NCBI GenBank assembly: GCA_963920765.1
Contig: OY987246.1
Span: 18,534,868-18,598,867 of the forward strand
Direction of reading: 5' to 3'
Length of the DNA stretch: 64,000 bases
Source: Ulota crispa
Lineage: Eukaryota; Streptophyta; Bryopsida; Orthotrichales; Orthotrichaceae
Both the position numbers and the translations under genes were made by a program. Within the stretch, counting starts at the first letter, position 1. Every line of letters begins with the position of its first letter. The notes beneath the pieces are model-generated. The model was not told where the DNA came from. It ran no database searches and worked only from the letters and a program-made list of their open reading frames with translations. Below are positions 1 through 64,000 of the stretch, piece after piece.

Positions 1-689
1 TGCAGGTGCAAATGTCCTAAGAGCATCTCACCCTTACACACAATTAGTAACTCGGCAAGTGTTTACATCCATTTTTAAAAAGGCCTCAAAATTCTTACCC
101 CCCACCTTTGCTCATCACACATGCCCTACAAATAGTTAATTGGTTCCACAAATAGTCAATTGACCAATCATCAAGTGAAGAATAAGATAGAGCTCACTAA
201 ACTTAGAACAAATAATGATTCAAGCATCATTGCTTGACACTCTTAGTTTGACATTAAAAGCATTTTCAATCCAACAGGTATATTGGCTTTGTAATGGCAC
301 TCTCATAGTGGCCGCTTCTAACTTGAGAATTGCAAACCTAGTCCAATGCACCTTGCATGTGGGACGTGATCTTAAAGGGGACAACAAAACCTAAGCCACA
401 CTTGCTAGTTTTAGAAACCTTCAAGAGTCCTTCAAATTGCTCTATATACAGCTGTCAGAGAAATGATGACTACTAGTTTGTAAGGTGAAAATAGAGACCC
501 TACCAAAAAAGCATGACAAAGACAAAGTTCACATTTCTCTCTACCAGTGTGCATTAGGTCAGAAGAGGTGGTGTGTCGCTTGCTTTGCTAGAAGCCACGC
601 GACAAAGCTCTGGAATTGCTGTTGTTGAGCCTCAATGTAGGGTTTGGATTGAGGATGCCCTAAAAGAAGAACATTTTGAGGGACTTTGA
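1..689. other. Unassigned flank
   Basis: I see no gene, structural RNA or element with recognisable ends here. The stretch is moderately AT-rich and lies upstream of the tandem repeats that precede the transporter gene. Confidence 0.4.
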
Positions 690-1070
690 GCACATATCAT
701 CCAAGTATTGTGTGTGAAATCCTAAGCACTTATCATCCAAGTATTGCGTGTGAGATCCTAAACACTTATCATCCAAGTATTGCATGTGAAATCCTAAACA
801 CTTACATTAGAAAAAAACTTGTCCTAAATGACTGGTTCACGATTATTGCAAATATCCTAAATAACTCAATTTACTATAATTGAATCATTGTATAATCGTT
901 TAAGACATTTGCAGTTGTTGTGAACCAGTTGTTTAAGACATGTTTTGCTTCTAGTGTTATCATCCAAGTATTGGGTGTGAAATCCTGAGCACTTATCATC
1001 CAAGTATTGCGTGTGGAGTGTGTGACACTGAGCACTTCTCATCCAAGTATTGTGTGTGCAACCCTGAGCT
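690..1070. repeat. 36-bp tandem repeat split by a MITE
   Basis: About six imperfect copies of a 36-bp unit with the core CATCCAAGTATTG: three at 690-800 and about three at 957-1065. The array is interrupted by an inverted-repeat element at about 810-947. It lies immediately upstream of the transporter gene, so it probably sits in its promoter region. A 65-residue reading frame across the first three copies is a by-product of a unit length divisible by three. Confidence 0.75.
810..947. mobile_element. Small TIR element (MITE) inside tandem repeat
   Basis: The left end (AACTTGTCCTAAATGACTGG from about 817) and the right end (CCAGTTGTTTAAGACATGTT read outward) form imperfect terminal inverted repeats of nearly 50 bp around a short AT-rich centre. 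At about 140 bp with no coding capacity it is a classic MITE. It interrupts the 36-bp tandem array, so it is younger than the array. I could not define the target duplication. Confidence 0.65.
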
Positions 1071-1346
1071 AACTGTGCGGATGCCCTAATATATACCGGC
1101 CCCTGAACAACAAACCCTGCACTTAAACAAGCTTTGTCTCAAATTTACTCACAATTCTTCATGCTTCCGATCATCCAAACCCTAATTTTGCTTTCCGATC
1201 ACCCGAACCCTAACTCTGTTTCCAAGCTTCTCTCGCATGGATTCCTCAAACGATCGGTCCGTGAAAACTATGACGAATTGCACTCCGCCCTTGCAAGCGA
1301 TGACAGCATTCGTGTAAATCCAAACCAGCGAGGGGGAGGAGCAGGC

Positions 1347-4300
1347 ATGGAGAAGACAGGGCGATGGATGCTGGGCATGGTGTACGTCATCGCCGTGGCC
1401 ATCATCTGGGTCATCGCCAGCTTCGTGGTGCAATTCGTCGTCGGTGCAGGCGTCTCCCCCTTTCTCATCACCTATCTCTGCAATTCCATGTTCATCGTGT
1501 ACTTGCCCCTTGTGGAAGGCGGCAAGGTGTTCTGGCAATGGCTTGAACGTCGCCGATTGAACCATCATCACCAACAACAACAACAACATGAGTCGAAATC
1601 CGGTGCGGAGAAGGAGACCGCGTACCTGTTGGAGGATCTTGGTGCTATTGAATCAGAAGCAAACCCCAATTCCGCACACCCTAATTCTGCAAACCCTAAT
1701 TCTGGTTTGGTTAAAGAGCAGGGAGTATTTGAGCTGGCGATTGATGAGAGTTTGATGAGTGCGCCTCAGCCGGTTTCTACTCGAGAGTGGAGCCGACGAG
1801 AAATCGCGCAAGTGAGCTTGCTGATTTGCCCCTTTTGGTTCGTGGCGCAATTCACCTTCAACCTGTCGCTGCGATACACCACTGTCACGGTATGCTTGTT
1901 TCTTTTCCTGCAATCTTTCTAGTAACCTCTGTTTCCACAAATTCTTCCTACTAATTGCGATACTTGCAATTATTAGAAGGGAAAATTTCATGGATACCCC
2001 TGAAATTTGCAATATTCTCATAGATACCCCTACTTTTCAGAAATGGCACAAATACCCTTGGACCAAAATTTCTAAGCGATTGTTTTGTTGTGCTCGCACT
2101 TTCCTCATGACCAATGTTGAAGAAGGGAATGTAATGAAACAAAATAGAAGCAACATGCGCACAAAGGAAGAAGGGAAGTGGTATGCACAACAAAACAAAC
2201 GCCTAATTTTTTTGGTCCAAGGGTATTTGTGTAATTTCTGAAAAAGCAGGGGTATCTATGAAAATATTGCAAACTTCAGGGGTATCCATGAAACGTTCCC
2301 TTGTTAGAATGATCAAGTTTTCTTGAATACTTTTGTTAGAATAGCAAAGAGGATTCTAAACATTGAAGAACGAATTACTTGAATATTATCATATGCAACG
2401 GTTGTAAGAGTTCAAAGTGATGACCTAAAACTAGCACTTCGTTGAGGTGATGGACATGCTCAAAATCAGTATGTACTCATTATGCAAGATTTTTGAGTTC
2501 CTAAACTTAAACTGAAAATTTCATAGAAGGCTCTTGTAACTAGAGACGGCATTGTTCATTTTGCACTCAAAACCATACACTGAGATTTTGTTCTTATTTT
2601 ATAACTAGATTTTCTTAGGGGACGCTTTATTGAAAAGCTACTAAGATATGCTCTCATGAACTATGATATGGCGCTTGTCCAAAATATCGAGATGACAACA
2701 AGTATTAACAATGAGGAAAGTAAATTCCATGAAGAGAAAAAAAAGAAGTTTTGTTATTTTGAGTTTTCTTATCCATTTCTGAGCCAAACTATGAAAGTGA
2801 TAGCTTGTTGGAAAGCTATGAAGGATGTGCTTCTTACCATCCATTATTTGCGTTCTGATTCTTGGTATCCAGATCGCAGCAAACGATTAAAGTTCTCTGT
2901 CTAGGATTTCAAGTGACATTGCTAGGAGATGAGAATTTCTTTGCAAGATTCTTTCCCAACAGAATTTTAGGGTTTTAGGTGCATAAACTGGGGTTATACA
3001 CGAGGGGTTACTTGATGGCTTTTTAAGGGAAAATTTCATGAATACCCCTGAAGTTTGCAATATTTATTTGATACCCCTGCTTTTTCAGATATTTCACAAA
3101 TACCCTTGGACCATAGTTTTCAGGCGGTTGTTTTGTTGTACATGCTATTTCCCTTCTTCCTTTGTGAGTAAGTTTTTTTTTTTTTTTTTCATTACATTCC
3201 TTTCTTCAACAATGGTCATGAAGAAATTACAAGCACAACAAATAAATGCCCAATTTTTTTGCTCCAAAATTATCTATGAAATTTCTGAAAAAGTAGGGGT
3301 ATCTATGAAAATATTACAAACTTCAGGGGTATCCATGAAATTTTCCCATCTTTTAAGATGTAGACTGAATCTGAATACCAGTTGTTGTTGCTGTGCAGTC
3401 GAACACAATTTTGAGCAGCTCATCCAGCCTGTTCACATTCTTGTTTTCGCTGGTCCTGCTAAATGAGCAGTTCAAGTGGTTGAAACTGGTGAGTGTGCTG
3501 TTGTGCATGGTTGGAACCATTGTTGTGACCCTGGCAGATTCAACGGAGGCTGGTGGTTCGTTTAGGAGAGCAGGATGGGGTGATATTCTCTGCTTGTTCT
3601 CTGCTTTGGCCTATGCTCTTTACAGTACCTTGATAAGGAAGCGACTACCTGACGAAGATGCTGGCGAAGGAAAAGCCAGTACAGCCTTGTTTTTCGGATA
3701 CTTAGGCCTTTTCAATGCTCTTTTGCTCGGACCTGTAGCCCTGGTTGTCCACTCCACTGGAGTGGAGCCATTCCATCGGCTGACTCTCTCTCAAGTTGGT
3801 CTCATCGTTGGAAAAGGTGAGCCACTTCTTAACCCTTAAACGACCATAGGGCATAGTATATACGCTGCCATATAATTGGCATTTGCCACCAACAAGAAGT
3901 TTTAATTTGAGATCTCAAATAGCTCACTAGAATTGCATTGATCTATTCTCCAACTTCTTTGTTGGTTTGAAATGTATGAAAGCCGTGAATCCATTCCAAA
4001 TACAAGAAAAATATCTTGTATTGTACTGTGGCACACTCAGAAGTTTAAGGGTTAACTAATCCTATTTCTTAGCCCGCTATTCATTCCTTTCAACACACTC
4101 TCTTACAATGAAAAGTGACATTTCCGAACTCTTTTTTTTTTAAAATTCGTGAAGATATTTTATAGTAAAAGGGTACAAAGAGAAGTTTGATGGTCATGTT
4201 TGTGAAAATAGTGGCTTTCAGAGTGCCTAATTCTGACACAGTCTAATGCTCATTACTCTCATAGCGTGGGTTCTGAAATATATTGAACACATTACCTGTC

Positions 4301-4822
4301 ATTGAAGTATGTGGGATGCTACATTGCATTATCATCAAGCCATTAGAATCTAACTAGATGGATGCAATATGTTCGGTGCTGTAAATACTAGCGCATGCGA
4401 ATAACACTGCAGTACTTATTCTGGATTATGGCCTTCTAATTCTTGTTTTTGTACGACTTTATAAAGTTTTTTGATTCAATTTCTGAGCTGGGGATAGAGT
4501 TATGAGGATTGAAGGAAAGCTGGGGATGTTTGCAGGGCTGCTGGACAACGTGTTGAGCGACTACCTTTGGGCTAAAGCTGTGTTGCTGACGTCGCCAACA
4601 GCAGCAACTACTGGCCTCACCATTCAAGTCCCCATTGCCGGTGTGCTGGATTCGTTGCGAGGGAAGATCCCGCCTCCACTGAGCATTGTAGGTGCTGCTG
4701 CAGTTCTGCTAGGGTTTTTTGGAATCAACGAGCCGGCTATTCGGTGTTTCGGCTCTTCAGAAGAGGATTCTGACGACTTGGATAACCATGTGAAGCAAAG
4801 TACAAACGGTATTATAACGTGA
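1347..4822 (+). CDS. SLC35F5-like drug/metabolite transporter (EamA fold)
   Basis: A multi-pass membrane carrier of the DMT superfamily, SLC35F5-like branch; the plant substrate is not established. Exons are 1347-1889, 3399-3816 and 4536-4822, all with GT-AG borders and continuous phase, giving 415 aa, close to the size of Arabidopsis homologues. The first helix begins at residue 8 (WMLGMVYVIAVAIIW); a Gln/His-rich loop follows near residues 70-85. Exon 1 ends in YTTVT, exon 2 opens with SNTILSSSSSLFTF and exon 3 with GLLDNVLSDYLWAKA, the most conserved blocks of the family. I chose ATG 1347 because homology starts just after it; the frame stays open upstream to 1134, so a longer N terminus is possible. 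Intron 1 carries two copies of one MITE and intron 2 a TTAA element. A Stowaway-like MITE lies just past the stop, probably in the 3' UTR. Confidence 0.92.
1979..2300. mobile_element. Long-TIR MITE, family M1, copy 1 (intron 1)
   Basis: Begins GGGAAAATTTCATGGATACC and ends with its inverted complement (GGGGTATCCATGAAACGTTCCC region). The inverted arms are over 100 bp long, so the transcript of intron 1 could fold into a long hairpin. A second copy lies in the same intron at 3027-3347 and a third at 56280-56841. No transposase coding. Confidence 0.85.
3027..3347. mobile_element. Long-TIR MITE, family M1, copy 2 (intron 1)
   Basis: Same family and orientation as the copy at 1979-2300, with the same termini GGGAAAATTTC / GAAATTTTCCC. 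A poly-T run interrupts the centre. It ends about 50 bp before the acceptor of intron 1. It also preserves the approximate unoccupied form (ACAAATAAATGC) of the site where a TTAA element has inserted in the third copy. Confidence 0.85.
3829..4055. mobile_element. TTAA-flanked MITE, ~230-bp family, copy A (intron 2)
   Basis: TTAA is followed by CCCTTAAACGACC at the left and GTTTAAGGG precedes TTAA at the right. The interior (ATAATTGGCATTTGC, AACTTCTTTGTTG, ACAAGAAAAAT blocks) recurs at 15746-15969 (inverted), 43819-44052, 44049-44294 and 56499-56740. It starts 12 bp past the donor of intron 2 of the transporter. Confidence 0.85.
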
Positions 4823-4845
4823 AGATGTGCTGCTTGCTTGTAACA

Positions 4846-5223
4846 TACTCCCTCCGTCTCAAAATAAGTGACTGAATTGCTTACTTCTCAAAAAATCAAT
4901 GCCAGAAAAAACCAATGCATTTTATATTAGTAGATTCTGCACAACAAGCAGAGTAAAATGGCGCCATTTTCAAGTCCTTTTGGGCTAATGCTGCTATTGA
5001 CAACAAGACGATGAAAGTGAATGGAGGAAACAACCATAACGTGCCACATCTAGGCAAAGGCAAATTGGAGCAAGAAGGGCGACTTCCTTTGAGGTTAGCT
5101 TGTGATTCCACCCTCAGTAATTGTGTTGGTCAACTTGTATTATAGCAATAAAGTAAATAGTTCACTAGTTTTGAGACAAAGCTCCACGCATTGTTATTCA
5201 CTTCTTTTGAGACTGAGGGAGTA
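4846..5223. mobile_element. Stowaway-like MITE
   Basis: TA target duplication with termini CTCCCTCCGTCTCAAAATAA and GAGACTGAGGGAG, the standard plant Stowaway (Tc1/mariner-derived) ends. About 375 bp, non-coding. It starts 24 bp past the stop codon of the transporter gene and probably contributes to its 3' UTR. Confidence 0.9.
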
Positions 5224-5894
5224 AAACAATTGTAGGTTCCCATTCTTTATACTCTCGGGGTGCACGTTGTCATACTACTCCATCTCTGTTATTTGTACAG
5301 GAAAAGTTTTTGTGCGTTAGTTTTGAGGTTAAGTTCTTGTGAGAGGAACAGTTTCCAGTTTAGAAGTTTCAGAAAGCTGAGAGTTTCGAAGCTCAGTCGT
5401 ACAGATAGCCCAGTTTCCAAGTTTGTCATGAATCTTGACTATGTCATGTAAGTTGGTTCTGTTGGAGGACAGTAGCTTGCTTACTTTGTGGTGATTTTAA
5501 CCATGTACAGTTGTATCAAAGAAGCAGATTATGTTAACATCGCTTGAATGAAATTTCTGATTTTACCCTAAGCTTTCTAGGTAATTTGTTATCTCAATGA
5601 TCTTGTATACTACCATACACGGTTTGGTATGCTGCACATACGTGTTTGTGGGGCCAGGGCGGAAAAGCTCAGATTTTTCACCTGACAGAAAATGTTTGAG
5701 TTTGGAAATATCCTACCAGAAGATTGAGTTTGCATATTTTGAATTCATACTTAGATTCAAAGACCCTGATTTATTACAGAGTTGTGGGAAGAGATAAAAC
5801 TGAGCAACTACAAACCCTTGCTTTTCTATCATGTCTTCATAAACTTGTATGTGCAGCATGCCAAGCTACCATACACAAGTTTACTGTTGAACAG
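5224..5894. other. Downstream flank of transporter gene
   Basis: No conserved coding sequence seen; short open frames here lack homology that I recognise. It may include the distal 3' UTR of the transporter. Confidence 0.35.
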
Positions 5895-5976
5895 GTAACC
5901 CCATAACGCCCCAGGGGCGTGAATCGCGCCCCATTTCAGTGTTTTTTTTTGAAAGCTGGGGGCGTTGAGGGGTTAA
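5895..5976. mobile_element. 82-bp TTAA-type mini-element
   Basis: Left end GTAA-CCCCATAACGCCCC, right end GGGGGCGTTGAGGGG-TTAA: near-perfect inverted termini around about 40 bp. The ends match those of the 650-bp elements at 20979-21630 and 39097-39742 (CCYCTCAACGCCC), so it is probably an extreme deletion derivative. The left TTAA has degenerated to GTAA. Confidence 0.7.
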
Positions 5977-6034
5977 GCATTGCGAGTATTTACTGTTATT
6001 GTATTGATGTGAATTCTTTGCTTTTGGATCGTAT

Positions 6035-6400
6035 TTAACCCCTAAATGTTGAGGAGGACAAAAAACGTCCTTTGGCTCTGAAAAAAGATTATGTGATTCA
6101 GAGAAAATCGTTTTTCATCTGATTTTTTTTCAGAAGTGACCATAAACACATGGTCCATCATGGAAGACAAAAAACTACCTCTTGAGATGCATTCATTTTT
6201 TTTGTAACCCAAATTGTGATAAGATTTAGAAATATGGTGTTAGCTCCCAAGCTGCTCTTCTTGCAATTTTCATGAGGGCACCATGCACTATTGACTTTTC
6301 CAACTTTTTGAAGCAATACTACTAATGCCCATGTGCAAAATACTGTAGACTGCTACAAGCAAGGCAAGCCACGGTGATCCATCCATCCTTTAAGGGTTAA
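6035..6400. mobile_element. TTAA-flanked element, ~360-bp family, copy 1
   Basis: TTAA-CCCCTAAATGTTGAGG at the left and CTTTAAGGG-TTAA at the right. The interior includes ACACATGGTCCATCATGGAA and is colinear, in inverted orientation, with 13136-13490. Non-coding. Confidence 0.8.
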
Positions 6401-6649
6401 GAATATTTTAAGACACTATTTTGTGCATTTTTTGGGTATCATATGAATTGGTTATGAATTTTCAAAGTTCAACCTAATATTTTCTAATATTGCATTTTGG
6501 TTTTAACATACATGTTTTGTGCATGAACCACTCTATAAAAAGCCATATAAATGTAATAAAGTGAGATTAATGTGAAGTAAGAGCTCATCTTTTATGAGAG
6601 ATGAATAAAAAAAGTAGAGTCATTAGTTTGCTATTTTCAGGTTAACACA

Positions 6650-7559
6650 TTAACCCTTTAGAGACCACCAAACCAAATTTTGGTTTGGGAGAGTAGTTTT
6701 TGGCTTATATAGTAAAATTGCTCAACAAATTGGAAATTGATCTTGAAGGACGTTTGTGATCACAAATCTTTTGCATCCAACCCAAGAAACGACAATGGAA
6801 TTGGACATTTGAGTTGATAAATAATGGTGTTTATACATCATGGCCTCAAAACACGTATCCATATTTGGTCAAAAATGGATCAAAGCAACAACACAATACA
6901 TCAAACATCTAAGAAGAATGCCACATTTCAATTGTGCAATCTTAAAAAATTTCAAATTGCTTCAGGAATATGCTTGTATTGTTTCTCTATACGGTAGTAG
7001 CACAATTGTAGTATTTGAAGAATCCATTGAAATGTATCTTTTTGTTTATAAAAAAATATATCCTATATTTAAGGCCAATTTTTGATTGCTTTCACTGATC
7101 AGATTTTTTGTAACAGTTATCAAAATTCTTGTAGAACCATTTAGGATAGCAAATAAAATGGGATTTTGACCCTTTTTGTCCACTTAGCTACACCTTGTGA
7201 TTGTTATTTTTGTTTATTTTGTGTGAAACTAGTCTTGTTGGAAAGGTGGGAAACCTTGCTTTCTAGAAATGTAAGGCTCTTCTCAACCAAAGCTTGCATG
7301 AAGTGTTAACATTCAAAACCACACAAGCATGAAAAACTAGAGATTTCCCATATACGACTCACTCAATCATTATAATATTTCACCTCCAAAGGTAGATCTA
7401 GCTGAAATTTGGATATATTACAACAAAAAAGGTCTCCTTCACATTTGTAAGGTTGGATTATTCAAATTGAATCCATATTTGATTCAATTGCACATCTAAT
7501 TTTATTGCCCTTGTTTCTAGTGGATTTTGGGAAAATGGGTGTGATCTTTAAAGGGTTAA
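6650..7559. mobile_element. TTAA-flanked element, ~910-bp family, copy 1
   Basis: Starts TTAA-CCCTTTAGAGACCACC and ends AAAGGG-TTAA. Colinear over its length with 21627-22537 (shared blocks include TCCACTTAGCTACACCTTG and GGAAAGGTGGGAAACCTTGC). No transposase reading frame. Its right TTAA at 7556-7559 is also the left end of the next small element. Confidence 0.8.
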
Positions 7560-7618
7560 TGACCAGGGTTCCAAAAACACACTAGACATCAACCACATTT
7601 TGGTTGCCTGGTCGTTAA
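7556..7618. mobile_element. 63-bp TTAA-flanked palindromic element
   Basis: TTAA-TGACCAGG ... CCTGGTCG-TTAA with a short centre holding AACCACATTTTGGTT. It abuts the 910-bp element and shares one TTAA with it; a further GGGTTAA follows at 7620-7626. It is related to the termini of the 910-bp family (compare ACCATATTTTGGTTG at 21639). Confidence 0.6.
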
Positions 7619-7626
7619 TGGGTTAA

Positions 7627-8620
7627 ATGGAAGATCTAGTATTGTTATGTAGCACGTCTTTGCAATTTAATGAAGTTAAAAGTATCAAGTCAAGGAATAA
7701 TATACTAAAGAGTGAGCTATTGGGAATCATATTGGCCCATACATCAAGGGGTAGAAAATAGTCAAAGTAGTTGACATTCATTAAACAAGGTTCTAATGAG
7801 TATCTTCTTATTTGAAAGAACTCTTTTTGATAAGCATTGTGATGATATAGGGACTGAACTGAACAAACATGGAAACAAAAAAGGTAAGCACAATTTTTCC
7901 TTATTATATAAGATGAGAAGCTATGTTTTTACTACCTATACCATACCCCTAAATTTTTAGTATTGATTTTAACAAAATTTTATTGTTCAAACCAAAATAT
8001 TGATGAACCACATTTCAATTTGCTATTCAACTATTATATTTTCTTGATAATTTCAAGGATCTAATTGTACAACATGACAACAACTACAAAAGTTATTCTA
8101 GCTAATACAAGATTATGAATAATGCAAAATACTTTCACACTAATTTGGGTGAATAATACCTACTTAGTGTGAAGGCATGGCATGTCTAAGATCCTTGTTC
8201 TCCAAGTCAAATTGGCCACAATATTTTGTCACCTCTCCAATAACTACTTGGTTTGAAAACCTCTTTATAATACATCGTTCTTCACACGTAGAATAAAATA
8301 CATGCCCACAAAGTCTTTTCAAGATTTAAGCTACTTGATTTGCATTGTTTGAGATAGTATTCAAATACTATATACCATAGCATACACCTAAAATACAGCG
8401 AACTTCTTCACTAATGCACCTAGCAGACTCACTTATTTATAACATTATTAGTGTGAGGCACAATGATCAAAAGAACTTGTATGGCCATGCTGTTCATCTC
8501 ATGGTTTTGTCAACTACGAATAATTTTCAAATGGAATAAGAATGAACTAATTTTTTGTAACACAATGCCTTTGATTTAGAAGATTTGAACAATTAAGATT
8601 TAGAAAAGCAGCTTGAGATT
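7627..8620. other. AT-rich intergenic sequence
   Basis: No gene, RNA or element with definable ends recognised in this kilobase between the TTAA elements and the 3' flank of the uL24 gene. Confidence 0.4.
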
Positions 8621-8874
8621 ACGTCCTGGCTCAGATTATCTACAGTAGAACACTAGATGACATGGTACAAATCCAACAACAGGGTAGAACACCGCTGCAT
8701 ATAGATATCTACATTTGGAGGATGTAAAGCACAGATTAAATCAGCTCATTCGGAGCAAGCAACAGGATATCTTTATCATTACCTGAAAATCCAGGATCTT
8801 GGTACATTTCAGCAACACCTAAACTTGTTGGCATGTGGTGCATATATTCCCATAAAAGAAACAAGCAGCTATGC

Positions 8875-9095
8875 TACAAGAGGCTTTGTCCTTGTAGCAT
8901 TGGCTTACTCCATTCTTCAAGTAAGGTACATTCTCAAACTCCCTCAAGGTACCTTTTGCTGATGCAAACACTCCTCCCCTAAAAGGAACCACACTACAAG
9001 AGGCTTTGTCGATGTATCAGTGGCTCGCTTTTCAAGTAATGTACCTAATCAAACTTCCTCAGAAGAGCTTCTGTAAATGCAAGGCCTCCTCCCTT
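8875..9095. repeat. Imperfect ~120-bp tandem duplication
   Basis: Two adjacent copies share ACAAGAGGCTTTGTC (starting near 8876 and 8995), a TAGCATTGGCT/TATCAGTGGCT block, TCAAGTAA-GTACCT and a final GCAAACACTCCTCCC/GCAAGGCCTCCTCCC. It lies downstream of the minus-strand uL24 gene, possibly in its transcribed tail. No reading frame of note. Confidence 0.6.
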
Positions 9096-9578
9096 GCGGT
9101 CCAGAGCCAATGAATTGAAATAAAGACACGGTCGTTGTGCTGTTCCAGCTGTCTCATCAACAGGGTATCTCTATACCGAGGAGACTGCATCACCATCTGT
9201 CTGTAACACTTTGAGAATTACGTTACAGTTATGCTTTCATCTCGCCGCAATCTTCATCTGCCAATATTATTGATGTAAACAACAAAATCCAAAAACAAAA
9301 AAAACAAAAAAAACAAAGAGCCAAAAGGAAAATTCTTTACCCACTAAAGATAGAATGTTTGATGTTGAATTAAACAATAGTGAGGTATAAAAAGAAGACC
9401 AATTTTCTCAAATGACAACACCAGAATTTGGTTGTTGTTTAGATAGCCTACTCAAGTGAAGATGCCCTAACTAGTCAATTCAAATCAATGCCCAGCTTCA
9501 TGTTCTTCTACCTAACAGTACCACATTAGAAGTACCTTCCTCGTTACAGAAAAAAGTAAACAAAATAAAATTTTCACC

Positions 9579-11653
9579 TCATTTCAAAAGCTGTGGAAGG
9601 CCAGGCGTCCCTTCAACTGCGTCAAAAGTTCTCTCCATAACAACTTCTTTAGACGTGTCCTTCAAACCAGCTGCAATGAAACAGCCACATTCAACATGTG
9701 TGAGTAATAGAAACTAACAAACCATTTTGAGGAAATGCTGGTGTTGTCCGAGGCACATAACACTCTACTAGCAATTACATTACTCCGGACAAAAGTGGCT
9801 TGTGAGTATAGAGCAAGGCTTGACAAAGAGGACAATATGCCCAAAAAAAAGGGCTGGCAAAGAGGGAAAAAAGCCTGACAAGAAAGCCTTTTTAATTGCA
9901 TAGTGGTCTCTTTGTCAAGCAGTACCCAGCGTAAACCACACGGGGCAATTTTACAGTTAAAAATGAACAAAGTTGGCATTAATCGATGAAAATGCTTTCT
10001 GCCTGGTTATGCAAAAAAAACTTGTGTAAAGCTTCTCAAAACCCTAAATTTGTATCATAATCCGCCCAACAAATGAATGCGAAATTCATAATTTCCCCAA
10101 TAGGGATTGGGTTAAGTTGGGACCTAGAGAAGGGCGTGGTTTGCGTCTCTCAAGCAATATTGCTGGACGAGGAATAATGCTCCCTGATGCTGTGCCTCCC
10201 GCTGACACTCGAACTTTGGTGCCGTCCTCCAAGTATCTGTAAGTAACTCGGCAAGGAGCTCTACAATCACAAGATCCAGGAAAATGGAGTTTCGGTTATT
10301 ACATGAATGCACGATAACATACTTAAGGAGCTTCCTCCATACCCTTGCAAAAAAATCTCAAACCTACTTATATAACATCTGAGCTCAAAATATAAAGCTT
10401 GGCAAAGATTTGGACTCAAGTCACCCATACATTCTACAGTGATTGCTAGCTTTTGAAGGGGAAAAAAACGACATGGTGAACAATGAGGGGAGTGAACCCT
10501 TCCCAATGCTCTATAATGTTATGCACCAAAATTGCTATTGGACGTAACTCTAATCCTTCAAAACAAATCAAGACCATCAAACCTTGGAGATACAGCTCTC
10601 TGAGATTGTGAGAATGAAAGTAAATAAATAAAAGACCCTCCTCTTTTCCAACCACAATATACCATGTGAAATGATACCGGTTGTTAAGAAGAGACTAGCA
10701 CAAACTAGAATCGCAAAAAAAAATGCAAAAAAAAAACAAAAAGTCTAAAAGAAAAGTTGCAAGATGGATGTTTAGAATAGTTACTCACCCACTGACAGGA
10801 TCGATAAGCTGCACATTAGAGACATGCATAGGAGCCTCCATGGTTATAATGCCTCCAGGATTCCCTTCTGTCCTCTTCAGATGCTTTTTGACCTAGTAAA
10901 CAAAAAAGTGACCAAAACAATCAAATTCCTTCTTGCCCTAATTTTTTTAATCTTTTTTACTATTATCCAAAGATCGTGAACCTAGTGGCATTCTCGTTAG
11001 AACGTGGTCAAACTCGTAAGGACTGTGCTAATAAACACACCTACAGTAGCTACTTATGCAGAGAAAATTGTAACAAAAATTCCTTTTTTCGCCTTTTTGA
11101 CAAAAATCCAATAGTTTCCACTCATGAATCCAAATGGCATCAAACAAAATTATATACATCCCTTCTCCTTGAGGGATTTCCTACAGTATTCTACTGTAGA
11201 CTTCATAGTTTGAGAGACCTCATTTTGACAAACCGAGCAAAGCAAAAAAAACCGGTTTCCCTCATATAGTTGAAATTTAGGGTTTAGGGCATTCAACTGT
11301 ACGGTTTTTAGGGTTTGGGGCATGCAAGTGTAGGGATTTTAGGGTTTAGAGTATGCAAGTGTTTAGGTCAACAGAGAAAAGTGTACCAGATTTCTTCCTT
11401 CGATAATGACACGATTCTGAGCGCGAATCACTTTCATTACATTTCCTGTGAGCCCTGCATCCTTGCCTGCCATCACCATAACCTGCACCAAAAAGCAAAA
11501 TTTCCATGAGCAACTTTCTTTTCAAAACTCTGTATTGGAAATGACACACTTTGCGTGGATAGAAACAGAACTGACGATATATAATGCCCTTACCTTGTCG
11601 CCACGAAGGATTTTCCATTGCTTAAACACCTTCACAGCCGCCTTGTATCCCAT
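9579..11653 (-). CDS. Mitochondrial-type ribosomal protein uL24 (KOW domain)
   Basis: A large-subunit ribosomal protein of bacterial ancestry, nuclear-encoded and expected to act in mitochondria. Coding exons in transcript order: 11653-11594, 11482-11387, 10892-10789, 10260-10124 and 9670-9579. All borders are GT-AG and phases join without gaps to give 162 aa, about the length of the Arabidopsis KOW-domain homologue. It opens [20 protein letters not shown]; the KOW signature [20 protein letters not shown] (residues 21-40) and then NRVIVEGRNLVKKHLKR follow, with the family block [13 protein letters not shown] in exon 3. The N terminus has no obvious cleavable targeting peptide, as in its Arabidopsis counterpart. 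A probable 5' UTR intron runs from a GTAAGG donor next to 12398 to a TTTTGCAG acceptor two bases before the ATG. Confidence 0.93.
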
Positions 11654-11655
11654 CG

Positions 11656-12397
11656 CTGCAAAAGCTCTCCTCTACCGAACAAAATTCCACTGCAACCAAA
11701 ACCAACTCTAAGACACTTTGACCACTGCACTGCCTTCCATGAAGGCAACAAGATGCTTAGGGTTTCTAAAGAAAATCACTGCTTGCAAGCACTGCAAAGG
11801 TAAAACTTTGACGCAAAAAGTGCAGGTCTTGCTCAATACCTAAGAACTACAGAAATTCAAAAGGATGAATCGAAACACAAAAAACAGAAACTCTACATGA
11901 TTTTTTAGGGCACCAGGATGTGACGGTAATAAGGCTTCTGAATCAAAAATTGTCCATAAGGTAGGTAGCTCAAATTGCGTCCCCTCTCATGAAAAGCATC
12001 ACATCCAAAGGTAACCCAGGAATGGACAGGAATGGATATGAGGTGGTGCTTGAATGGATCCTCTTTAATCATAAACGAAAAGGTGTTTTTTATTACAAGA
12101 GCCAATCAATCACACTCCTTGATTTCACCTCATCTCTTCTCTTTATAAGTTGCAAAAGGGAACAATTTACAAAAGACCCAGAATCACAAATAGGGTGCCT
12201 TACTATAAAAAACTTTGAAAATTCATCAACAATTCAATAATGCTTCAAAAAATACGAAAAAAAACTGTATTACATTTGGCACCCATTTCTCTTTATCTGA
12301 AAATTTCACAAAAATAATCTCCATGTCTTGGAAAGGGCCATGAAAAAAACAGGCAGATCAGCCCTAAAACTTTCGCTTTTCGAGCTACCCACCTTAC
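11656..12397 (-). other. Probable 5' UTR intron of the uL24 gene
   Basis: On the minus strand ATATTAG|GTAAGG at 12398/12397 is a strong donor and TTTTGCAG at 11656 is an acceptor two bases upstream of the start codon. The upstream exon would lie at about 12400-12480 or beyond. This is inferred from splice consensus alone. Most of the intron is a dispersed repeat shared with 44520-44903. Confidence 0.6.
11905..12362. repeat. Dispersed repeat shared with 44520-44903
   Basis: Colinear similarity to sequence downstream of GCP4: shared blocks include AACTTTGAAAATTCATC, ACAATTCAATA and CCATTTCTCTTT-TCT. I could not see inverted termini or coding sequence, so the class is open. One copy lies in the probable 5' UTR intron of uL24 and the other just past the 3' end of GCP4. 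Confidence 0.7.
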
Positions 12398-12699
12398 CTA
12401 ATATTTCGTCTCGCAGAACTTTCTCCAACGTGACGATGAGAGAGACTTTGAGACGGTCAATGCCACTTCACCGGGGAAACAAATAGTAGAACTATCAAAA
12501 GTTGTTGCCGTGAGTATTCCAATGCAAAAAATTTCAACCTCAACAACTGCTTTAATCAATGGAACACACGGTTTGATCAAATTCTGTTTGCATTTTTTCT
12601 CTGAGGAATGTGACAGTACGAATTGTAAATCGGAGTATGCCGTAGTAAATTACCTACAAGTAAGTCTTGGCTGGCTGAATAGGCCTGCCTTCCCTTGTC

Positions 12700-13010
12700 A
12701 CCTACTCAAGATCGGTGTTCCGCCAAAGGCTACTTTGAGATCAGGCAAACCCTAATAGTTTGGGCATTCATTGCTTTAAATCCATTCCACTTTTGTGCTC
12801 CGCTGCTTTCCTGGATTGCGGGAAGTTGTGCTCGTTTTACAGGTGCACACCCGTGATGAGCGTACTTCGAACGCGGGCACCGCATGTGACGCTGCTGCTA
12901 GCGCTCACATTCTGCGTCCCGAACCTCGCGGGGCACAGATTCCTCGGGGTCCGTTCGGAGGAGCGTCCACTGCCTTCGATCGAAGAGTGAGCGCCGAACC
13001 CTAATCCTAT
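12700..13010. other. GC-richer probable promoter/leader of the uL24 gene
   Basis: GC content rises sharply against the AT-rich surroundings, as it does around the other gene starts here. It contains several CpG-rich stretches but no coding homology I recognise. The most economical reading is promoter and 5' leader of the minus-strand uL24 gene; an exon of an unrecognised gene is the alternative. Confidence 0.35.
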
Positions 13011-13135
13011 AACGAATGAAACACTAAAATCATCCTCTCACGCATGAAAACCCACAATCATCCCCTGATGAAGGAAACACTAAAATAGTTGGATGAAATA
13101 CACTATAACTATTTTAATATTGCATCATATGTACT

Positions 13136-13490
13136 TTGACCCTTAAACGCAAGGCTGGTCACAGTGTAAGGTGGCGCTACGGTTGATAGGTGTCCATTTT
13201 ATTGAGTTGTTTTCAAAAGCTGCAAAAGTCAACAATGTATGCTAAATTTATGAAAATTACAAGAATGGTAGTATGGGATATAACATTGAGTTTCTAAATC
13301 TTCTCATAATTTGAGTTATCAAAAAATATGAATACACTTGATGAGGTTGTACTTTACCTTCCATGATGGACCATGTGTTCAGAATCACTTCTAAAAAAAC
13401 AGCAAATGAAAAACAACGATTTTCTTTTCTACAAAATGTTTTTTTATAACCAAAGGACTACATGCATTTGCCCTGACGTTTAGGGATTAA
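13136..13490. mobile_element. TTAA-type element, ~360-bp family, copy 2 (inverted)
   Basis: Left end TTGA-CCCTTAAACGC, right end GACGTTTAGGGA-TTAA. Its reverse complement is colinear with 6035-6400, sharing ACACATGGTCCATCATGGAA and the flanking oligo-T and AAAATCG blocks. One flanking TTAA has mutated to TTGA. Confidence 0.75.
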
Positions 13491-13501
13491 TCAATCCTCA
13501 A

Positions 13502-13887
13502 TAAGGTAGGACCACCCATTCCCAACGAGGGATCCAAACCCAACCTCTAGGGTGTGCTATTTTCAAGCCTTGGAATGCGTATTTTTTCCTTTTCAAGATT
13601 AAGACAAATGAGGTCATGACATGTGTCTCAAAAGAAAGTAGGAAGTAGTGAGCAAGAAGTTTTTTGGCTATGATCAAGATTAGGAGACTCTAGTGATTGT
13701 GTTTGGGTTCAAAACGCTTTATGCACTTCAAAATTTGTCTATAACTCAATTTTGTGTGAAAAATTCCAAAAAAATTGTGTCCCAATATTTTGTATGAAGC
13801 CACCAAAGATTTTTTTTTGTTGCATTGTTGTTCTAATGTGCTATCTTGCAAGAGCTTAAATGATCAGGAATAGGTGGTCCTACCTTA
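13502..13887. mobile_element. TA-flanked MITE, AGGTAGG family (long interior type)
   Basis: TA-AGGTAGGACCACCCATTCC at the left, GGAATAGGTGGTCCTACCT-TA at the right: about 20 bp of near-perfect TIR and a TA duplication, as in Tc1/mariner-type MITEs. The interior (GTGCTATTT, GGAATGC, GTAGGAAGTA-TGAGC) is shared with 52756-53436. Confidence 0.8.
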
Positions 13888-15745
13888 GCTAGTTCAATCT
13901 TAGTTATGTGCTCTTGTCACCTTTGAGATCTGGACCCATGTTGTTTTATTTATCAAAGATACCCAATTTCAAATGCACTAAGCTTAAAGTGGAAGCATTT
14001 TGTAACCAACTACAAAAGAGTTGGAGGCAACAAATAGTTTTTCTATGTAGGAAGATAGGTAACATTGGGATTGCTAGTTTTTTATAATTTTATTTGCTAA
14101 ACTAAAATTATTGTGCATTTTGGGAGTCAAAAGTGCTTTGAACCCATTGCCTACCTCTAAGCTTATGTAGTTCTAATAATAGCCAAACTACTTTCCTCTT
14201 ACTTTCTACTTCATTTTGGGACATGCAGCATGACTTAAGTGGTCCCAACCTTGAAAAGGACAAAAGAACACATTACAAAGCACCTTTTTTGGTTTTTCCT
14301 TGTTGAGATTGGAGATAGCGCCCCCTACATGTTGGGTATGGGGCGTTGTTGGCTATGGATGCTTCCACCCCTGCCTTGCTCATTGAGTGTGCAAGCAAAC
14401 GAGCTCAACCTAGGACAAAGGGATTGATAAAAAAGCTTTTAGAGTCAAATCTTGTGATACCATTGCAAGCATCATGGGAAATTATATGAGAACATCATCA
14501 ATCTAGCACTCTAAACCATTCACTAAAAATATTATTATATTTTGCTTAGCAATAGTATTAGATATTGTGATTACTATCATTGAAAGCTTATAAAGAAGCT
14601 TTTCCAATAAACTTAATGACATTTGGATTTGAAAATTGGATAATAAAAATAAAGCCTATTGAAAGCAAGTTAAAAGATAAACAAGGTAGAAATCATGCTT
14701 AAGAAAGAAATCTATGATAGTGGCATGGCATAGTTTCAAAACTTGACAAAGAACAATCAAATCACCACAATCCATAGACCCACTTGAAAAATTTAGGTAT
14801 AATTTAGGTATAGTTTGTTAATTTGAAATGGGGTCATTGATTGAGCCCATAGGCTTTACTGTTAAGAACTCAACTTCAAACCCAATGTCAAAACTCTAAA
14901 CAAGGAGTGAGCCTCAATATTGACTTATAGCTATTGTTTTTGGAATTAACATTTAAACAAATTTGCTCAAGTTCTTCCAATGGTTCTCCACTAAGATTAG
15001 TAGGAGCAAACCAGTTTCCCTCAATAATTACAATTCCATCCTCTTAATTCCAAGACCTTCCATTTTTTTGGAAAGCTGTTTTATTTTCTTTTCTTTTGAC
15101 TACGTTGAGATGTAAAGAACCACCACTTGGTAGGTCACAAAATATAAGAATAACAATACCTAGTTGGTTCCACAAAATTGGTTTCTAGATTATTTTGGCA
15201 TGGTGGAGATAACTGGTTTTTGAATTCTATATGATACTAGAGAGATGTAGTTTTCAATGACATAGAGATTATAATCATAAGTGGTTTAATGGCTCACAAT
15301 TTTAATCTCTTTGTACTTGAGCAAACTAGAAACACAGTCTAAACCTCAATATTGAACAAGAACAAAACATACTTTCTATGTGTACACTTGAATAGATGAA
15401 ACTAGGATTAATTTAGGATACACTTAATTCTCAATTGAATACAATGATACTTAGTTAAAGTCAACCTTTGTAAGAGACACATTTTGATAGTATCAAGATC
15501 CCATTTTTTTGTGTGTTGTAAGACCTAGTTGAATGGAGTGTTTTTTTTTGCATAAGGCATTGACCTTATCCAAGCATCACTACATGTAAGACTAAATACT
15601 ACAAGGATAAAACCTCTTGTAGCGTAGCTGCTTATTGAAAACATATTTTAAGACAAATCTAAAGTACTTCAATCCCCTATAGAACCTAACAAAAATCATT
15701 GAACAAAAGATTCATTAACAAGAATCATTTCCAAATAAGTAGACC
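13888..15745. other. AT-rich intergenic sequence
   Basis: I recognise no gene or bounded element in this 1.86 kb. A short open frame near 14239-14427 has no recognisable homology. Confidence 0.35.
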
Positions 15746-15969
15746 TTAACCCCTAAACATTTGAGCAACCAACACATTATGAGGTGTTTTTCTTGTATTT
15801 GGAATAGATTCACACATTCACTACATTTGAGATCAACAAAGAAGTTGGAGAATATATCAAAACAATTCTAGTAAGCTTCTTGAGATCCCAAATTAAAACT
15901 TCTTATTAGTAGCAAATGCCAATTATACAACAACGTATATACTATGCCCTATGGTCATTTAAGGGTTAA
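15746..15969. mobile_element. TTAA-flanked MITE, ~230-bp family, copy B (inverted)
   Basis: TTAA-CCCCTAAACATTTGAGC and CATTTAAGGG-TTAA. The reverse complement is colinear with copy A at 3829-4055, including the internal TAATTGGCATTTGCTAC and AACTTCTTTGTTGATCTC blocks. Confidence 0.85.
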
Positions 15970-16399
15970 AGAATGCAAGTTGAAAGTGAATAAAGAACTA
16001 GGACAAACTTCCAAATAACCCATCACAAGGAATGTTATACCTTGAACAGGGATCCATGAGCCGTGAGTCATGAGACTAGATTTTCTGTCAAAATACTAAA
16101 CTTCACCTATAACCGTGTACATAAAGACTTATAATTGTGCATGTGAAACTTTTGTAAACCCGTCCCCGCTCACAGAAATTTTGGCTCACCGCTCACTGCT
16201 CACAAAACAGCGTCGTCCAGCCAATCACACAACATTCCCAAACAAAGAAACTTTGAAGATCCGAAGTGATAATATATCACGCTACATCATGATTACCTCT
16301 CAATCCAATCAACATGTTGTTTCAAACCGCAACAAGGAATTAAAGTAAATCCCCAATAAGCTTACAGTAACCTCTAATAGAAAAAATGTGAAGAACCTG

Positions 16400-16655
16400 A
16401 GATCTTCTGCAAATAGTTTTGGAGCATATAAGGAGGTCAAAAATCCTCTGCATCATCAACCACAGGAGCCCTTTCTGAGGGTACACCGCCCCAGCATGGC
16501 TGCTTTAGCTAACTGACGTGGCCCATGCCTGGGGGCACAAATCTGTCAAGTTCTGCTGTTGGTGGAGGGTGGAAACGGCTACCGGTTGTTCAGAGAAGCA
16601 AACTTGACAAAAGCATCGTGCAGCTCTGTTCACTAACCAGCTGTGAACTCTACTA
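16400..16655 (-). other. Probable 3' UTR of the TcdA-like gene
   Basis: Sequence just past the stop of the minus-strand TcdA-like gene is GC-richer than the flank and holds no conserved frame. Assigned to the 3' UTR by position only; 15970-16399 shows nothing further. Confidence 0.35.
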
Positions 16656-19600
16656 TTAGCTTAAATCTCTTGCTGCACGAGACAACACAGACTCCACCAT
16701 TGAAAAAAATTCCCACTCATCAAACGCTAAGTCCTCCAAGGTCGTTGATTCATGAGCTTCCGCCTGCCACATACCAGTCCTATTAGTACCGGATTAAGAA
16801 TGTCAAACAAAAACGAAAAAATAATAATTTAAGAACTTGAGCAAAAAACTTAACCAAAACACCCGTTACCGCGAGGTAACAACAAGCCAATTCATCATGC
16901 AGCTATAATAAAGGTGTTAATCATGAACCACTAACCTCGTCAAAGGTAAACAACACCAGGTTGTCAATAGTAGGAGGCCGTGACTGGTCCCATCTGCATC
17001 CTCACACAGAAAGACTACCAATAAAAAAACCATGAAACGGATCATTTTATATTTGCTTGCTTACTGTGACTACAGACACAGAATTGAGACACGAGAAATG
17101 AAAACAGAAAGGGATTCAGAGGCAGAACAAGTTACACTTGAACGTGAAAAAGGACGATATGAAATGCAGTAATACATAAGAAAGGACAAGTTACACATGG
17201 TCCATATTGAGCGGTATGATGTGAAAACAAGATGTTGTGTACCTGGTAAGAGTGAGATTGTTCACAGAGCGCCACATGCCTCTGCCTACACTGGTGGAGT
17301 CTTGATTTCTAGCACTGCGGCCACGCCAAAGCTCTCGTACAATATAAGCAACTTCTTCTTTATCCACCTACATCATCACACAAAGTACTGTTGCTGAAGT
17401 AAATGGCGTAAGCAGGGTTTTCAGTATTTCAGGAATATCAACAACTATCGTCAAACCGTGAAGATTGTCAGTGATTCATCATAAGGAGGTCTTTCTCTAT
17501 GGTCATAATGATTATAGTGAGACATTCAATGATTGATAGAGAGGGTTCTCTTATGCTGTTGTCAAAAGATTCATGGAATAGAGTATTTATACTAAAAACC
17601 ATGGGTTTTGAAAAGCTTTAATATTTGCTCCAAGGAGGGATATCTATGCAAGGCAGTACCTCGACAGCTTCAGCAGAGCCAAACTGAAGCTCTTCCCGCT
17701 CAACCAGCCGCCGGTGAAGTACTCCATAGTGCTCCACATCCAGGTTTACCACGGGCTCAGTCTGCACAGGCAAGCCTGCGATTTGAGTGACCACGTACGT
17801 GGCCATTACTTGACCGAATATTGCTGGAATGGTGCCCATCACTGGAATTATACGCACCCTAAACCCTGGCACCACCTGCATCACATTTGCGTTCACATCA
17901 TTCTTGCCTCAGTCCATAGAAAACAAAGAAATGACAAGAGATGCATCCAGGACAAGCTTCGTGGAGAGTATGGTCCAAACAAGTGCGAAATCTCAACAAA
18001 TGTCTCGTTTTATAGAAACTTCAGTACCATCTTGTGCAGAGTTTGACAAACCTGATAATCCGCTGGCTGTGCATCCTCTCCATTGGGACTTTTGAAGGGC
18101 AGCAACTTCGCTTTCGGTTTCTCCAGAGAGAAAACCACCGGGATCCCTCCAAGAATGCCATGCTCTCTTCTCAAACGATGCCGTACCTGTCACAGTCCAC
18201 GCCGGGTCTTAAACCTCCACAATTTAATCTATTTGAAAGGGACGTCAATCAAGCGGTATTCTGGAAAATCTTGTGCGGAGACTCACAGATCGAGAAAGAG
18301 GATCATTCGACGACTCCTTTAAGTCCGCAATGCGAATACGCGTGGGATCAACCCGAGCACCAGCTCCTGTTGCTGACAACACTTTCAGACCCTTCTTTAC
18401 ACAGGCTGCCAAGAGCGCGACCTGTGCACACGTAGACCGAAACAAAAGGGAACAAGGAAAGCTCAGTACAAGCCCAACATTGAGCAGAGTGAATGTGACG
18501 AAGAGAGAAATCACTCTACAGTTAAGTCATTCAAAGTCTCTGGATGTGTGACATTTATTTCTCAGTGGAGAAGAGCAAGAACCTTGGTGTCAATGTTGTC
18601 AATACAATCAAGGACGTAGTCAGGAGAGCCAGAGAGAAGCTCGTCTTGAACGGATGCATCGAACATTTGCCCTCGTGCCTCCACTTGACACTCCGGGAAG
18701 ATTCGTTGGAAATGATTCTGCAAGCATACAGCTTTCGACATGCCAACATCTGCCCGCGTGGCGACCGCATGACGATTCAACGACGACAATGAGACCTGGA
18801 AAAACACGAAGCTGAGTCAATCAAGGAACCAGAGATGAACAAAGAGTTAGCCACCTTAGTTGAAAGTGCTCAAGATCAACTACCAGAAAAAAAAATAGAA
18901 CACAATACTCATTACGTTTCAAAGTACTTAAGCAATGAAAAATTCCAAGCAAAGATGAGGGTTTAGATTCCGAAAAGTTACTGAAATGAGCACCAGCATA
19001 ACAACCTCGTACAAATCATGCATAATGTAGCTTCCCATGCTCCACCCTAAATCATCAAAGATTAAAGAGTCTGGAGCGAAATACAATCAAACTGAAGTAA
19101 GGATTATCAATATAATGGCAATATAATGGCAATTTAATCTATTTTGGAGGACATCCCGACCTGATCAAAATCAATTAACCGTAACTTGCCTACTCCAGAA
19201 CGCAATAGCATAGCGGCTGCATGGCTGCCTACGCCACCAAGTCCAACTACCACTACAAAAGCGCGGTGCACCTTCAACTGGCCCGCATCTCCAAAGAATT
19301 GTACATTCCTGCAAACAAACACATGGTCTGAGAGGCCGTTGTGAACATCATCACAAACCCTACTTGCTATGGCCCAAAGGCATGAAACTGATCAGCATCT
19401 TCAAAGAGCACGCTGAAGCCCCGGTTCTAGGTCTTCAAAGCGTGGGGATTTCAAGAAGAAATCTCACAGCATACTAGCTTTCCTCTCCTCCAGGTCTTCA
19501 ATATCACAAACCAGCTAGAAAATAACACACAAAAAAAAACCAAAAAAATGAATGAATACATAGTAAAGTGATTACTATCAAAATGTAACCTGAAGTGATA

Positions 19601-20549
19601 TGATACATACCTGGTGAATTGCTCATTGACAATCTCATCACGCAAGAAATCTTCAACTGGAAGATTGTTACTCAGTTTCGTCAATCTTGGCAGCGGCGAC
19701 ACTTTATCGGAAGTAGTTTCTGCACAAAGCACATGCATACAAGACACGTCAACTCACACTCAAACACAAACAAACACTGACATACCTAATGAAGGAAATC
19801 AGGAATCCAGTTTTAGTCCTTGTCAATTTCATATGCTCTTATAAGCAAAATAATTCATCCAATTACGATGATGAAGTCAGATCATGCATCATGGCGATAT
19901 TAGGTACTCTTAAGGCATTTTCGATCAGTCAGGTTTAGGGTTTAAGACAGAGTAAAATTTCCATGGAAACGAGAAACTTAACAACAACAGATCACCGATT
20001 CTAAGAAAAGGAGTTACGTACCAGTGTCACCGTTCGCGGTTTTACTAGGCTCTAGGAACGGCTCATACGTAGGATTCTTCACTAACGACGGAATTGTCAG
20101 GTGCTTCCTGAAAACCGAAATAAGCAAAAAAAAAAAATGTTAGAGTAAGAGTAGGTTTTGTAAGCATTTTTCCATGGCCAGGAATCAATGACAAAACCTC
20201 GATTGATCAATGACTAAACCTCGATTGATCAATGACAAAACCTCGACGGAATTGTCAGGTGCTTCCTAAAAACCGAAATAAGCAAAAAAAAATGTTAGAG
20301 TAAGAGTAGGTTTTGTAAGCATTTTTTCATGGCCAAAAGTCAATGACAAAACCTCAATTGATCAATGACAAAAGCTCGATTGAGTGGCGCAGGAGGTGTT
20401 GTTTACCGAGTGGTGGAAGTGCCGGTACACTTGAAGCCCGAGCGCCACGACAGGACGGCGAGCGTGAGAACTGAACCGACCAAAGCTCCGGCTCCGAGCA
20501 CCAGCAATGAAGTGGTGGAGGCGGAAGAGGCTTCGCCTAAGCTTACCAT
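16656..20549 (-). CDS. TcdA-like tRNA threonylcarbamoyladenosine dehydratase
   Basis: An E1/ThiF-fold enzyme, homologous to E. coli TcdA and yeast Tcd1/2, which use ATP to cyclise t6A37 of ANN-decoding tRNAs to ct6A. Exons in order: 20549-20407, 20107-20022, 19719-19611, 19308-19161, 18795-18583, 18421-18287, 18186-18052, 17875-17660, 17367-17243, 16993-16936 and 16763-16656. The phases join cleanly to give 491 aa. Residues 15-33 form one hydrophobic helix (LVLGAGALVGSVLTL), a membrane anchor as in the yeast outer-mitochondrial-membrane enzymes. Exon 4 carries the nucleotide-binding loop VVVGLGGVGSHAA and the acidic LRLIDFD strand; exon 5 SLSSLNRHA and VLDCIDNIDTK; exon 6 LSATGAGARVDPTRI; exon 8 PGFRVRIIPVMGTIPAIFG. 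Two donors are weak (GTCGGG after exon 4, GTTCTT after exon 5). A 158-bp tandem duplication beside exon 2 copies its acceptor. Confidence 0.93.
20087..20395. repeat. 158-bp tandem duplication over the exon 2 acceptor
   Basis: GACGGAATTGTCAGGTGCTT occurs at 20087 and again at 20245, each followed by the same ~150 bp (oligo-A, GTAGGTTTTGTAAGCATTTT, CAATGACAAAACCTC). On the minus strand the inner copy is the first 21 bases of exon 2 of the TcdA-like gene with its acceptor, and the outer copy keeps a usable TTTTTAG acceptor. A 22-bp sub-repeat (ATCAATGACAAAACCTCGAT) occurs three times near 20184-20245. Confidence 0.8.
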
Positions 20550-20978
20550 GGTCGCGGAGGACGACGACAATGTCAGCTCCAGGGCGTGGCCATGACATTA
20601 ATTAATACAGCTCCGAAACAACAGAACTTCATAGGAGTGTGACCAGTTCTGCATGCACTTGAAGGCAAATCGCAAGCTGGATTGTCGTCGTCAATGCGCA
20701 AAACGAGAGCTCTTGAATTGGTCTTGAACGTGGCGATCCTGCTCTCGAGGTGGCGGGGCTTTTGGGACGAGTGACGGAGAGAGAGTTGAGTGAGAGTGCC
20801 GCGCCTTGGTGGTGGTCCATCGTTCGGGGTCTGCGACCGAGTCTATAGACTCGGTGTGACCGTGACATGAATACTTTTTGGTCCTAAGAGCGTGACCTAA
20901 AAGGACGCTGCAACAGACGGACAGCACGGTTTTTTTTTTTTCATTTTTTAAGAAGTGCCAAAGTGGCGATTTAACCCT

Positions 20979-21630
20979 TTAACCTCTCAACGCCCCTGGA
21001 ATTTTGGAGTATCTTAAAATTTGCTTGAAAATGCATAAAATGTTGACATTTTGATTTATCTTATCAATTTTTTTGAAATGTAACCGTACAAATTCAAAGT
21101 AAACATGTTATAGACTGCATACAAAAAGAAATCACAACTATTTCACTTATGGATTGAAAGATTATAATGTTTGATCATGAGGGTGTTAAAACTGTGAAAG
21201 TGATTTGAAGTCTTTTGATCCTCTTTTTGCATCTCAAATCTAAAATTGAGGGTACCAAAAAAATATGAGTATGTAAAGTACAACATGCATAACCGCAATC
21301 AATTTACAGTTTCTCAAAATCTATTCTACAATTTTTTTAAATGAAATTTTTAATGCAATTTTTTCTCCAAGTTCTAGTGTACTTGAGGCTCATTTCCAAG
21401 AGCCTTCAACACTAGAAAGTGAAGATTTGCAATGGACACCCTTGCGCAAAATCTTGAATAGACAAATCATGTTAATTCATTTTCAAGATTAGAGTCTTGA
21501 TGCTGAAACTAGACTTCAACAACAATTTAGATATAATAATAACCACAAAAAAATATTGAAAAAACTTTGGGAATCCTTGAACAAAATTCACAAGGGCAAA
21601 ATTTTAGCCCCTTGAGAGTTGAGGGGTTAA
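20979..21630. mobile_element. TTAA-flanked element, ~650-bp family, copy 1
   Basis: TTAA-CCTCTCAACGCCCC at the left and GAGAGTTGAGGGG-TTAA at the right. Inverted relative to, and colinear with, 39097-39742. No coding region. Its right TTAA (21627-21630) is shared with the next element. Confidence 0.85.
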
Positions 21631-22537
21631 GGACCATGCGACCATATTTTGGTTGTTGGGAGTGGTTTTTGGACTTTAGGTTGAAATCGCTCAATAATTT
21701 GGAATTTGGTCTTGAAGTACGCACATGAACACAAGAATTTTGCATTCATCTAAAAAAATAACAATGCAATTGGATATGTGCGTTGATAAATAATGGTGTT
21801 TATACGGCATGGCTTCAAAATACGTATTCATTTTTTTTTGTCAAAGACGAATCAAAGCAACAACGCAATACATCAAGTATGCAAGAAGAATGTCAAATTT
21901 AATTCAATTGCACAATTCTATAAAATTTCAAATTGCTTAAGAAATACGTTTGTATTGTTTTCCTATACAATAGTAGTGTAATTGTAATATTTGAAGATCT
22001 ACTAAAATGGTGTTGTCATTTTGGCTTTAAAATTTGTCCTCATATATTTAAGGCCGATTCTTGATTGTTTTCACCAATTGGATTTTCTAAAATAATTATC
22101 AAATTTCTTGTAGAACCGTTTTAGGGTAGCAAAGAAAGTGGGTTTTTGACCCTTTTGTCCACTTAGCTACACCTTGTGATTGCTATTTTTGTCTATATTA
22201 TGTGAAACTAGTTTTGTTGGAAAGGTGGGAAACCTTGCTTTCTAGAAATGTAAGGCTCTTCTCAATCAAAGCTTGCATGAAAGGTTAACATTCAAAACTA
22301 AACAAGAATGAAACACAAGAGATTTTTCGCATACGGCTCGCTCAATCACTATAATATTTCACCTCCAACAGTAGATCTAGCTGAAATTTTGGCGCTTTAC
22401 AATAAACAAGGCGTACTTCCCATTTGTACGGTTGGATTATTGAAAATGGGTCCATATTTGAGTCAATTCCAAAACTAAGCTTATAGCCTCTATTTTCAGT
22501 GGATTCTATGAAAATGGATGTGTTGTTAAAGGGTTAA
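21627..22537. mobile_element. TTAA-flanked element, ~910-bp family, copy 2
   Basis: Begins TTAA-GGACCATGCGACC and ends TTAAAGGG-TTAA. Colinear with 6650-7559. It stands end to end with the 650-bp element, with a single TTAA between them. Confidence 0.75.
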
Positions 22538-22837
22538 AATGTTGTAGTGGTGCTCTATATTTCAACATTCATCCACGTATTGGATACAAAATATCACATT
22601 AGCACAGATTACATGTCTATAATTTGTTTTTCATCCACAAATTGGCAATTTCATCCAAGTTTTTTTAAAATTTTGAAGCTTTTTGGCAGTCTCATCCAAG
22701 TAATTGTGTTTTTTTTCTATAGGCTTGGTACTAGTCAAAAAAATTGGTGGAATTTTGTCCCAAATCGCTAGAAAAAGAAACCCTGACGGACAATGCACAA
22801 TGCCCTTTTATGAATTTTTTACATCAATAAGTACTAA

Positions 22838-23152
22838 TAAAGGAGCACCCATAAGCGTCAAACCAAGGGTTTTGAACATGATGAGTATTAATAAACTACT
22901 AGCAAATTATAGGATCCAATTAGAAACAGAAAAATAATGAGTTTGTACTTTTGAATGTATTTTTGGGATACTTTGAAATTAAGTTGTGAATTTTTAAAAA
23001 GCAAACTACCATTGCACCCATAACCACTTTTAAGATTTCATGTTCACATGTTATACATCCTTGTCATTACATCTATTTACTTCCAAAATTTTTCCTAGTT
23101 TTCATAGCTGACAGTTATGGAGATAGCATTGCTTATGGGTGCTCCTACCTTA
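22838..23152. mobile_element. TA-flanked MITE, AGGTAGG family, short type, copy 1
   Basis: TA-AAGGAGCACCCATAAGC left (three bases of the terminus lost), GCTTATGGGTGCTCCTACCT-TA right. Colinear with 32433-32751 (ACATCCTTGTCATTACATCT) and with the ends of 60954-61388. The right TA is shared with the Stowaway-like element that follows. Confidence 0.85.
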
Positions 23153-23726
23153 CTTCCTCTGTTTCTAAAAGAAACCCAGATTCATGTTTTTTTTTGTTTT
23201 AGAAAGAAACCCGTATTTGTCTCTTGAGTTGGTTAAAAAAAATCCTACGTTTATCTCTAAAATGAAATTAACTACTTAATATGTTTGGTGATATATCTTG
23301 GGCTTTTTATGCTCATTGATTGCTAATGTTAGCATTACAAACTTGATTTAGTGATTGTTGTTTGCAAATTTTGCCTATCATTAAGCTAGAATCATCAATA
23401 ACATCAACAAAAAGATTTGGTTTTTTTATAGATGCGACTACTTGGGCAACTAGGCTAACTTGTTTTTTACTTACAACTGCATTGACACACTTCATATTAA
23501 TCATTTTTCAAACCATTTGTGACAATAACAAAACACTTGAAATTTCAAAACTTTGGTACTAATTTTCTCTCTTTCTTAAAAAACCTTAATTCTAGAAAAA
23601 ACTAAAATTAGGTTTGAAATGATTTAAGCCTAATATCCATTAACTTCCAATTACAATTTGTTGTTAATATTCCTTAATTCTTCACAAATTCTCAAATATG
23701 GGTTTCTTTCAGAAGCAGAGGGAGTA
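23151..23726. mobile_element. Stowaway-like MITE, larger
   Basis: TA-CTTCCTCTGTTTCTAAAAG left, GAAGCAGAGGGAG-TA right, with GAAACCC / GGGTTTCTTTC extending the inverted repeat to about 30 bp. About 572 bp, AT-rich, non-coding. Confidence 0.8.
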
Positions 23727-23734
23727 ATGTAGAA

Positions 23735-24030
23735 GAACCTAAAACCAACACTTGTTTCAAATGCAGCGCTCTAGAAGGTCTTTTGAGAATGTAGTACCAT
23801 GTGCTTGATAGAAAATGGACACATATGCAAGCAAAAAAAATTCAGAATTTTCTGAGATTGTATGAATAAACTACAAACTATTAAAGATAACTCTCTAGAT
23901 TGTCCTATTGTCAAACCTAGACCCCTTTGAAATGCTCAAATTGAAATGAAAAGGCGCCATAAAAAAGACTATATCACATGTTTAGCTTTTGCGCCATATA
24001 CACAATTTGTGTTCTCTATACCCAATTATA
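23735..24030. repeat. Dispersed repeat shared with 53437-53760
   Basis: Colinear similarity, including GATTGTATGAATAAA, ATGCAAGCAAAA and an ACCTAAAAC start, with sequence at 53437-53760. No termini or coding region identified. In both places it directly follows a TA-flanked MITE. Confidence 0.6.
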
Positions 24031-24044
24031 GTGACTGTTCGGGA

Positions 24045-24444
24045 TGTACTTAGAGATAAGGGTAAAGTAGAGAAATCAAGGAAATAAAATAAGAACAGAG
24101 AGGTATACTAAAATCAAGGCTATAGATGTATTACAGATGATAGCAATGCAAAACAACAGCAAAACAAAAGGCTAAAGCTTGAAGGCCAAAAACTAAAACG
24201 ACAAGATGAGTTGTTGAAACTGAGGAACCTTTCAGTTTTGACTCTTATACATACTCGGGGGTTGGGGCTTCAAACCTTCTAGAAGCTTCCAAACTTCCAA
24301 ACTTCAAGAAGCTTCTAAGATTTTCTAATTTTTTAGAGCCTCTTAGAATCTTTTAATCTTCTAGAACCTTCAAAAACCTTTTAGAACCTTCTAATAGTTT
24401 TTATGCTTTATACATTGGTCAATCTGTTTATGTCTGTGACATCA
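24045..24444 (-). repeat. 3' LTR of the chromovirus
   Basis: Direct repeat of 30252-30700 (shared TCAAGGCT, GATGATAGCAAT and GGCTAAAGCTTGAAGG). It contains HSE-like trimers TTCTAGAAGCTTC (24277), TTCAAGAAGCTTC (24303) and TTCTAGAACCTTC (24359). Confidence 0.8.
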
Positions 24445-27073
24445 CCTTCCCTTCTAGCTCCAAGATCCTTTGAAGAATTTAAGCTATCATAGCTTTTGGT
24501 TTCAATGGATGTTGATGAAAATCTTGAATCTTCAATGGTGCATTGGTTAAGATAAAAGCTGGTACCTACGTACGCTCACTAATTAAATAGCCATACCAAT
24601 AAACAAAAGATTCAAATTGACCTCCATGAATCCTTGAATTTAACACCTTTTCAATTTCATACTCAATGATGACATTCACTTTAATGCAAGGTGGCAAAAA
24701 TTGAATTTTTCTAAGAAAATTGAATTTTTTGTAGAATTCCAATAATAAAACATGAAATACTAGATGTAACTTCATTGATGCTGGTAATTGTAGTCAATAT
24801 GCCATATCATTAATTTGTTCTTCAATACTAAATGGTCCGATCCGATAGTAATTAAATTTTTTGCTTTAGCGAGTTGTCTTGACGTTTTGTTGTAATAACC
24901 CTACTTTATCACCTACTAAAACATATAGTTCCTTTTTTTTTTCACAACCACAAAATCTTTGTATTGTACCCTTAGGCTTCTCCTAAATAAGTTTGCATTA
25001 TTGTATGCAGCTCTTTTAGATATATTGTTAAATTCTCTGCTGTATGACCATCTCTTTTTCAAACCGGTAACATGTCAATTTTTGGATGATAGTCATAGTT
25101 TGCATAAAATGGAATCTTTTGGGTAGATGCATGTTTATTGTTGTTATACGTAAATTCCGCAAGCAGCAATAAAGATATTCAATTGTCTTATTGATAATTT
25201 ATAGTACATTCCAAACATTACTCTAAAACTTGATTGACGCGTTTAGTTTGTCCATCAGTTTGATGATGATATGCCGAAAAAAACTTGATCTTTACTTGCA
25301 AGATTTTGAATAATGACTGCCAGAACTTGGAGTCGAACTGAGGTCTTTTGTCCAATATAATGTTTTATGGTAATCTGTAATAGCGATAAATATTATTGAT
25401 AAAAAATTTAGTTATTTTTTTTCCCTAATTCTCTTTTTGCATAGAATTAAATGTGTCATCTTAAAAAACCGATTGACTATCATGCAAATAGAATCAAATT
25501 ATCTAAAATTGATAAATTTGTAATAAAATCCATAGAAACAGATGACCATGGCTGCTTTGGCACTAGTAAAGGTTGTAGAAGTCCGTACGGTCAATGTGCA
25601 AGGATTGTTTGAACGAGAATAAGTATTCCAGAGTAATACAAATTTTTTGATGATCTTTCACATCTAAAGCCACCAAAAATCTTGAGAAATGAATTCCAAT
25701 GTTTTCTTGAATCCAAAGTGTCCAACTGTTGAAAAATCATGACGTGCTTGCATGATTTGAATGCAAAATAGTTCATCAAGAATATATAAACGTTTTTCAA
25801 AGTATCGACATTCATCTTTAATCTTACATTTGCAAGAATCTTATGTGGAGTTGATGAAACATGTTCAATATCAAGCACCAAAACAATTATAGCTGAAGCT
25901 GCTCGGATTTGATCTAAAAAATTAGAAACAATTGGAAACGAGATTTGAGCTATTTATAAACAAAAGCGTTTAGGCTTCAAGAGTGTCGTTTGTTATTGGT
26001 CATATGCTACTTTTCCTTTCTTAGGCATAAGGTTGGATCTTCTGAATAAAACATTAAATAATCCTTGTAACTTTCCGAGTCGATATATGATATCAAAATC
26101 AATTCTAGATAAAGACATATTTCAATTTGTTTAATGACGAATCAAAACACAAGTAGACATGAAATATTCAAGATTTTTATGATTTGTGTATACTGTCACT
26201 TGATGTGCGGCCATTTCAAGTAAATGATGCAATTCTTGAAGATAGTCCACAATTGCAAATAATTCTTTATTGTGGATTTTGTAATTGATTTTTACGATAT
26301 TGAATTTCATTGAATGAAAAACAATAAGATGCAATTTTCTGTCTTTTTCTTACTGCGATAATACTATATTTCATATAAAATCCGAAGCATCTGTCTCCAT
26401 AAAAAAATGTTGAGAAAATTTGGAAAAATCAATATTGGAGCTGTCATATATGCATTCTTCATTGTGTGAAAAGCCTTATCTGTTTTTGGACTCTATTCAA
26501 ATTTATCTTTTCATATAAACCGTGTAAATGAAATGACAATCTGCGAGTAATTTTTGATGAAAATTCAATAAAAATTTGTTAACCCAAGAAAATACTAAAC
26601 ATTGCGTATTGTTTTTGGTGTAATCTAGTTCAATATAGCTTGAACATTTTTTGAATCCATAGAAATACCGTCGCTTGAAACGATGTAGCCAAGAAACTCT
26701 ACTTGAGTAATGTGAAAAACACACTTTTTAAGTTTAGTATACAATTTGACATTGCAAAGCTTTTTAAATATTAGTTTTACGTGTTTTTCATATTGATTTG
26801 TATCTTTCAAGTATATTATAATGTCATTTAGATAGCAAACAACAAACTCGTTCAAAGATTCTTTGAATATATCATTTATGAAATATTGCAAGATTACTGG
26901 TACTTGTGTTAGTCTAAAACGCATGATGTTGTATTCAAAATGACCATACCTTGGCCAAAAAACTATTTTCTATTTGTCACTTTCTTTAATTTGTATAAGA
27001 TTATATAATTTTCTTAGGTCAATTTTGATATAATTTTTTTTTTTTGAGTTGGTCAAAAAGTTCGCTGACATAG

Positions 27074-27208
27074 ATAAAAAAAAAAGTCTATAATGACTAA
27101 GTGACAATGACTGCAATGACTAAATAACGACTAAAAAATTATTGTAAAATGACCATACAGTTATGATTTAGTTATTGACACTTAGCCATTATGAATCCGT
27201 TTTTTTAC
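27074..27208. mobile_element. ~130-bp MITE, GTCATAAATGAC family, copy 1
   Basis: Inverted termini built on AAAAAAA-GTC-ATAATGACTAAGTGACA and its complement, ending CGTTTTTTTAC. Same family as 35675-35803. It lies inside the broken chromovirus and so inserted after it. Confidence 0.7.
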
Positions 27209-28689
27209 TTATGTAATTAGAGATAATAGATAGCAATTCTTGATTATTACTCTATTGAGACCGCGGTAATTCACGCACATACGTAAATATCCTTCTTTTT
27301 TTTTCACAAAAAAATTAGGCGTACTAGCTAAAGATTTCAAATGTTAGATATAAAAATTTCCCAAATTTTTGTCAAAATATTCTTTTAATGCAAAAAGCTT
27401 GTTTTGTGACATGTTATATATGAGCCCAAAATGTGGTTAAGCATCTTTTTGAAGATCGATTGCGCAATTTTATAATCAATGTTTGGACAAAGTATTTGCA
27501 TTTTTTTCACAAAGATATCTTGAAATTCTTTGTACTCCGCTGGAAGCTGGTCATTTTAGTGATTTGCTCAAATATTGGAATTGTTTAAGCCATAAACATA
27601 TCAGCATTTTTGGCAGTTTGCATAAATGCTTGAGCTTCAACAAATAAATGTTGAAATGTTTTTTAGCCGAAAGATTCTTTAGATATAATTGCTAGTGTAT
27701 CTATAAAAGATTTTTTAAGATTAATTGTTACACTACGACTTGCCTAATCAATTTGAAAGTTATTTTTTCAAGCCAAAAAAGTTCTAAAATCACAGAACTG
27801 GATGAAGTACGTATAACATTGTAAGTTACATGGTTACTATAATTTTTGCTATTGTCTGCAAGGAAGTTGTCTCATGGATAATATCGCCAGATGATAGCGG
27901 TTGTCTATCAATAATTTCAATGTGAATGGCCTTTGGCTTTTTTACTGTAGAAATTTTATGATGTTTCACAAAAGATTCATTAATAAAACAAGTTAAAGTT
28001 CCCAAATCTATGAAGGCTTGGATTTTAATATTTTTTGATCATAAGTGTATCGGTACGATTAAACAAAAAAAAAGATTTGCAGATAATACATAATCTGAAG
28101 ATGCTGATAATGTTGCCAAATTCAAGCGCACGGTCTATATTGTGACTAGAGCTTATCGTTTTCTTGTCTCGTGCTTTGAAATTGCGTAGTGCGTTGTTGT
28201 TTTTTAAGACAATTGCTAACGTTGTGTCATTTTTTTCCGCAATAGAGACATAGTCTTTTATTACGTTGACACTTCTTTTCTTGCTTAGTAGGAAATTTGA
28301 ATCGAACCGCTTCAATTTGCAAGTCTTCCGCTTCAGATCGTTTACCAACACTTGGAGCTGAAAAAGTAACAAAGTAGTCATTTTACAATTGCTGCGTAGT
28401 CCACACTTGTTTATTTTGTTATTGTTTAAATAACCAATTGTTGCATTTGATAACTTGACTAATAACATTTTTTAATGTTGTAGGATCTAGTAATGAAAGT
28501 AATAAATCTTTCACCTCGTCCTATAAACCATAGTAGAATTGGCTTATCAAAGCCTGTTTTCTCTAGTTTATGTCGCATGCTATATGATAAAACTCTGAAC
28601 GGTAGTTGCAAGAATGATCTCTTTGTTTTGTCTCAAACACCCTTAGTACTGGTAATACTAATAGTATTACTGAGCTTTTGGAATAATTT

Positions 28690-29250
28690 CTTTTAAAATA
28701 AAATAAAATATAGAAAATTTGTGAAGCATTTAAAATAGCATATTCTTGAAAATTTAGATCTAGAAATTTTTTATTCTAAAAGTTATGTGCAAAATAAAAT
28801 CACCTTAAAAAGCTAATTTCATTCTTGTTTTTTAGAAAATAGTAAAACAACTCAAAAAAATAAAATAAAAATTGGCAATATGAAAACCCATTAAATACAT
28901 TTACAAGGTACAATTGCTTTGCTGTGGAATTTCTTTGTATTTTGCCAATGAAGGGAGATAGGATGCCCACTTTGAGACAATGTAGATGCCATGAAATTTG
29001 TAATTTTGCAAAATCCTTCTACAAATGCGTGTAAGCATGCTCTATAAACAACATTCTTGATTTATAGCCCTAAAAATTTTTTTTTGGGCCCAAAATAGTA
29101 CTAATAATCTTCAAAATGGCCAAAGTAGACACCCATTTGGAGGCTGCTTAAAAATAGCAAAATAATTTAAAAAAACACCAAAAAGTCACTAAATGTTAAT
29201 AACTTGTATGTTCACATTATTTTAAAAGGATAAATCAATATAACTTTTTT
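28690..29250. repeat. Dispersed repeat, inverted relative to 35400-36060
   Basis: The reverse complement matches 35400-36060 at several blocks (TTGGCCATTTTG, TTAGTACTAT-TTGGG, ATTGTCTCAAAGTGGGCAT). It sits between the gag-like and pol-like parts of the chromovirus. No termini determined. Confidence 0.65.
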
Positions 29251-30003
29251 TGCAAAAGTTACAAGCAAAAAACAAGCTGCACAAGGTGAGGGGGACAAAA
29301 TGTAATACAAGTCATTTTTGCAATCACCCTGAAGCGCAGATTGATGCTAAACGTTGTTTTTGTAATAAGTTCTGCATTTTTGTTGTCGTAGAACATATTT
29401 TGTCATGTTCGCCAAATACTTTTCCAAATGCGTCTAAAAATGCTTCAAAATTGTTAAATATTGAAGAGTTCTTCTAAAAAAGCAATGCAAACCAAAAAAA
29501 TACTTGTCCAGATAACAAGGTTCTCACTAATTCAATCCATACTGCATCTGTCAAATATCATTGGAATAAAAAAAGCGTAATAAATTGAATCTAGTTGACG
29601 AAACCACGAAATTTAGCATGCGTACCGTTGAACTTCTCTAGAAGGCTAATTTTAGGTTATTTGCTATTGTTAAAACTTAAAGTATGAAACATAAAATTTG
29701 GAAAATTGTGGACTTGAATAGCTGGTGCGGATGCAGCAAGAGGTTCTCTATCTATAGATTGTTGTAGCCTTGTTTCAAGGTCAAAAAAATTTGCGTTGGG
29801 ATCTTTGGTATATTTAAACATCTCTTGGCGCTCAATATTCATGGAGGAAATTGCAGACATGATAGCGTCAAGCTTTGAATTATTCATAACAATTTCACTT
29901 CCTTCCGTCATAATGAACGTGTATTGGTTCAGCAATGCATACGAAAGAAATAATCTGATTGGAAACGCATGCAAAGATAAAAAGGAGTAGGTTGTGTTAG
30001 CAA

Positions 30004-30225
30004 CACATCAACAATTTAGAAGTGGGTAATTCACAATTTCTAAGATACCTTACAGTTTTCAAATAGAAGGATAATTTACGCTCTATTTGAAATCAGAAAA
30101 TTAGTAACAACAGACAACATCATCAAATTAGAAGTGGGTAATCCACAACTTCTAAGACATCTTGCAATTTTTAAATAAATGGATAATCCATGCTCTATTT
30201 GAAATTAAAAAAATTTGATGATGTT
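30004..30225. repeat. ~110-bp tandem duplication beside the 5' LTR
   Basis: Two copies of TTAGAAGTGGGTAAT-CACAA-TTCTAAGA...CTCTATTTGAAAT, at about 30004-30110 and 30120-30225, in the untranslated leader region of the chromovirus. Confidence 0.6.
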
Positions 30226-30251
30226 GAAGGCAATCTTGACAAATTGTAAAT

Positions 30252-30700
30252 GACGTACTTAAGGATAAGGATAAAGTAGAAAAATCAAGGAAACATTACG
30301 AGAACAGAAATGTGTACTAGAATCAAGGCTGGAGATGTATTGCAGATGATAGCAATACAAAACAAGAGGAAGACAAAAGGCTAAAGCTTGAAGGCCATAG
30401 ACTAAGGCGATAAAATGAGTTGTGGAAACTAAGGAACTTTTCAATTTTGACTCCTATATATATTCAAGGATTGGAGCTTCAAACATTTTAGAGGCTTCCA
30501 AGCTTCCAAGCTTCTAGAATCTTACAACCTTCTAAAATTTTTTAACTTTCTAGAAGCTTCCAATCTTCTAGAAGCTTTTTGGATTTTCTAACTTTTTAGA
30601 GCCTTCTAGAACCTTCTAATCCTCTAAAACTTTCTAGAACCTTCTAGTAGCTCCTATGCTCTATGCAATGGTTAATCGGTTCATGTTTGTAATAGTTAAT
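30252..30700 (-). repeat. 5' LTR of the chromovirus with heat-shock-like motifs
   Basis: Direct repeat of 24045-24444. Reading on the minus strand it should hold the element's promoter: TATATATA at about 30455-30462, with TTCnnGAAnnTTC-type trimers upstream at 30548, 30566, 30604 and 30632. Confidence 0.75.
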
Positions 30701-30802
30701 GCTTGTGTGGCAAGTCTTATTTTACCTTTAACGACTAGCATTTGCAATTCCTATAACTGTCTATATATGAAATACAATCTAAATTCTAAGCTAGAGCATT
30801 AT

Positions 30803-31050
30803 TATAAAAAAAGGCTATTTTTTATTAAGGATTTTGACTACCAAAACAGTATAACGACTAAGACTATTTGACTGGTCTAGTATCTATCAAATAATTTAAT
30901 ATATCACTATCTGTAGTCATAAATTAAATTATTCATGACTAATTAAGTTATTTATAATTACATGTGATCATCTGACTAGTCAATTAGTCTTTGTCGTGTT
31001 AGTCTTTTTTGTAGTCAAAATCCTTAGTAAAAATGGCCCTTTTTCTTATA
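30803..31050. mobile_element. ~250-bp TIR element
   Basis: Inverted termini of about 40 bp: TATAAAAAAAGGCTATTTTT plus TTAAGGATTTTGACTAC at the left, mirrored by GTAGTCAAAATCCTTAGTAA plus CCCTTTTTCTTATA at the right. Non-coding centre. It lies just outside the chromovirus LTR. Confidence 0.75.
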
Positions 31051-31428
31051 GATACCTATGTAAGGTAAAAAAATTTATTTTTAGTATAGAATCTCAATAG
31101 CATTATGTCATGAGAGTCATATAAGCACTATTTTTGTAAATTCTATTATATGGGTTATGGTGTAAGAACTATGTATATATCAATTTATAGTGGCAAATTC
31201 TATGTTTTCTATGAGAAATATAGGGTTTTTTTGTATGCTTTAAGAAGACTTAGGTCTATCCAAGCATGACAAGAACTCTTGAGTCTAGAGAATACAAGTT
31301 GTCTTTTAATTGTAGGTGTGTGGAATAGCTATAAGAAAAGTTGTCTTTTAATTGTAGGTGTGTGGAATAGTGGAATAGCTATAAGAAGCTTACTTACACA
31401 AAATAAACTACATGCTACTATAGTAACT

Positions 31429-31686
31429 AATGCGTTATTCATTAAATAGGGAAAAACATTACATTTTGGGACTTTTGAAGGTTTCAAGTGACTACTTGAA
31501 ACCGAGCTCACGACATTTTTTTGGATACACGTGCCCTCACCTGAGAGAAGGAATTTGCAAGGGAAAAAATCTTAGTGGCTCAGACTGAATTTGATACCTT
31601 CAAATCTAGTTTAAGGTGACTCTTTGGGTTTAAAGTGGAGTACAAAATAGTACCTCTGTTTTTTCTAATTTAATGAATAACGTGAT
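31429..31686. mobile_element. 4-bp-TSD MITE family Z, copy 1
   Basis: Ends TGCGTTATTCATTAAATAGGG and TAATTTAATGAATAACG; the interior shares ACATTTTGGGACTTTTGAAG, GGAATTTGCAAGG and GGCTCAGACTGAAT with 54412-54678 in the same orientation, and with 35111, 41045 and 41865 in inverse orientation. Confidence 0.75.
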
Positions 31687-31689
31687 GAA

Positions 31690-32265
31690 CTCTTATATTC
31701 TAGATCTCATAAACAAGAAGTCTAGTGACTAATGCTTAAATAGATATCTTGAAAAAAGAAGGAAAAAAAAAAAGATTCTTAAAGAAGGATTCAGAAAACA
31801 ATTTTTTTTAAAGTGAAAATTTTAATTCAATATTATAATATGATGTTCCCAAAATTCCCAATGATGTTTCCAAAGTTCCCAATGATGTTCTCAAAGTTCT
31901 CAAAGTTCCCAATGATGTTCAAAAAGTTCCTAAAGTGCCCAAAGATGTTTCCAAAGTTCCCAATAATGTTCCCAAAATTCCTAATGATGTTCCCAAAATT
32001 CCCGATGATGTTCCCAAAATTCTTGTTGATGTTCCCAAAATTCCTGTTGATGTTCCCAAAATTCCCAATGATGTTCCCAAAATTCCCAATGATGTTCCCA
32101 AAGTTCCCAAAGTTTCCAAAATTTGCAGTCTTGGGCCCAGTGGCTTTATACATGGTTGGGTTGGTTGCATGGCTTGGAGCTGGATTGAAAGCCAAAAGGG
32201 CCCTAAATCGGGCCAACCCTCAATTCGTCCCAGCCCCAAGTATAAACTGGCCCTATCGTCAGCAC
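31690..32265. repeat. Minisatellite-bearing repeat, copy 1
   Basis: A 21-bp unit (TTCCCAAAATTCCCAATGATG) repeats about 12 times at 31844-32110 with small variations. The flank after it (TTTATACATGGTTGGGTTG, GCTTGGAGCTG-ATTGAA, CCCCAAGTATAAAC) matches the minisatellite-containing TIR element at 54795-55485. Because the unit length is a multiple of three, long frames stay open on both strands; I do not regard them as genes. Confidence 0.7.
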
Positions 32266-32322
32266 ACCGACATGGTTGGTATACACCAAAAAACAAAAGA
32301 AGATTAAATATTCAAGTGCTAA

Positions 32323-32972
32323 TGTTGGCATTGTGCGTGTTCTAAGCTTAAGTAGTAAACTTAGTAAGTTAGTAACTTAATTAGCTCTTTGATAGACACT
32401 TGTGTTGAGATAAGTATTAGTACGCTCTCCTTTAAGGTAGGAGCACCCCATAAGCGTGAGTTTAAGGGTTTTGAACATGATGATTATAAATTGACGTCTA
32501 GAAAATGATAGGATCCTATTAGCAACTGAAAAATAGTGGGTTTATACTTTCGAACTTATGATTTAGATACTATGAGAATAAGTTGTGAATTTTTAAAGAA
32601 CAAAGTGCCATTGTACCCATAACCACTATTAAGATTTTGTATTCACTTGTTGTACATCCTTGTCATTACATCTATCTACTTCCACAAATTTTTCAAAATT
32701 TTAGAGGTCACGCTTATGGAGACCCTCACGACAATGGGTGCTCATACCTAGTTAGTTAGAGGTTACTATAGTAATGGATTCCCATGGACCAATAGTAGAT
32801 AAGGACTTTTACTTTATAATGAACCAATAGTAGAGAAGAACTTGCATTTTATATCCTCTCTCTTTAGTATATATATGGACAACTACTTGAAATAAGATAT
32901 CTTGTTATTCCTTTCTCCTTCCATACATTGATTACATCTCTTTTGTGTCTTTGTTGTGTTTTCTATTCCCAA
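32323..32972. mobile_element. Possible LTR remnant holding a MITE
   Basis: The stretch opens TGTTGGCATTG and closes TTCTATTCCCAACA, with a TATATATA box near 32870, which resembles an LTR interrupted by the MITE at 32433-32751. I see no target duplication and no partner LTR or coding region. A chance resemblance or an isolated LTR fossil are both possible. Confidence 0.35.
32433..32751. mobile_element. TA-flanked MITE, AGGTAGG family, short type, copy 2
   Basis: TA-AGGTAGGAGCACCCCATAAGC left and ATGGGTGCTCATACCT right. Colinear with 22838-23152, sharing GGGTTTTGAACATGATGA and ACATCCTTGTCATTACATCT. The right TA has changed to AG. Confidence 0.85.
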
Positions 32973-33191
32973 CAGTAGCTTAGCTCCGCTAGAGTCAGTT
33001 ACGGCGGTGCAGTGCAGATTGCAGGGTGAGGGTGAAGCTAGTGGTTTAGGATCAAAGCAGTAACTTAAGTAAGTTAACTTAAGTGACGAGAGGAGCCTGA
33101 GTGTCTAAAAGTCATCTGTCGGTTGCGTTCGTCTGCTTGTCTTTCCATCCAGCGTTGCATTCGTCTGCTTGCTGATTTCATTCATCCATTC

Positions 33192-33948
33192 ATGGGTGGT
33201 TCTGGTTCAGAAGAAGCTATGAAGACAGGGCGCGATGATGCGAGATCACGAACATGGGCGTTAGCATATGAGGTAGTGCAGCAGATATCAGAAGAAGGGG
33301 CAACAGCAGAGTCGAAAGCTGAAGAGTTTGCAAGGATGCTGCTCGGTTTTAGTGATGGTGAGGAGATTGTGGAGCAAATGGTGCTCAGTTGTACTAAAGA
33401 TGAGGAGCTTCAGGAACTGGAGCACCTTGTGATCGATGAGGCCAATTCTGGGGCAGCCGAGTCGAAAGGTGAAGAGATTGCAAGGATGCTGCTCAGTTGT
33501 AGTAATGGTAAGGAGGTTGTACAGCGACTAGTGCGCAGTTGTACTAAAGATGAGAAGCTTCAGGATGGGGGAGATTCAGGAACTCGACCTCGGCCATGGT
33601 TCGTCCTTGAATGAGTTCTTTTCTGGATCCGAGCAAATGCTGCTCAGTTGTTGTGAAGATGAGGAGGTTCAGGAATTGGAGCAAACGGTGATCGATGGGG
33701 AGATTTGGAAACTGGAAAGCTTGAAACAAGAGAGTGAGGAAATGAAGCAGAAGTATCAGGTAATGAAGCAAGGTACAAAGGAGTTTTTGTTATTTACTGC
33801 GTTTAAGTTCGGTGAGATGCGAACAAAAGAGCTGGAGCTTGAAGTGCAGGTTTTGAAAGCTAAACTGGTGAAGAAGAAGGAGAAAAGAGAAATCTTCAAG
33901 AAAAAGTCTGAAGACAAGCTTCGGAAGTTGTTTGAGTTGATGCAGTGA
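33192..33948 (+). other. Unrecognised repeat-bearing acidic coding stretch
   Basis: I do not recognise the protein. Two overlapping frames are open: 33192-33614 (140 aa from ATG) and 33550-33948 (132 aa), one base out of register. The first holds two copies of a ~40-residue module with AESK-EE-ARMLL and SCTKDEELQELE; the second opens with a partial third copy (QMLLSCCEDEEVQELEQTVI). A Lys/Glu-rich helix likely to form a coiled coil follows (KLESLKQESEEMKQKYQVMK, then KKKEKREIFKKKSEDKLRKL). The base composition is more gene-like than the surroundings. It could be a recently decayed gene, two exons with an unseen junction, or cargo of a mobile element, since an LTR-like stretch precedes it and a MITE starts 18 bp after the stop. 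Confidence 0.5.
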
Positions 33949-33965
33949 TCTGTCAGTAGAGGGAG

Positions 33966-34279
33966 TTACCATTACTATACAAGGGATTTGGACCCAAGAA
34001 AGGGCTGTGAGTTTGGATGTTCCCAATGCCACTACTGGTCGTCAGAATAATAATAATAATTAAAAATTAAAAAAAATTAAAAAAGTCAAAAAAAAAAGTT
34101 AAAATTTTTTTTTTTCTTTTCCTTTTCCAAAAATAATAATTAAATAATAATATCTGACATGGTCGTCCTAATGTCATGTCAGATTATTGTAGATTGCCTA
34201 TGTGGAAGTGTTGTGGAAGTGTTCCCATAGTTTTGGGGGAAAGAGCCCATTCTTTGGTCCAAATCCCTTGTAATGGTAT
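33966..34279. mobile_element. ~314-bp MITE with ~50-bp inverted ends
   Basis: Left TACCATTACTATACAAGGGA plus TTTGGACCCAAGAAAGGGCT; right AGCCCATTCTTTGGTCCAAA plus TCCCTTGTAATGGTA. The AT-rich centre holds AATAATAATAATTAAAA runs and a second inverted pair (ACTGGTCGTCAGAATAA, TGACATGGTCGTCCTAATG). The outer ends may carry TA duplications. Confidence 0.75.
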
Positions 34280-35106
34280 TAGGGTTTTGAGTAAACTCAA
34301 CTTTCATTGCAGGAAGAACGAATATTTTGTGTTCATGAAATGGTTGACGATTTTCAGCATTTGTTTTTTTGCAAAACGGTCCAGTGTGTAACATCTTATT
34401 AAAATGTTCACTTTGGATTGATTTGGATTCCATTTACGGTGTTACAAACTTGGCTGAACCACATTGAAGGACCATTAGAGAAGTTAATCTCTGAGTTGAA
34501 ATGCACTTGGTATGATTTTGGGAAATAGATGCTGCACAATTTCAAATGAACTAAGCAAAAAGAATCAAATAGCATTGAGATATCTGGATGGATAAAAATA
34601 AGTTCCATTCACTTGTTGTTTGAAATTTGAACACCAGTTTCTTGCAGAATCAATCCATATGCTACGTACGAATACCTTTTTGTTTGATCCAAACCTTCTG
34701 AGAAGGAGTTGATGTTTTCTTATATGGTATCACCAGAGAAATATTAATTGGAAGTTATTTTTTGTTACTTAGATTGATTTGTTTACTATGGTAAGATGAT
34801 CTCTTCACTTCACAGAAATGATAAGGTGTAGTTCACTTTCGCTGACTTCGATGGAAGTAACACATCTATTTGAGTTTTACTTGTTGAACCACATGGAAAT
34901 ATGATAGGAACTGTATCTATATCAAACATAAGCAAAATAAATACTGCTGGGGACAAAAGTCAGTACTGTTGTCCCCCTTTTATCACACTTCTAGCAACAC
35001 TACAATTTCAAATTTTCAATATCATGGCTACATCCTCTCCTACTCTTCTTAAGATTTACATCCTTAAAAACTTCGTGAACACTAATCATGTATTGTAACT
35101 TTTAGG
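34280..35106. other. Unassigned sequence
   Basis: No gene or bounded element recognised between the two MITEs; the short open frames show no family resemblance. Confidence 0.35.
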
Positions 35107-35674
35107 GTGAAACGCGTTATTTGTTAAATTGGGAAAAACGGAGGTACCATTTTGTACTCCACCTTAAACCCAAAAAGTCATCTTAAATCAGATTTGAAGG
35201 TACCAAATTCAGTCTGAGCCACTCAGATTTTTTCCCTCACAAATTCCTCCTCTTAGGGGAGGACATGAGTGATTGCAAGAAACACTTGTACTATTTTTTG
35301 TCCCCTTCAGCAAGTGGTTTTTGGCTCTTATCTTTTGCATACCAAGTCATTTTGACTTGGAATTTTAGTGTAATGTTCACTTCAAAGTTATAGATGATCA
35401 ATTTTTTTAGTTTTTTTTAAATTATTTTACTACTTTTAAACAACCCCTAAGTAGGTATCTACCTTGGCCATTTTGGGGGTTTTTAGTACTATATTGGGTC
35501 CAAAAAAGCGAATCTTGTGCCACAAATTAGTAAAGTTGTTTATCGTAGAGCATTACATAGATGTATAAAAAGGTTTCACAAAATTCTAAATTCCATGCTA
35601 TGCACATTGTCTCAAAGTGGGCATTCATTCTCCCTACATGAGTGAAATAAACAAAACTCCTCCAAAAACTACCA

Positions 35675-35803
35675 CTAGTAAAAAAATAGGTCATAAATGA
35701 CTAAGTGACAATGACTGCAATGACTATACAACAACTACAAAATGATTGTACAATCATGGATTAGTCATTGTCACTTAGTCATTTAGGACTTGTTTTTTTA
35801 CTT
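35675..35803. mobile_element. ~130-bp MITE, GTCATAAATGAC family, copy 2
   Basis: CTAGTAAAAAAATAGGTCAT with AAATGACTAAGTGACAATGA at the left, mirrored by TCATTGTCACTTAGTCATTT and GACTTGTTTTTTTACTTG at the right: about 45-bp TIRs around a 40-bp centre. Better preserved than the copy at 27074-27208. Confidence 0.8.
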
Positions 35804-36224
35804 GTGCACTTGCATCAGATGAAGCTACTCAAAGAGATAAAAAATGGCCATTTTATTTTTTATTTTAATTTTTTTACTATTTTCTAAGAAGCAAAAAGGA
35901 ATTATCTTTTGTTGGTAATTTTTGTCCCTCTATTTTTATGCATAACTTTTAGAATAAATTTTTTCTAAGTCTGAATTTTTTCACAAGTCTGTTATTTTAA
36001 GTGCTTTACAAATTTTCCATATTTTATTTTATTTCTAAAAATTTATTTCAAAAGCTTTACTTTGTTGGGTGGATTTGGCCTTCCTTTATAGGTTTCTTGC
36101 TGATTGGTCAAAATGAGATATTTTTCTGATGGGGACTCTCATTTGATCGACGATTCCAGCATACAGTGAGATTGTTATAATGTACCTATTGGCAGGCACA
36201 TGAGAGCCGTCAAATATTCAAAAA

Positions 36225-36670
36225 CCCTCCATTGCATCAGGTAACCGAGTATGCAATCCTATTTGTGCAAATTTTCCAACAGCACCAATGAAAAGTAAAA
36301 TACAAATAATAGTTATGGCATGAAATCTCATATTGCAAAAAATGAAATAATTATGGGGTTCAGAAAAGGTGCTGGCACAAGCAAAAATAGTCAAAAAGTC
36401 TATTATTTGAAAATAGTAAAACAACCCATAATCCCAAGAGCTAATCCAAAATCACCTACTCGATTGACAAGCATAGCTTTTATAGCTGCTTTATTGGCCT
36501 GAAGTTGTGTAAACCAGAAATTAATTAACAAATATGAAGCGAGACCTACTCCTTCCCATCCTAAAAATAATTGAATAAAGTTACCTCCAATGACCAACAT
36601 TAGCATAAAAAAAGTAAAAATGGATAAATAGCACATAAATCAAGGGCTGTGCAGGTCCTCAGATAGTACT
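36225..36670 (-). pseudogene. nad5: Nuclear copy of mitochondrial nad5 (NUMT fragment)
   Basis: On the minus strand the sequence encodes part of NADH dehydrogenase subunit 5 of complex I, the conserved core with [40 protein letters not shown] and [20 protein letters not shown]. About 445 bp, roughly one fifth of the gene. It is dead: a CGA-to-TGA stop follows the block SEDLHSP, and one base is missing after CFTIF. As I remember plant nad5, most differences are C-to-T or G-to-A (T to I twice, P to L, S to L), the pattern of decay of methylated nuclear DNA. The codon in HTRLP is CGG, which could be an unedited mitochondrial codon or a later change. Confidence 0.85.
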
Positions 36671-36837
36671 ACCTAATACTACCAGTTTTAAGGATGTTTG
36701 AAACAAAATTGTGAAGTGTTTCTTGCAACTACCCACACGTGTACCAAAAAAAACACTCGAATTAAGGTGACCACCTTAATTCTTCAAAAGTCCCAAAATG
36801 TACTCTTTTTCCCAATTTAACAAATAACGCGTTGTGA

Positions 36838-38010
36838 TGTTTCCCCTCACATTCTCTACGAGTTAGGGAGATGAGCTTGCACGTTTTAGTGTCCTGCTTA
36901 ACACTAGATGCGTTGCCCTGGTAGTTCTACTAGAAGCCTGGCTTCCGGTTCGTTAGTTCTAGTTCAAAAGAGCCGTACCTCTTTACTTTCTTCGAGCTAT
37001 CATCTCTAGAGCAGCCATTGCACATTTTCGAAGTCTTCTGTTACTTAGGTATGAGATCGTACTTGAATGAGTCACTCGGTTGCTAGATTAGGAAGTCCCA
37101 AGGTTTGGTACAGGAGATTTTTTTCAAGGTAATACAAGTTTAAAAGTGCCGCTTAAGGTGATCATTTGTTTCCTTCATACGGTGTAGACCTCAGAAACCG
37201 TGAGTATTATCTTGTCGGAGTAGGATAGCTGCAACTGGTGGTCTCCACTGCCTTTATAGTTGTTCTACCATAATGCATCAGGCTTTGCGGCCTTGTGGTG
37301 TGAAAGTAGGTCACAGAATAATAATGAACCAGGAGCTTCCAACTAGACTTTGAGAGTTTCTCTGTATGCTTCCATACTGGCAGTTAATTGGTACAGAATG
37401 TAGCCCATTCAGTTTCAGTTTTAGAAATCCACCTCTAGGCCATGTGAAGCTCCGTTGGGTTTACCTGAAGCCAGAATTGTTGTGTCGATTTCACAGATGT
37501 GGCTGAATTTGGCAAAACTTCTACCAATTTTGTTTGCAGCTACAATAAATGTGAATACTGCAGTGTTAATCTTTGAAGTTTAGCACAGTTTTGAGCCACT
37601 TGAGCTAATTATGAAAATCACAGTTTGGATCAAGCTGATATGATGTTGCTTAAGTTGTTACGGTTGGCATTTGTGCTGTTCGGATTTGAGATTTTGGATC
37701 CCGCCATGCCTGGAAACCTGGTAATCAATACAAGAATCTCCCTAAACTAATACCTCTCTAAACTAATATGCTCTATAAACTAATGTATATTAACACAAAT
37801 CTTAATGTTAGGGCCATAATATAAAAAAAACCAAGCTACCTATAATGCTATTCTGGCATTAACTTCAAGATTACTTCATTTATATTTTCACAAAATTAAC
37901 TAATAACTTACTGAAACTAATCTTGTTCTTGGAGTCCCAACCATATTAGTTTAGGGAGGTTCTACTTGTATTCATAATGACCAAAATAGTGGTACTGGGA
38001 GGAGGAGCAG
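36838..38010. other. Upstream part of the MCTP pseudogene region, not resolved
   Basis: The transcript of the pseudogene must have begun here or further upstream, since its first recognisable exon encodes only the end of the first C2 domain. I could not identify earlier exons with confidence; the sequence has gene-like composition without a sustained frame. Confidence 0.3.
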
Positions 38011-39096
38011 TTTTGTAGGACGAGTGCTTGTACCTATAAACATTGTGCCTCCGAAATCGGACGCTTTGAGATGGTATCCGTTGATGAAACGAGGACTCTT
38101 CTCCAACATCAAAGGAGACTTGGGGTCAGTTCTATTCTTTGCTGCCTCTCACATCACCCTCAGTTGTGCAAGTTGTCTACAATTATCGTACTCACAGTGG
38201 AACTTCTCAATTTTAGTCAATAACGAAGGCTAAATGGGGTGAAGTGTTGGGAATGGCTATGCCGTAGTTCTTGACACTTGGGCTCTGGTCTGTGGATTTG
38301 AAAAATAGTTTGAGTTGAAACAACGGTATATATTTTTCATGACGAGTAAGTTGCAGTAATTCATCTGCAAAGCTGTCTTAGCCAATACTGGTAGAAAACC
38401 TTTGCTATGACAAGTTATTTGAGGTATTTTTTAATGCAGAACCTGCCGCTTGGTTTTCTAGAAATCTCCTGGAGTTGAGTTCTCTATGAGTGCATGACCA
38501 AGCATATTGTGTAGTTCAAATCAATATTGCTAGCGCTAATTTTGACCTGCTCAAACAGGCTCAAAGTTTGGTGGACAGTGGATGAGCCAACAAAGGCGAA
38601 GGATGAGAAGATTGTAAAGGAAAGAAAGGCAGATGGTGCTAAGAAGGACGGAGGTGGAGGTGGGGAGGGTAAGAAACAAAAGAATAAGGAAGGAGGTGAT
38701 GGCGATGCAGCTGGTGAAGAAAGGGCTAAGCCCAAAGGTGGAGATGAAAAGCCAAAAGGAGGTAACACAATTTTCATCAAATCAATGAGTCTTCAGTTGC
38801 AAGCACAACTTTTAAAATCTAGGGTGTCTATAGATTCCACCTGTGCAATTTTTTTTGCTGTTTGTATCAAAAAAATCGTGAAGTCATTCGGGATTTATCT
38901 CAGGTGGTGAAAATGGTGGTGGAGGAGGTGGGGAGGAGAAATCCAAAGGAGGAGGAGGAGGAGGAGGACTCTCCCAAAACGCCTTTGCAGCTTTTTATTC
39001 GGTGCAAATTTCATATAGCTTTGCAAGTTTCCAATTAGACATTTCAGAGACATTTGAGCAAGCATGAAGAGATACCTCCCTTTTGCCTCATTAACT

Positions 39097-39742
39097 TTAA
39101 CCCCTCAACGCCCGAGGGGCTGAACCCCTCTGAATTTTGTGCAGGGATATCAAAAGTTTTTTGAAGATTTTTTGTGTGATTATTATTATATCTAAATTGT
39201 TGTTGAAGTTTAGTTTCAGCATCAAGACTCTGATCTTGAAAATGAATTAACATGATTTGTCTATTCAAGATTTTGCACAAGGGTGTCCATTGCAAATCTT
39301 CACTTTCTAGTGTTGAAAACTCTTGGAAATGAGCTTCAAGTACATTAGAACTTGGAGAAAAAATTGCATTAAAAATTCATTTAAAAAATTGTAGAATAGA
39401 TTTTGAGAAGCCGTAAATTGATTGCGGTTATGCATGTTGTACTTTACATACTCATATTTTTTTGGTACCCTCAATTTTAGGTTTGAGATGCAAAAAGAGG
39501 ATAGAAAGACTTCGAATCACTTTCACAATTTTAACACCCTCATGATCAAACATTATAATCTTTCAATCCATAAGTGAAATAGTTGTGATTTCTTTTTGTA
39601 TGCAATCTATAACATGTCTACTTTGAATTTGTACGGTTGCATTTCAAAGAAACTTGATAAAATTGATCAAAATGCCAGCATTTTGTTCACTTTCAAGCAA
39701 ATTTTGAGATACTCCAAAATTCCAGGGGCGTTGAGGGGTTAA
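39097..39742. mobile_element. TTAA-flanked element, ~650-bp family, copy 2
   Basis: TTAA-CCCCTCAACGCCCG at the left, GGGGCGTTGAGGGG-TTAA at the right, both TTAA intact. Inverted and colinear with 20979-21630 (TTAACATGATTTGTCTATTC, AACATGTCTACTTTGAATTT region). It interrupts the linker part of the MCTP pseudogene. Confidence 0.9.
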
Positions 39743-40706
39743 CAAATTATGGTTATGGCAATGCCTCTCATGGGGAGGTCCTTTCTAACTCTCAGTTTAC
39801 CTCTCCATGATCAGTCTCCCTATGATGTTGCTCTAGTTTATTTGGACTCCATGTTTTGCTTGCAATTTTTGAAGGCCGTGTTTGTGAGAACTGTGAGTAA
39901 CATGTTTTCTGGGTGTACCAGTACGTTCGCTTGGCATGGCAGTAGGAGTTGTTAGAACGGAGACGAAGATAATCAAGCACAATCTCAATCTGGAATGGAA
40001 CCAAGCGTTTGCTGTTGGGAAAGACAAGATCCAGGGTAGTGTCTTTCCCGTCTGTTTGGGATGCGGTAAGCCCACCGTTATAATTTTACTACGTCTTACT
40101 TGGCATGTCAATGTCTACTTTTTAAATTTCATTTGCAGCAGTTGAGATTCATGATGTCATTTCTGAAGTCTAATGTTTTTTGTTGGAACAGGACAAGCTA
40201 TCTAAGGATGATTTCCTGGGTGGATTCATGATTGATCTCATTGAGGTGCCAGCTCGAAAGCCTCCTGAAAGCCCTCTCACACCGCAAGGGCACAGGCTGG
40301 ACCAGGAAGAGTCCGAGGTACTTTGATTAGATTTTTCTTGTTGCTTTTGAAATTCTTTAAAATTGACTGATATGATTGATCCTGTTGTAAAAACAAAGAA
40401 TACAAACAAGGTCGAGTTTCGTATCGCCAGAAGCAGTGAAGAACATCGCATGCGCTGATAAAACAGTTCCGTAAATTTGAACAAGAAAAAGGGCTTCAAT
40501 AACTTAGTCAGAACTGCAGATTGTTCAGGTTTTACATACGGCCTGATGCATCTTCGCTTCTGTCCAGTACTCAGGACATTAAAATTTGATTAGAAAGTTA
40601 TTGACTTGGTGTGTGAAAAATGAACTTTTTTCAGGAGAGATCATGGTGGGGAACCCAAGCAGACGAGGCTTTTGCAGAGGCCTGGCAACCGGACACTGGT
40701 GGGCAT

Positions 40707-41001
40707 CAGGGCATTTTTTTTGGCTTTTTGGTGCCAGATTGCACCCAAAAAAAAATCTGGCTAAAAAACATTTAAAAAAATCCCAAAAAACTTGGATGAT
40801 TTTGCCACTAGTCTTCAAGTTTTTTTTTTTAAATTGATTAAAATTGTCAAATTGTGGATGAAAACCAAATTTTAGACATATAGTATGTACTAATGCAATA
40901 TTTTCTATCCAATATGTGGATGAATGTTGAAATTTGGAGCACCAATATAACATTTTAAATAGCCACCGTCACACTTCTTAAAAAGTGAAAAAAAAGCCCT
41001 G
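40707..41001. mobile_element. hAT-like MITE in an MCTP exon
   Basis: The element begins CAGGGCATTTTTTTTGGC and ends AAAAAAAAGCCCTG. It is flanked by a perfect 8-bp duplication GTGGGCAT (40699-40706 and 41002-41009). CAGGG termini with 8-bp duplications are diagnostic of hAT. Removing it and one duplication restores the conserved MCTP reading PDTGGH-AIFWSKVYLSS. 295 bp, non-coding. Confidence 0.92.
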
Positions 41002-41044
41002 GTGGGCATGCTATCTTCTGGTCCAAGGTGTATCTTTCATCCAA

Positions 41045-41313
41045 AACACCATATTCGTTAATTTGGGAAAAACGGAGGTACCATTTTGTACTCCACCTTA
41101 AAACCCAAAAAAGTTACCTTAAATCAGATTTGAAGGCATTAGATTCAATCTAAGCCACTAAAATTTTTTCCCTCGCAAATTCCTCCTCTCAAGTGAAGGC
41201 ATGTGTGCCAAGAAAAAACGCTGAGCTTGATTTTAGGTGATCCTAAAACCTTTGCCTAAAACTTCAAAAGTCCCAAAATGTACTGTTTTTCCCAAATTAA
41301 TGAATATGGTGTT
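41045..41313. mobile_element. 4-bp-TSD MITE family Z, copy 3 (MCTP exon)
   Basis: AACACCATATTCGTTAATTT ... AAATTAATGAATATGGTGTT, flanked by CCAA (41041-41044, 41314-41317). It splits the MCTP codons for SSK-LWYLRV; the exon reads through when the element and one CCAA are disregarded. 269 bp. Confidence 0.9.
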
Positions 41314-41864
41314 CCAAGCTTTGGTACTTGCGGGTGAATGTTATCGAAGCTCCAGATTTGGTTGGAATTGATAAAGGACGTCCCCCTGAACCGGTATGCC
41401 TTTGAGCCTCTCAACCTCTTATGGAAACTCTAAACTCTAAATCCTATCTGCGCATGCATGCATGCCCTTGTTGAGGAGTTCTTAAACCAATAATACACGG
41501 TTTTAAAATTACCGCATTTTCTAGTAAAAATGATTCAGAGGGGGCTAAACTTTGCATCATTAGTATTAGAGAGTTTGCATTGCTCGTATTGATGACAGAA
41601 TGAGTACAGTACAACTGGATAATAGGAAGCTCTCATTGGATTTGCTCAAAACTGCTGAAGACAATATGAGACCAGATTTTGGTATCTTGCTCTTTCAAAG
41701 ATTCGTTAGACTTTGTTGCTGAATTTGTGGCGATGTCCCAGCTTGTCAGAGCCCAGGTTGGTCCATACCAGATGTTGCGTACGAGGCCTGCTCCAATGCG
41801 GGGTACCAGTCCTTTTTGGAACGAAGACTTGATGTTCGTTGCTTCTGAGCCGTTAGAGGAATGA

Positions 41865-42120
41865 ACACCATATTCGTTAAATTGGGAAAAAAAGGTGGTC
41901 CCACTTCGTACTTTATCTTGATCCAGAATAGTCACCTCAAACCAGATTTGAAGATATCAGATTCAGTTTGAGCCACTAAGATTTTTTCCTTCGTAAATTC
42001 CTCCTCTTAGGTGAGAACATGTGTACTCAAAAAAACGTTGCTAGCTCAATTATACATGATCATGTACAACCTGCAGAAGTCCCAAAATGTACCCTTTTTC
42101 CCAATCTAACAAATAAGGAG
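41865..42120. mobile_element. 4-bp-TSD MITE family Z, copy 4
   Basis: Starts at ACACCATATTCGTTAAATTG after the MCTP block SEPLEE; the right terminus is degraded (CCCAATCTAACAAATAAGG). ATGA on both sides may be the target duplication. Interior as in copy 3. Confidence 0.75.
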
Positions 42121-42944
42121 ATGATGGTTAAACTTAATCGTTGAGGATGCTTTTTGCCCCAAGGGTGAGTGTCCATGCAAGGCCTTTTTTCTCAAGACGT
42201 AAATTTATTGCTCCTATCACAATGGACCACATGTTCCTAAACCTGCTCTTGTTAGATTCCTTCGGTGATCCTATTGAGTTTAAGTGCTATCAGATGAGCA
42301 TTGCTATACCATTTTGTAGCTTTGTGATCTTAGTTTAGGATCTTCTGAGGTGTGCATGTTCTAAACCAACAACCGACCTAAAACTGACACCTTCATTTAT
42401 TAAAACTGAAGGTGTTTGTATTGATAATGATGTGCACTAAGGTAGTCGGCTCTGAAACCGACCATCTAAGGGCTCATTCCCTTTTTTTCATGGTTTTTCG
42501 TGCATGGGAAGACTTTTAGTTCATTTTTCAGACAAAGACAAAGAGATGCGGAATGTAACACAAGTTTCATATTTTTTGAAGCATTTTTGAATTATTTATG
42601 AATTTTCAAAGTACATGTGTCATAGGTCTCTACTTTTGACCCTAGACCTTTCAAGAATATTTCATTTGTAAGTTGTGAAGAGATTTGGGAAAGCAAGGAG
42701 AATGATTGGCTCTTGCAATTAAAACAACTTTTCTTTCATGCATTCAATAACTGTAAGAGAACACTTTTAGAACCACCTTATTTCCATTTCAATAGAGTTT
42801 ACATGGGTAGTTCAAATTGACCAAAGAGTCTTAGAACCAACTACCTTGCCTTGAAATCAAAACTTGTGTTGGTTTCAAGTCATGTAATAGTATAACTTCA
42901 AAGCACTTATGTATGCCAAAAAATGTTGTTTGGGCCTTTAGGGA
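42121..42944. other. Degraded end of MCTP region, then unassigned
   Basis: LIVEDAF-like coding at about 42137-42165 is the last trace of the MCTP gene. A hairpin ACACCTTCA...TGAAGGTGT lies near 42388-42418. GGCCTTTAGGGATTAA at about 42934-42948 looks like the right end of a further TTAA element whose left end I cannot place. Confidence 0.35.
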
Positions 42945-43023
42945 TTAACCTCTAAATGACCAAAGCATCAAAGTATAGTGTGTAGAACACAAAAATTTGG
43001 TGCCTTTGGCATTTAGGGGTTAA
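42945..43023. mobile_element. 79-bp TTAA-flanked mini-element
   Basis: TTAA-CCTCTAAATGACCAAAG ... CTTTGGCATTTAGGGG-TTAA: 17 bp of near-perfect inverted repeat on each side of a ~35-bp centre. It is the smallest element in the window with both ends well preserved. Confidence 0.8.
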
Positions 43024-43818
43024 TAGACTTGAAAACTTAACAAAAGTATATGAATCATGGACACAATGATGGGTAAGTATTTGGGAATTAATGAAATCAA
43101 AGGATCAACTTTGCTTAATTTTAACCTAATGTGATTGTATTATACAATACCGCTAAATTTGATGCAAAACAAAAAAACAAACAAATTGAAAGAAGACAAT
43201 CATGCATCACAACCCTTGCAACACCACATCTCTTGCAACACAAGCATAGGAGGTATCTTGCCAAGAGCAAACTTATTGTTGTTGGCCTACTACAAGAATT
43301 CAAAAGAAAAAATTTGGGAAATTTAGAATATAATAGTATAAATCACAATTGAATTATAAATAGGGGCACACCTACAACACAATACTAGTACTACCCAATT
43401 ATTTGGCAAACCAAATAGTAGAAAAGGTTTGCCTTTGGAGATGCAAAAAAATCATGAGGAATAATCAAATACACACTGCAAAATGCGACAAAAGAAGTCA
43501 CGATGTTCACATGCTCACCAATATTGATAGTAAGGGGTTTCTTGAGAGTGTCCATGGTTGGGGCAATGTGTAGCCAACCATGAGTAGTGGTTGGTAGTCA
43601 ATACTAAGTGGTGAGTGATTGAAGAGGAGAGTGACAAGGTTTTACATGTGCCCACATTTTTAATTCCTTTTATAATGTGCCCCAATTTGTGAATTTGTGC
43701 CCTTGTTTGTAATTTCCCCTTGTGTGCACAATGAAGTGCCAAAAGCTTACAAGACTTTTGAAAAGATGAAATTGAATCAACTATTCCAAGAATCGGCTAC
43801 ATGAGTTCAACTCAGCTC
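43024..43818. other. Unassigned AT-rich sequence
   Basis: No gene or bounded element recognised. Short frames on both strands near 43121-43352 are AT-rich and without resemblance to known families. Confidence 0.35.
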
Positions 43819-44052
43819 TTAACCCTTGAACAACGAAGCTACTAAAATACATATTGTATAAGTTACTGTATAATTAGCATTTACTACCAACAAAAAGTTT
43901 TAATTTGGGATCTTGATTCTTGAATACCTCACTAGAACAACATTGATCTATATTCTCACTTCTTTGTTGATCTCAAATGTAATAAAGGTGTAGATGCACT
44001 CCAAACACAAGAAAAGTACTCCATATTGTACTAGTCACAAAGGGTTGCTTAA
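43819..44052. mobile_element. TTAA-flanked MITE, ~230-bp family, copy C (right end short)
   Basis: Left end TTAA-CCCTTGAACAACG intact. At the right, the sequence stops at GGGTTGC-TTAA, lacking the last ~12 bp present in copies D and E. Copy D begins at that same TTAA. Confidence 0.75.
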
Positions 44053-44294
44053 CCCTTGAACAACCAAGCTACTATAATACATATTGTATACACTACTATA
44101 TAATTGGCATTTGCTACCAATGAAAAGTTTTAATTTGGGATCTTGATTCTTGACTACCTCACTAGAACATTGATCTATATTCTAACTTCTTTGTTGATCT
44201 CAAATGTAATAAAGATGTGGATGCACTCCAAATACAAGAAAAATACTTGATATTGTACTGATCGCAAAGGGCTGCTTGGTCGTTGAAGGGTGAA
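44049..44294. mobile_element. TTAA-flanked MITE, ~230-bp family, copy D
   Basis: TTAA-CCCTTGAACAACC left; right end GGTCGTTGAAGGG followed by TGAA, a mutated TTAA. It stands head to tail with copy C and is about 90% identical to it by eye, sharing one TTAA with it. Confidence 0.8.
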
Positions 44295-44519
44295 AACTCG
44301 TGTGTAAAAAGAAAAATCTATTCGCATTTCCTTCTGCATAACATAAATTTAAAAACTGAACTTGTATTATTGACCTCTGAAGCTGCTTGATAGTGTACAA
44401 AAGGCATATACAAGAGAGTTTAGACTCTAAATCTGAAGCGCACGACCTACAAGCAACTCCTTATCCTTACAATGGTGCAAAGCTTGTAGACCAGGTACAG
44501 CCTAGAATCTAAGGATAGA

Positions 44520-44903
44520 CATGGAAAATGACTAAGGTAGAATGCTCAAAATGCGACCGTCTCAAATAAAGTACCCCGTAGGTAGCTCAGGAATGGATAC
44601 GTATCCTTGAAGGGGTCCCTTCAAGTCATAGAAGAAAATGTGTATTCTATTGCAAGAACCAATGATATTCCTCGATTTTACCCATCTCTTCAGTTGCAAG
44701 GGGACGGTTTATGGGAGACCTAGAGTCACAAATAGGTGTTTAGTTGTATACTACAGAAAACTTTGAAAATTCATCGACAATTCAATAGTGTTTCAAAAAA
44801 TATGAAAAATTATGTCACATTTAGCATCCATTTCTCTTTGTCTAAAAATTAAACAAAAAAAAATTCCTATCTTACAAACCCCATGAAAAAGCAGATTAGC
44901 CAT
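44520..44903. repeat. Dispersed repeat shared with 11905-12362
   Basis: Same orientation and block order as the copy in the uL24 5' UTR intron (GGAATGGATA, CTTTGAAAATTCATCG, CAATTCAATAGTG). It lies within 30 bp of the GCP4 stop codon, so it probably overlaps the GCP4 3' UTR. Confidence 0.7.
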
Positions 44904-44931
44904 TAAAGTGACGGTTTTAGAGCATACTACC

Positions 44932-47900
44932 TTAGTGGGTAAAAGTGCTGCCTCGCGGTCGACCCATGTTCAAAGCCCCTCTCGCAGTTGCCTGCAGATA
45001 CAAAAGTTGCTATCAGTCCCTCAAATCATGAAACTCCAACTACAACTCAAACAGCTAAGTACTAGTGTACACACAAAAACCAAAAAGCTTTAACAAAGAA
45101 TCTCGTTACCTCAAAAAATGAGTTGTAGTTCAGACGTAAGAGAAATTGACGTAGAAAAGGTGCACGTTGGCTGCCAGCTAATTTACTGCTCCTCAATATA
45201 GTGTACAAAGAGTTCGACTTTTTATTAAACTCCTGCAACATATATGAGCAGCACACACGTCGTGAATATGACCACGTCACGTCTCAAGACCACAGTTATC
45301 CTGAGAAACTAGAAAAAGGAAAATACAGTTTAAGTAAGAGAAGAAGCTGTTAACTGAGTTAGGGTCTATAAGATAGTGCTAGCAACGTCCAATACACCCA
45401 ACAACCTCCTTAAATACAACACACTTTCTGTCGTATATATTATGTAAAGGTACCAAGGATATTTACATTCTTCCCTGTGGTTTTTCATTCCATTCTATTT
45501 GGAAAGAAACCTGAGAAGTCTTGCAATATTTAACCAAAAAGAAAAACCAGTAACGATAAAATCTCAAGAACATAATAGTCACCGGTCTGTGAGAAAGTCT
45601 CAAACCTCCGTGATTCGCTCCAGTTCAGCGAAGTTCGGCGTTCCGTCTTCATTCTCAATGACACGACAGAGCTGGAGACACAAATTTGTTATACTGTCCA
45701 GAATACGTGAAACAGACCCGATGTCCAGAAATGATTGAGATATCAGAGCTGCCAAATACCTGAAAAATTAAGAGAACCCCAATTAATGCAAGCATACCTC
45801 TTGATATAGAGGCAAACACCTAAGAAGCTGCCCTCATAGATTAAAATGAGTCCCGCGACCGATGGAGCCAAGGATCCATACACAGCTCCCATCATTTGGA
45901 AAGAAGCAAGGTACATACTCTTGATGAAAACGTGCAAGCTCGGTGAAGTCCTTGGATGCTTCGACCCGTTCTTGTAGGAGATTCCACTGTGATTCAATAA
46001 CATCAACCTGTCAAGCAGACCATGCATTATCAATTGGTTAATTCAACAGCTTTAAAAGAAGTAAGTACCTTGGTTCTTCCACAGAAAATATATTAAATCA
46101 ATCGTGTAACAAACCTATCCTGCTCTCAATGTTCAGAAACAGAGTCAAGACTGTTGATAAAAGGGGGTTACTTTAATCCTAAGTGCCCAAATAAAAACCT
46201 AAGGCCACTTTAAATGCTAATAATCAACTGTTTTTTTGTGGGAACCGAGTAATTAATATAGCTCTGTAGTCTTGATCGTTCATCCTGCGGAGGTGCGCGG
46301 CTTATGTGAGAACCCGCGCGCCCCCCTAACTCTCTTTTTCGTGTCTATCTGGCCTCGACCACTTTGTCCTCAAAAGGTATTTCTGTATTTCAAAAATGTA
46401 GAATGTACATTCTTGGTGTATTTTTCAATATTTCTTGAACTTCCTAAAATAATATTTTCGAACTCTTATAAATATAGAAGCGGTCACTTTTGGCCATTCG
46501 GGAATTCAGAGATTAAGTTTGGTAAGATGGAGAATTGCAAAGTCATTTAGGCAGAAAGGGTACCTGGATGTAAAACTGGAGATTGGTAATAAGGTACGTC
46601 ATGTGCTGGCGGACACGCCACATAGGCATGCGCTGCTGGCGGCTATCCCTGCGCTGTTCAGCAGTGTCAGCACGATCTTGCTGCATAGCTTGGGCCCATG
46701 ATTTCTCCAATTCCAGTTGTATTCTTTTAAGCCTCAACAAATATTGGAAGACTTTGGTGTACCTGTGAATCTCAAATACAAAGAAAAACTTCATTAAACC
46801 AAGAATTCTCCTCGACTTACAATGAGATATAAAAGTGCCCTATGGTACTCAGGTATTCAAGAGTACATGAGGGGATGAATTTTACCCTTGTGTAAATTAT
46901 AATGTTAATCTAACAACTTCATTGTCATTTTCTACAGTATAATCTACACCTGACGTTTTCTTGCTTGTTCAGTAGATATTTTCATGTACGTTTGAAAAGG
47001 GATGAATGCAAGGTCAACCAAAAAAAATTATGAAAAAGTGTCAGAACTCTATGGAAGGAGAACATTAAAAAAGGCAGCTCGAAAATGCTTAAAACTCACT
47101 TTGCTAATATATCTTTAGTGAAGAGTAGTTGAAGAGGCCAATCAATGCTGTATTCAAGGGCTAAACAATCCCAGCCATCGTAGGGAACGCTCTCTCCAAA
47201 TCCTGGACCATCTGTGACAGGTCTGGTTCGTTTTGCATCTGCATCATTACTCCCTGAAGTAGGAGCTGGCATCCTGGACACAACCACTGTCAAAAGATCT
47301 GTAAAACCTTCGTCTCAAGGAAAAGATTCTTGAAAACGTAAGTAAAGATTACGTACCTCAAAGAAACTCTGTTGAAGTACTTGTCATCGTCTCCAATTGT
47401 TTTGATCGCAGCCTATTTGAGTCGGCAAGGCACCTATCAGTATAGCTGTAATTGGACGCAGGGCACTGATCAAGTTTCTTTGGCTAAGATGATATTTTGT
47501 GTTTTAAGGAAAATCTAAATAGCTGACACATTTGGCTTCTCGCTAGTCACTTTTATAATCCCCGATCATGAGCGCTTAGCAGCACAGTAGTATAGATGGC
47601 CGCTGTAAAGTAACACCATAAAATAGGACAAAATCAGCAACCGCAGCAAATGGGCAGCATGATCAATCACCTGTTGAAATGGAACTTTCAAGTCTGCCTC
47701 GGCAGTTGATAACCGTGGTGGAATGCGCATCAAACTACGACTTTCTTCCAGAAAACACTGCAACACGTAACAACAGCAGATAAGTGATTATAAAGTAGAT
47801 GAAGTGTAATAACAATAGGAGTCAGACGTGGAAAATGTCGAAAACCTGAATACAATAGTGCATTGAAGAAATCTGACCCACGATACAATGATTAACAGAT

Positions 47901-50900
47901 GTATCAGAATAGCATGCCAAACATTCAACAACTGCAAAAAAAATTGTGGCTAGACTCGCTACACCAGTTCAAAAATCCACCCGCTGATATCGAAACTCAA
48001 AACTTGCCTGGAAGAAGTCACCTTTTGCCAAAAGGAAGTAATCCTTCAGGGCCTTTAGGTGTCCAATGAGGTCTGCATGAACCACCACCAGCTGCAAGAT
48101 ATATGAAAACAAAAGAGAGCCTTAATGACAAGCACAACTACTCTATGTGCATCTAAAGACAACACCTATGAAAAGAAACATCATTCTCCAAATCTAACGA
48201 TAAATGATATGTGTATCAATAAGAAGCTGGCACGCTACCAAAGAGTTGAAAAATAGCCACTGTAGATGATTAATTTTCTCTATCATAAGACTCAAACTAG
48301 GATCGAGTAGACTTAATCAGCAGGCAAGCTATCTCATAAGTATAAACATGAACATTGATATTAACCGCATTTGTCTGTTGAAAATATACAAGACCTCCAG
48401 GTAATACCTGTCACCAAGAAAGACCACCAATACTGCCCCTACCTTCCATAGATGAGTTGCTGCTATAGTCCGTATAGAATCGACAGCTCGCTCAAACGTA
48501 AGTTTATGGAAGTCCGGAGCTTTCTGCACCAAAATAACGGACATAAATCAATCATTAAAAGATCACTAAATAACAAACGACAACACTTAAGGGATAGCTG
48601 AAGTTGGATTCAAGTTTTGGGAGAAAGATCTGACCTTGAGATCTCGTAACATAGAGGCAATACTATCAGCTTCCGCAGGAGGCAGAAGTTCAGGGCCTTG
48701 GTAACCACCTATTGGTGGTACAAAATACTTTGCCGTCGAATCATCTGCTCGATTAAAGACCTTCGAGGACCCCCGTTGAGATCCTGAAACCTGGCTCTTG
48801 AACGTCAAACTGGGATTCCGCAACACTCGAAGAGCTTTACCTACAAAGAGGATCGACTCCGCCACCTGCAACGAGATATACTCAGGCAGCATCTCCTGCA
48901 CCACATCCATTTTACAGGTCAACTAAGGATACATGTCAACTACATGCAAACTAAAAGAAATGGACATTGCTAAAATATTTGCCTAGTACACCTGCGAAGT
49001 ACAAATGTCTCTCCGTCTATGCAGGTTGAAACAGATGACAATAAGCATCACCAATTAGCTGAGAGAAAGGTACAACATGCAGACCAGGTTTACACAAAAG
49101 CCGGAGTGCCAGTCTGCCAATCGAGCTTCTTCTGTTGCCTGATCTCCATCAACCAAGCCTTCAGCAGGTTGCTGTCTGTGCACACCCAATTCTTGTGAAA
49201 AAGTGGGCCCATCACAGTTCTCAGTTAAAACAGAAGAATTCAGACCACAGATAACACATCTAGATTTTGTGCATTTGCGAAAAAACAGGAACCTTTCACG
49301 TTTAAATCCGTCACTGCTATTCTATGACAAGGGTTGGTGCTGCTGAACAGAACAATTCGTTAGCATACACAACGATAAGGAGGGAGTTTGGGATAATTTC
49401 GAAATGTACCTCCTCACAAAGAATTCTTGATGTTGATCTTGGAGTAACCCGTACACCATCCAGGTTGATAATTGCCTATACATCACCTGATGTCCATGCC
49501 ACAGAAGCCTGCAGTCCCCCCACAAGCACCCAAACATTAGTGAGAATCAACTATTCCTCGTTGTGTTCCAAAGGCAACGCCATCAAAACTGTCTTACAGT
49601 AAGTCATATCATAGTGTTCTGAACACCTCTTTGTTCCAGCATGGGATAAGCAATACATAGCTGGACCATGAACGAGAACGTGTACAGACCGTTGCATACA
49701 GGCTTGCAGCTCTGGGATACCACAATGACATTTAGCATGTAGCAGATTCAGCAGCCGTCCTCCCCGTAGCTGCTCTCGCTCCACCTCACGAATCAGTGCA
49801 TATAATGGTGCTAGCAGCACTTCAAACTGCAACATTTCAATACAAAATATTACAGTTGGACAACCTACTGTACATCCGTTCTCGAAGAATATACCGAATT
49901 AAAAATAGCGAAATTTAATCAGGAGCTCACACATGAAGAGATTGGCAAATTGCAGTGCATAATCAAAAGTAGACCTGATGAAGGCCTTGCGTGACGGCAG
50001 CAAGCACCGGCACTGGATCCGCCATGAGAGTTTGCTCTACTTGCAGCACAGCTGATCTGTAAACAGCTAGCACTTCTGCTATGCCATTTGCAAGAGCTCT
50101 ACAATATACACTATGTTGCACACCTGGTTGCTGCTTCAAATTTATCCAGCTCAGGTTTCGGCATTTCCCACAAAAATTGTCGAGCTCCTTGTAGTAGAAG
50201 CCCAGGTGAAGAAGCCGGTCCAGTACTTCCCTACATGCTTAAAAAGTCACAGTAAGAAACTAGGCAGTCAACTCCAGCTGTGATGAAAAGAAGCAGAACA
50301 AGGTTTCACGGTGACACTCCATAAGCAAAAGTAAAACCTATAAAAAGAATTAGGGCCAATTCGGATTGCACATATCAAATCGCCAAGCAGAGATAATAAC
50401 TTTATGCAAAGTTTAGGAGTAAGATAACGAAAGAATACATTGCCTTTATGATGCCTTATGACACACTTGAGGCAACTAGTGTCCAATCCATCACAAAGAG
50501 GACGCTTGTTATCTCAAACAAAATTTAGCATGTCCAATAAACCCCACAACAGCACCAACTCTTCATGTTTATTCTTACCGGTTGGAGTTGTGAAGTTAGC
50601 GTTGAACAAAAGGAGGTAAAACAGATGATTACTGCACGTTTCAACGGGTAGGATATTTGTTGTTATCTCATGGTTGTGGCTTTGACCTGTGCGATCAACA
50701 GTAGCTCATAGACTTTTCTCGGTTCTAATAATGGAGTGAAACTCGTTGGATCACAGAACCTTGAACAAATCATTCGAGAGCAGTTGTAATTACTCACCCT
50801 GCTCCACTATAAGCTCATACTGAGAAAATAAAATTTAAACAAAAACAAAAAAGGAAAAAAACTGTAGAGAACTGTCATATGGAGTTAGAAATACTTAAAC

Positions 50901-51958
50901 AATTGAAGGTTAGACTTTGCAAGGAACGTCAAGAGAGAATTACGTCCAAAAGAAATCCAGGTTCTTTTCAAGAATAGTTCCGAGAGTGTTGAGGCAACTC
51001 CTCGAAAAACACTATGGATGAAGTAAACAGCTGAATATTAATTACTCACGCATCATCAAACCCTACATCTCATAATAAACGTTCAAAAATATTACACTTC
51101 TACTTTCCCGCCCTCTTGACATTCAAATCTTTCCACATTGGGACACAATCACACCGACAACACTTTATAATTTCCTAGTGTTCTAAAGAGCTGAGAGATT
51201 GGAGAAACTCCTGCATGCCTCTCAGAATCCTTAAGATAGAATTACGTCCAAATGAAATCCAGGTTCCTTTTCATGAACAGTTCCGAGAGTATTGAGGCAA
51301 CTCCTCGAAAACACTATGAATGAAGCAAACAGCTGAACATTAATTACTCACACTTCATCAGAACCTACATCTCATACTGAACGTTCAAAAATATTACACT
51401 TCTACTTTCCCGCCCTCTTGACATTCAAATCTTTCCACAATCACACCAGCAACACTTCTTACTTTCTTAGGGTTCTAAAGAGCTGAGAGATTGGAGAAAC
51501 TCCTGCATACCTCTCAGAATCCTTAAGGAAGGTAATGCAAACAGCTGAATATTAATTACTCACACATCATCAGGCCCTACACTTCCTACTAAACGTTCAA
51601 AAACGTTACACTTCTACTTTCCCGCCTTCTTGACATTCAAATCTTTCCACAATCACACCGGCAACACTTCTTAATTTCTTAGGGTTCTAAAGAGCTGAGA
51701 GATCGGAGAAACTCCTACATACCTTTCAGAATCCTTCAGGAATGTAATATCAGGAGCGACGCGAAAGGCGCACTCGTCAACACTCGTCGTTTCGGATACA
51801 TCCGAGTCCGTCTCGCCATCGTTATTCTCCTCACTCGCGGCACCTGGTCTGGCGGTCTTTGTAGGCGCACTAAGACCAAGAGCAGCTGCCTGCTCCTTGA
51901 CGTCCATAAAAACATCCCCCGTACATCCTACCAATGCCAGCAACAACTCGTGCAACAT
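44932..51958 (-). CDS. GCP4: Gamma-tubulin complex component 4 (GCP4)
   Basis: A structural subunit of the gamma-tubulin ring complex, which nucleates microtubules. Sixteen exons: 51958-51723, 50230-49975, 49826-49690, 49508-49410, 49175-49085, 48895-48635, 48523-48443, 48091-48008, 47757-47671, 47412-47357, 47273-47100, 46762-46564, 46007-45919, 45759-45606, 45232-45110 and 44991-44932. They sum to 728 aa, against about 745 in Arabidopsis, with all phases consistent. The N terminus MLHELLLALVGCTGDVFMD is the family hallmark. Next come an acidic Asp/Ser/Glu loop (residues 45-62), the GRIP1 region (LGFYYKELDNF, RGGRLLNLLHAKCHCGIPEL, QVMYRQLSTWMVYGLLQDQ) and the GRIP2 region (LALEYSIDWPLQLLFTKDI, MPMWRVRQHMTYLI, FNKKSNSLYTILRSSKLAGS). 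The intron after exon 8 has a GC donor (CAG|GCAAGT). Intron 1 holds tandem copies of the exon 1 donor region. The C-terminal tail is divergent. Confidence 0.96.
50936..51735. repeat. Tandem repeats in GCP4 intron 1 including the exon 1 donor
   Basis: Two ~302-bp units (from about 50936 and 51238) and a shorter third end at the exon 1/intron 1 border. Each contains ACAGCTGAA-ATTAATTACTCAC, CACTTCTACTTTCCCGCC, GAGCTGAGAGAT-GGAGAAAC and CTCAGAATCCTTAAG. On the minus strand the last block reads GGATTCTGAGAG|GTATG, a copy of the true donor of exon 1 (GGATTCTGAAAG|GTATG). Confidence 0.8.
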
Positions 51959-52755
51959 TGTGTAACCCTCGGGTTGCACTCCCTACGAGATCAATGCCAT
52001 CCCTGACATGCATCCCAAAGCCTGCCAGTGAGATCAAAGTGAACGTGCTTGCGTCTCCGGACATAGACACTCAGAAATGGCGTCAAAAGAAACAATGGCG
52101 TCAATAGAAAAAATGGCGTGAGAAAACATACCTGCGATGGACGAAACCAGGACGGTGATTGTGGCTTGGTTCGGACGGTACAAAGCTTTGATTAATGCGT
52201 TTTCGGAAGACTTTACAGGGGAAGGCGATCGGGCAGGAAGGCCGTGGAAGCTGGCGAAGGAAGTGGCGAAAAACAGAGGACGATGGAAAGCAGGAACAGG
52301 GGAAAAATTAGGGTTTGGGGTTTAATAGAAGTCAAGTTCAGGGGGGCACTCTCGATTGCAAGCACTGAATCAAATTGCCATGAGCCTGGAGTCCTGGACT
52401 GCGTGATTGCTGAGACAAGTGTTACCGGGTTCAGACAAGCGTCCGGCGGAAAATTTCTCAAACGTGATTGGTTGAAATTTGGCTTTTCTCTGCTGTTGGG
52501 TTCAAACTGTGGGTTTGTCTGAGTTTGTCCGGTACTTTTACATCCATTTCCACCACCGTGAGGACCACCTTATATAGCCACATCAGTGGCCAAGATAGTG
52601 GAGATTTGGGGCCTGTTCCAAGGGTGGTACCAAACTTGTCCGGCAGAGGCACACTCTTGGATGACACGTGATTACACAAAAAGCTTCTATCAGGAGAAAC
52701 ACCGGACGGGGTGCCAATTTCTGTGTCTCGGCTAGTCGCTAGTCTGAACCGGGCC
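51959..52755. promoter_or_regulatory. GCP4 5' leader and promoter region
   Basis: Gene-like, GC-richer sequence upstream of the GCP4 start. A small repeat (AATGGCGTCAA twice and AAAATGGCGTGAG, 52075-52127) lies about 120-170 bp before the start codon. No TATA box stands out. Open frames on the plus strand at 52137-52325 and 52244-52522 show no recognisable homology. Assignment is by position. Confidence 0.4.
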
Positions 52756-53436
52756 TAAGGTATGGTGGAAGCACCCATTGCCACCACAACCCCATTCCCA
52801 ACTAGTAGGTTGTGCTATTTCTACCACGAGCAAGGATACGTGCTTTGGAATGCATTTTTCAGTCTATTTCAAGGTTGGAGCTAATCAAGTTATGCTACAT
52901 GTCCCAAAGTGAGGTAGGAAGTAATGAGCTGAAAGTAGTTTGGCTAGTATCGGAATTGCATACATTTAAACTTAGGGCTGCACACATGTTGCAATCCCGC
53001 TCTGCCACCTACCACCCGCCACCCGCCACTTGCCATCATCCGCCATCCATCCGCCATGACACGTGGGGATGCAGGAGTGGGAGGACCTTTTGGCTGCTTG
53101 GCAGAGTGGAGTGGCGGGCTGGTGGTAGCAAAATCCTCCAAGGCCAACTCCGTTGCTACGCCATGCTAAGCCAGGAGCTGCCGGATGAGTTTCATCAATG
53201 CCCGCCGGCACCCGCCACAAAAACAAAGCATGTGCGCGGCCCTATTGACAATGGGAGTGGAACACTTTTTGACTCATAAAATTCACAGTAATTTCAATTT
53301 TGCAAATAAAATCATGAAAAATTTGCAATCCCAATATTTCTTATCTTCCTACATGGGAAAAATGATTTTTGTCTCAAACTCATTGTAGTTTTTTGTAGAA
53401 TTGCTTAAGTTATCAGATATGGGTGTTTCCACCTTA
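52756..53436. mobile_element. TA-flanked MITE, AGGTAGG family, long type with GC-rich insert
   Basis: TA-AGGTATGGTGGAAGCACCC left and GGGTGTTTCCACCT-TA right. The first ~200 bp match the interior of 13502-13887. A GC-rich block at about 52975-53270, with CCACCCGCCACCCGCCAC runs and a 155-residue frame over it, is absent from the sister copy and has probably been acquired. Confidence 0.7.
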
Positions 53437-53760
53437 GCAACACCTAAAACTGAAACTTACTTCAGATGTGGTGATTTGAGGGTCTTTTTAGAATCTAATA
53501 GCATGGGCTTGTCAAGAAATGGGCACAGATGCAAGCAAAATTGTTTTTGGAATTTGTTGAGATTGTATGAATAAATTACAAATTGTTGAAGGTAACTCCT
53601 TAAATTGACCTATTGTGTACACTAAACCCCCAAAAAAGTGACAACAAAAGGACCATGTCATGACAACAAAAAGACTAAGTCACATGCAATCCTAAACCAC
53701 CACCTATACAATACTTGTTTCCTTTTGTTAACTTGCATGTTTGGTTTGGGTGCCTGGGTG
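53437..53760. repeat. Dispersed repeat shared with 23735-24030
   Basis: Colinear blocks ACCTAAAAC, GATGCAAGCAAAA, GAGATTGTATGAATAAA and GACTAAGTCACATG. As at 23735, it follows directly on a TA-flanked MITE. Sequence from 53760 to 54407 shows only short direct repeats of TGTCAATTNGGAC near 54125-54210. Confidence 0.6.
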
Positions 53761-54411
53761 CCTTGTTTGAAAGTTGCTCGTGGGGTTTTAGACCAGTTTT
53801 TGAGTTATAACAATGCTCTAAAAGGTGCCAAGCTTATTGAGGTTAGTAAAAAATGCATGAAAAGCAAAAGTTGATGACTAGGAGAAATATGTGCAAACAT
53901 GATGATGCAACACCCAATTAGAAATGATATGGTTATACAATATGATGTATACTTAGCACAAAAGTCTCAAAGTAATCATGCACTTATCCATTATGAAGTG
54001 GCACAAAAGCTATTGAGAAATTATGTGATATATTTAAAAGTTATAAGAATAGTTCATTTGACAAGGGTCATCCATTTCAATAATATAAATACAAAGGAAC
54101 GCTATCAATTCAGTCATTATTTGTCAATTACAACATGTCAATTAGGATTTTTTTTTGTCAATTTGGACACGTTTAGTCAATTAGGACGTGTCAATTTGGA
54201 CACCATTTCCTTGTAGTACTTGCACTCCTTAGGTTTGAGAAAGTATTGAACGGGATTTGTATGCTCTTTTCATGAGGGATCATTCATGTAATTCCTTGTC
54301 TCCCTGTCCTCTTTTGCATAACAATTTTGTAACGTATAGTCCTTCTGTAATAGAGAATAGTAGCCAAGATTAAGTTCATCCATTGCTTAGTTACATGACT
54401 GCAATAATATT

Positions 54412-54678
54412 AACACCATATTCATTAATTTGGGAAAAATGGTACATTTTGGGACTTTCAAATTTTGAGGTGAAGGTTTTAGGTGATCACCTAAAACCAA
54501 GCTCAGTGTCTTTCTTTGTACACATGTCCTCACATGAGAGGAGGAATTTGCAAGGAAAAAATCTTTGTGGCTCAGACTGAATCTCATACCTTTAAATATA
54601 ATTTAAGGTAACTTTTTGGGTTTAAGGTGGAGTACAAAGTGGGACACTTGTTTTTCCCAAATTAATGAATATGGTGTT
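54412..54678. mobile_element. 4-bp-TSD MITE family Z, copy 5
   Basis: AACACCATATTCATTAATTT ... AAATTAATGAATATGGTGTT with TATT on both sides (54408-54411, 54679-54682). 267 bp. Inverted relative to the copies in the MCTP pseudogene. Confidence 0.9.
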
Positions 54679-54794
54679 TATTGTGAAAACTACAAAGATG
54701 TGTCCAAAGTACTATAATAAAAAATTACAAAATTTCTTTTTGATACACTCAAATAAGTTTCAAATTAAAATCACTTTGTTGGCTTGCTTGCTCA

Positions 54795-55485
54795 TGTAGT
54801 CTTAGGACCACTTTATACTTGGGGCTAGATTGTGGGCCAACTCAAAGTTTCCATATTTCAACCAATATAATTACTTAGTCAAATCTAGCCCAAGGACTTT
54901 ATATTTGGGCCAAGCAAAATTACAATTATCCTAGGTGGCATCCTAGGTGGCATTATTTTGGCGCCAATACTTTGGACCCAACTGATGAAATTGGTACAAG
55001 GTTTCCAAAGGCCCAAACTTCAAACTTAGGTTGGATTGAGCTTGTTGATTAGATCAAAATCATTGTCATTGTTTATTACCAAAAAATAATAAGAAAAACC
55101 CAAAAAATCCAAAAATCCAAAAAATATAACAATGCATATGTTATTGTTACTAGTAGTTTCAAAAAATATCAACTTTTTTTTTCCAAAAAAAATGTTAAAA
55201 TTTCAATTAAATAATATTACTTGTTGTTCCTAGAGTTCCTAAAAGACATTCCCAAAGTTCCCACATGACATTCCCCAACATTCCCACATGACATTCCCAA
55301 CATTCCCACATGATGTTCCCAAAGTTCCCAAAGTTTGAGAACTTGTAATCTTTGACCCTACTAGTTTTATACATGGTTAAGTTAATTGCAAGGCCTAGGG
55401 CTGAATTGAAGGCCCAAAGGTTTTCAAATTGGGACACCCTTCCATCTAGCCCCAAGCCATGTATAAACTTGTGGCCCTTACCTTA
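54795..55485. mobile_element. TIR element carrying a minisatellite
   Basis: The left end (CCACTTTATACTTGGGGCTA, then GATTGTGGGCC) is mirrored at the right end (TAGCCCCAAGCCATGTATAA, then ACTTGTGGCCC). Inside, a short array of TTCCCACATGACATTCCCAA-type units (55245-55335) corresponds to the larger array at 31844-32110, and the following flank is colinear with 32130-32260. Non-coding. Confidence 0.65.
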
Positions 55486-56279
55486 ATCCTGTATTCTTTG
55501 TGTACACGAAATATCTCTACAACTAATCAATATTGTTATGAAATTTTGAAACTTGACAATAATCACAAATGCATTCTCCTTTATTTACTTGGTAATAAGA
55601 AAAGAGGCTTGAGTTTACAATTTTGAATTCTCACTTGACTTACAAGCGAGCATCTCAACATCTTCCCAATTAAGGTACCACATCTAAATTCATCCAAATC
55701 AGCATCTATATATGGTTCATGTTATTCAACCATTTCGGATTGTTTGGTCTTTTGGCAATAGAAAAAAGATTCTGAAACATCATTGCATGTAGTCTTTTGC
55801 CAAGTGTTCAAGTAGGTTTGATACTCCAAAAGTGTTAGTTATTGTTGTACACAAAACTGACCTCAATCTCTTATATTCAAAAGGTGTACATTTTATAATT
55901 GAAGTGATAATTTGTAGCTAGAAATTTGCAAAATTGTAATTACGTGTGATTTCCATATACTTATCAAACAAACAAAGTATAAATGTTGATTATCAAAACA
56001 TACAATAAATATCCATAGATAGAGTAAAGAATACTCAAGTGCCTCTACCTACAACAACAAATAAGTGTTGTTGTTAGACCTTATATAAGCTTTCACAATA
56101 ATCAAGGAAAATGAAACTGGTTTGATTATGCAAAGACACCCCTATAACATCTATCACTAATTCTGTATTTAAATGAAAAACAAATTTTAACAACAAACAT
56201 GTAACATGGGTCATAAACACTAACATTAAATGTATACCACTCTACTAATGTTATGAACAATTGACACCAATTAAAACAA
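55486..56279. other. Unassigned AT-rich sequence
   Basis: No gene, RNA or element termini recognised. Confidence 0.35.
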
Positions 56280-56841
56280 GGGAAAATTTCATGGATATTC
56301 TTGAAGTTTGCAATATTTTCAAAGATACCCCTTGCTTTTTCAGAAATTTCACAAATGCCCTTGGACCAAAATTTTCGAGCATTTGTTTTGTTGTGCGTGT
56401 TACTTCCTTTCTTCCTTTATGCGCACATTGCTTCTTTATTGTTTCATTACATTCTCTTCTTCAATATTGGTCATGAATGAAAGTACAAGCATAACAAATT
56501 AACCCTTAAAGGACAAGGCTACTACAATATATAGTATGTACGTTGGTGTATAATTGGTATTTGCTACCAACAAAATGTTTTAATTTGGAATCTTGACTAC
56601 CTCACTAGAACAACATTGATCTATATTCTAACTTCTTTGTTGATCTCAAATGTAATAAAGGTGTGGATGCACTCCAAATACAAGAAAAATACACCGTAGT
56701 GTACTGGTCGCAAAGGGCTGCCTCGTCCTTTAGGGGTTAATGCTTGAAAACTATGGTCCAAGGGTAATTGTGAAATTTCTGGAAAAGCAAGGGTATCTAT
56801 GAAAATATTGCAAACTTCAGGGGGATCCATTGAATTTTCCC
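56280..56841. mobile_element. Long-TIR MITE, family M1, copy 3, with a nested TTAA element
   Basis: GGGAAAATTTCATGGATATT ... AATTTTCCC, as the intronic copies at 1979 and 3027. Its centre is interrupted at 56499-56740 by a TTAA element. With that removed the remaining ~325 bp align end to end with copy 2. Confidence 0.9.
56499..56740. mobile_element. TTAA-flanked MITE, ~230-bp family, copy E (nested)
   Basis: TTAA-CCCTTAAAGGACAAGG left, CGTCCTTTAGGGG-TTAA right. It lies inside a family M1 MITE. The flanks read ACAAA-TTAA ... TTAA-TGC, whereas the sister M1 copy near 3240 reads ACAAATAAATGC, so only TTAA was duplicated on insertion. Confidence 0.93.
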
Positions 56842-58380
56842 TTAAAAGAAACTATCAACAATTGAACACATTTGAACAATATAACTTAGCTTGAAAAATA
56901 GATTTATTACAAACGAGAGTAACATTGCAAAATTGGATGACTCAAGAAAATGTAAATCTATATCTGCATTCAAAATGTGTTCAAGCCCAATTATTTTAGG
57001 AAAAAAACGTGAAGCAACTCTAATAAGCAAAATCTATTAGCCAATTTCAACTCTCCTACACTGAACTCATCTAGTAATAGATAATGTAGTATTACAGTTC
57101 CATGTTGTTCAAGCCAATATGGTTCAATGTTCCTCCTACATAAAATTAGTCATACTTTTAAATTTGTAAATATCAATTCCTTACATTTGAGGATCCTAAT
57201 TCTAGTGGCAAGAGTGCATCAAGTAGAATACACTATCTCAACTTATCAGCATGTTACAAGGAACCAAAAAAGGCAGGAGAAAAGAGAAATGGTTAGTTTT
57301 TATGCAATAAAGTTTCAATGTGTCTAGATATTCTTTAGTCTGCAGGCACCCAACCAACCCTTGGCCTTGGTGCCCTTAGAACGCCCTCTAATCCAAGAAA
57401 TTTACTATACAAAATCACATTCATAGCAATAGATCTGGATGAATGAAATGTTACGTTACAATTTTCCTTATTAAGACCTTATCCTTTAACTTGTATTGCA
57501 CACACCCGTATCTATAAAATAAATTCTAAAATACTTCAATCCAAGAGTTGAGCTTCACTAGGTCCACTTCAACCATTGGAAGATTCACCTGTAATCTTCA
57601 GTGCAAAACCTCCTAAATCCACAAGTCTAGTTTTCAAAAGAATACGACAATGGTATCCACCAATATATTATACATAAAGGCGTAAAGTTCAATACCACAT
57701 ATCAATTACATATGAAGGGATAATCATAAACAACCCATTTAAGATAAGCTATATTTTAAGCACCAACCATTCGCTTTAAAGTCTTTCTATTTCAAAGGTT
57801 AATTTCCCAGGCTCCACATTTAAGTACATAATTCCTGAACCTATCAACACAAACATCCAAATAGAATAAAGATCATTTTAAACAATCACTGTTCTCCTAA
57901 TTCCCAAAAGTTTCTGACAATCTCAAAAACTGAGCTCCGAATCACCCATGTCCATTTCGATCAGCAATTGCAAGTACCGACAATAACCAATGCAGATTCT
58001 CATCAAGCTTGGAGAGCATATATTACATTCCCACACACCGAAGAGTGACTATAACAATTTTTACATCCAACTGATGAACACATAATAGAGAAAAATAGGG
58101 TATTTTACAGCAAAGTATGGCACAAAGTGACTAACTACAGTAGTGATTATACAGGGCTGCTTCGTCTAAAGACTATAAACTCCATCTCAGCTCCAAAGCT
58201 ATCAGTTGGAATTAGGTCCTTCCAGTGTATTTTAACACTTTGTCAATTAAGTTCTGTACTTCAGCAGATTCAAGGTCGGCCCCCTTATTTGCCCCTACAG
58301 ACTTAATGGAGAGGCACCTAAACAATGAGTCTTCCAAAATTTACATGTTGAGCAACAGCCAGACGATGTCGACCAAATTT
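56842..58380. other. Unassigned AT-rich sequence
   Basis: No conserved gene or bounded element recognised over 1.5 kb downstream of the DsbA-like gene. Confidence 0.35.
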
Positions 58381-58384
58381 GAAC

Positions 58385-58890
58385 AATACCCTAAGCCCCA
58401 AGCTATAGATAAATTAAGCCCTAAGCGCGATTGCAAGTCGCAAAACCCAAAATCCTCAACCCAAACCATGGACATGAGCGCAATTGCAAGTTGCAAAATC
58501 CTAAACCCTAAGTTATGGACATGGAAAACCTGCGCGCGATTGCAGATCGCAAACCCTAAACTTGAGCTATGGACATGGAGTCCTAAGCGAGATTTGAAGT
58601 CGCAAAACCCTAAACCCCAAACCCCAAGCTATGGACCTTGAGCGCAATTGCAAGTCGCAAATACCGTAAGCCCTAAACCCCTAGCTAGGGACCTGGAAAC
58701 CTGAGCGCAACTGCAAGTCGCTAAATCCTAAACCCGAGCAATGGACATGGAAACCCTGAGTACGATTGCAAGTAGCAAAACCCTAAATCCACATCTCCAA
58801 GCCATGGACATGTCACCCTGAGCATGATTGCAAGTCGCAAAACCCTAAACCCTAAGCTATGGACACGGAAACCCTAAGCGCGATTTGCAA
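58385..58890. repeat. ~60-bp minisatellite with telomere-like motifs
   Basis: About eight degenerate units built from AAGCTATGGACATGGAAACC, CTGAGCGCGATTGCAAGTCG and CAAAACCCTAAACCC. CCCTAAA occurs inside each unit but never as a pure telomeric run. The array ends within 10 bp of the DsbA-like stop codon, so it makes up the gene's 3' UTR or abuts it. Confidence 0.8.
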
Positions 58891-58898
58891 GAGTACCT

Positions 58899-59606
58899 TC
58901 AGGGGCACCCGTCCGTCGTGCACGCGCCGTTCGGCGTCGCACCAGCGTCGGCTTCGGATTGCCGGAGCTTGGCGGCCACGTCAAACGCTTCAAGGAAAGC
59001 CTCGGGAGGCTGAGCACCGGAGATCTGGAACCGTCCGTCAATAACAAAATGGGGCACACCGGAAACGCCACGGCGGAACTTCCGCTCCGCATCCAAAACC
59101 TGCTTCAACCCGGCCTGCGGGTCCTCCAGAAACCCTCTTGCTCCGTCCACGCCAACCTTGTCCGCAGCCGCGACCAAAACCTCGCGATCCCCGATATACT
59201 TCTCCTGCGTAAAGAAATTCACGAACAGCTCCTCCACGAGGGCATTCTGGCTCTCCAGCCCTTGCCTCCCGGCGTACTCGATCAACCGATGACTGTCCAA
59301 GGTACTCCCCGTCTCGCCCCCCATGGAATACTTGTACCCTAACTTCGCAAAGGCGCCTCCGACTCTGTCGAGGATCGGCTGCATCCTGCCCTCGCCGAAC
59401 TTGGATTTGTAATATTCTTTCTTGTTCACTCCTTGCATGGGAGCGTCGGGGTTCAAGAAGAACGGGTGCCATTTCACCTCGACGGCGTACTGGTCCTTGG
59501 TCGCGGCTATGGCTTGCTCCAAATGCTTCTTCCCGATGAAGCACCAGGGACATACCGTGTCCGACGTCACGTCCACTCGGATCACCTTCTTCGCCATCGC
59601 TGCCAT
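58899..59606 (-). CDS. DsbA/FrnE-like thioredoxin-fold oxidoreductase
   Basis: A single exon of 235 aa in the DsbA-like FrnE/2-hydroxychromene-2-carboxylate isomerase family, the same group as Arabidopsis At5g38900 (about 217 aa); the physiological substrate is not established. After MAAMAKKVIRVDVTSDTVCP the active site reads CPWC (residues 20-23), followed by FIGKKHLEQAI. Further family blocks are HPFFLNPDAPMQGVNKKEY, LDSHRLIEYAGRQG, VEELFVNFFTQEKYIGDREV and, near residue 189, the cis-proline loop SGVPHFVIDGRFQISGAQPPE. No signal peptide is evident, so it is probably cytosolic. ATG 59606 is preferred to the in-frame ATG at 59597. The gene is much more GC-rich than its surroundings. A minisatellite touches its 3' end and another lies about 340 bp upstream of the start. 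Confidence 0.93.
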   Translation of the reverse strand: MAAMAKKVIRVDVTSDTVCPWCFIGKKHLEQAIAATKDQYAVEVKWHPFFLNPDAPMQGVNKKEYYKSKFGEGRMQPILDRVGGAFAKLGYKYSMGGETGSTLDSHRLIEYAGRQGLESQNALVEELFVNFFTQEKYIGDREVLVAAADKVGVDGARGFLEDPQAGLKQVLDAERKFRRGVSGVPHFVIDGRFQISGAQPPEAFLEAFDVAAKLRQSEADAGATPNGACTTDGCP

Positions 59607-59947
59607 CAACTTCGTCGTCCTCCCCGCTTTGCTGGCTCCGGCAATCTAACTCTTTAGGGTTTGGCCTCTTTGGGCTTGGGTTTGCTAAATAGCGATTGAA
59701 ATACGGCAATTTTGCTGAAATTCGGCAAGTTTGAGCGAGTGTGAGAGATTGCGTGACCGAATTGGGTTGGTGATTGCAGCAGATGAGAGCAATTTATAGC
59801 CGTGAGGGAATGGCGATGGTCGGAAAGTGAGAGCGAAGGTCGGGCGGGATTCTGGTTGATTTCAATGGCGGCCTTCGGTCGAACCATCCTGCCTTTCAAT
59901 GAATTCTAATGACATCGTTCGTGGAGTATTTGAGGTGGAGTAGATGA
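59607..59947 (-). promoter_or_regulatory. 5' leader/promoter of the DsbA-like gene
   Basis: Position and raised GC content suggest promoter and 5' UTR of the minus-strand gene. On the minus strand a TATAAATT box lies at about 59794-59801, which would place transcription start some 150-170 bp before the ATG. Confidence 0.4.
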
Positions 59948-60064
59948 TTTTCGTTGATCGGACGACGTTTGGAATTTTCGTTGGTCGGACGACGTTTGGA
60001 ATTTTCGTTGGTCGGACGACGTTTGGAATTTTCGTTGGTCGGACGACTTTTGGAATTTTCGCCG
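59948..60064. repeat. 27-bp minisatellite, four to five copies
   Basis: Unit TTGGAATTTTCGTTGGTCGG plus ACGACGT, four full copies and a partial one. The unit is nine codons, so a minus-strand frame over it reads NENSKRRPT repeatedly; no other support for a protein. Confidence 0.8.
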
Positions 60065-60361
60065 AGGACTTCGTGGCTCAGTAATGGTTGAACTAGTTTA
60101 TTCACCCATTGAACCAACTGGTTGACCACAGGGTTTTTTTTTCTGGCTGCACCCAGCCAGATTCGTTTTTTTTATATTCTATTTCTTCCAATGCATCTGC
60201 GTCCCTCTACAATTCTTCCAATCCTGCACAAACACTGAGGCTTCTTCTTGTTCACCTACAATGCCAAAAATACAACCCTAGCTGAGCCTGGTGATCCCTT
60301 CCCCTTATCTCTCTATCCACGTGCCCCTCTATCCCTGTTTTCCTTAAATATCCCCATGCCC

Positions 60362-60610
60362 TTAACCCCTAAGTGCCCCAGGATCTCAAAATGGGGAGCT
60401 CAGCTTTGAAAAATGTTCAGGTTTGATTCTTATCCTCTTCTTAATGGTAAAGTCTAAGGACTTGTACTTTTTCATGTACTTTTAGGCATGTGTCTACTAC
60501 CACTCAAAAAAAATTCAAGCTATTTGACTCTACTTAGGTAATAATTTTATTGGACTAAGTACACAAGGGTATGGATTTGAGTGAATATGGCATGGGTGCT
60601 CAAGGGTCAA
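60362..60610. mobile_element. TTAA-type element, ~248-bp family, copy 1
   Basis: TTAA-CCCCTAAGTGCCCC left; right end GGGTGCTCAAGGG followed by TCAA, a mutated TTAA. The right half (ATTTTATTGGACTAAGT, GTGAATATGG) is colinear with 62554-62799. It is followed by three copies of AAATATCCCCGTGCCCCTT at about 60609-60665. Confidence 0.7.
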
Positions 60611-60953
60611 ATATCCCCGTGCCCCTTAAATATCCCCGTGCCCCTTAAATATCCCCGTGCCTTTAATGTCCATGGCCCCCATCTCCATGCCCCCATCCCC
60701 ATAATTTGGTTACAGAATCCCATGCACTCACATTCCCACAATTTGATTACAAAACCCCATGCAATCACATTCTCATGATTCGGTTACGGATTTGTTGTCC
60801 TTAGGTATGGAATTGTCTAGGAGTACCACCAAGGACACTTTTAAGGTGTATTCTATTATATTTATAGTGGCTTAGTAATAGTTGGATGAGTGCGCGGAAA
60901 TTTCTTTGGTATCTGCATATTCTAAATGGCATCTGCTTATTTTGAATGAAAAG

Positions 60954-61388
60954 TAAGGTAGGAGCACCTATAAGCATGAAACTAAGGGTTTTGGGGTAGG
61001 AAAATCAAGTGATGAGCTTTGAAAAAAATAGTGTGGAGTTAGGATGAAGAGGAAATGAAAATATTGGTATCAATTTAAAAGTTCTAATTGCAAGAATTTC
61101 TTCACAAAGATTTTTCAAAGTTTTGAATCATGAATAATGTAAAGTTTTGTGTAGGGGATTTCTTCAGAGTGCTCATGTGCTCATAATACTAACTTGAGGA
61201 GTTCTCAAATAGTGAATGGGCCACCCAAAATTGTCATGCTAGTCACCCAAAACTGTCATGCTAGTCACCCAAAACCATTACTTTGTCACCCATAATCATA
61301 TATTTTTTTAATTGTCAATCATTGACATCGTTGACACAAGTAGGTATTGGGGATGGGGACACTAATGGTGAGAGATGCTCCTACCTTA
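60954..61388. mobile_element. TA-flanked MITE, AGGTAGG family, copy 3
   Basis: TA-AGGTAGGAGCACCTATAAGC left, AGATGCTCCTACCT-TA right, both TA intact. It starts like the short-type copies (CTAAGGGTTTTG) but is 435 bp long; CACCCAAAA-TGTCATGCTAGT is repeated inside at 61215-61275. Confidence 0.8.
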
Positions 61389-61649
61389 TACAATTGATGC
61401 TTGGGCCCACTTTCAAATTCTTTCAAACCTTCAAAAACAAGTGATCTTCAAAGGTTCAAAGGGTGGTTCACAATACGCCTTGCATTCAGTCAACATCCTA
61501 TTGATAATGAAGAATCCTATTGATTAAGAGCCAAAAGTTGGGATTTGGCAGTTTATTCTAAGCCTCAAGTCTCATGTCCTAATTGGCTGCATTTTGTTTA
61601 GGCGGTAGCACTTTTTGAAAGTTTTGGAGATAAGAAAGTGAGACTTCAC

Positions 61650-62557
61650 TTAACCCCTAAATGCCAAGGCACCCAATTTGGGTGTTCAAAAAACTTCAAG
61701 AAACTTTGAAACCCTATTGAAGGTACAGATTTTATCATTTTCAGGTTCTTTTTTTTGGAAAAGTTGTGCGCTCTAGTTAGCTCCACCGTTCAAATTCAAC
61801 TTTCTCTATATCTTATTCCAATTGTTTTTGGTGGAAAGTTAACTACAAGCATACATTTTGTGACATGAATAGTGTTGTGAATAGTGTCACAGAGCCTATG
61901 AGAAGTTGCCACATTGAAAAGGCAGGCATCAAGTTGAGCAAAAGGTGAAGATTTCGTTTGGGCACTCCCTCGGGCAATAAGGGCATTTTTATCAAAATTT
62001 TGACATCTAACAAAATCTAAAAAGTGCTTTTGGACTAATTTCACTTGGAATGTCTTTGTTATGAAAATTCAAATCCTTTCATCGTTGAAAATTCTTTCAT
62101 TCATAATGATTTTTGGTCAATAATTGGAGCTGAAATATTATTTGTATTAGATGGTTGCATTTTGACAATTGCGTTGCAAGCTCATTTGTGAAATTGTGGT
62201 CATGGATTTGGAACGGAGGCCATTGATTTTGAAGTAACAACAATAAACACTAAAGCAATCTAAGCGGTTGTTTTCCAATTTTGTATGTAGAAGTTGTCAA
62301 TTTGCATTAGAAGTTTTGGGCAGCTCCAAAAAAAGCAAAAAATTCTATTCTCATCATCATTCAATTGCAAATATCTTAAAATCCACAGAGCCATTTTGGA
62401 TTCTTTTTGAGTAGCGCCATCTAGAAGTCTTGAAGTTCAAGATTCAACAATTACAATTTTATTTTGATGTTTAATAATAATCTTACAAGGACAAATCAAT
62501 AACTTCAAAACTACCTTCCAAAAACAAGAAAAACACCCTTGGGCATTTAGGGGTTAA
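61650..62557. mobile_element. TTAA-flanked element, 908 bp
   Basis: TTAA-CCCCTAAATGCCAAGGC left and CTTGGGCATTTAGGGG-TTAA right: 14-bp termini like those of the 79-bp element at 42945. It has no transposase frame. The right TTAA is also the left TTAA of the following element. Confidence 0.85.
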
Positions 62558-62799
62558 CCCCTGACTCCCCAGCAACCAAATTCTGGTCACTTTGAATTTT
62601 AAAAAATCCTCTTTGATTGTTATAATTTTTGATTGGCATAGTCAAAACATTTGTCCTTTCTCCCATACCTTAGGGCTTGGCTCCATTTCCTATCGATACA
62701 CTCAATTTCTATGAATCTAGTTTTTGGTAACAATTTAATTGGAATGAGTTTGTATAAGTCTGGATTTTAGTGAATACGGGTTGGGCACTTAGAGGTTAA
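62554..62799. mobile_element. TTAA-flanked element, ~248-bp family, copy 2
   Basis: TTAA-CCCCTGACTCCCCAGC left, GGGCACTTAGAGG-TTAA right. Colinear in its right half with 60362-60610. It abuts the 908-bp element with one shared TTAA. Confidence 0.75.
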
Positions 62800-63419
62800 T
62801 ATTTGAATCAATCATTATGCTTGACCTAGGTTTCATCCTTGTGACACTAATATTTTTGTATAAAATGTTTGTGACTTTTTATACCATTACTCTTTGTATC
62901 TTTGTATGTAACAATCCAATACAATAAGATTTGGCATTGAAACAGGACTTCCAAAGATGGGACATGGGACGTAGTGTGAACTGCTTTTTAGTATGTCAAT
63001 CACACCAATTTGGAGGCTCATGTTTATTGTAGCTTAGTTCCCCTCTGTGTACAATGTGTCAATCTTTTTGCAGTTGGCATAGTGCACATGCCAATTTGTG
63101 AACCCACAATGGAAAATCTCTTCTTCATCTGATAAAATACACAATATTTTAAAATGTTACCTTATAGAAGACCATTCTTGGAAATTAAGAATCCATATTT
63201 GGATTCAAAGATTTTGCAATTGTCTACCAACAGTGTTTTTTTAGGGCTTGGCAAGAAAAGTCAAAGCATGCGTGCCCTCTTGGAACTCGTGAGTTTTTCA
63301 GAAGGACGAACAAACATTGGCCAAAATCCCAACACAAACTTTGAAACCGGCCTCACGAGGCCCAAAAAAAAACATTGTCTACCAACATAAAAGGAGATAG
63401 AATGAAATTTTATTGTTAC

Positions 63420-63936
63420 TCTTGTTTGAAAATGAATTGGAGAATTTCAACCCAAGGTCCACAAATTGGTATGTGCAATCTTGAGTTTTCTAGGATGGAA
63501 GACCTTAAAAATGAGCCTCAAGTAAACTAGAGCTTTGAGAAAAATCCACATAAGAAATTCATTTAAAATATACATAGGAATAGATTTTGAAAGCTCTAAA
63601 TTGATTATGGTTAGACATGTAATGACCTTAAACCTCATATTTTTTGGTGACTAACCATTTAGTTTTGACATGTGAAATTAGGATTAGACGACTTACATTC
63701 TTTTTTGCAATTTTAACACCCTCATGTTCAAATATTATAATGTTTCAAAATATAAGGGGTATTGTTGATTTTCTTTTCTTATGTAATAATTATCATCTCT
63801 AACATGTTTAGTTTAAGTTTGTATGGTGACAATTGAAAAAAACTTGATGAAATTTGTGAAAAAGTTGGTTGATTGTTCAGATTCATGGAAATTCCAAATA
63901 GCTCAAATAGGCCTTGGGCATTTCTCGGGGAGGTAA
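63420..63936. mobile_element. TTAA-type element, ~650-bp family, diverged copy 3
   Basis: The stretch GAGCCTCAAGTA, ATAGATTTTG, TTGATTATGGTTAGACATGT and TTTTAACACCCTCATG follows the order and orientation of 39097-39742. It ends GGGCATTTCTCGGGGAG-GTAA, a degraded terminus. The left end is not clear and an insertion may separate it, near 63130. Confidence 0.6.
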
Positions 63937-64000
63937 CTTATTGCATTTTAGAAACAATGTGCAATAGAATATACATAGCCTTTTATTCTTTTTGGATAAA

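Follow-up and report, generated by a model that had tools for sequence, protein, structure and literature searches.

The 64,000-nt window analysed here, the whole stretch of DNA taken from the 275-Mb assembly of the moss Ulota crispa, a land plant, contains 17 elements with TTAA-CCY termini, which together have 33 ends, the right end of the element at 43819 being lost (Table 1). By our own annotation, these elements add up to 6,598 bp, or 10.3% of the window. The window also carries a DSBA-like plant gene, and the MITEs are interspersed among plant genes; the best matches of the DSBA-like gene among named sources were moss proteins, from Ceratodon (81% and 75%) and Physcomitrium (79%).

An earlier note on this DNA had listed 16 element starts. 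Reading all 16 coordinates confirmed 15 of them as genuine TTAA-CCY ends; the remaining one, 21627, is really the right-hand TTAA of the element at 20979-21630, which is nested in an element beginning at 20971. The one-base decay described for some ends was also confirmed (GTAA at 5895 and TTGA at 13136). The note had further distinguished about eight unrelated interior families, and multiple families are indeed present; our blastn comparison gave about seven, partly related to one another. One element of approximately 79 bp (6642-6653 plus 7560-7626), split by the element at 6650-7559, had been overlooked.

Table 1. Elements with TTAA-CCY termini annotated in the window
Element	Position	Strand	Remarks
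MITE, family A, 227 bp	3829..4055	+	TTAA...TTAA
MITE, 82 bp	5895..5976	.	GTAA as the decayed left TSD
MITE, family D, 366 bp	6035..6400	+	
MITE, ~79 bp (6642-6653 + 7560-7626)	6642..7626	.	split at inner TTAA of its terminal repeat; terminal repeats 18/20 identical, by eye
MITE, family B, 910 bp	6650..7559	+	uninterrupted paralog of 20971-22537
MITE, family D	13136..13490	-	decayed ends (TTGA; TTAA-TCCC); right end by eye
MITE, family A	15746..15969	-	
MITE, family B (20971-20982 + 21631-22537)	20971..22537	+	split by 20979-21630; joined sequence alignment
MITE, family C, 652 bp	20979..21630	-	nested; target duplication is TTAA 20979-20982 and 21627-21630
MITE, family C, 646 bp	39097..39742	+	at least 40 genome copies scored
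MITE, 79 bp	42945..43023	+	ends resemble family F
MITE, family A	43819..44048	+	without right end; head-to-tail with 44049..44294
MITE, family A	44049..44294	+	right TSD decayed
MITE, family A	56499..56740	+	inside foldback repeat (arms 56278-56383 / 56739-56843); paralogs without MITE
MITE, family E	60362..60610	+	at TTAA of 19-bp minisatellite; TCAA as the decayed right TSD
MITE, family F, 908 bp	61650..62557	+	by alignment, internal-deletion derivative of transposase element type at G000:C5:10867266-10873011
MITE, family E	62554..62799	+	TTAA 62554-62557 common to it and 61650..62557

An exact TTAA was present at 29 of the 33 ends, including that at 13487-13490, and sequence conservation began sharply at this tetramer: positions -12 to -1 carried at most 0.30 bits, and those of TTAACCC carried 1.03-2.2 bits each. 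Since the ends were chosen by inspection, the values at the inner positions are partly so by construction; those at the outer positions are unaffected. The consensus terminus was TTAA-CCCYTNAAYGMCC, and the short inverted termini of the 33 ends (consensus CCCYT) fitted the CCY(T) pattern of piggyBac. CC followed the TTAA in 31 of the 33 end rows, the exceptions being 6642 and 13491, the latter row standing one base out of register. The fourth base after TTAA was mostly C (17 ends) or T (14), with A in two, and many ends are therefore CCCC rather than CCCT. These frequent CCCC starts depart from the textbook CCYT, and we counted them against the piggyBac reading.

Single TTAACCY sites were enriched only about twofold: the window has 34, whereas 60 order-3 Markov shuffles averaged 15.3 and never exceeded 23. 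Ten convergent TTAACCY pairs were found when the two sites had to lie 60-1000 bp apart with at least six of the next 10 bases matching; none occurred in the 60 shuffles or for any of the 15 other palindromic tetramers. The TTAA-CCY...RGG-TTAA pattern described in the earlier note is real. The left end at 6650 was common to two of the ten pairs.

Three insertions could be compared with empty sites. Once joined, 20971-20982 and 21631-22537 could be aligned, from one terminal TTAA to the other, with their uninterrupted paralog at 6650-7559 (80% identity), giving the empty site of 20979-21630; the element at 60362-60610 is inserted in the TTAA of one minisatellite unit; and the foldback repeat around 56499-56740 has three uninserted paralogous stretches, aligned by eye. 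The nested copy, the minisatellite and the foldback repeat show a single TTAA-sized unit turned into two. Among sampled genome copies, TTAA stood on both sides in 19 of 20 for family A, 10 of 10 for family C and 9 of 10 for family F, so that, in the tabulation proposed earlier, 38 of the 40 sampled copies carried TTAA at each end. The two exceptions were TTAG/TTAA and ATAA/ATAA. The latter (C7:16756422-16757328), which is not palindromic, shows a 4-bp direct duplication. The elements therefore have the TTAA target-site duplication of piggyBac and lack the 3-bp TWA duplication of PIF/Harbinger (Tourist) elements.

The families have many dispersed copies in the genome. The exact 17-mer end CCCCTAAATGCCCAAGG occurred 2,520 times, directly preceded by TTAA in 2,118 cases (84%), and its reversed control did not occur in the genome. 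Queries with four of the MITE families yielded at least 40 scored places apiece, drawn from 2,410 to 4,703 first-look candidates. At 790 genome sites the sequence matched two element ends sharing one TTAA, and in our own reading approximately eight of the 40 sampled copies abutted another element end. We considered a special affinity for the ends of other elements and did not retain it: about the same figure could result if TTAA sites were hit at random in a genome this crowded, because roughly 7-8% of the window's 398 TTAA already belong to element ends and later arrivals can abut either end.

The earlier note had predicted a piggyBac-like transposase elsewhere in the genome. A whole-genome search with PF13843 bore this out, yielding 120 matches at 116 scored places (from 528 first-look candidates) on contigs C1-C11, with a best E value of 1.3e-73. 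The matches fall into several deep lineages. Stops were present in 110 of the 120 matches; this counts against the piggyBac reading. A relationship to structurally solved piggyBac transposases was apparent from matches to PDB 6x67 (E 4.1e-20) and piggyBat 9c0f (E 5.8e-17). The DDD columns were aligned across 14 sequences. Simple patterns recovered all three DDD-type motifs in only four of 18 moss domain translations, including one in which the third motif has Asn, and this too counts against the reading. A C-terminal cysteine-rich motif lay downstream in 12 of 20 transposase loci, a count made without a random control; a match in locus L018 was judged false and left out. None of the homologues retrieved for the transposase clade (16, then 27) came from named proteomes, which is weak evidence of absence since the search requires shared 5-residue words. 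Three longer MITE stretches (21627-22537, 61650-62557 and 39097-39742) were translated in six frames, with X for stops, and scanned for transposase remnants; none of the 18 translations had a Pfam match over its cut-off.

Transposase genes of the PF13843 DDD type were found inside elements with ends like those in the window. In one lineage, three copies of 5.0 kb are full-length and terminate at TTAA-CCC; compared along all 5,027 bp of the first copy, the other two are 90% and 88% identical to it, and homology between two of the copies stops within 1 bp of TTAA. The second type is represented by a 5,746-bp element (L012). The element at 61650-62557 matched positions 554-1 (84%) and 5746-5633 (77%) of the latter, so that the 908-bp MITE shares the left 554 bp and the right 114 bp of its 5.7-kb parent type. 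Judged by this alignment, the family F MITE derives by internal deletion from an element type that carries the transposase. The 79-bp element at 42945-43023 has 37 terminal bases in common with the same parent type. Copy-to-copy alignment or derived MITEs thus placed TTAA-CCC termini around the transposase gene in two element types, as had been anticipated. Around nine of the 20 transposase loci, a convincing end pair was lacking. The scripted terminus pairs for L015, L017, L019, L021, L024, L025, L027 and L028 were not accepted, and the left end proposed for L018 belongs to a family B MITE.

Non-coding descent from an autonomous piggyBac element was found for family F only; what links families A to E to particular transposase lineages is the resemblance of their termini (12-15 of 17 positions at best, with several ties and without a null). 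Sola3 elements also prefer TTAA targets, and the transposases and the MITEs could be unrelated co-residents, the latter being moved by Sola3 or another TTAA-targeting superfamily. That families A-E resemble the transposase elements at their termini only would suit such an arrangement; however, their termini obey the same consensus and family F is a deletion derivative of a transposase-bearing type, and we consider it very improbable.

Still less probable is an origin from Kolobok elements, which share the TTAA duplication and, according to passages of PMC9587614, are reported in chlorophyte and red algae. The Kolobok termini given there are 5'-RR...YY-3', whereas the window ends almost always begin with CC. 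The earlier note had defined piggyBac by TTAA duplication together with CCY termini; the duplication alone is insufficient, since Kolobok shares it (PMC9587614, same passages). Moreover, the transposases bounded by window-like termini are of the piggyBac type. PIF/Harbinger (Tourist-like) MITEs are common in plants, but it is extremely unlikely that their 3-bp TWA duplications were misread as TTAA, given TTAA-CC...GG-TTAA at both ends, the ATAA direct duplication and a piggyBac-type transposase within such ends. Equally remote is contamination of the assembly by animal DNA, of which piggyBac is typical: transposase matches lie on contigs C1-C11, and the MITEs are interleaved with plant genes, among them the DSBA-like gene whose best named matches are moss proteins.

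The window elements are thus very probably best explained as moss MITEs, non-autonomous members of piggyBac, because of their ends, the 4-bp TTAA duplication, the dispersed families, the transposase genes within the same ends and the descent of family F. If they follow the reaction known for piggyBac, the terminal repeats would be bound by a DDD transposase that has a cysteine-rich domain at its C terminus and excises the element via hairpin ends; joining of the excised element to TTAA targets cut with a stagger would then leave TTAA duplicated at every insertion. Several divergent transposase lineages were probably active together, every one of them acting on a separate terminus variant and giving rise to separate MITE families; the majority of the copies seen would be old and broken. 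The suggestion that one chemistry mobilised many cargoes needs amending: instead of a single transposase, several co-resident lineages that differ in their terminus variants probably drive the different MITE families.

The piggyBac transposase is well known from insects and vertebrates; it is generally held to be missing from, or negligible in, land plants. Like Trichoplusia ni piggyBac and piggyBat, the moss elements combine a TTAA duplication and CC-rich short inverted termini with a PF13843-type DDD transposase and a C-terminal cysteine-rich motif; they differ in their land-plant host and in their many CCCC termini, and their transposases are only weakly similar in sequence to the animal enzymes. 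Coral CMITEs, as portrayed in sections of PMC2872659, are likewise non-autonomous, with TTAA, CC[C/T]T ends, multiple families per genome and tandem arrays, and cross-mobilisation has been proposed for them. Their host is an animal, however, and their interiors are well conserved and their ends less so, whereas in the moss the interiors differ and the ends are alike. Kolobok, in the account excerpted from PMC9587614, agrees with the moss elements in duplicating TTAA and differs in its RR/YY termini and transposase.

The earlier statement that piggyBac is hardly described in land plants mostly stands, although piggyBac-labelled repeats have already been tabulated in a fern and, as traces, in two flowering plants. 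The tables concerned give 1,230 such repeats (about 0.1 Mb) in the fern Ceratopteris (PMC6890710), a figure of 201 (column unit unclear) or 0.0001% in Metrosideros (PMC13084152) and 1-2 hits per species for Brassica WOX genes (PMC6482515); in these portions the shared label comes as repeat-table lines without termini, duplications or transposases. Among the relevant works found, the parts dealing with native land-plant piggyBac held repeat-table entries only. In the pertinent part of a Physcomitrella methods paper, animal piggyBac is a tool yet to be tried in that moss, and native copies go unmentioned (PMC5505980). In the passages retrieved from PMC10619864 and PMC4729789, "piggybacking" and "piggyback" are ordinary English and do not refer to transposons.

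The chemistry is ordinary; the surprise is the host and the scale. A moss with more than 100 transposase places, full-length elements and MITEs occupying approximately one-tenth of the window extends TTAA-targeting MITE radiations beyond animals. Plant transposon surveys built on the usual superfamilies may miss or mislabel TTAA-CCY elements, and the co-evolution of transposase and terminus becomes open to study inside one genome. More tentatively, and with our doubts slightly outweighing our confidence, we suggest that in at least one moss piggyBac could be a DNA-transposon class that is both native and dominant, in several deep lineages that are poorly related to animal piggyBacs and long co-resident, with their own terminus variants and MITE families. 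If this is true, mosses would join animals as a major home of piggyBac, the second one.

Reading the sequence at all 16 starts listed in the earlier note, which had claimed at least 15 TTAA-flanked CCY...RGG elements, upheld 15 of them as genuine ends. The start at 21627 was a misreading and was rejected; 21627-21630 is the right-hand TTAA of a nested element, 20979-21630. This element sits inside another, with its left end at 20971; after removal of the nested element (one TTAA kept), the host element aligned from TTAA to TTAA with its paralog 6650-7559 at 80%. By eye on the sequence, 6650-7559 interrupts an element of approximately 79 bp (6642-6653 plus 7560-7626) at the inner TTAA of its terminal repeat, the place corresponding to the 20979-21630 nesting. 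The window held 17 elements with 33 ends, covering approximately 10% of it, in approximately seven families by blastn, a grouping that takes in all but the newly found 79-bp element.

Repeats in the window (MITEs by start coordinate and blastn family), with the transposase locus (L numbers) of nearest termini; best matches of 17 positions are raw scores without a null, leaving out 43819, 13136, nested 20971 and the 79-bp 6642 element
Repeat	Positions	Nearest locus	Matches	Remarks
Family A	3829, 15746, 43819, 44049, 56499	L013	12-15	ties with other loci for two of four members
Family B	6650, 20971	L013/L020 (tie)	12	
Family C	20979, 39097	L022	14-15	
Family D	6035, 13136	L012/L020 (tie)	12	
Family E	60362, 62554	L012 or L010	14 and 13	66% alike
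Family F	61650	L012	16	42945 has the same ends
5895	5895	L022	14	alone, no family partner
Foldback repeats	1969-3347, 56278-56843			separate family, long inverted arms
Tandem repeat	31839-32345			21 bp, 13 copies; open in at least two frames (e.g. MFPKFPM... repeats)

An SLC35F/EamA-like gene (approximately 1107-3839) has two open stretches, and the foldback copies at 1969-3347 fall between them, perhaps in an intron.

Conservation at the element ends started sharply at the TTAA and weakened inwards (TTAA-CCCYTNAAYGMCC), with at most 0.30 bits at each of the 12 bases outside, in a profile of 33 rows whose ends were picked by inspection and one of which (13491) was registered one base off. Single TTAACCY sites numbered 34 in the window, against a mean of 15.3 and a maximum of 23 in 60 Markov shuffles; since this is only approximately twofold over expectation, the single motif proves little, and a looser one-mismatch scan was also noisy (17-32 hits in shuffles). 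Inverted TTAACCY pairs numbered ten (two with a common end at 6650), and none occurred for any of the 15 other palindromic tetramers or in the 60 shuffles. The paired ends, not the single motifs, are the evidence of more than chance.

Because TTAA is palindromic, we sought empty sites, and these indicate that the target duplication is four bases long. The nested element 20979-21630 is matched by the uninterrupted paralog 6650-7559; 60362-60610 was inserted exactly at the TTAA of a 19-bp minisatellite unit, one TTAA copy now reading TCAA; and 56499-56740 lies within a foldback repeat, of which three paralogous window stretches without it, aligned by eye, carry a single 4-base unit in place of its TTAA...TTAA. 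The flank check proposed earlier also returned mostly TTAA, present on both sides of 38 of 40 genome copies of families A, C and F, a sample biased to well-kept copies (near the top of score-ranked lists, from queries starting with TTAA). The exceptions were TTAG/TTAA and ATAA/ATAA, once each; the latter is non-palindromic and thus shows a direct 4-bp duplication, its left-end register being our judgement where the match stopped one base short. A pattern count that, unlike the copy sample, is independent of TTAA found the family F end CCCCTAAATGCCCAAGG at 2,520 exact places in the genome, preceded by TTAA in 2,118 (84%) and by NTAA in 2,215 (88%), and its reversed control had 0 occurrences genome-wide. 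Matches to TNAGGGG-TTAA-CCCCTNA, that is, element pairs with one common TTAA, were found at 790 genome sites (e.g., C3:26210632-26212456) and may simply reflect TTAA being hit again and again where elements are dense.

The earlier note had expected a transposase elsewhere in the genome, to be sought with a whole-genome profile search, and it was found. A six-frame search of the assembly (157 contigs totalling 274.8 Mb; the window is on C5) gave 120 matches to PF13843 (Pfam name DDE_Tnp_1_7), the piggyBac domain, on contigs C1-C11 (best E 1.3e-73). They fall at 116 scored places, out of 528 first-look candidates, and the 14 control genomes had none. Stop codons occurred in 110 of the 120, and a few places resemble local duplicates (e.g., C7:18203169 and C7:18223004). 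At one locus, L018, an open 476-aa frame matched PF13843 (E 8e-60) and two PDB sequences: 6x67, the structure of T. ni piggyBac (entered as Transposase; E 4e-20), and the piggyBat transposase 9c0f (E 6e-17). Three DDD-type motifs aligned, with Asn at the third in the L018 copy. Of 18 domains, simple patterns recovered motif one in 9, motif two in 12, motif three in 10 and the full set in 4; some misses may be due to the pattern itself. At 12 of 20 loci (two of the 12 containing a stop; counted without a random control), a cysteine-rich motif, typically C-x2-C-x7-C-x2-C-x5-C, lay approximately 60-70 residues past the domain. One L018 hit was discounted as being in the wrong place, and L018 has a decayed cysteine-rich motif in another frame. 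The 49 stops in the 18 domain copies comprised 25 TAG, 16 TGA and 8 TAA (raw counts, without base-composition correction), a spectrum that C-to-T changes in CAG and CGA codons would produce, which may point to decay at methylated CHG and CG sites.

TTAA-CC end pairs were sought in 9.9-kb stretches around 20 transposase loci (L009-L028), and candidates were accepted at 12; at one of these, L018, the left end turned out to be a MITE. As MITEs are dense, an end pair near a gene is weak evidence, and we relied on copies instead. These revealed transposase elements bounded by the same ends, as the earlier note had proposed to check. L009 and L023, at different loci, aligned in one piece over 5,029 positions (90%), stopping at most one base from TTAA at both ends, and a third copy on C8 matched the whole 5,027 bp (88%). 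Both ends of the 5,746-bp L012 element were confirmed by derivatives: in many genome copies the match is confined to positions 1 to approximately 554 and approximately 5612 to 5746, and no second full-length copy was among the matches listed. The window MITE 61650-62557 is one such derivative, aligning with positions 554-1 (84%) and 5746-5633 (77%) of this element, and so links a window MITE directly to an element that carries a piggyBac transposase. With the same parent, the 79-bp element 42945-43023 has 37 terminal bases in common (86%). At L013, the proposed left end was matched by four further loci, starting at its position 1 or 3, and no other copy in the search reached the right end. The PF13843 gene at L021 (G000:C1:1176300-1186200, G000 being this assembly) has open stretches at 4350-4844 and 5112-6041 in different frames and no accepted TTAA-CCC ends nearby; possible readings are a transposase gene with an intron or a piggyBac-derived gene that has been domesticated.

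A tree of 18 domains and seven environmental relatives, with animal sequences left out and some joins weak, contained the lineages L009/L010/L014/L019/L022/L023/L024/L025 (support 1.000), L013/L018/L027 (1.000), L011/L012/L016 (0.956) and L015/L017/L028 (0.917), with L026 beside the last at 0.074. Terminus variants track the MITE families to some degree, and the better reading is several lineages each driving its own families, not one engine; common subterminal sequence proves such a tie for family F only.

The 40 best copies per family were 92-94% identical to the window family C element, 91-94% to the family A element 56499, 88-93% for F and 88-91% for B; these are the most similar copies, and family averages are lower. 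From these figures and those for the other two full-length 5-kb copies, which share 90% and 88% identity with the first, most of the activity is not recent.

For the DSBA-like gene in the window, the nearest proteins with a named source came from two mosses, Ceratodon (81% and 75%) and Physcomitrium (79%), followed by the liverwort Calypogeia (64%); three entries without a named source ranked above the mosses (83%). The literature offers several comparisons. Coral piggyBac-type MITEs have TTAA with CC[C/T]T ends, and cross-mobilisation was proposed for them (PMC2872659); their tandem arrays resemble 43819-44294, where a family A copy that has lost its last bases is followed head to tail by a second. 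In a survey of animal piggyBac elements the first three bases are usually CCC, CCCTT is the most conserved motif and other target duplications are rare (PMC10813416); both TTAA and ATAA have been given (PMC8634313). Kolobok, a rival superfamily listed for chlorophyte and red algae, likewise duplicates TTAA but has RR/YY termini (PMC9587614). A haptophyte alga also has piggyBac families on record (PMC5963040), and iMITEdb covers insects (PMC5199201). Among land plants, a fern repeat table contains 1,230 PiggyBac repeats (PMC6890710), a Metrosideros table a trace (PMC13084152) and Brassica WOX genes one or two hits per species (PMC6482515); a review names PiggyBac among plant superfamilies, with no case in its accessible text (PMC10794571), and a Physcomitrella paper, likewise in its accessible text, treats piggyBac from insects purely as a tool (PMC5505980). 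In the literature on piggyBac in mosses, bryophytes, land plants and Viridiplantae, covered in part and mostly without subscription journals, we found no description of native elements in a moss. The earlier claim of piggyBac-type MITEs in a plant was right in substance, with genuine MITEs and a genuine transposase complement in a land-plant host. The system is of a known kind; the surprise lies in its host and its high density.
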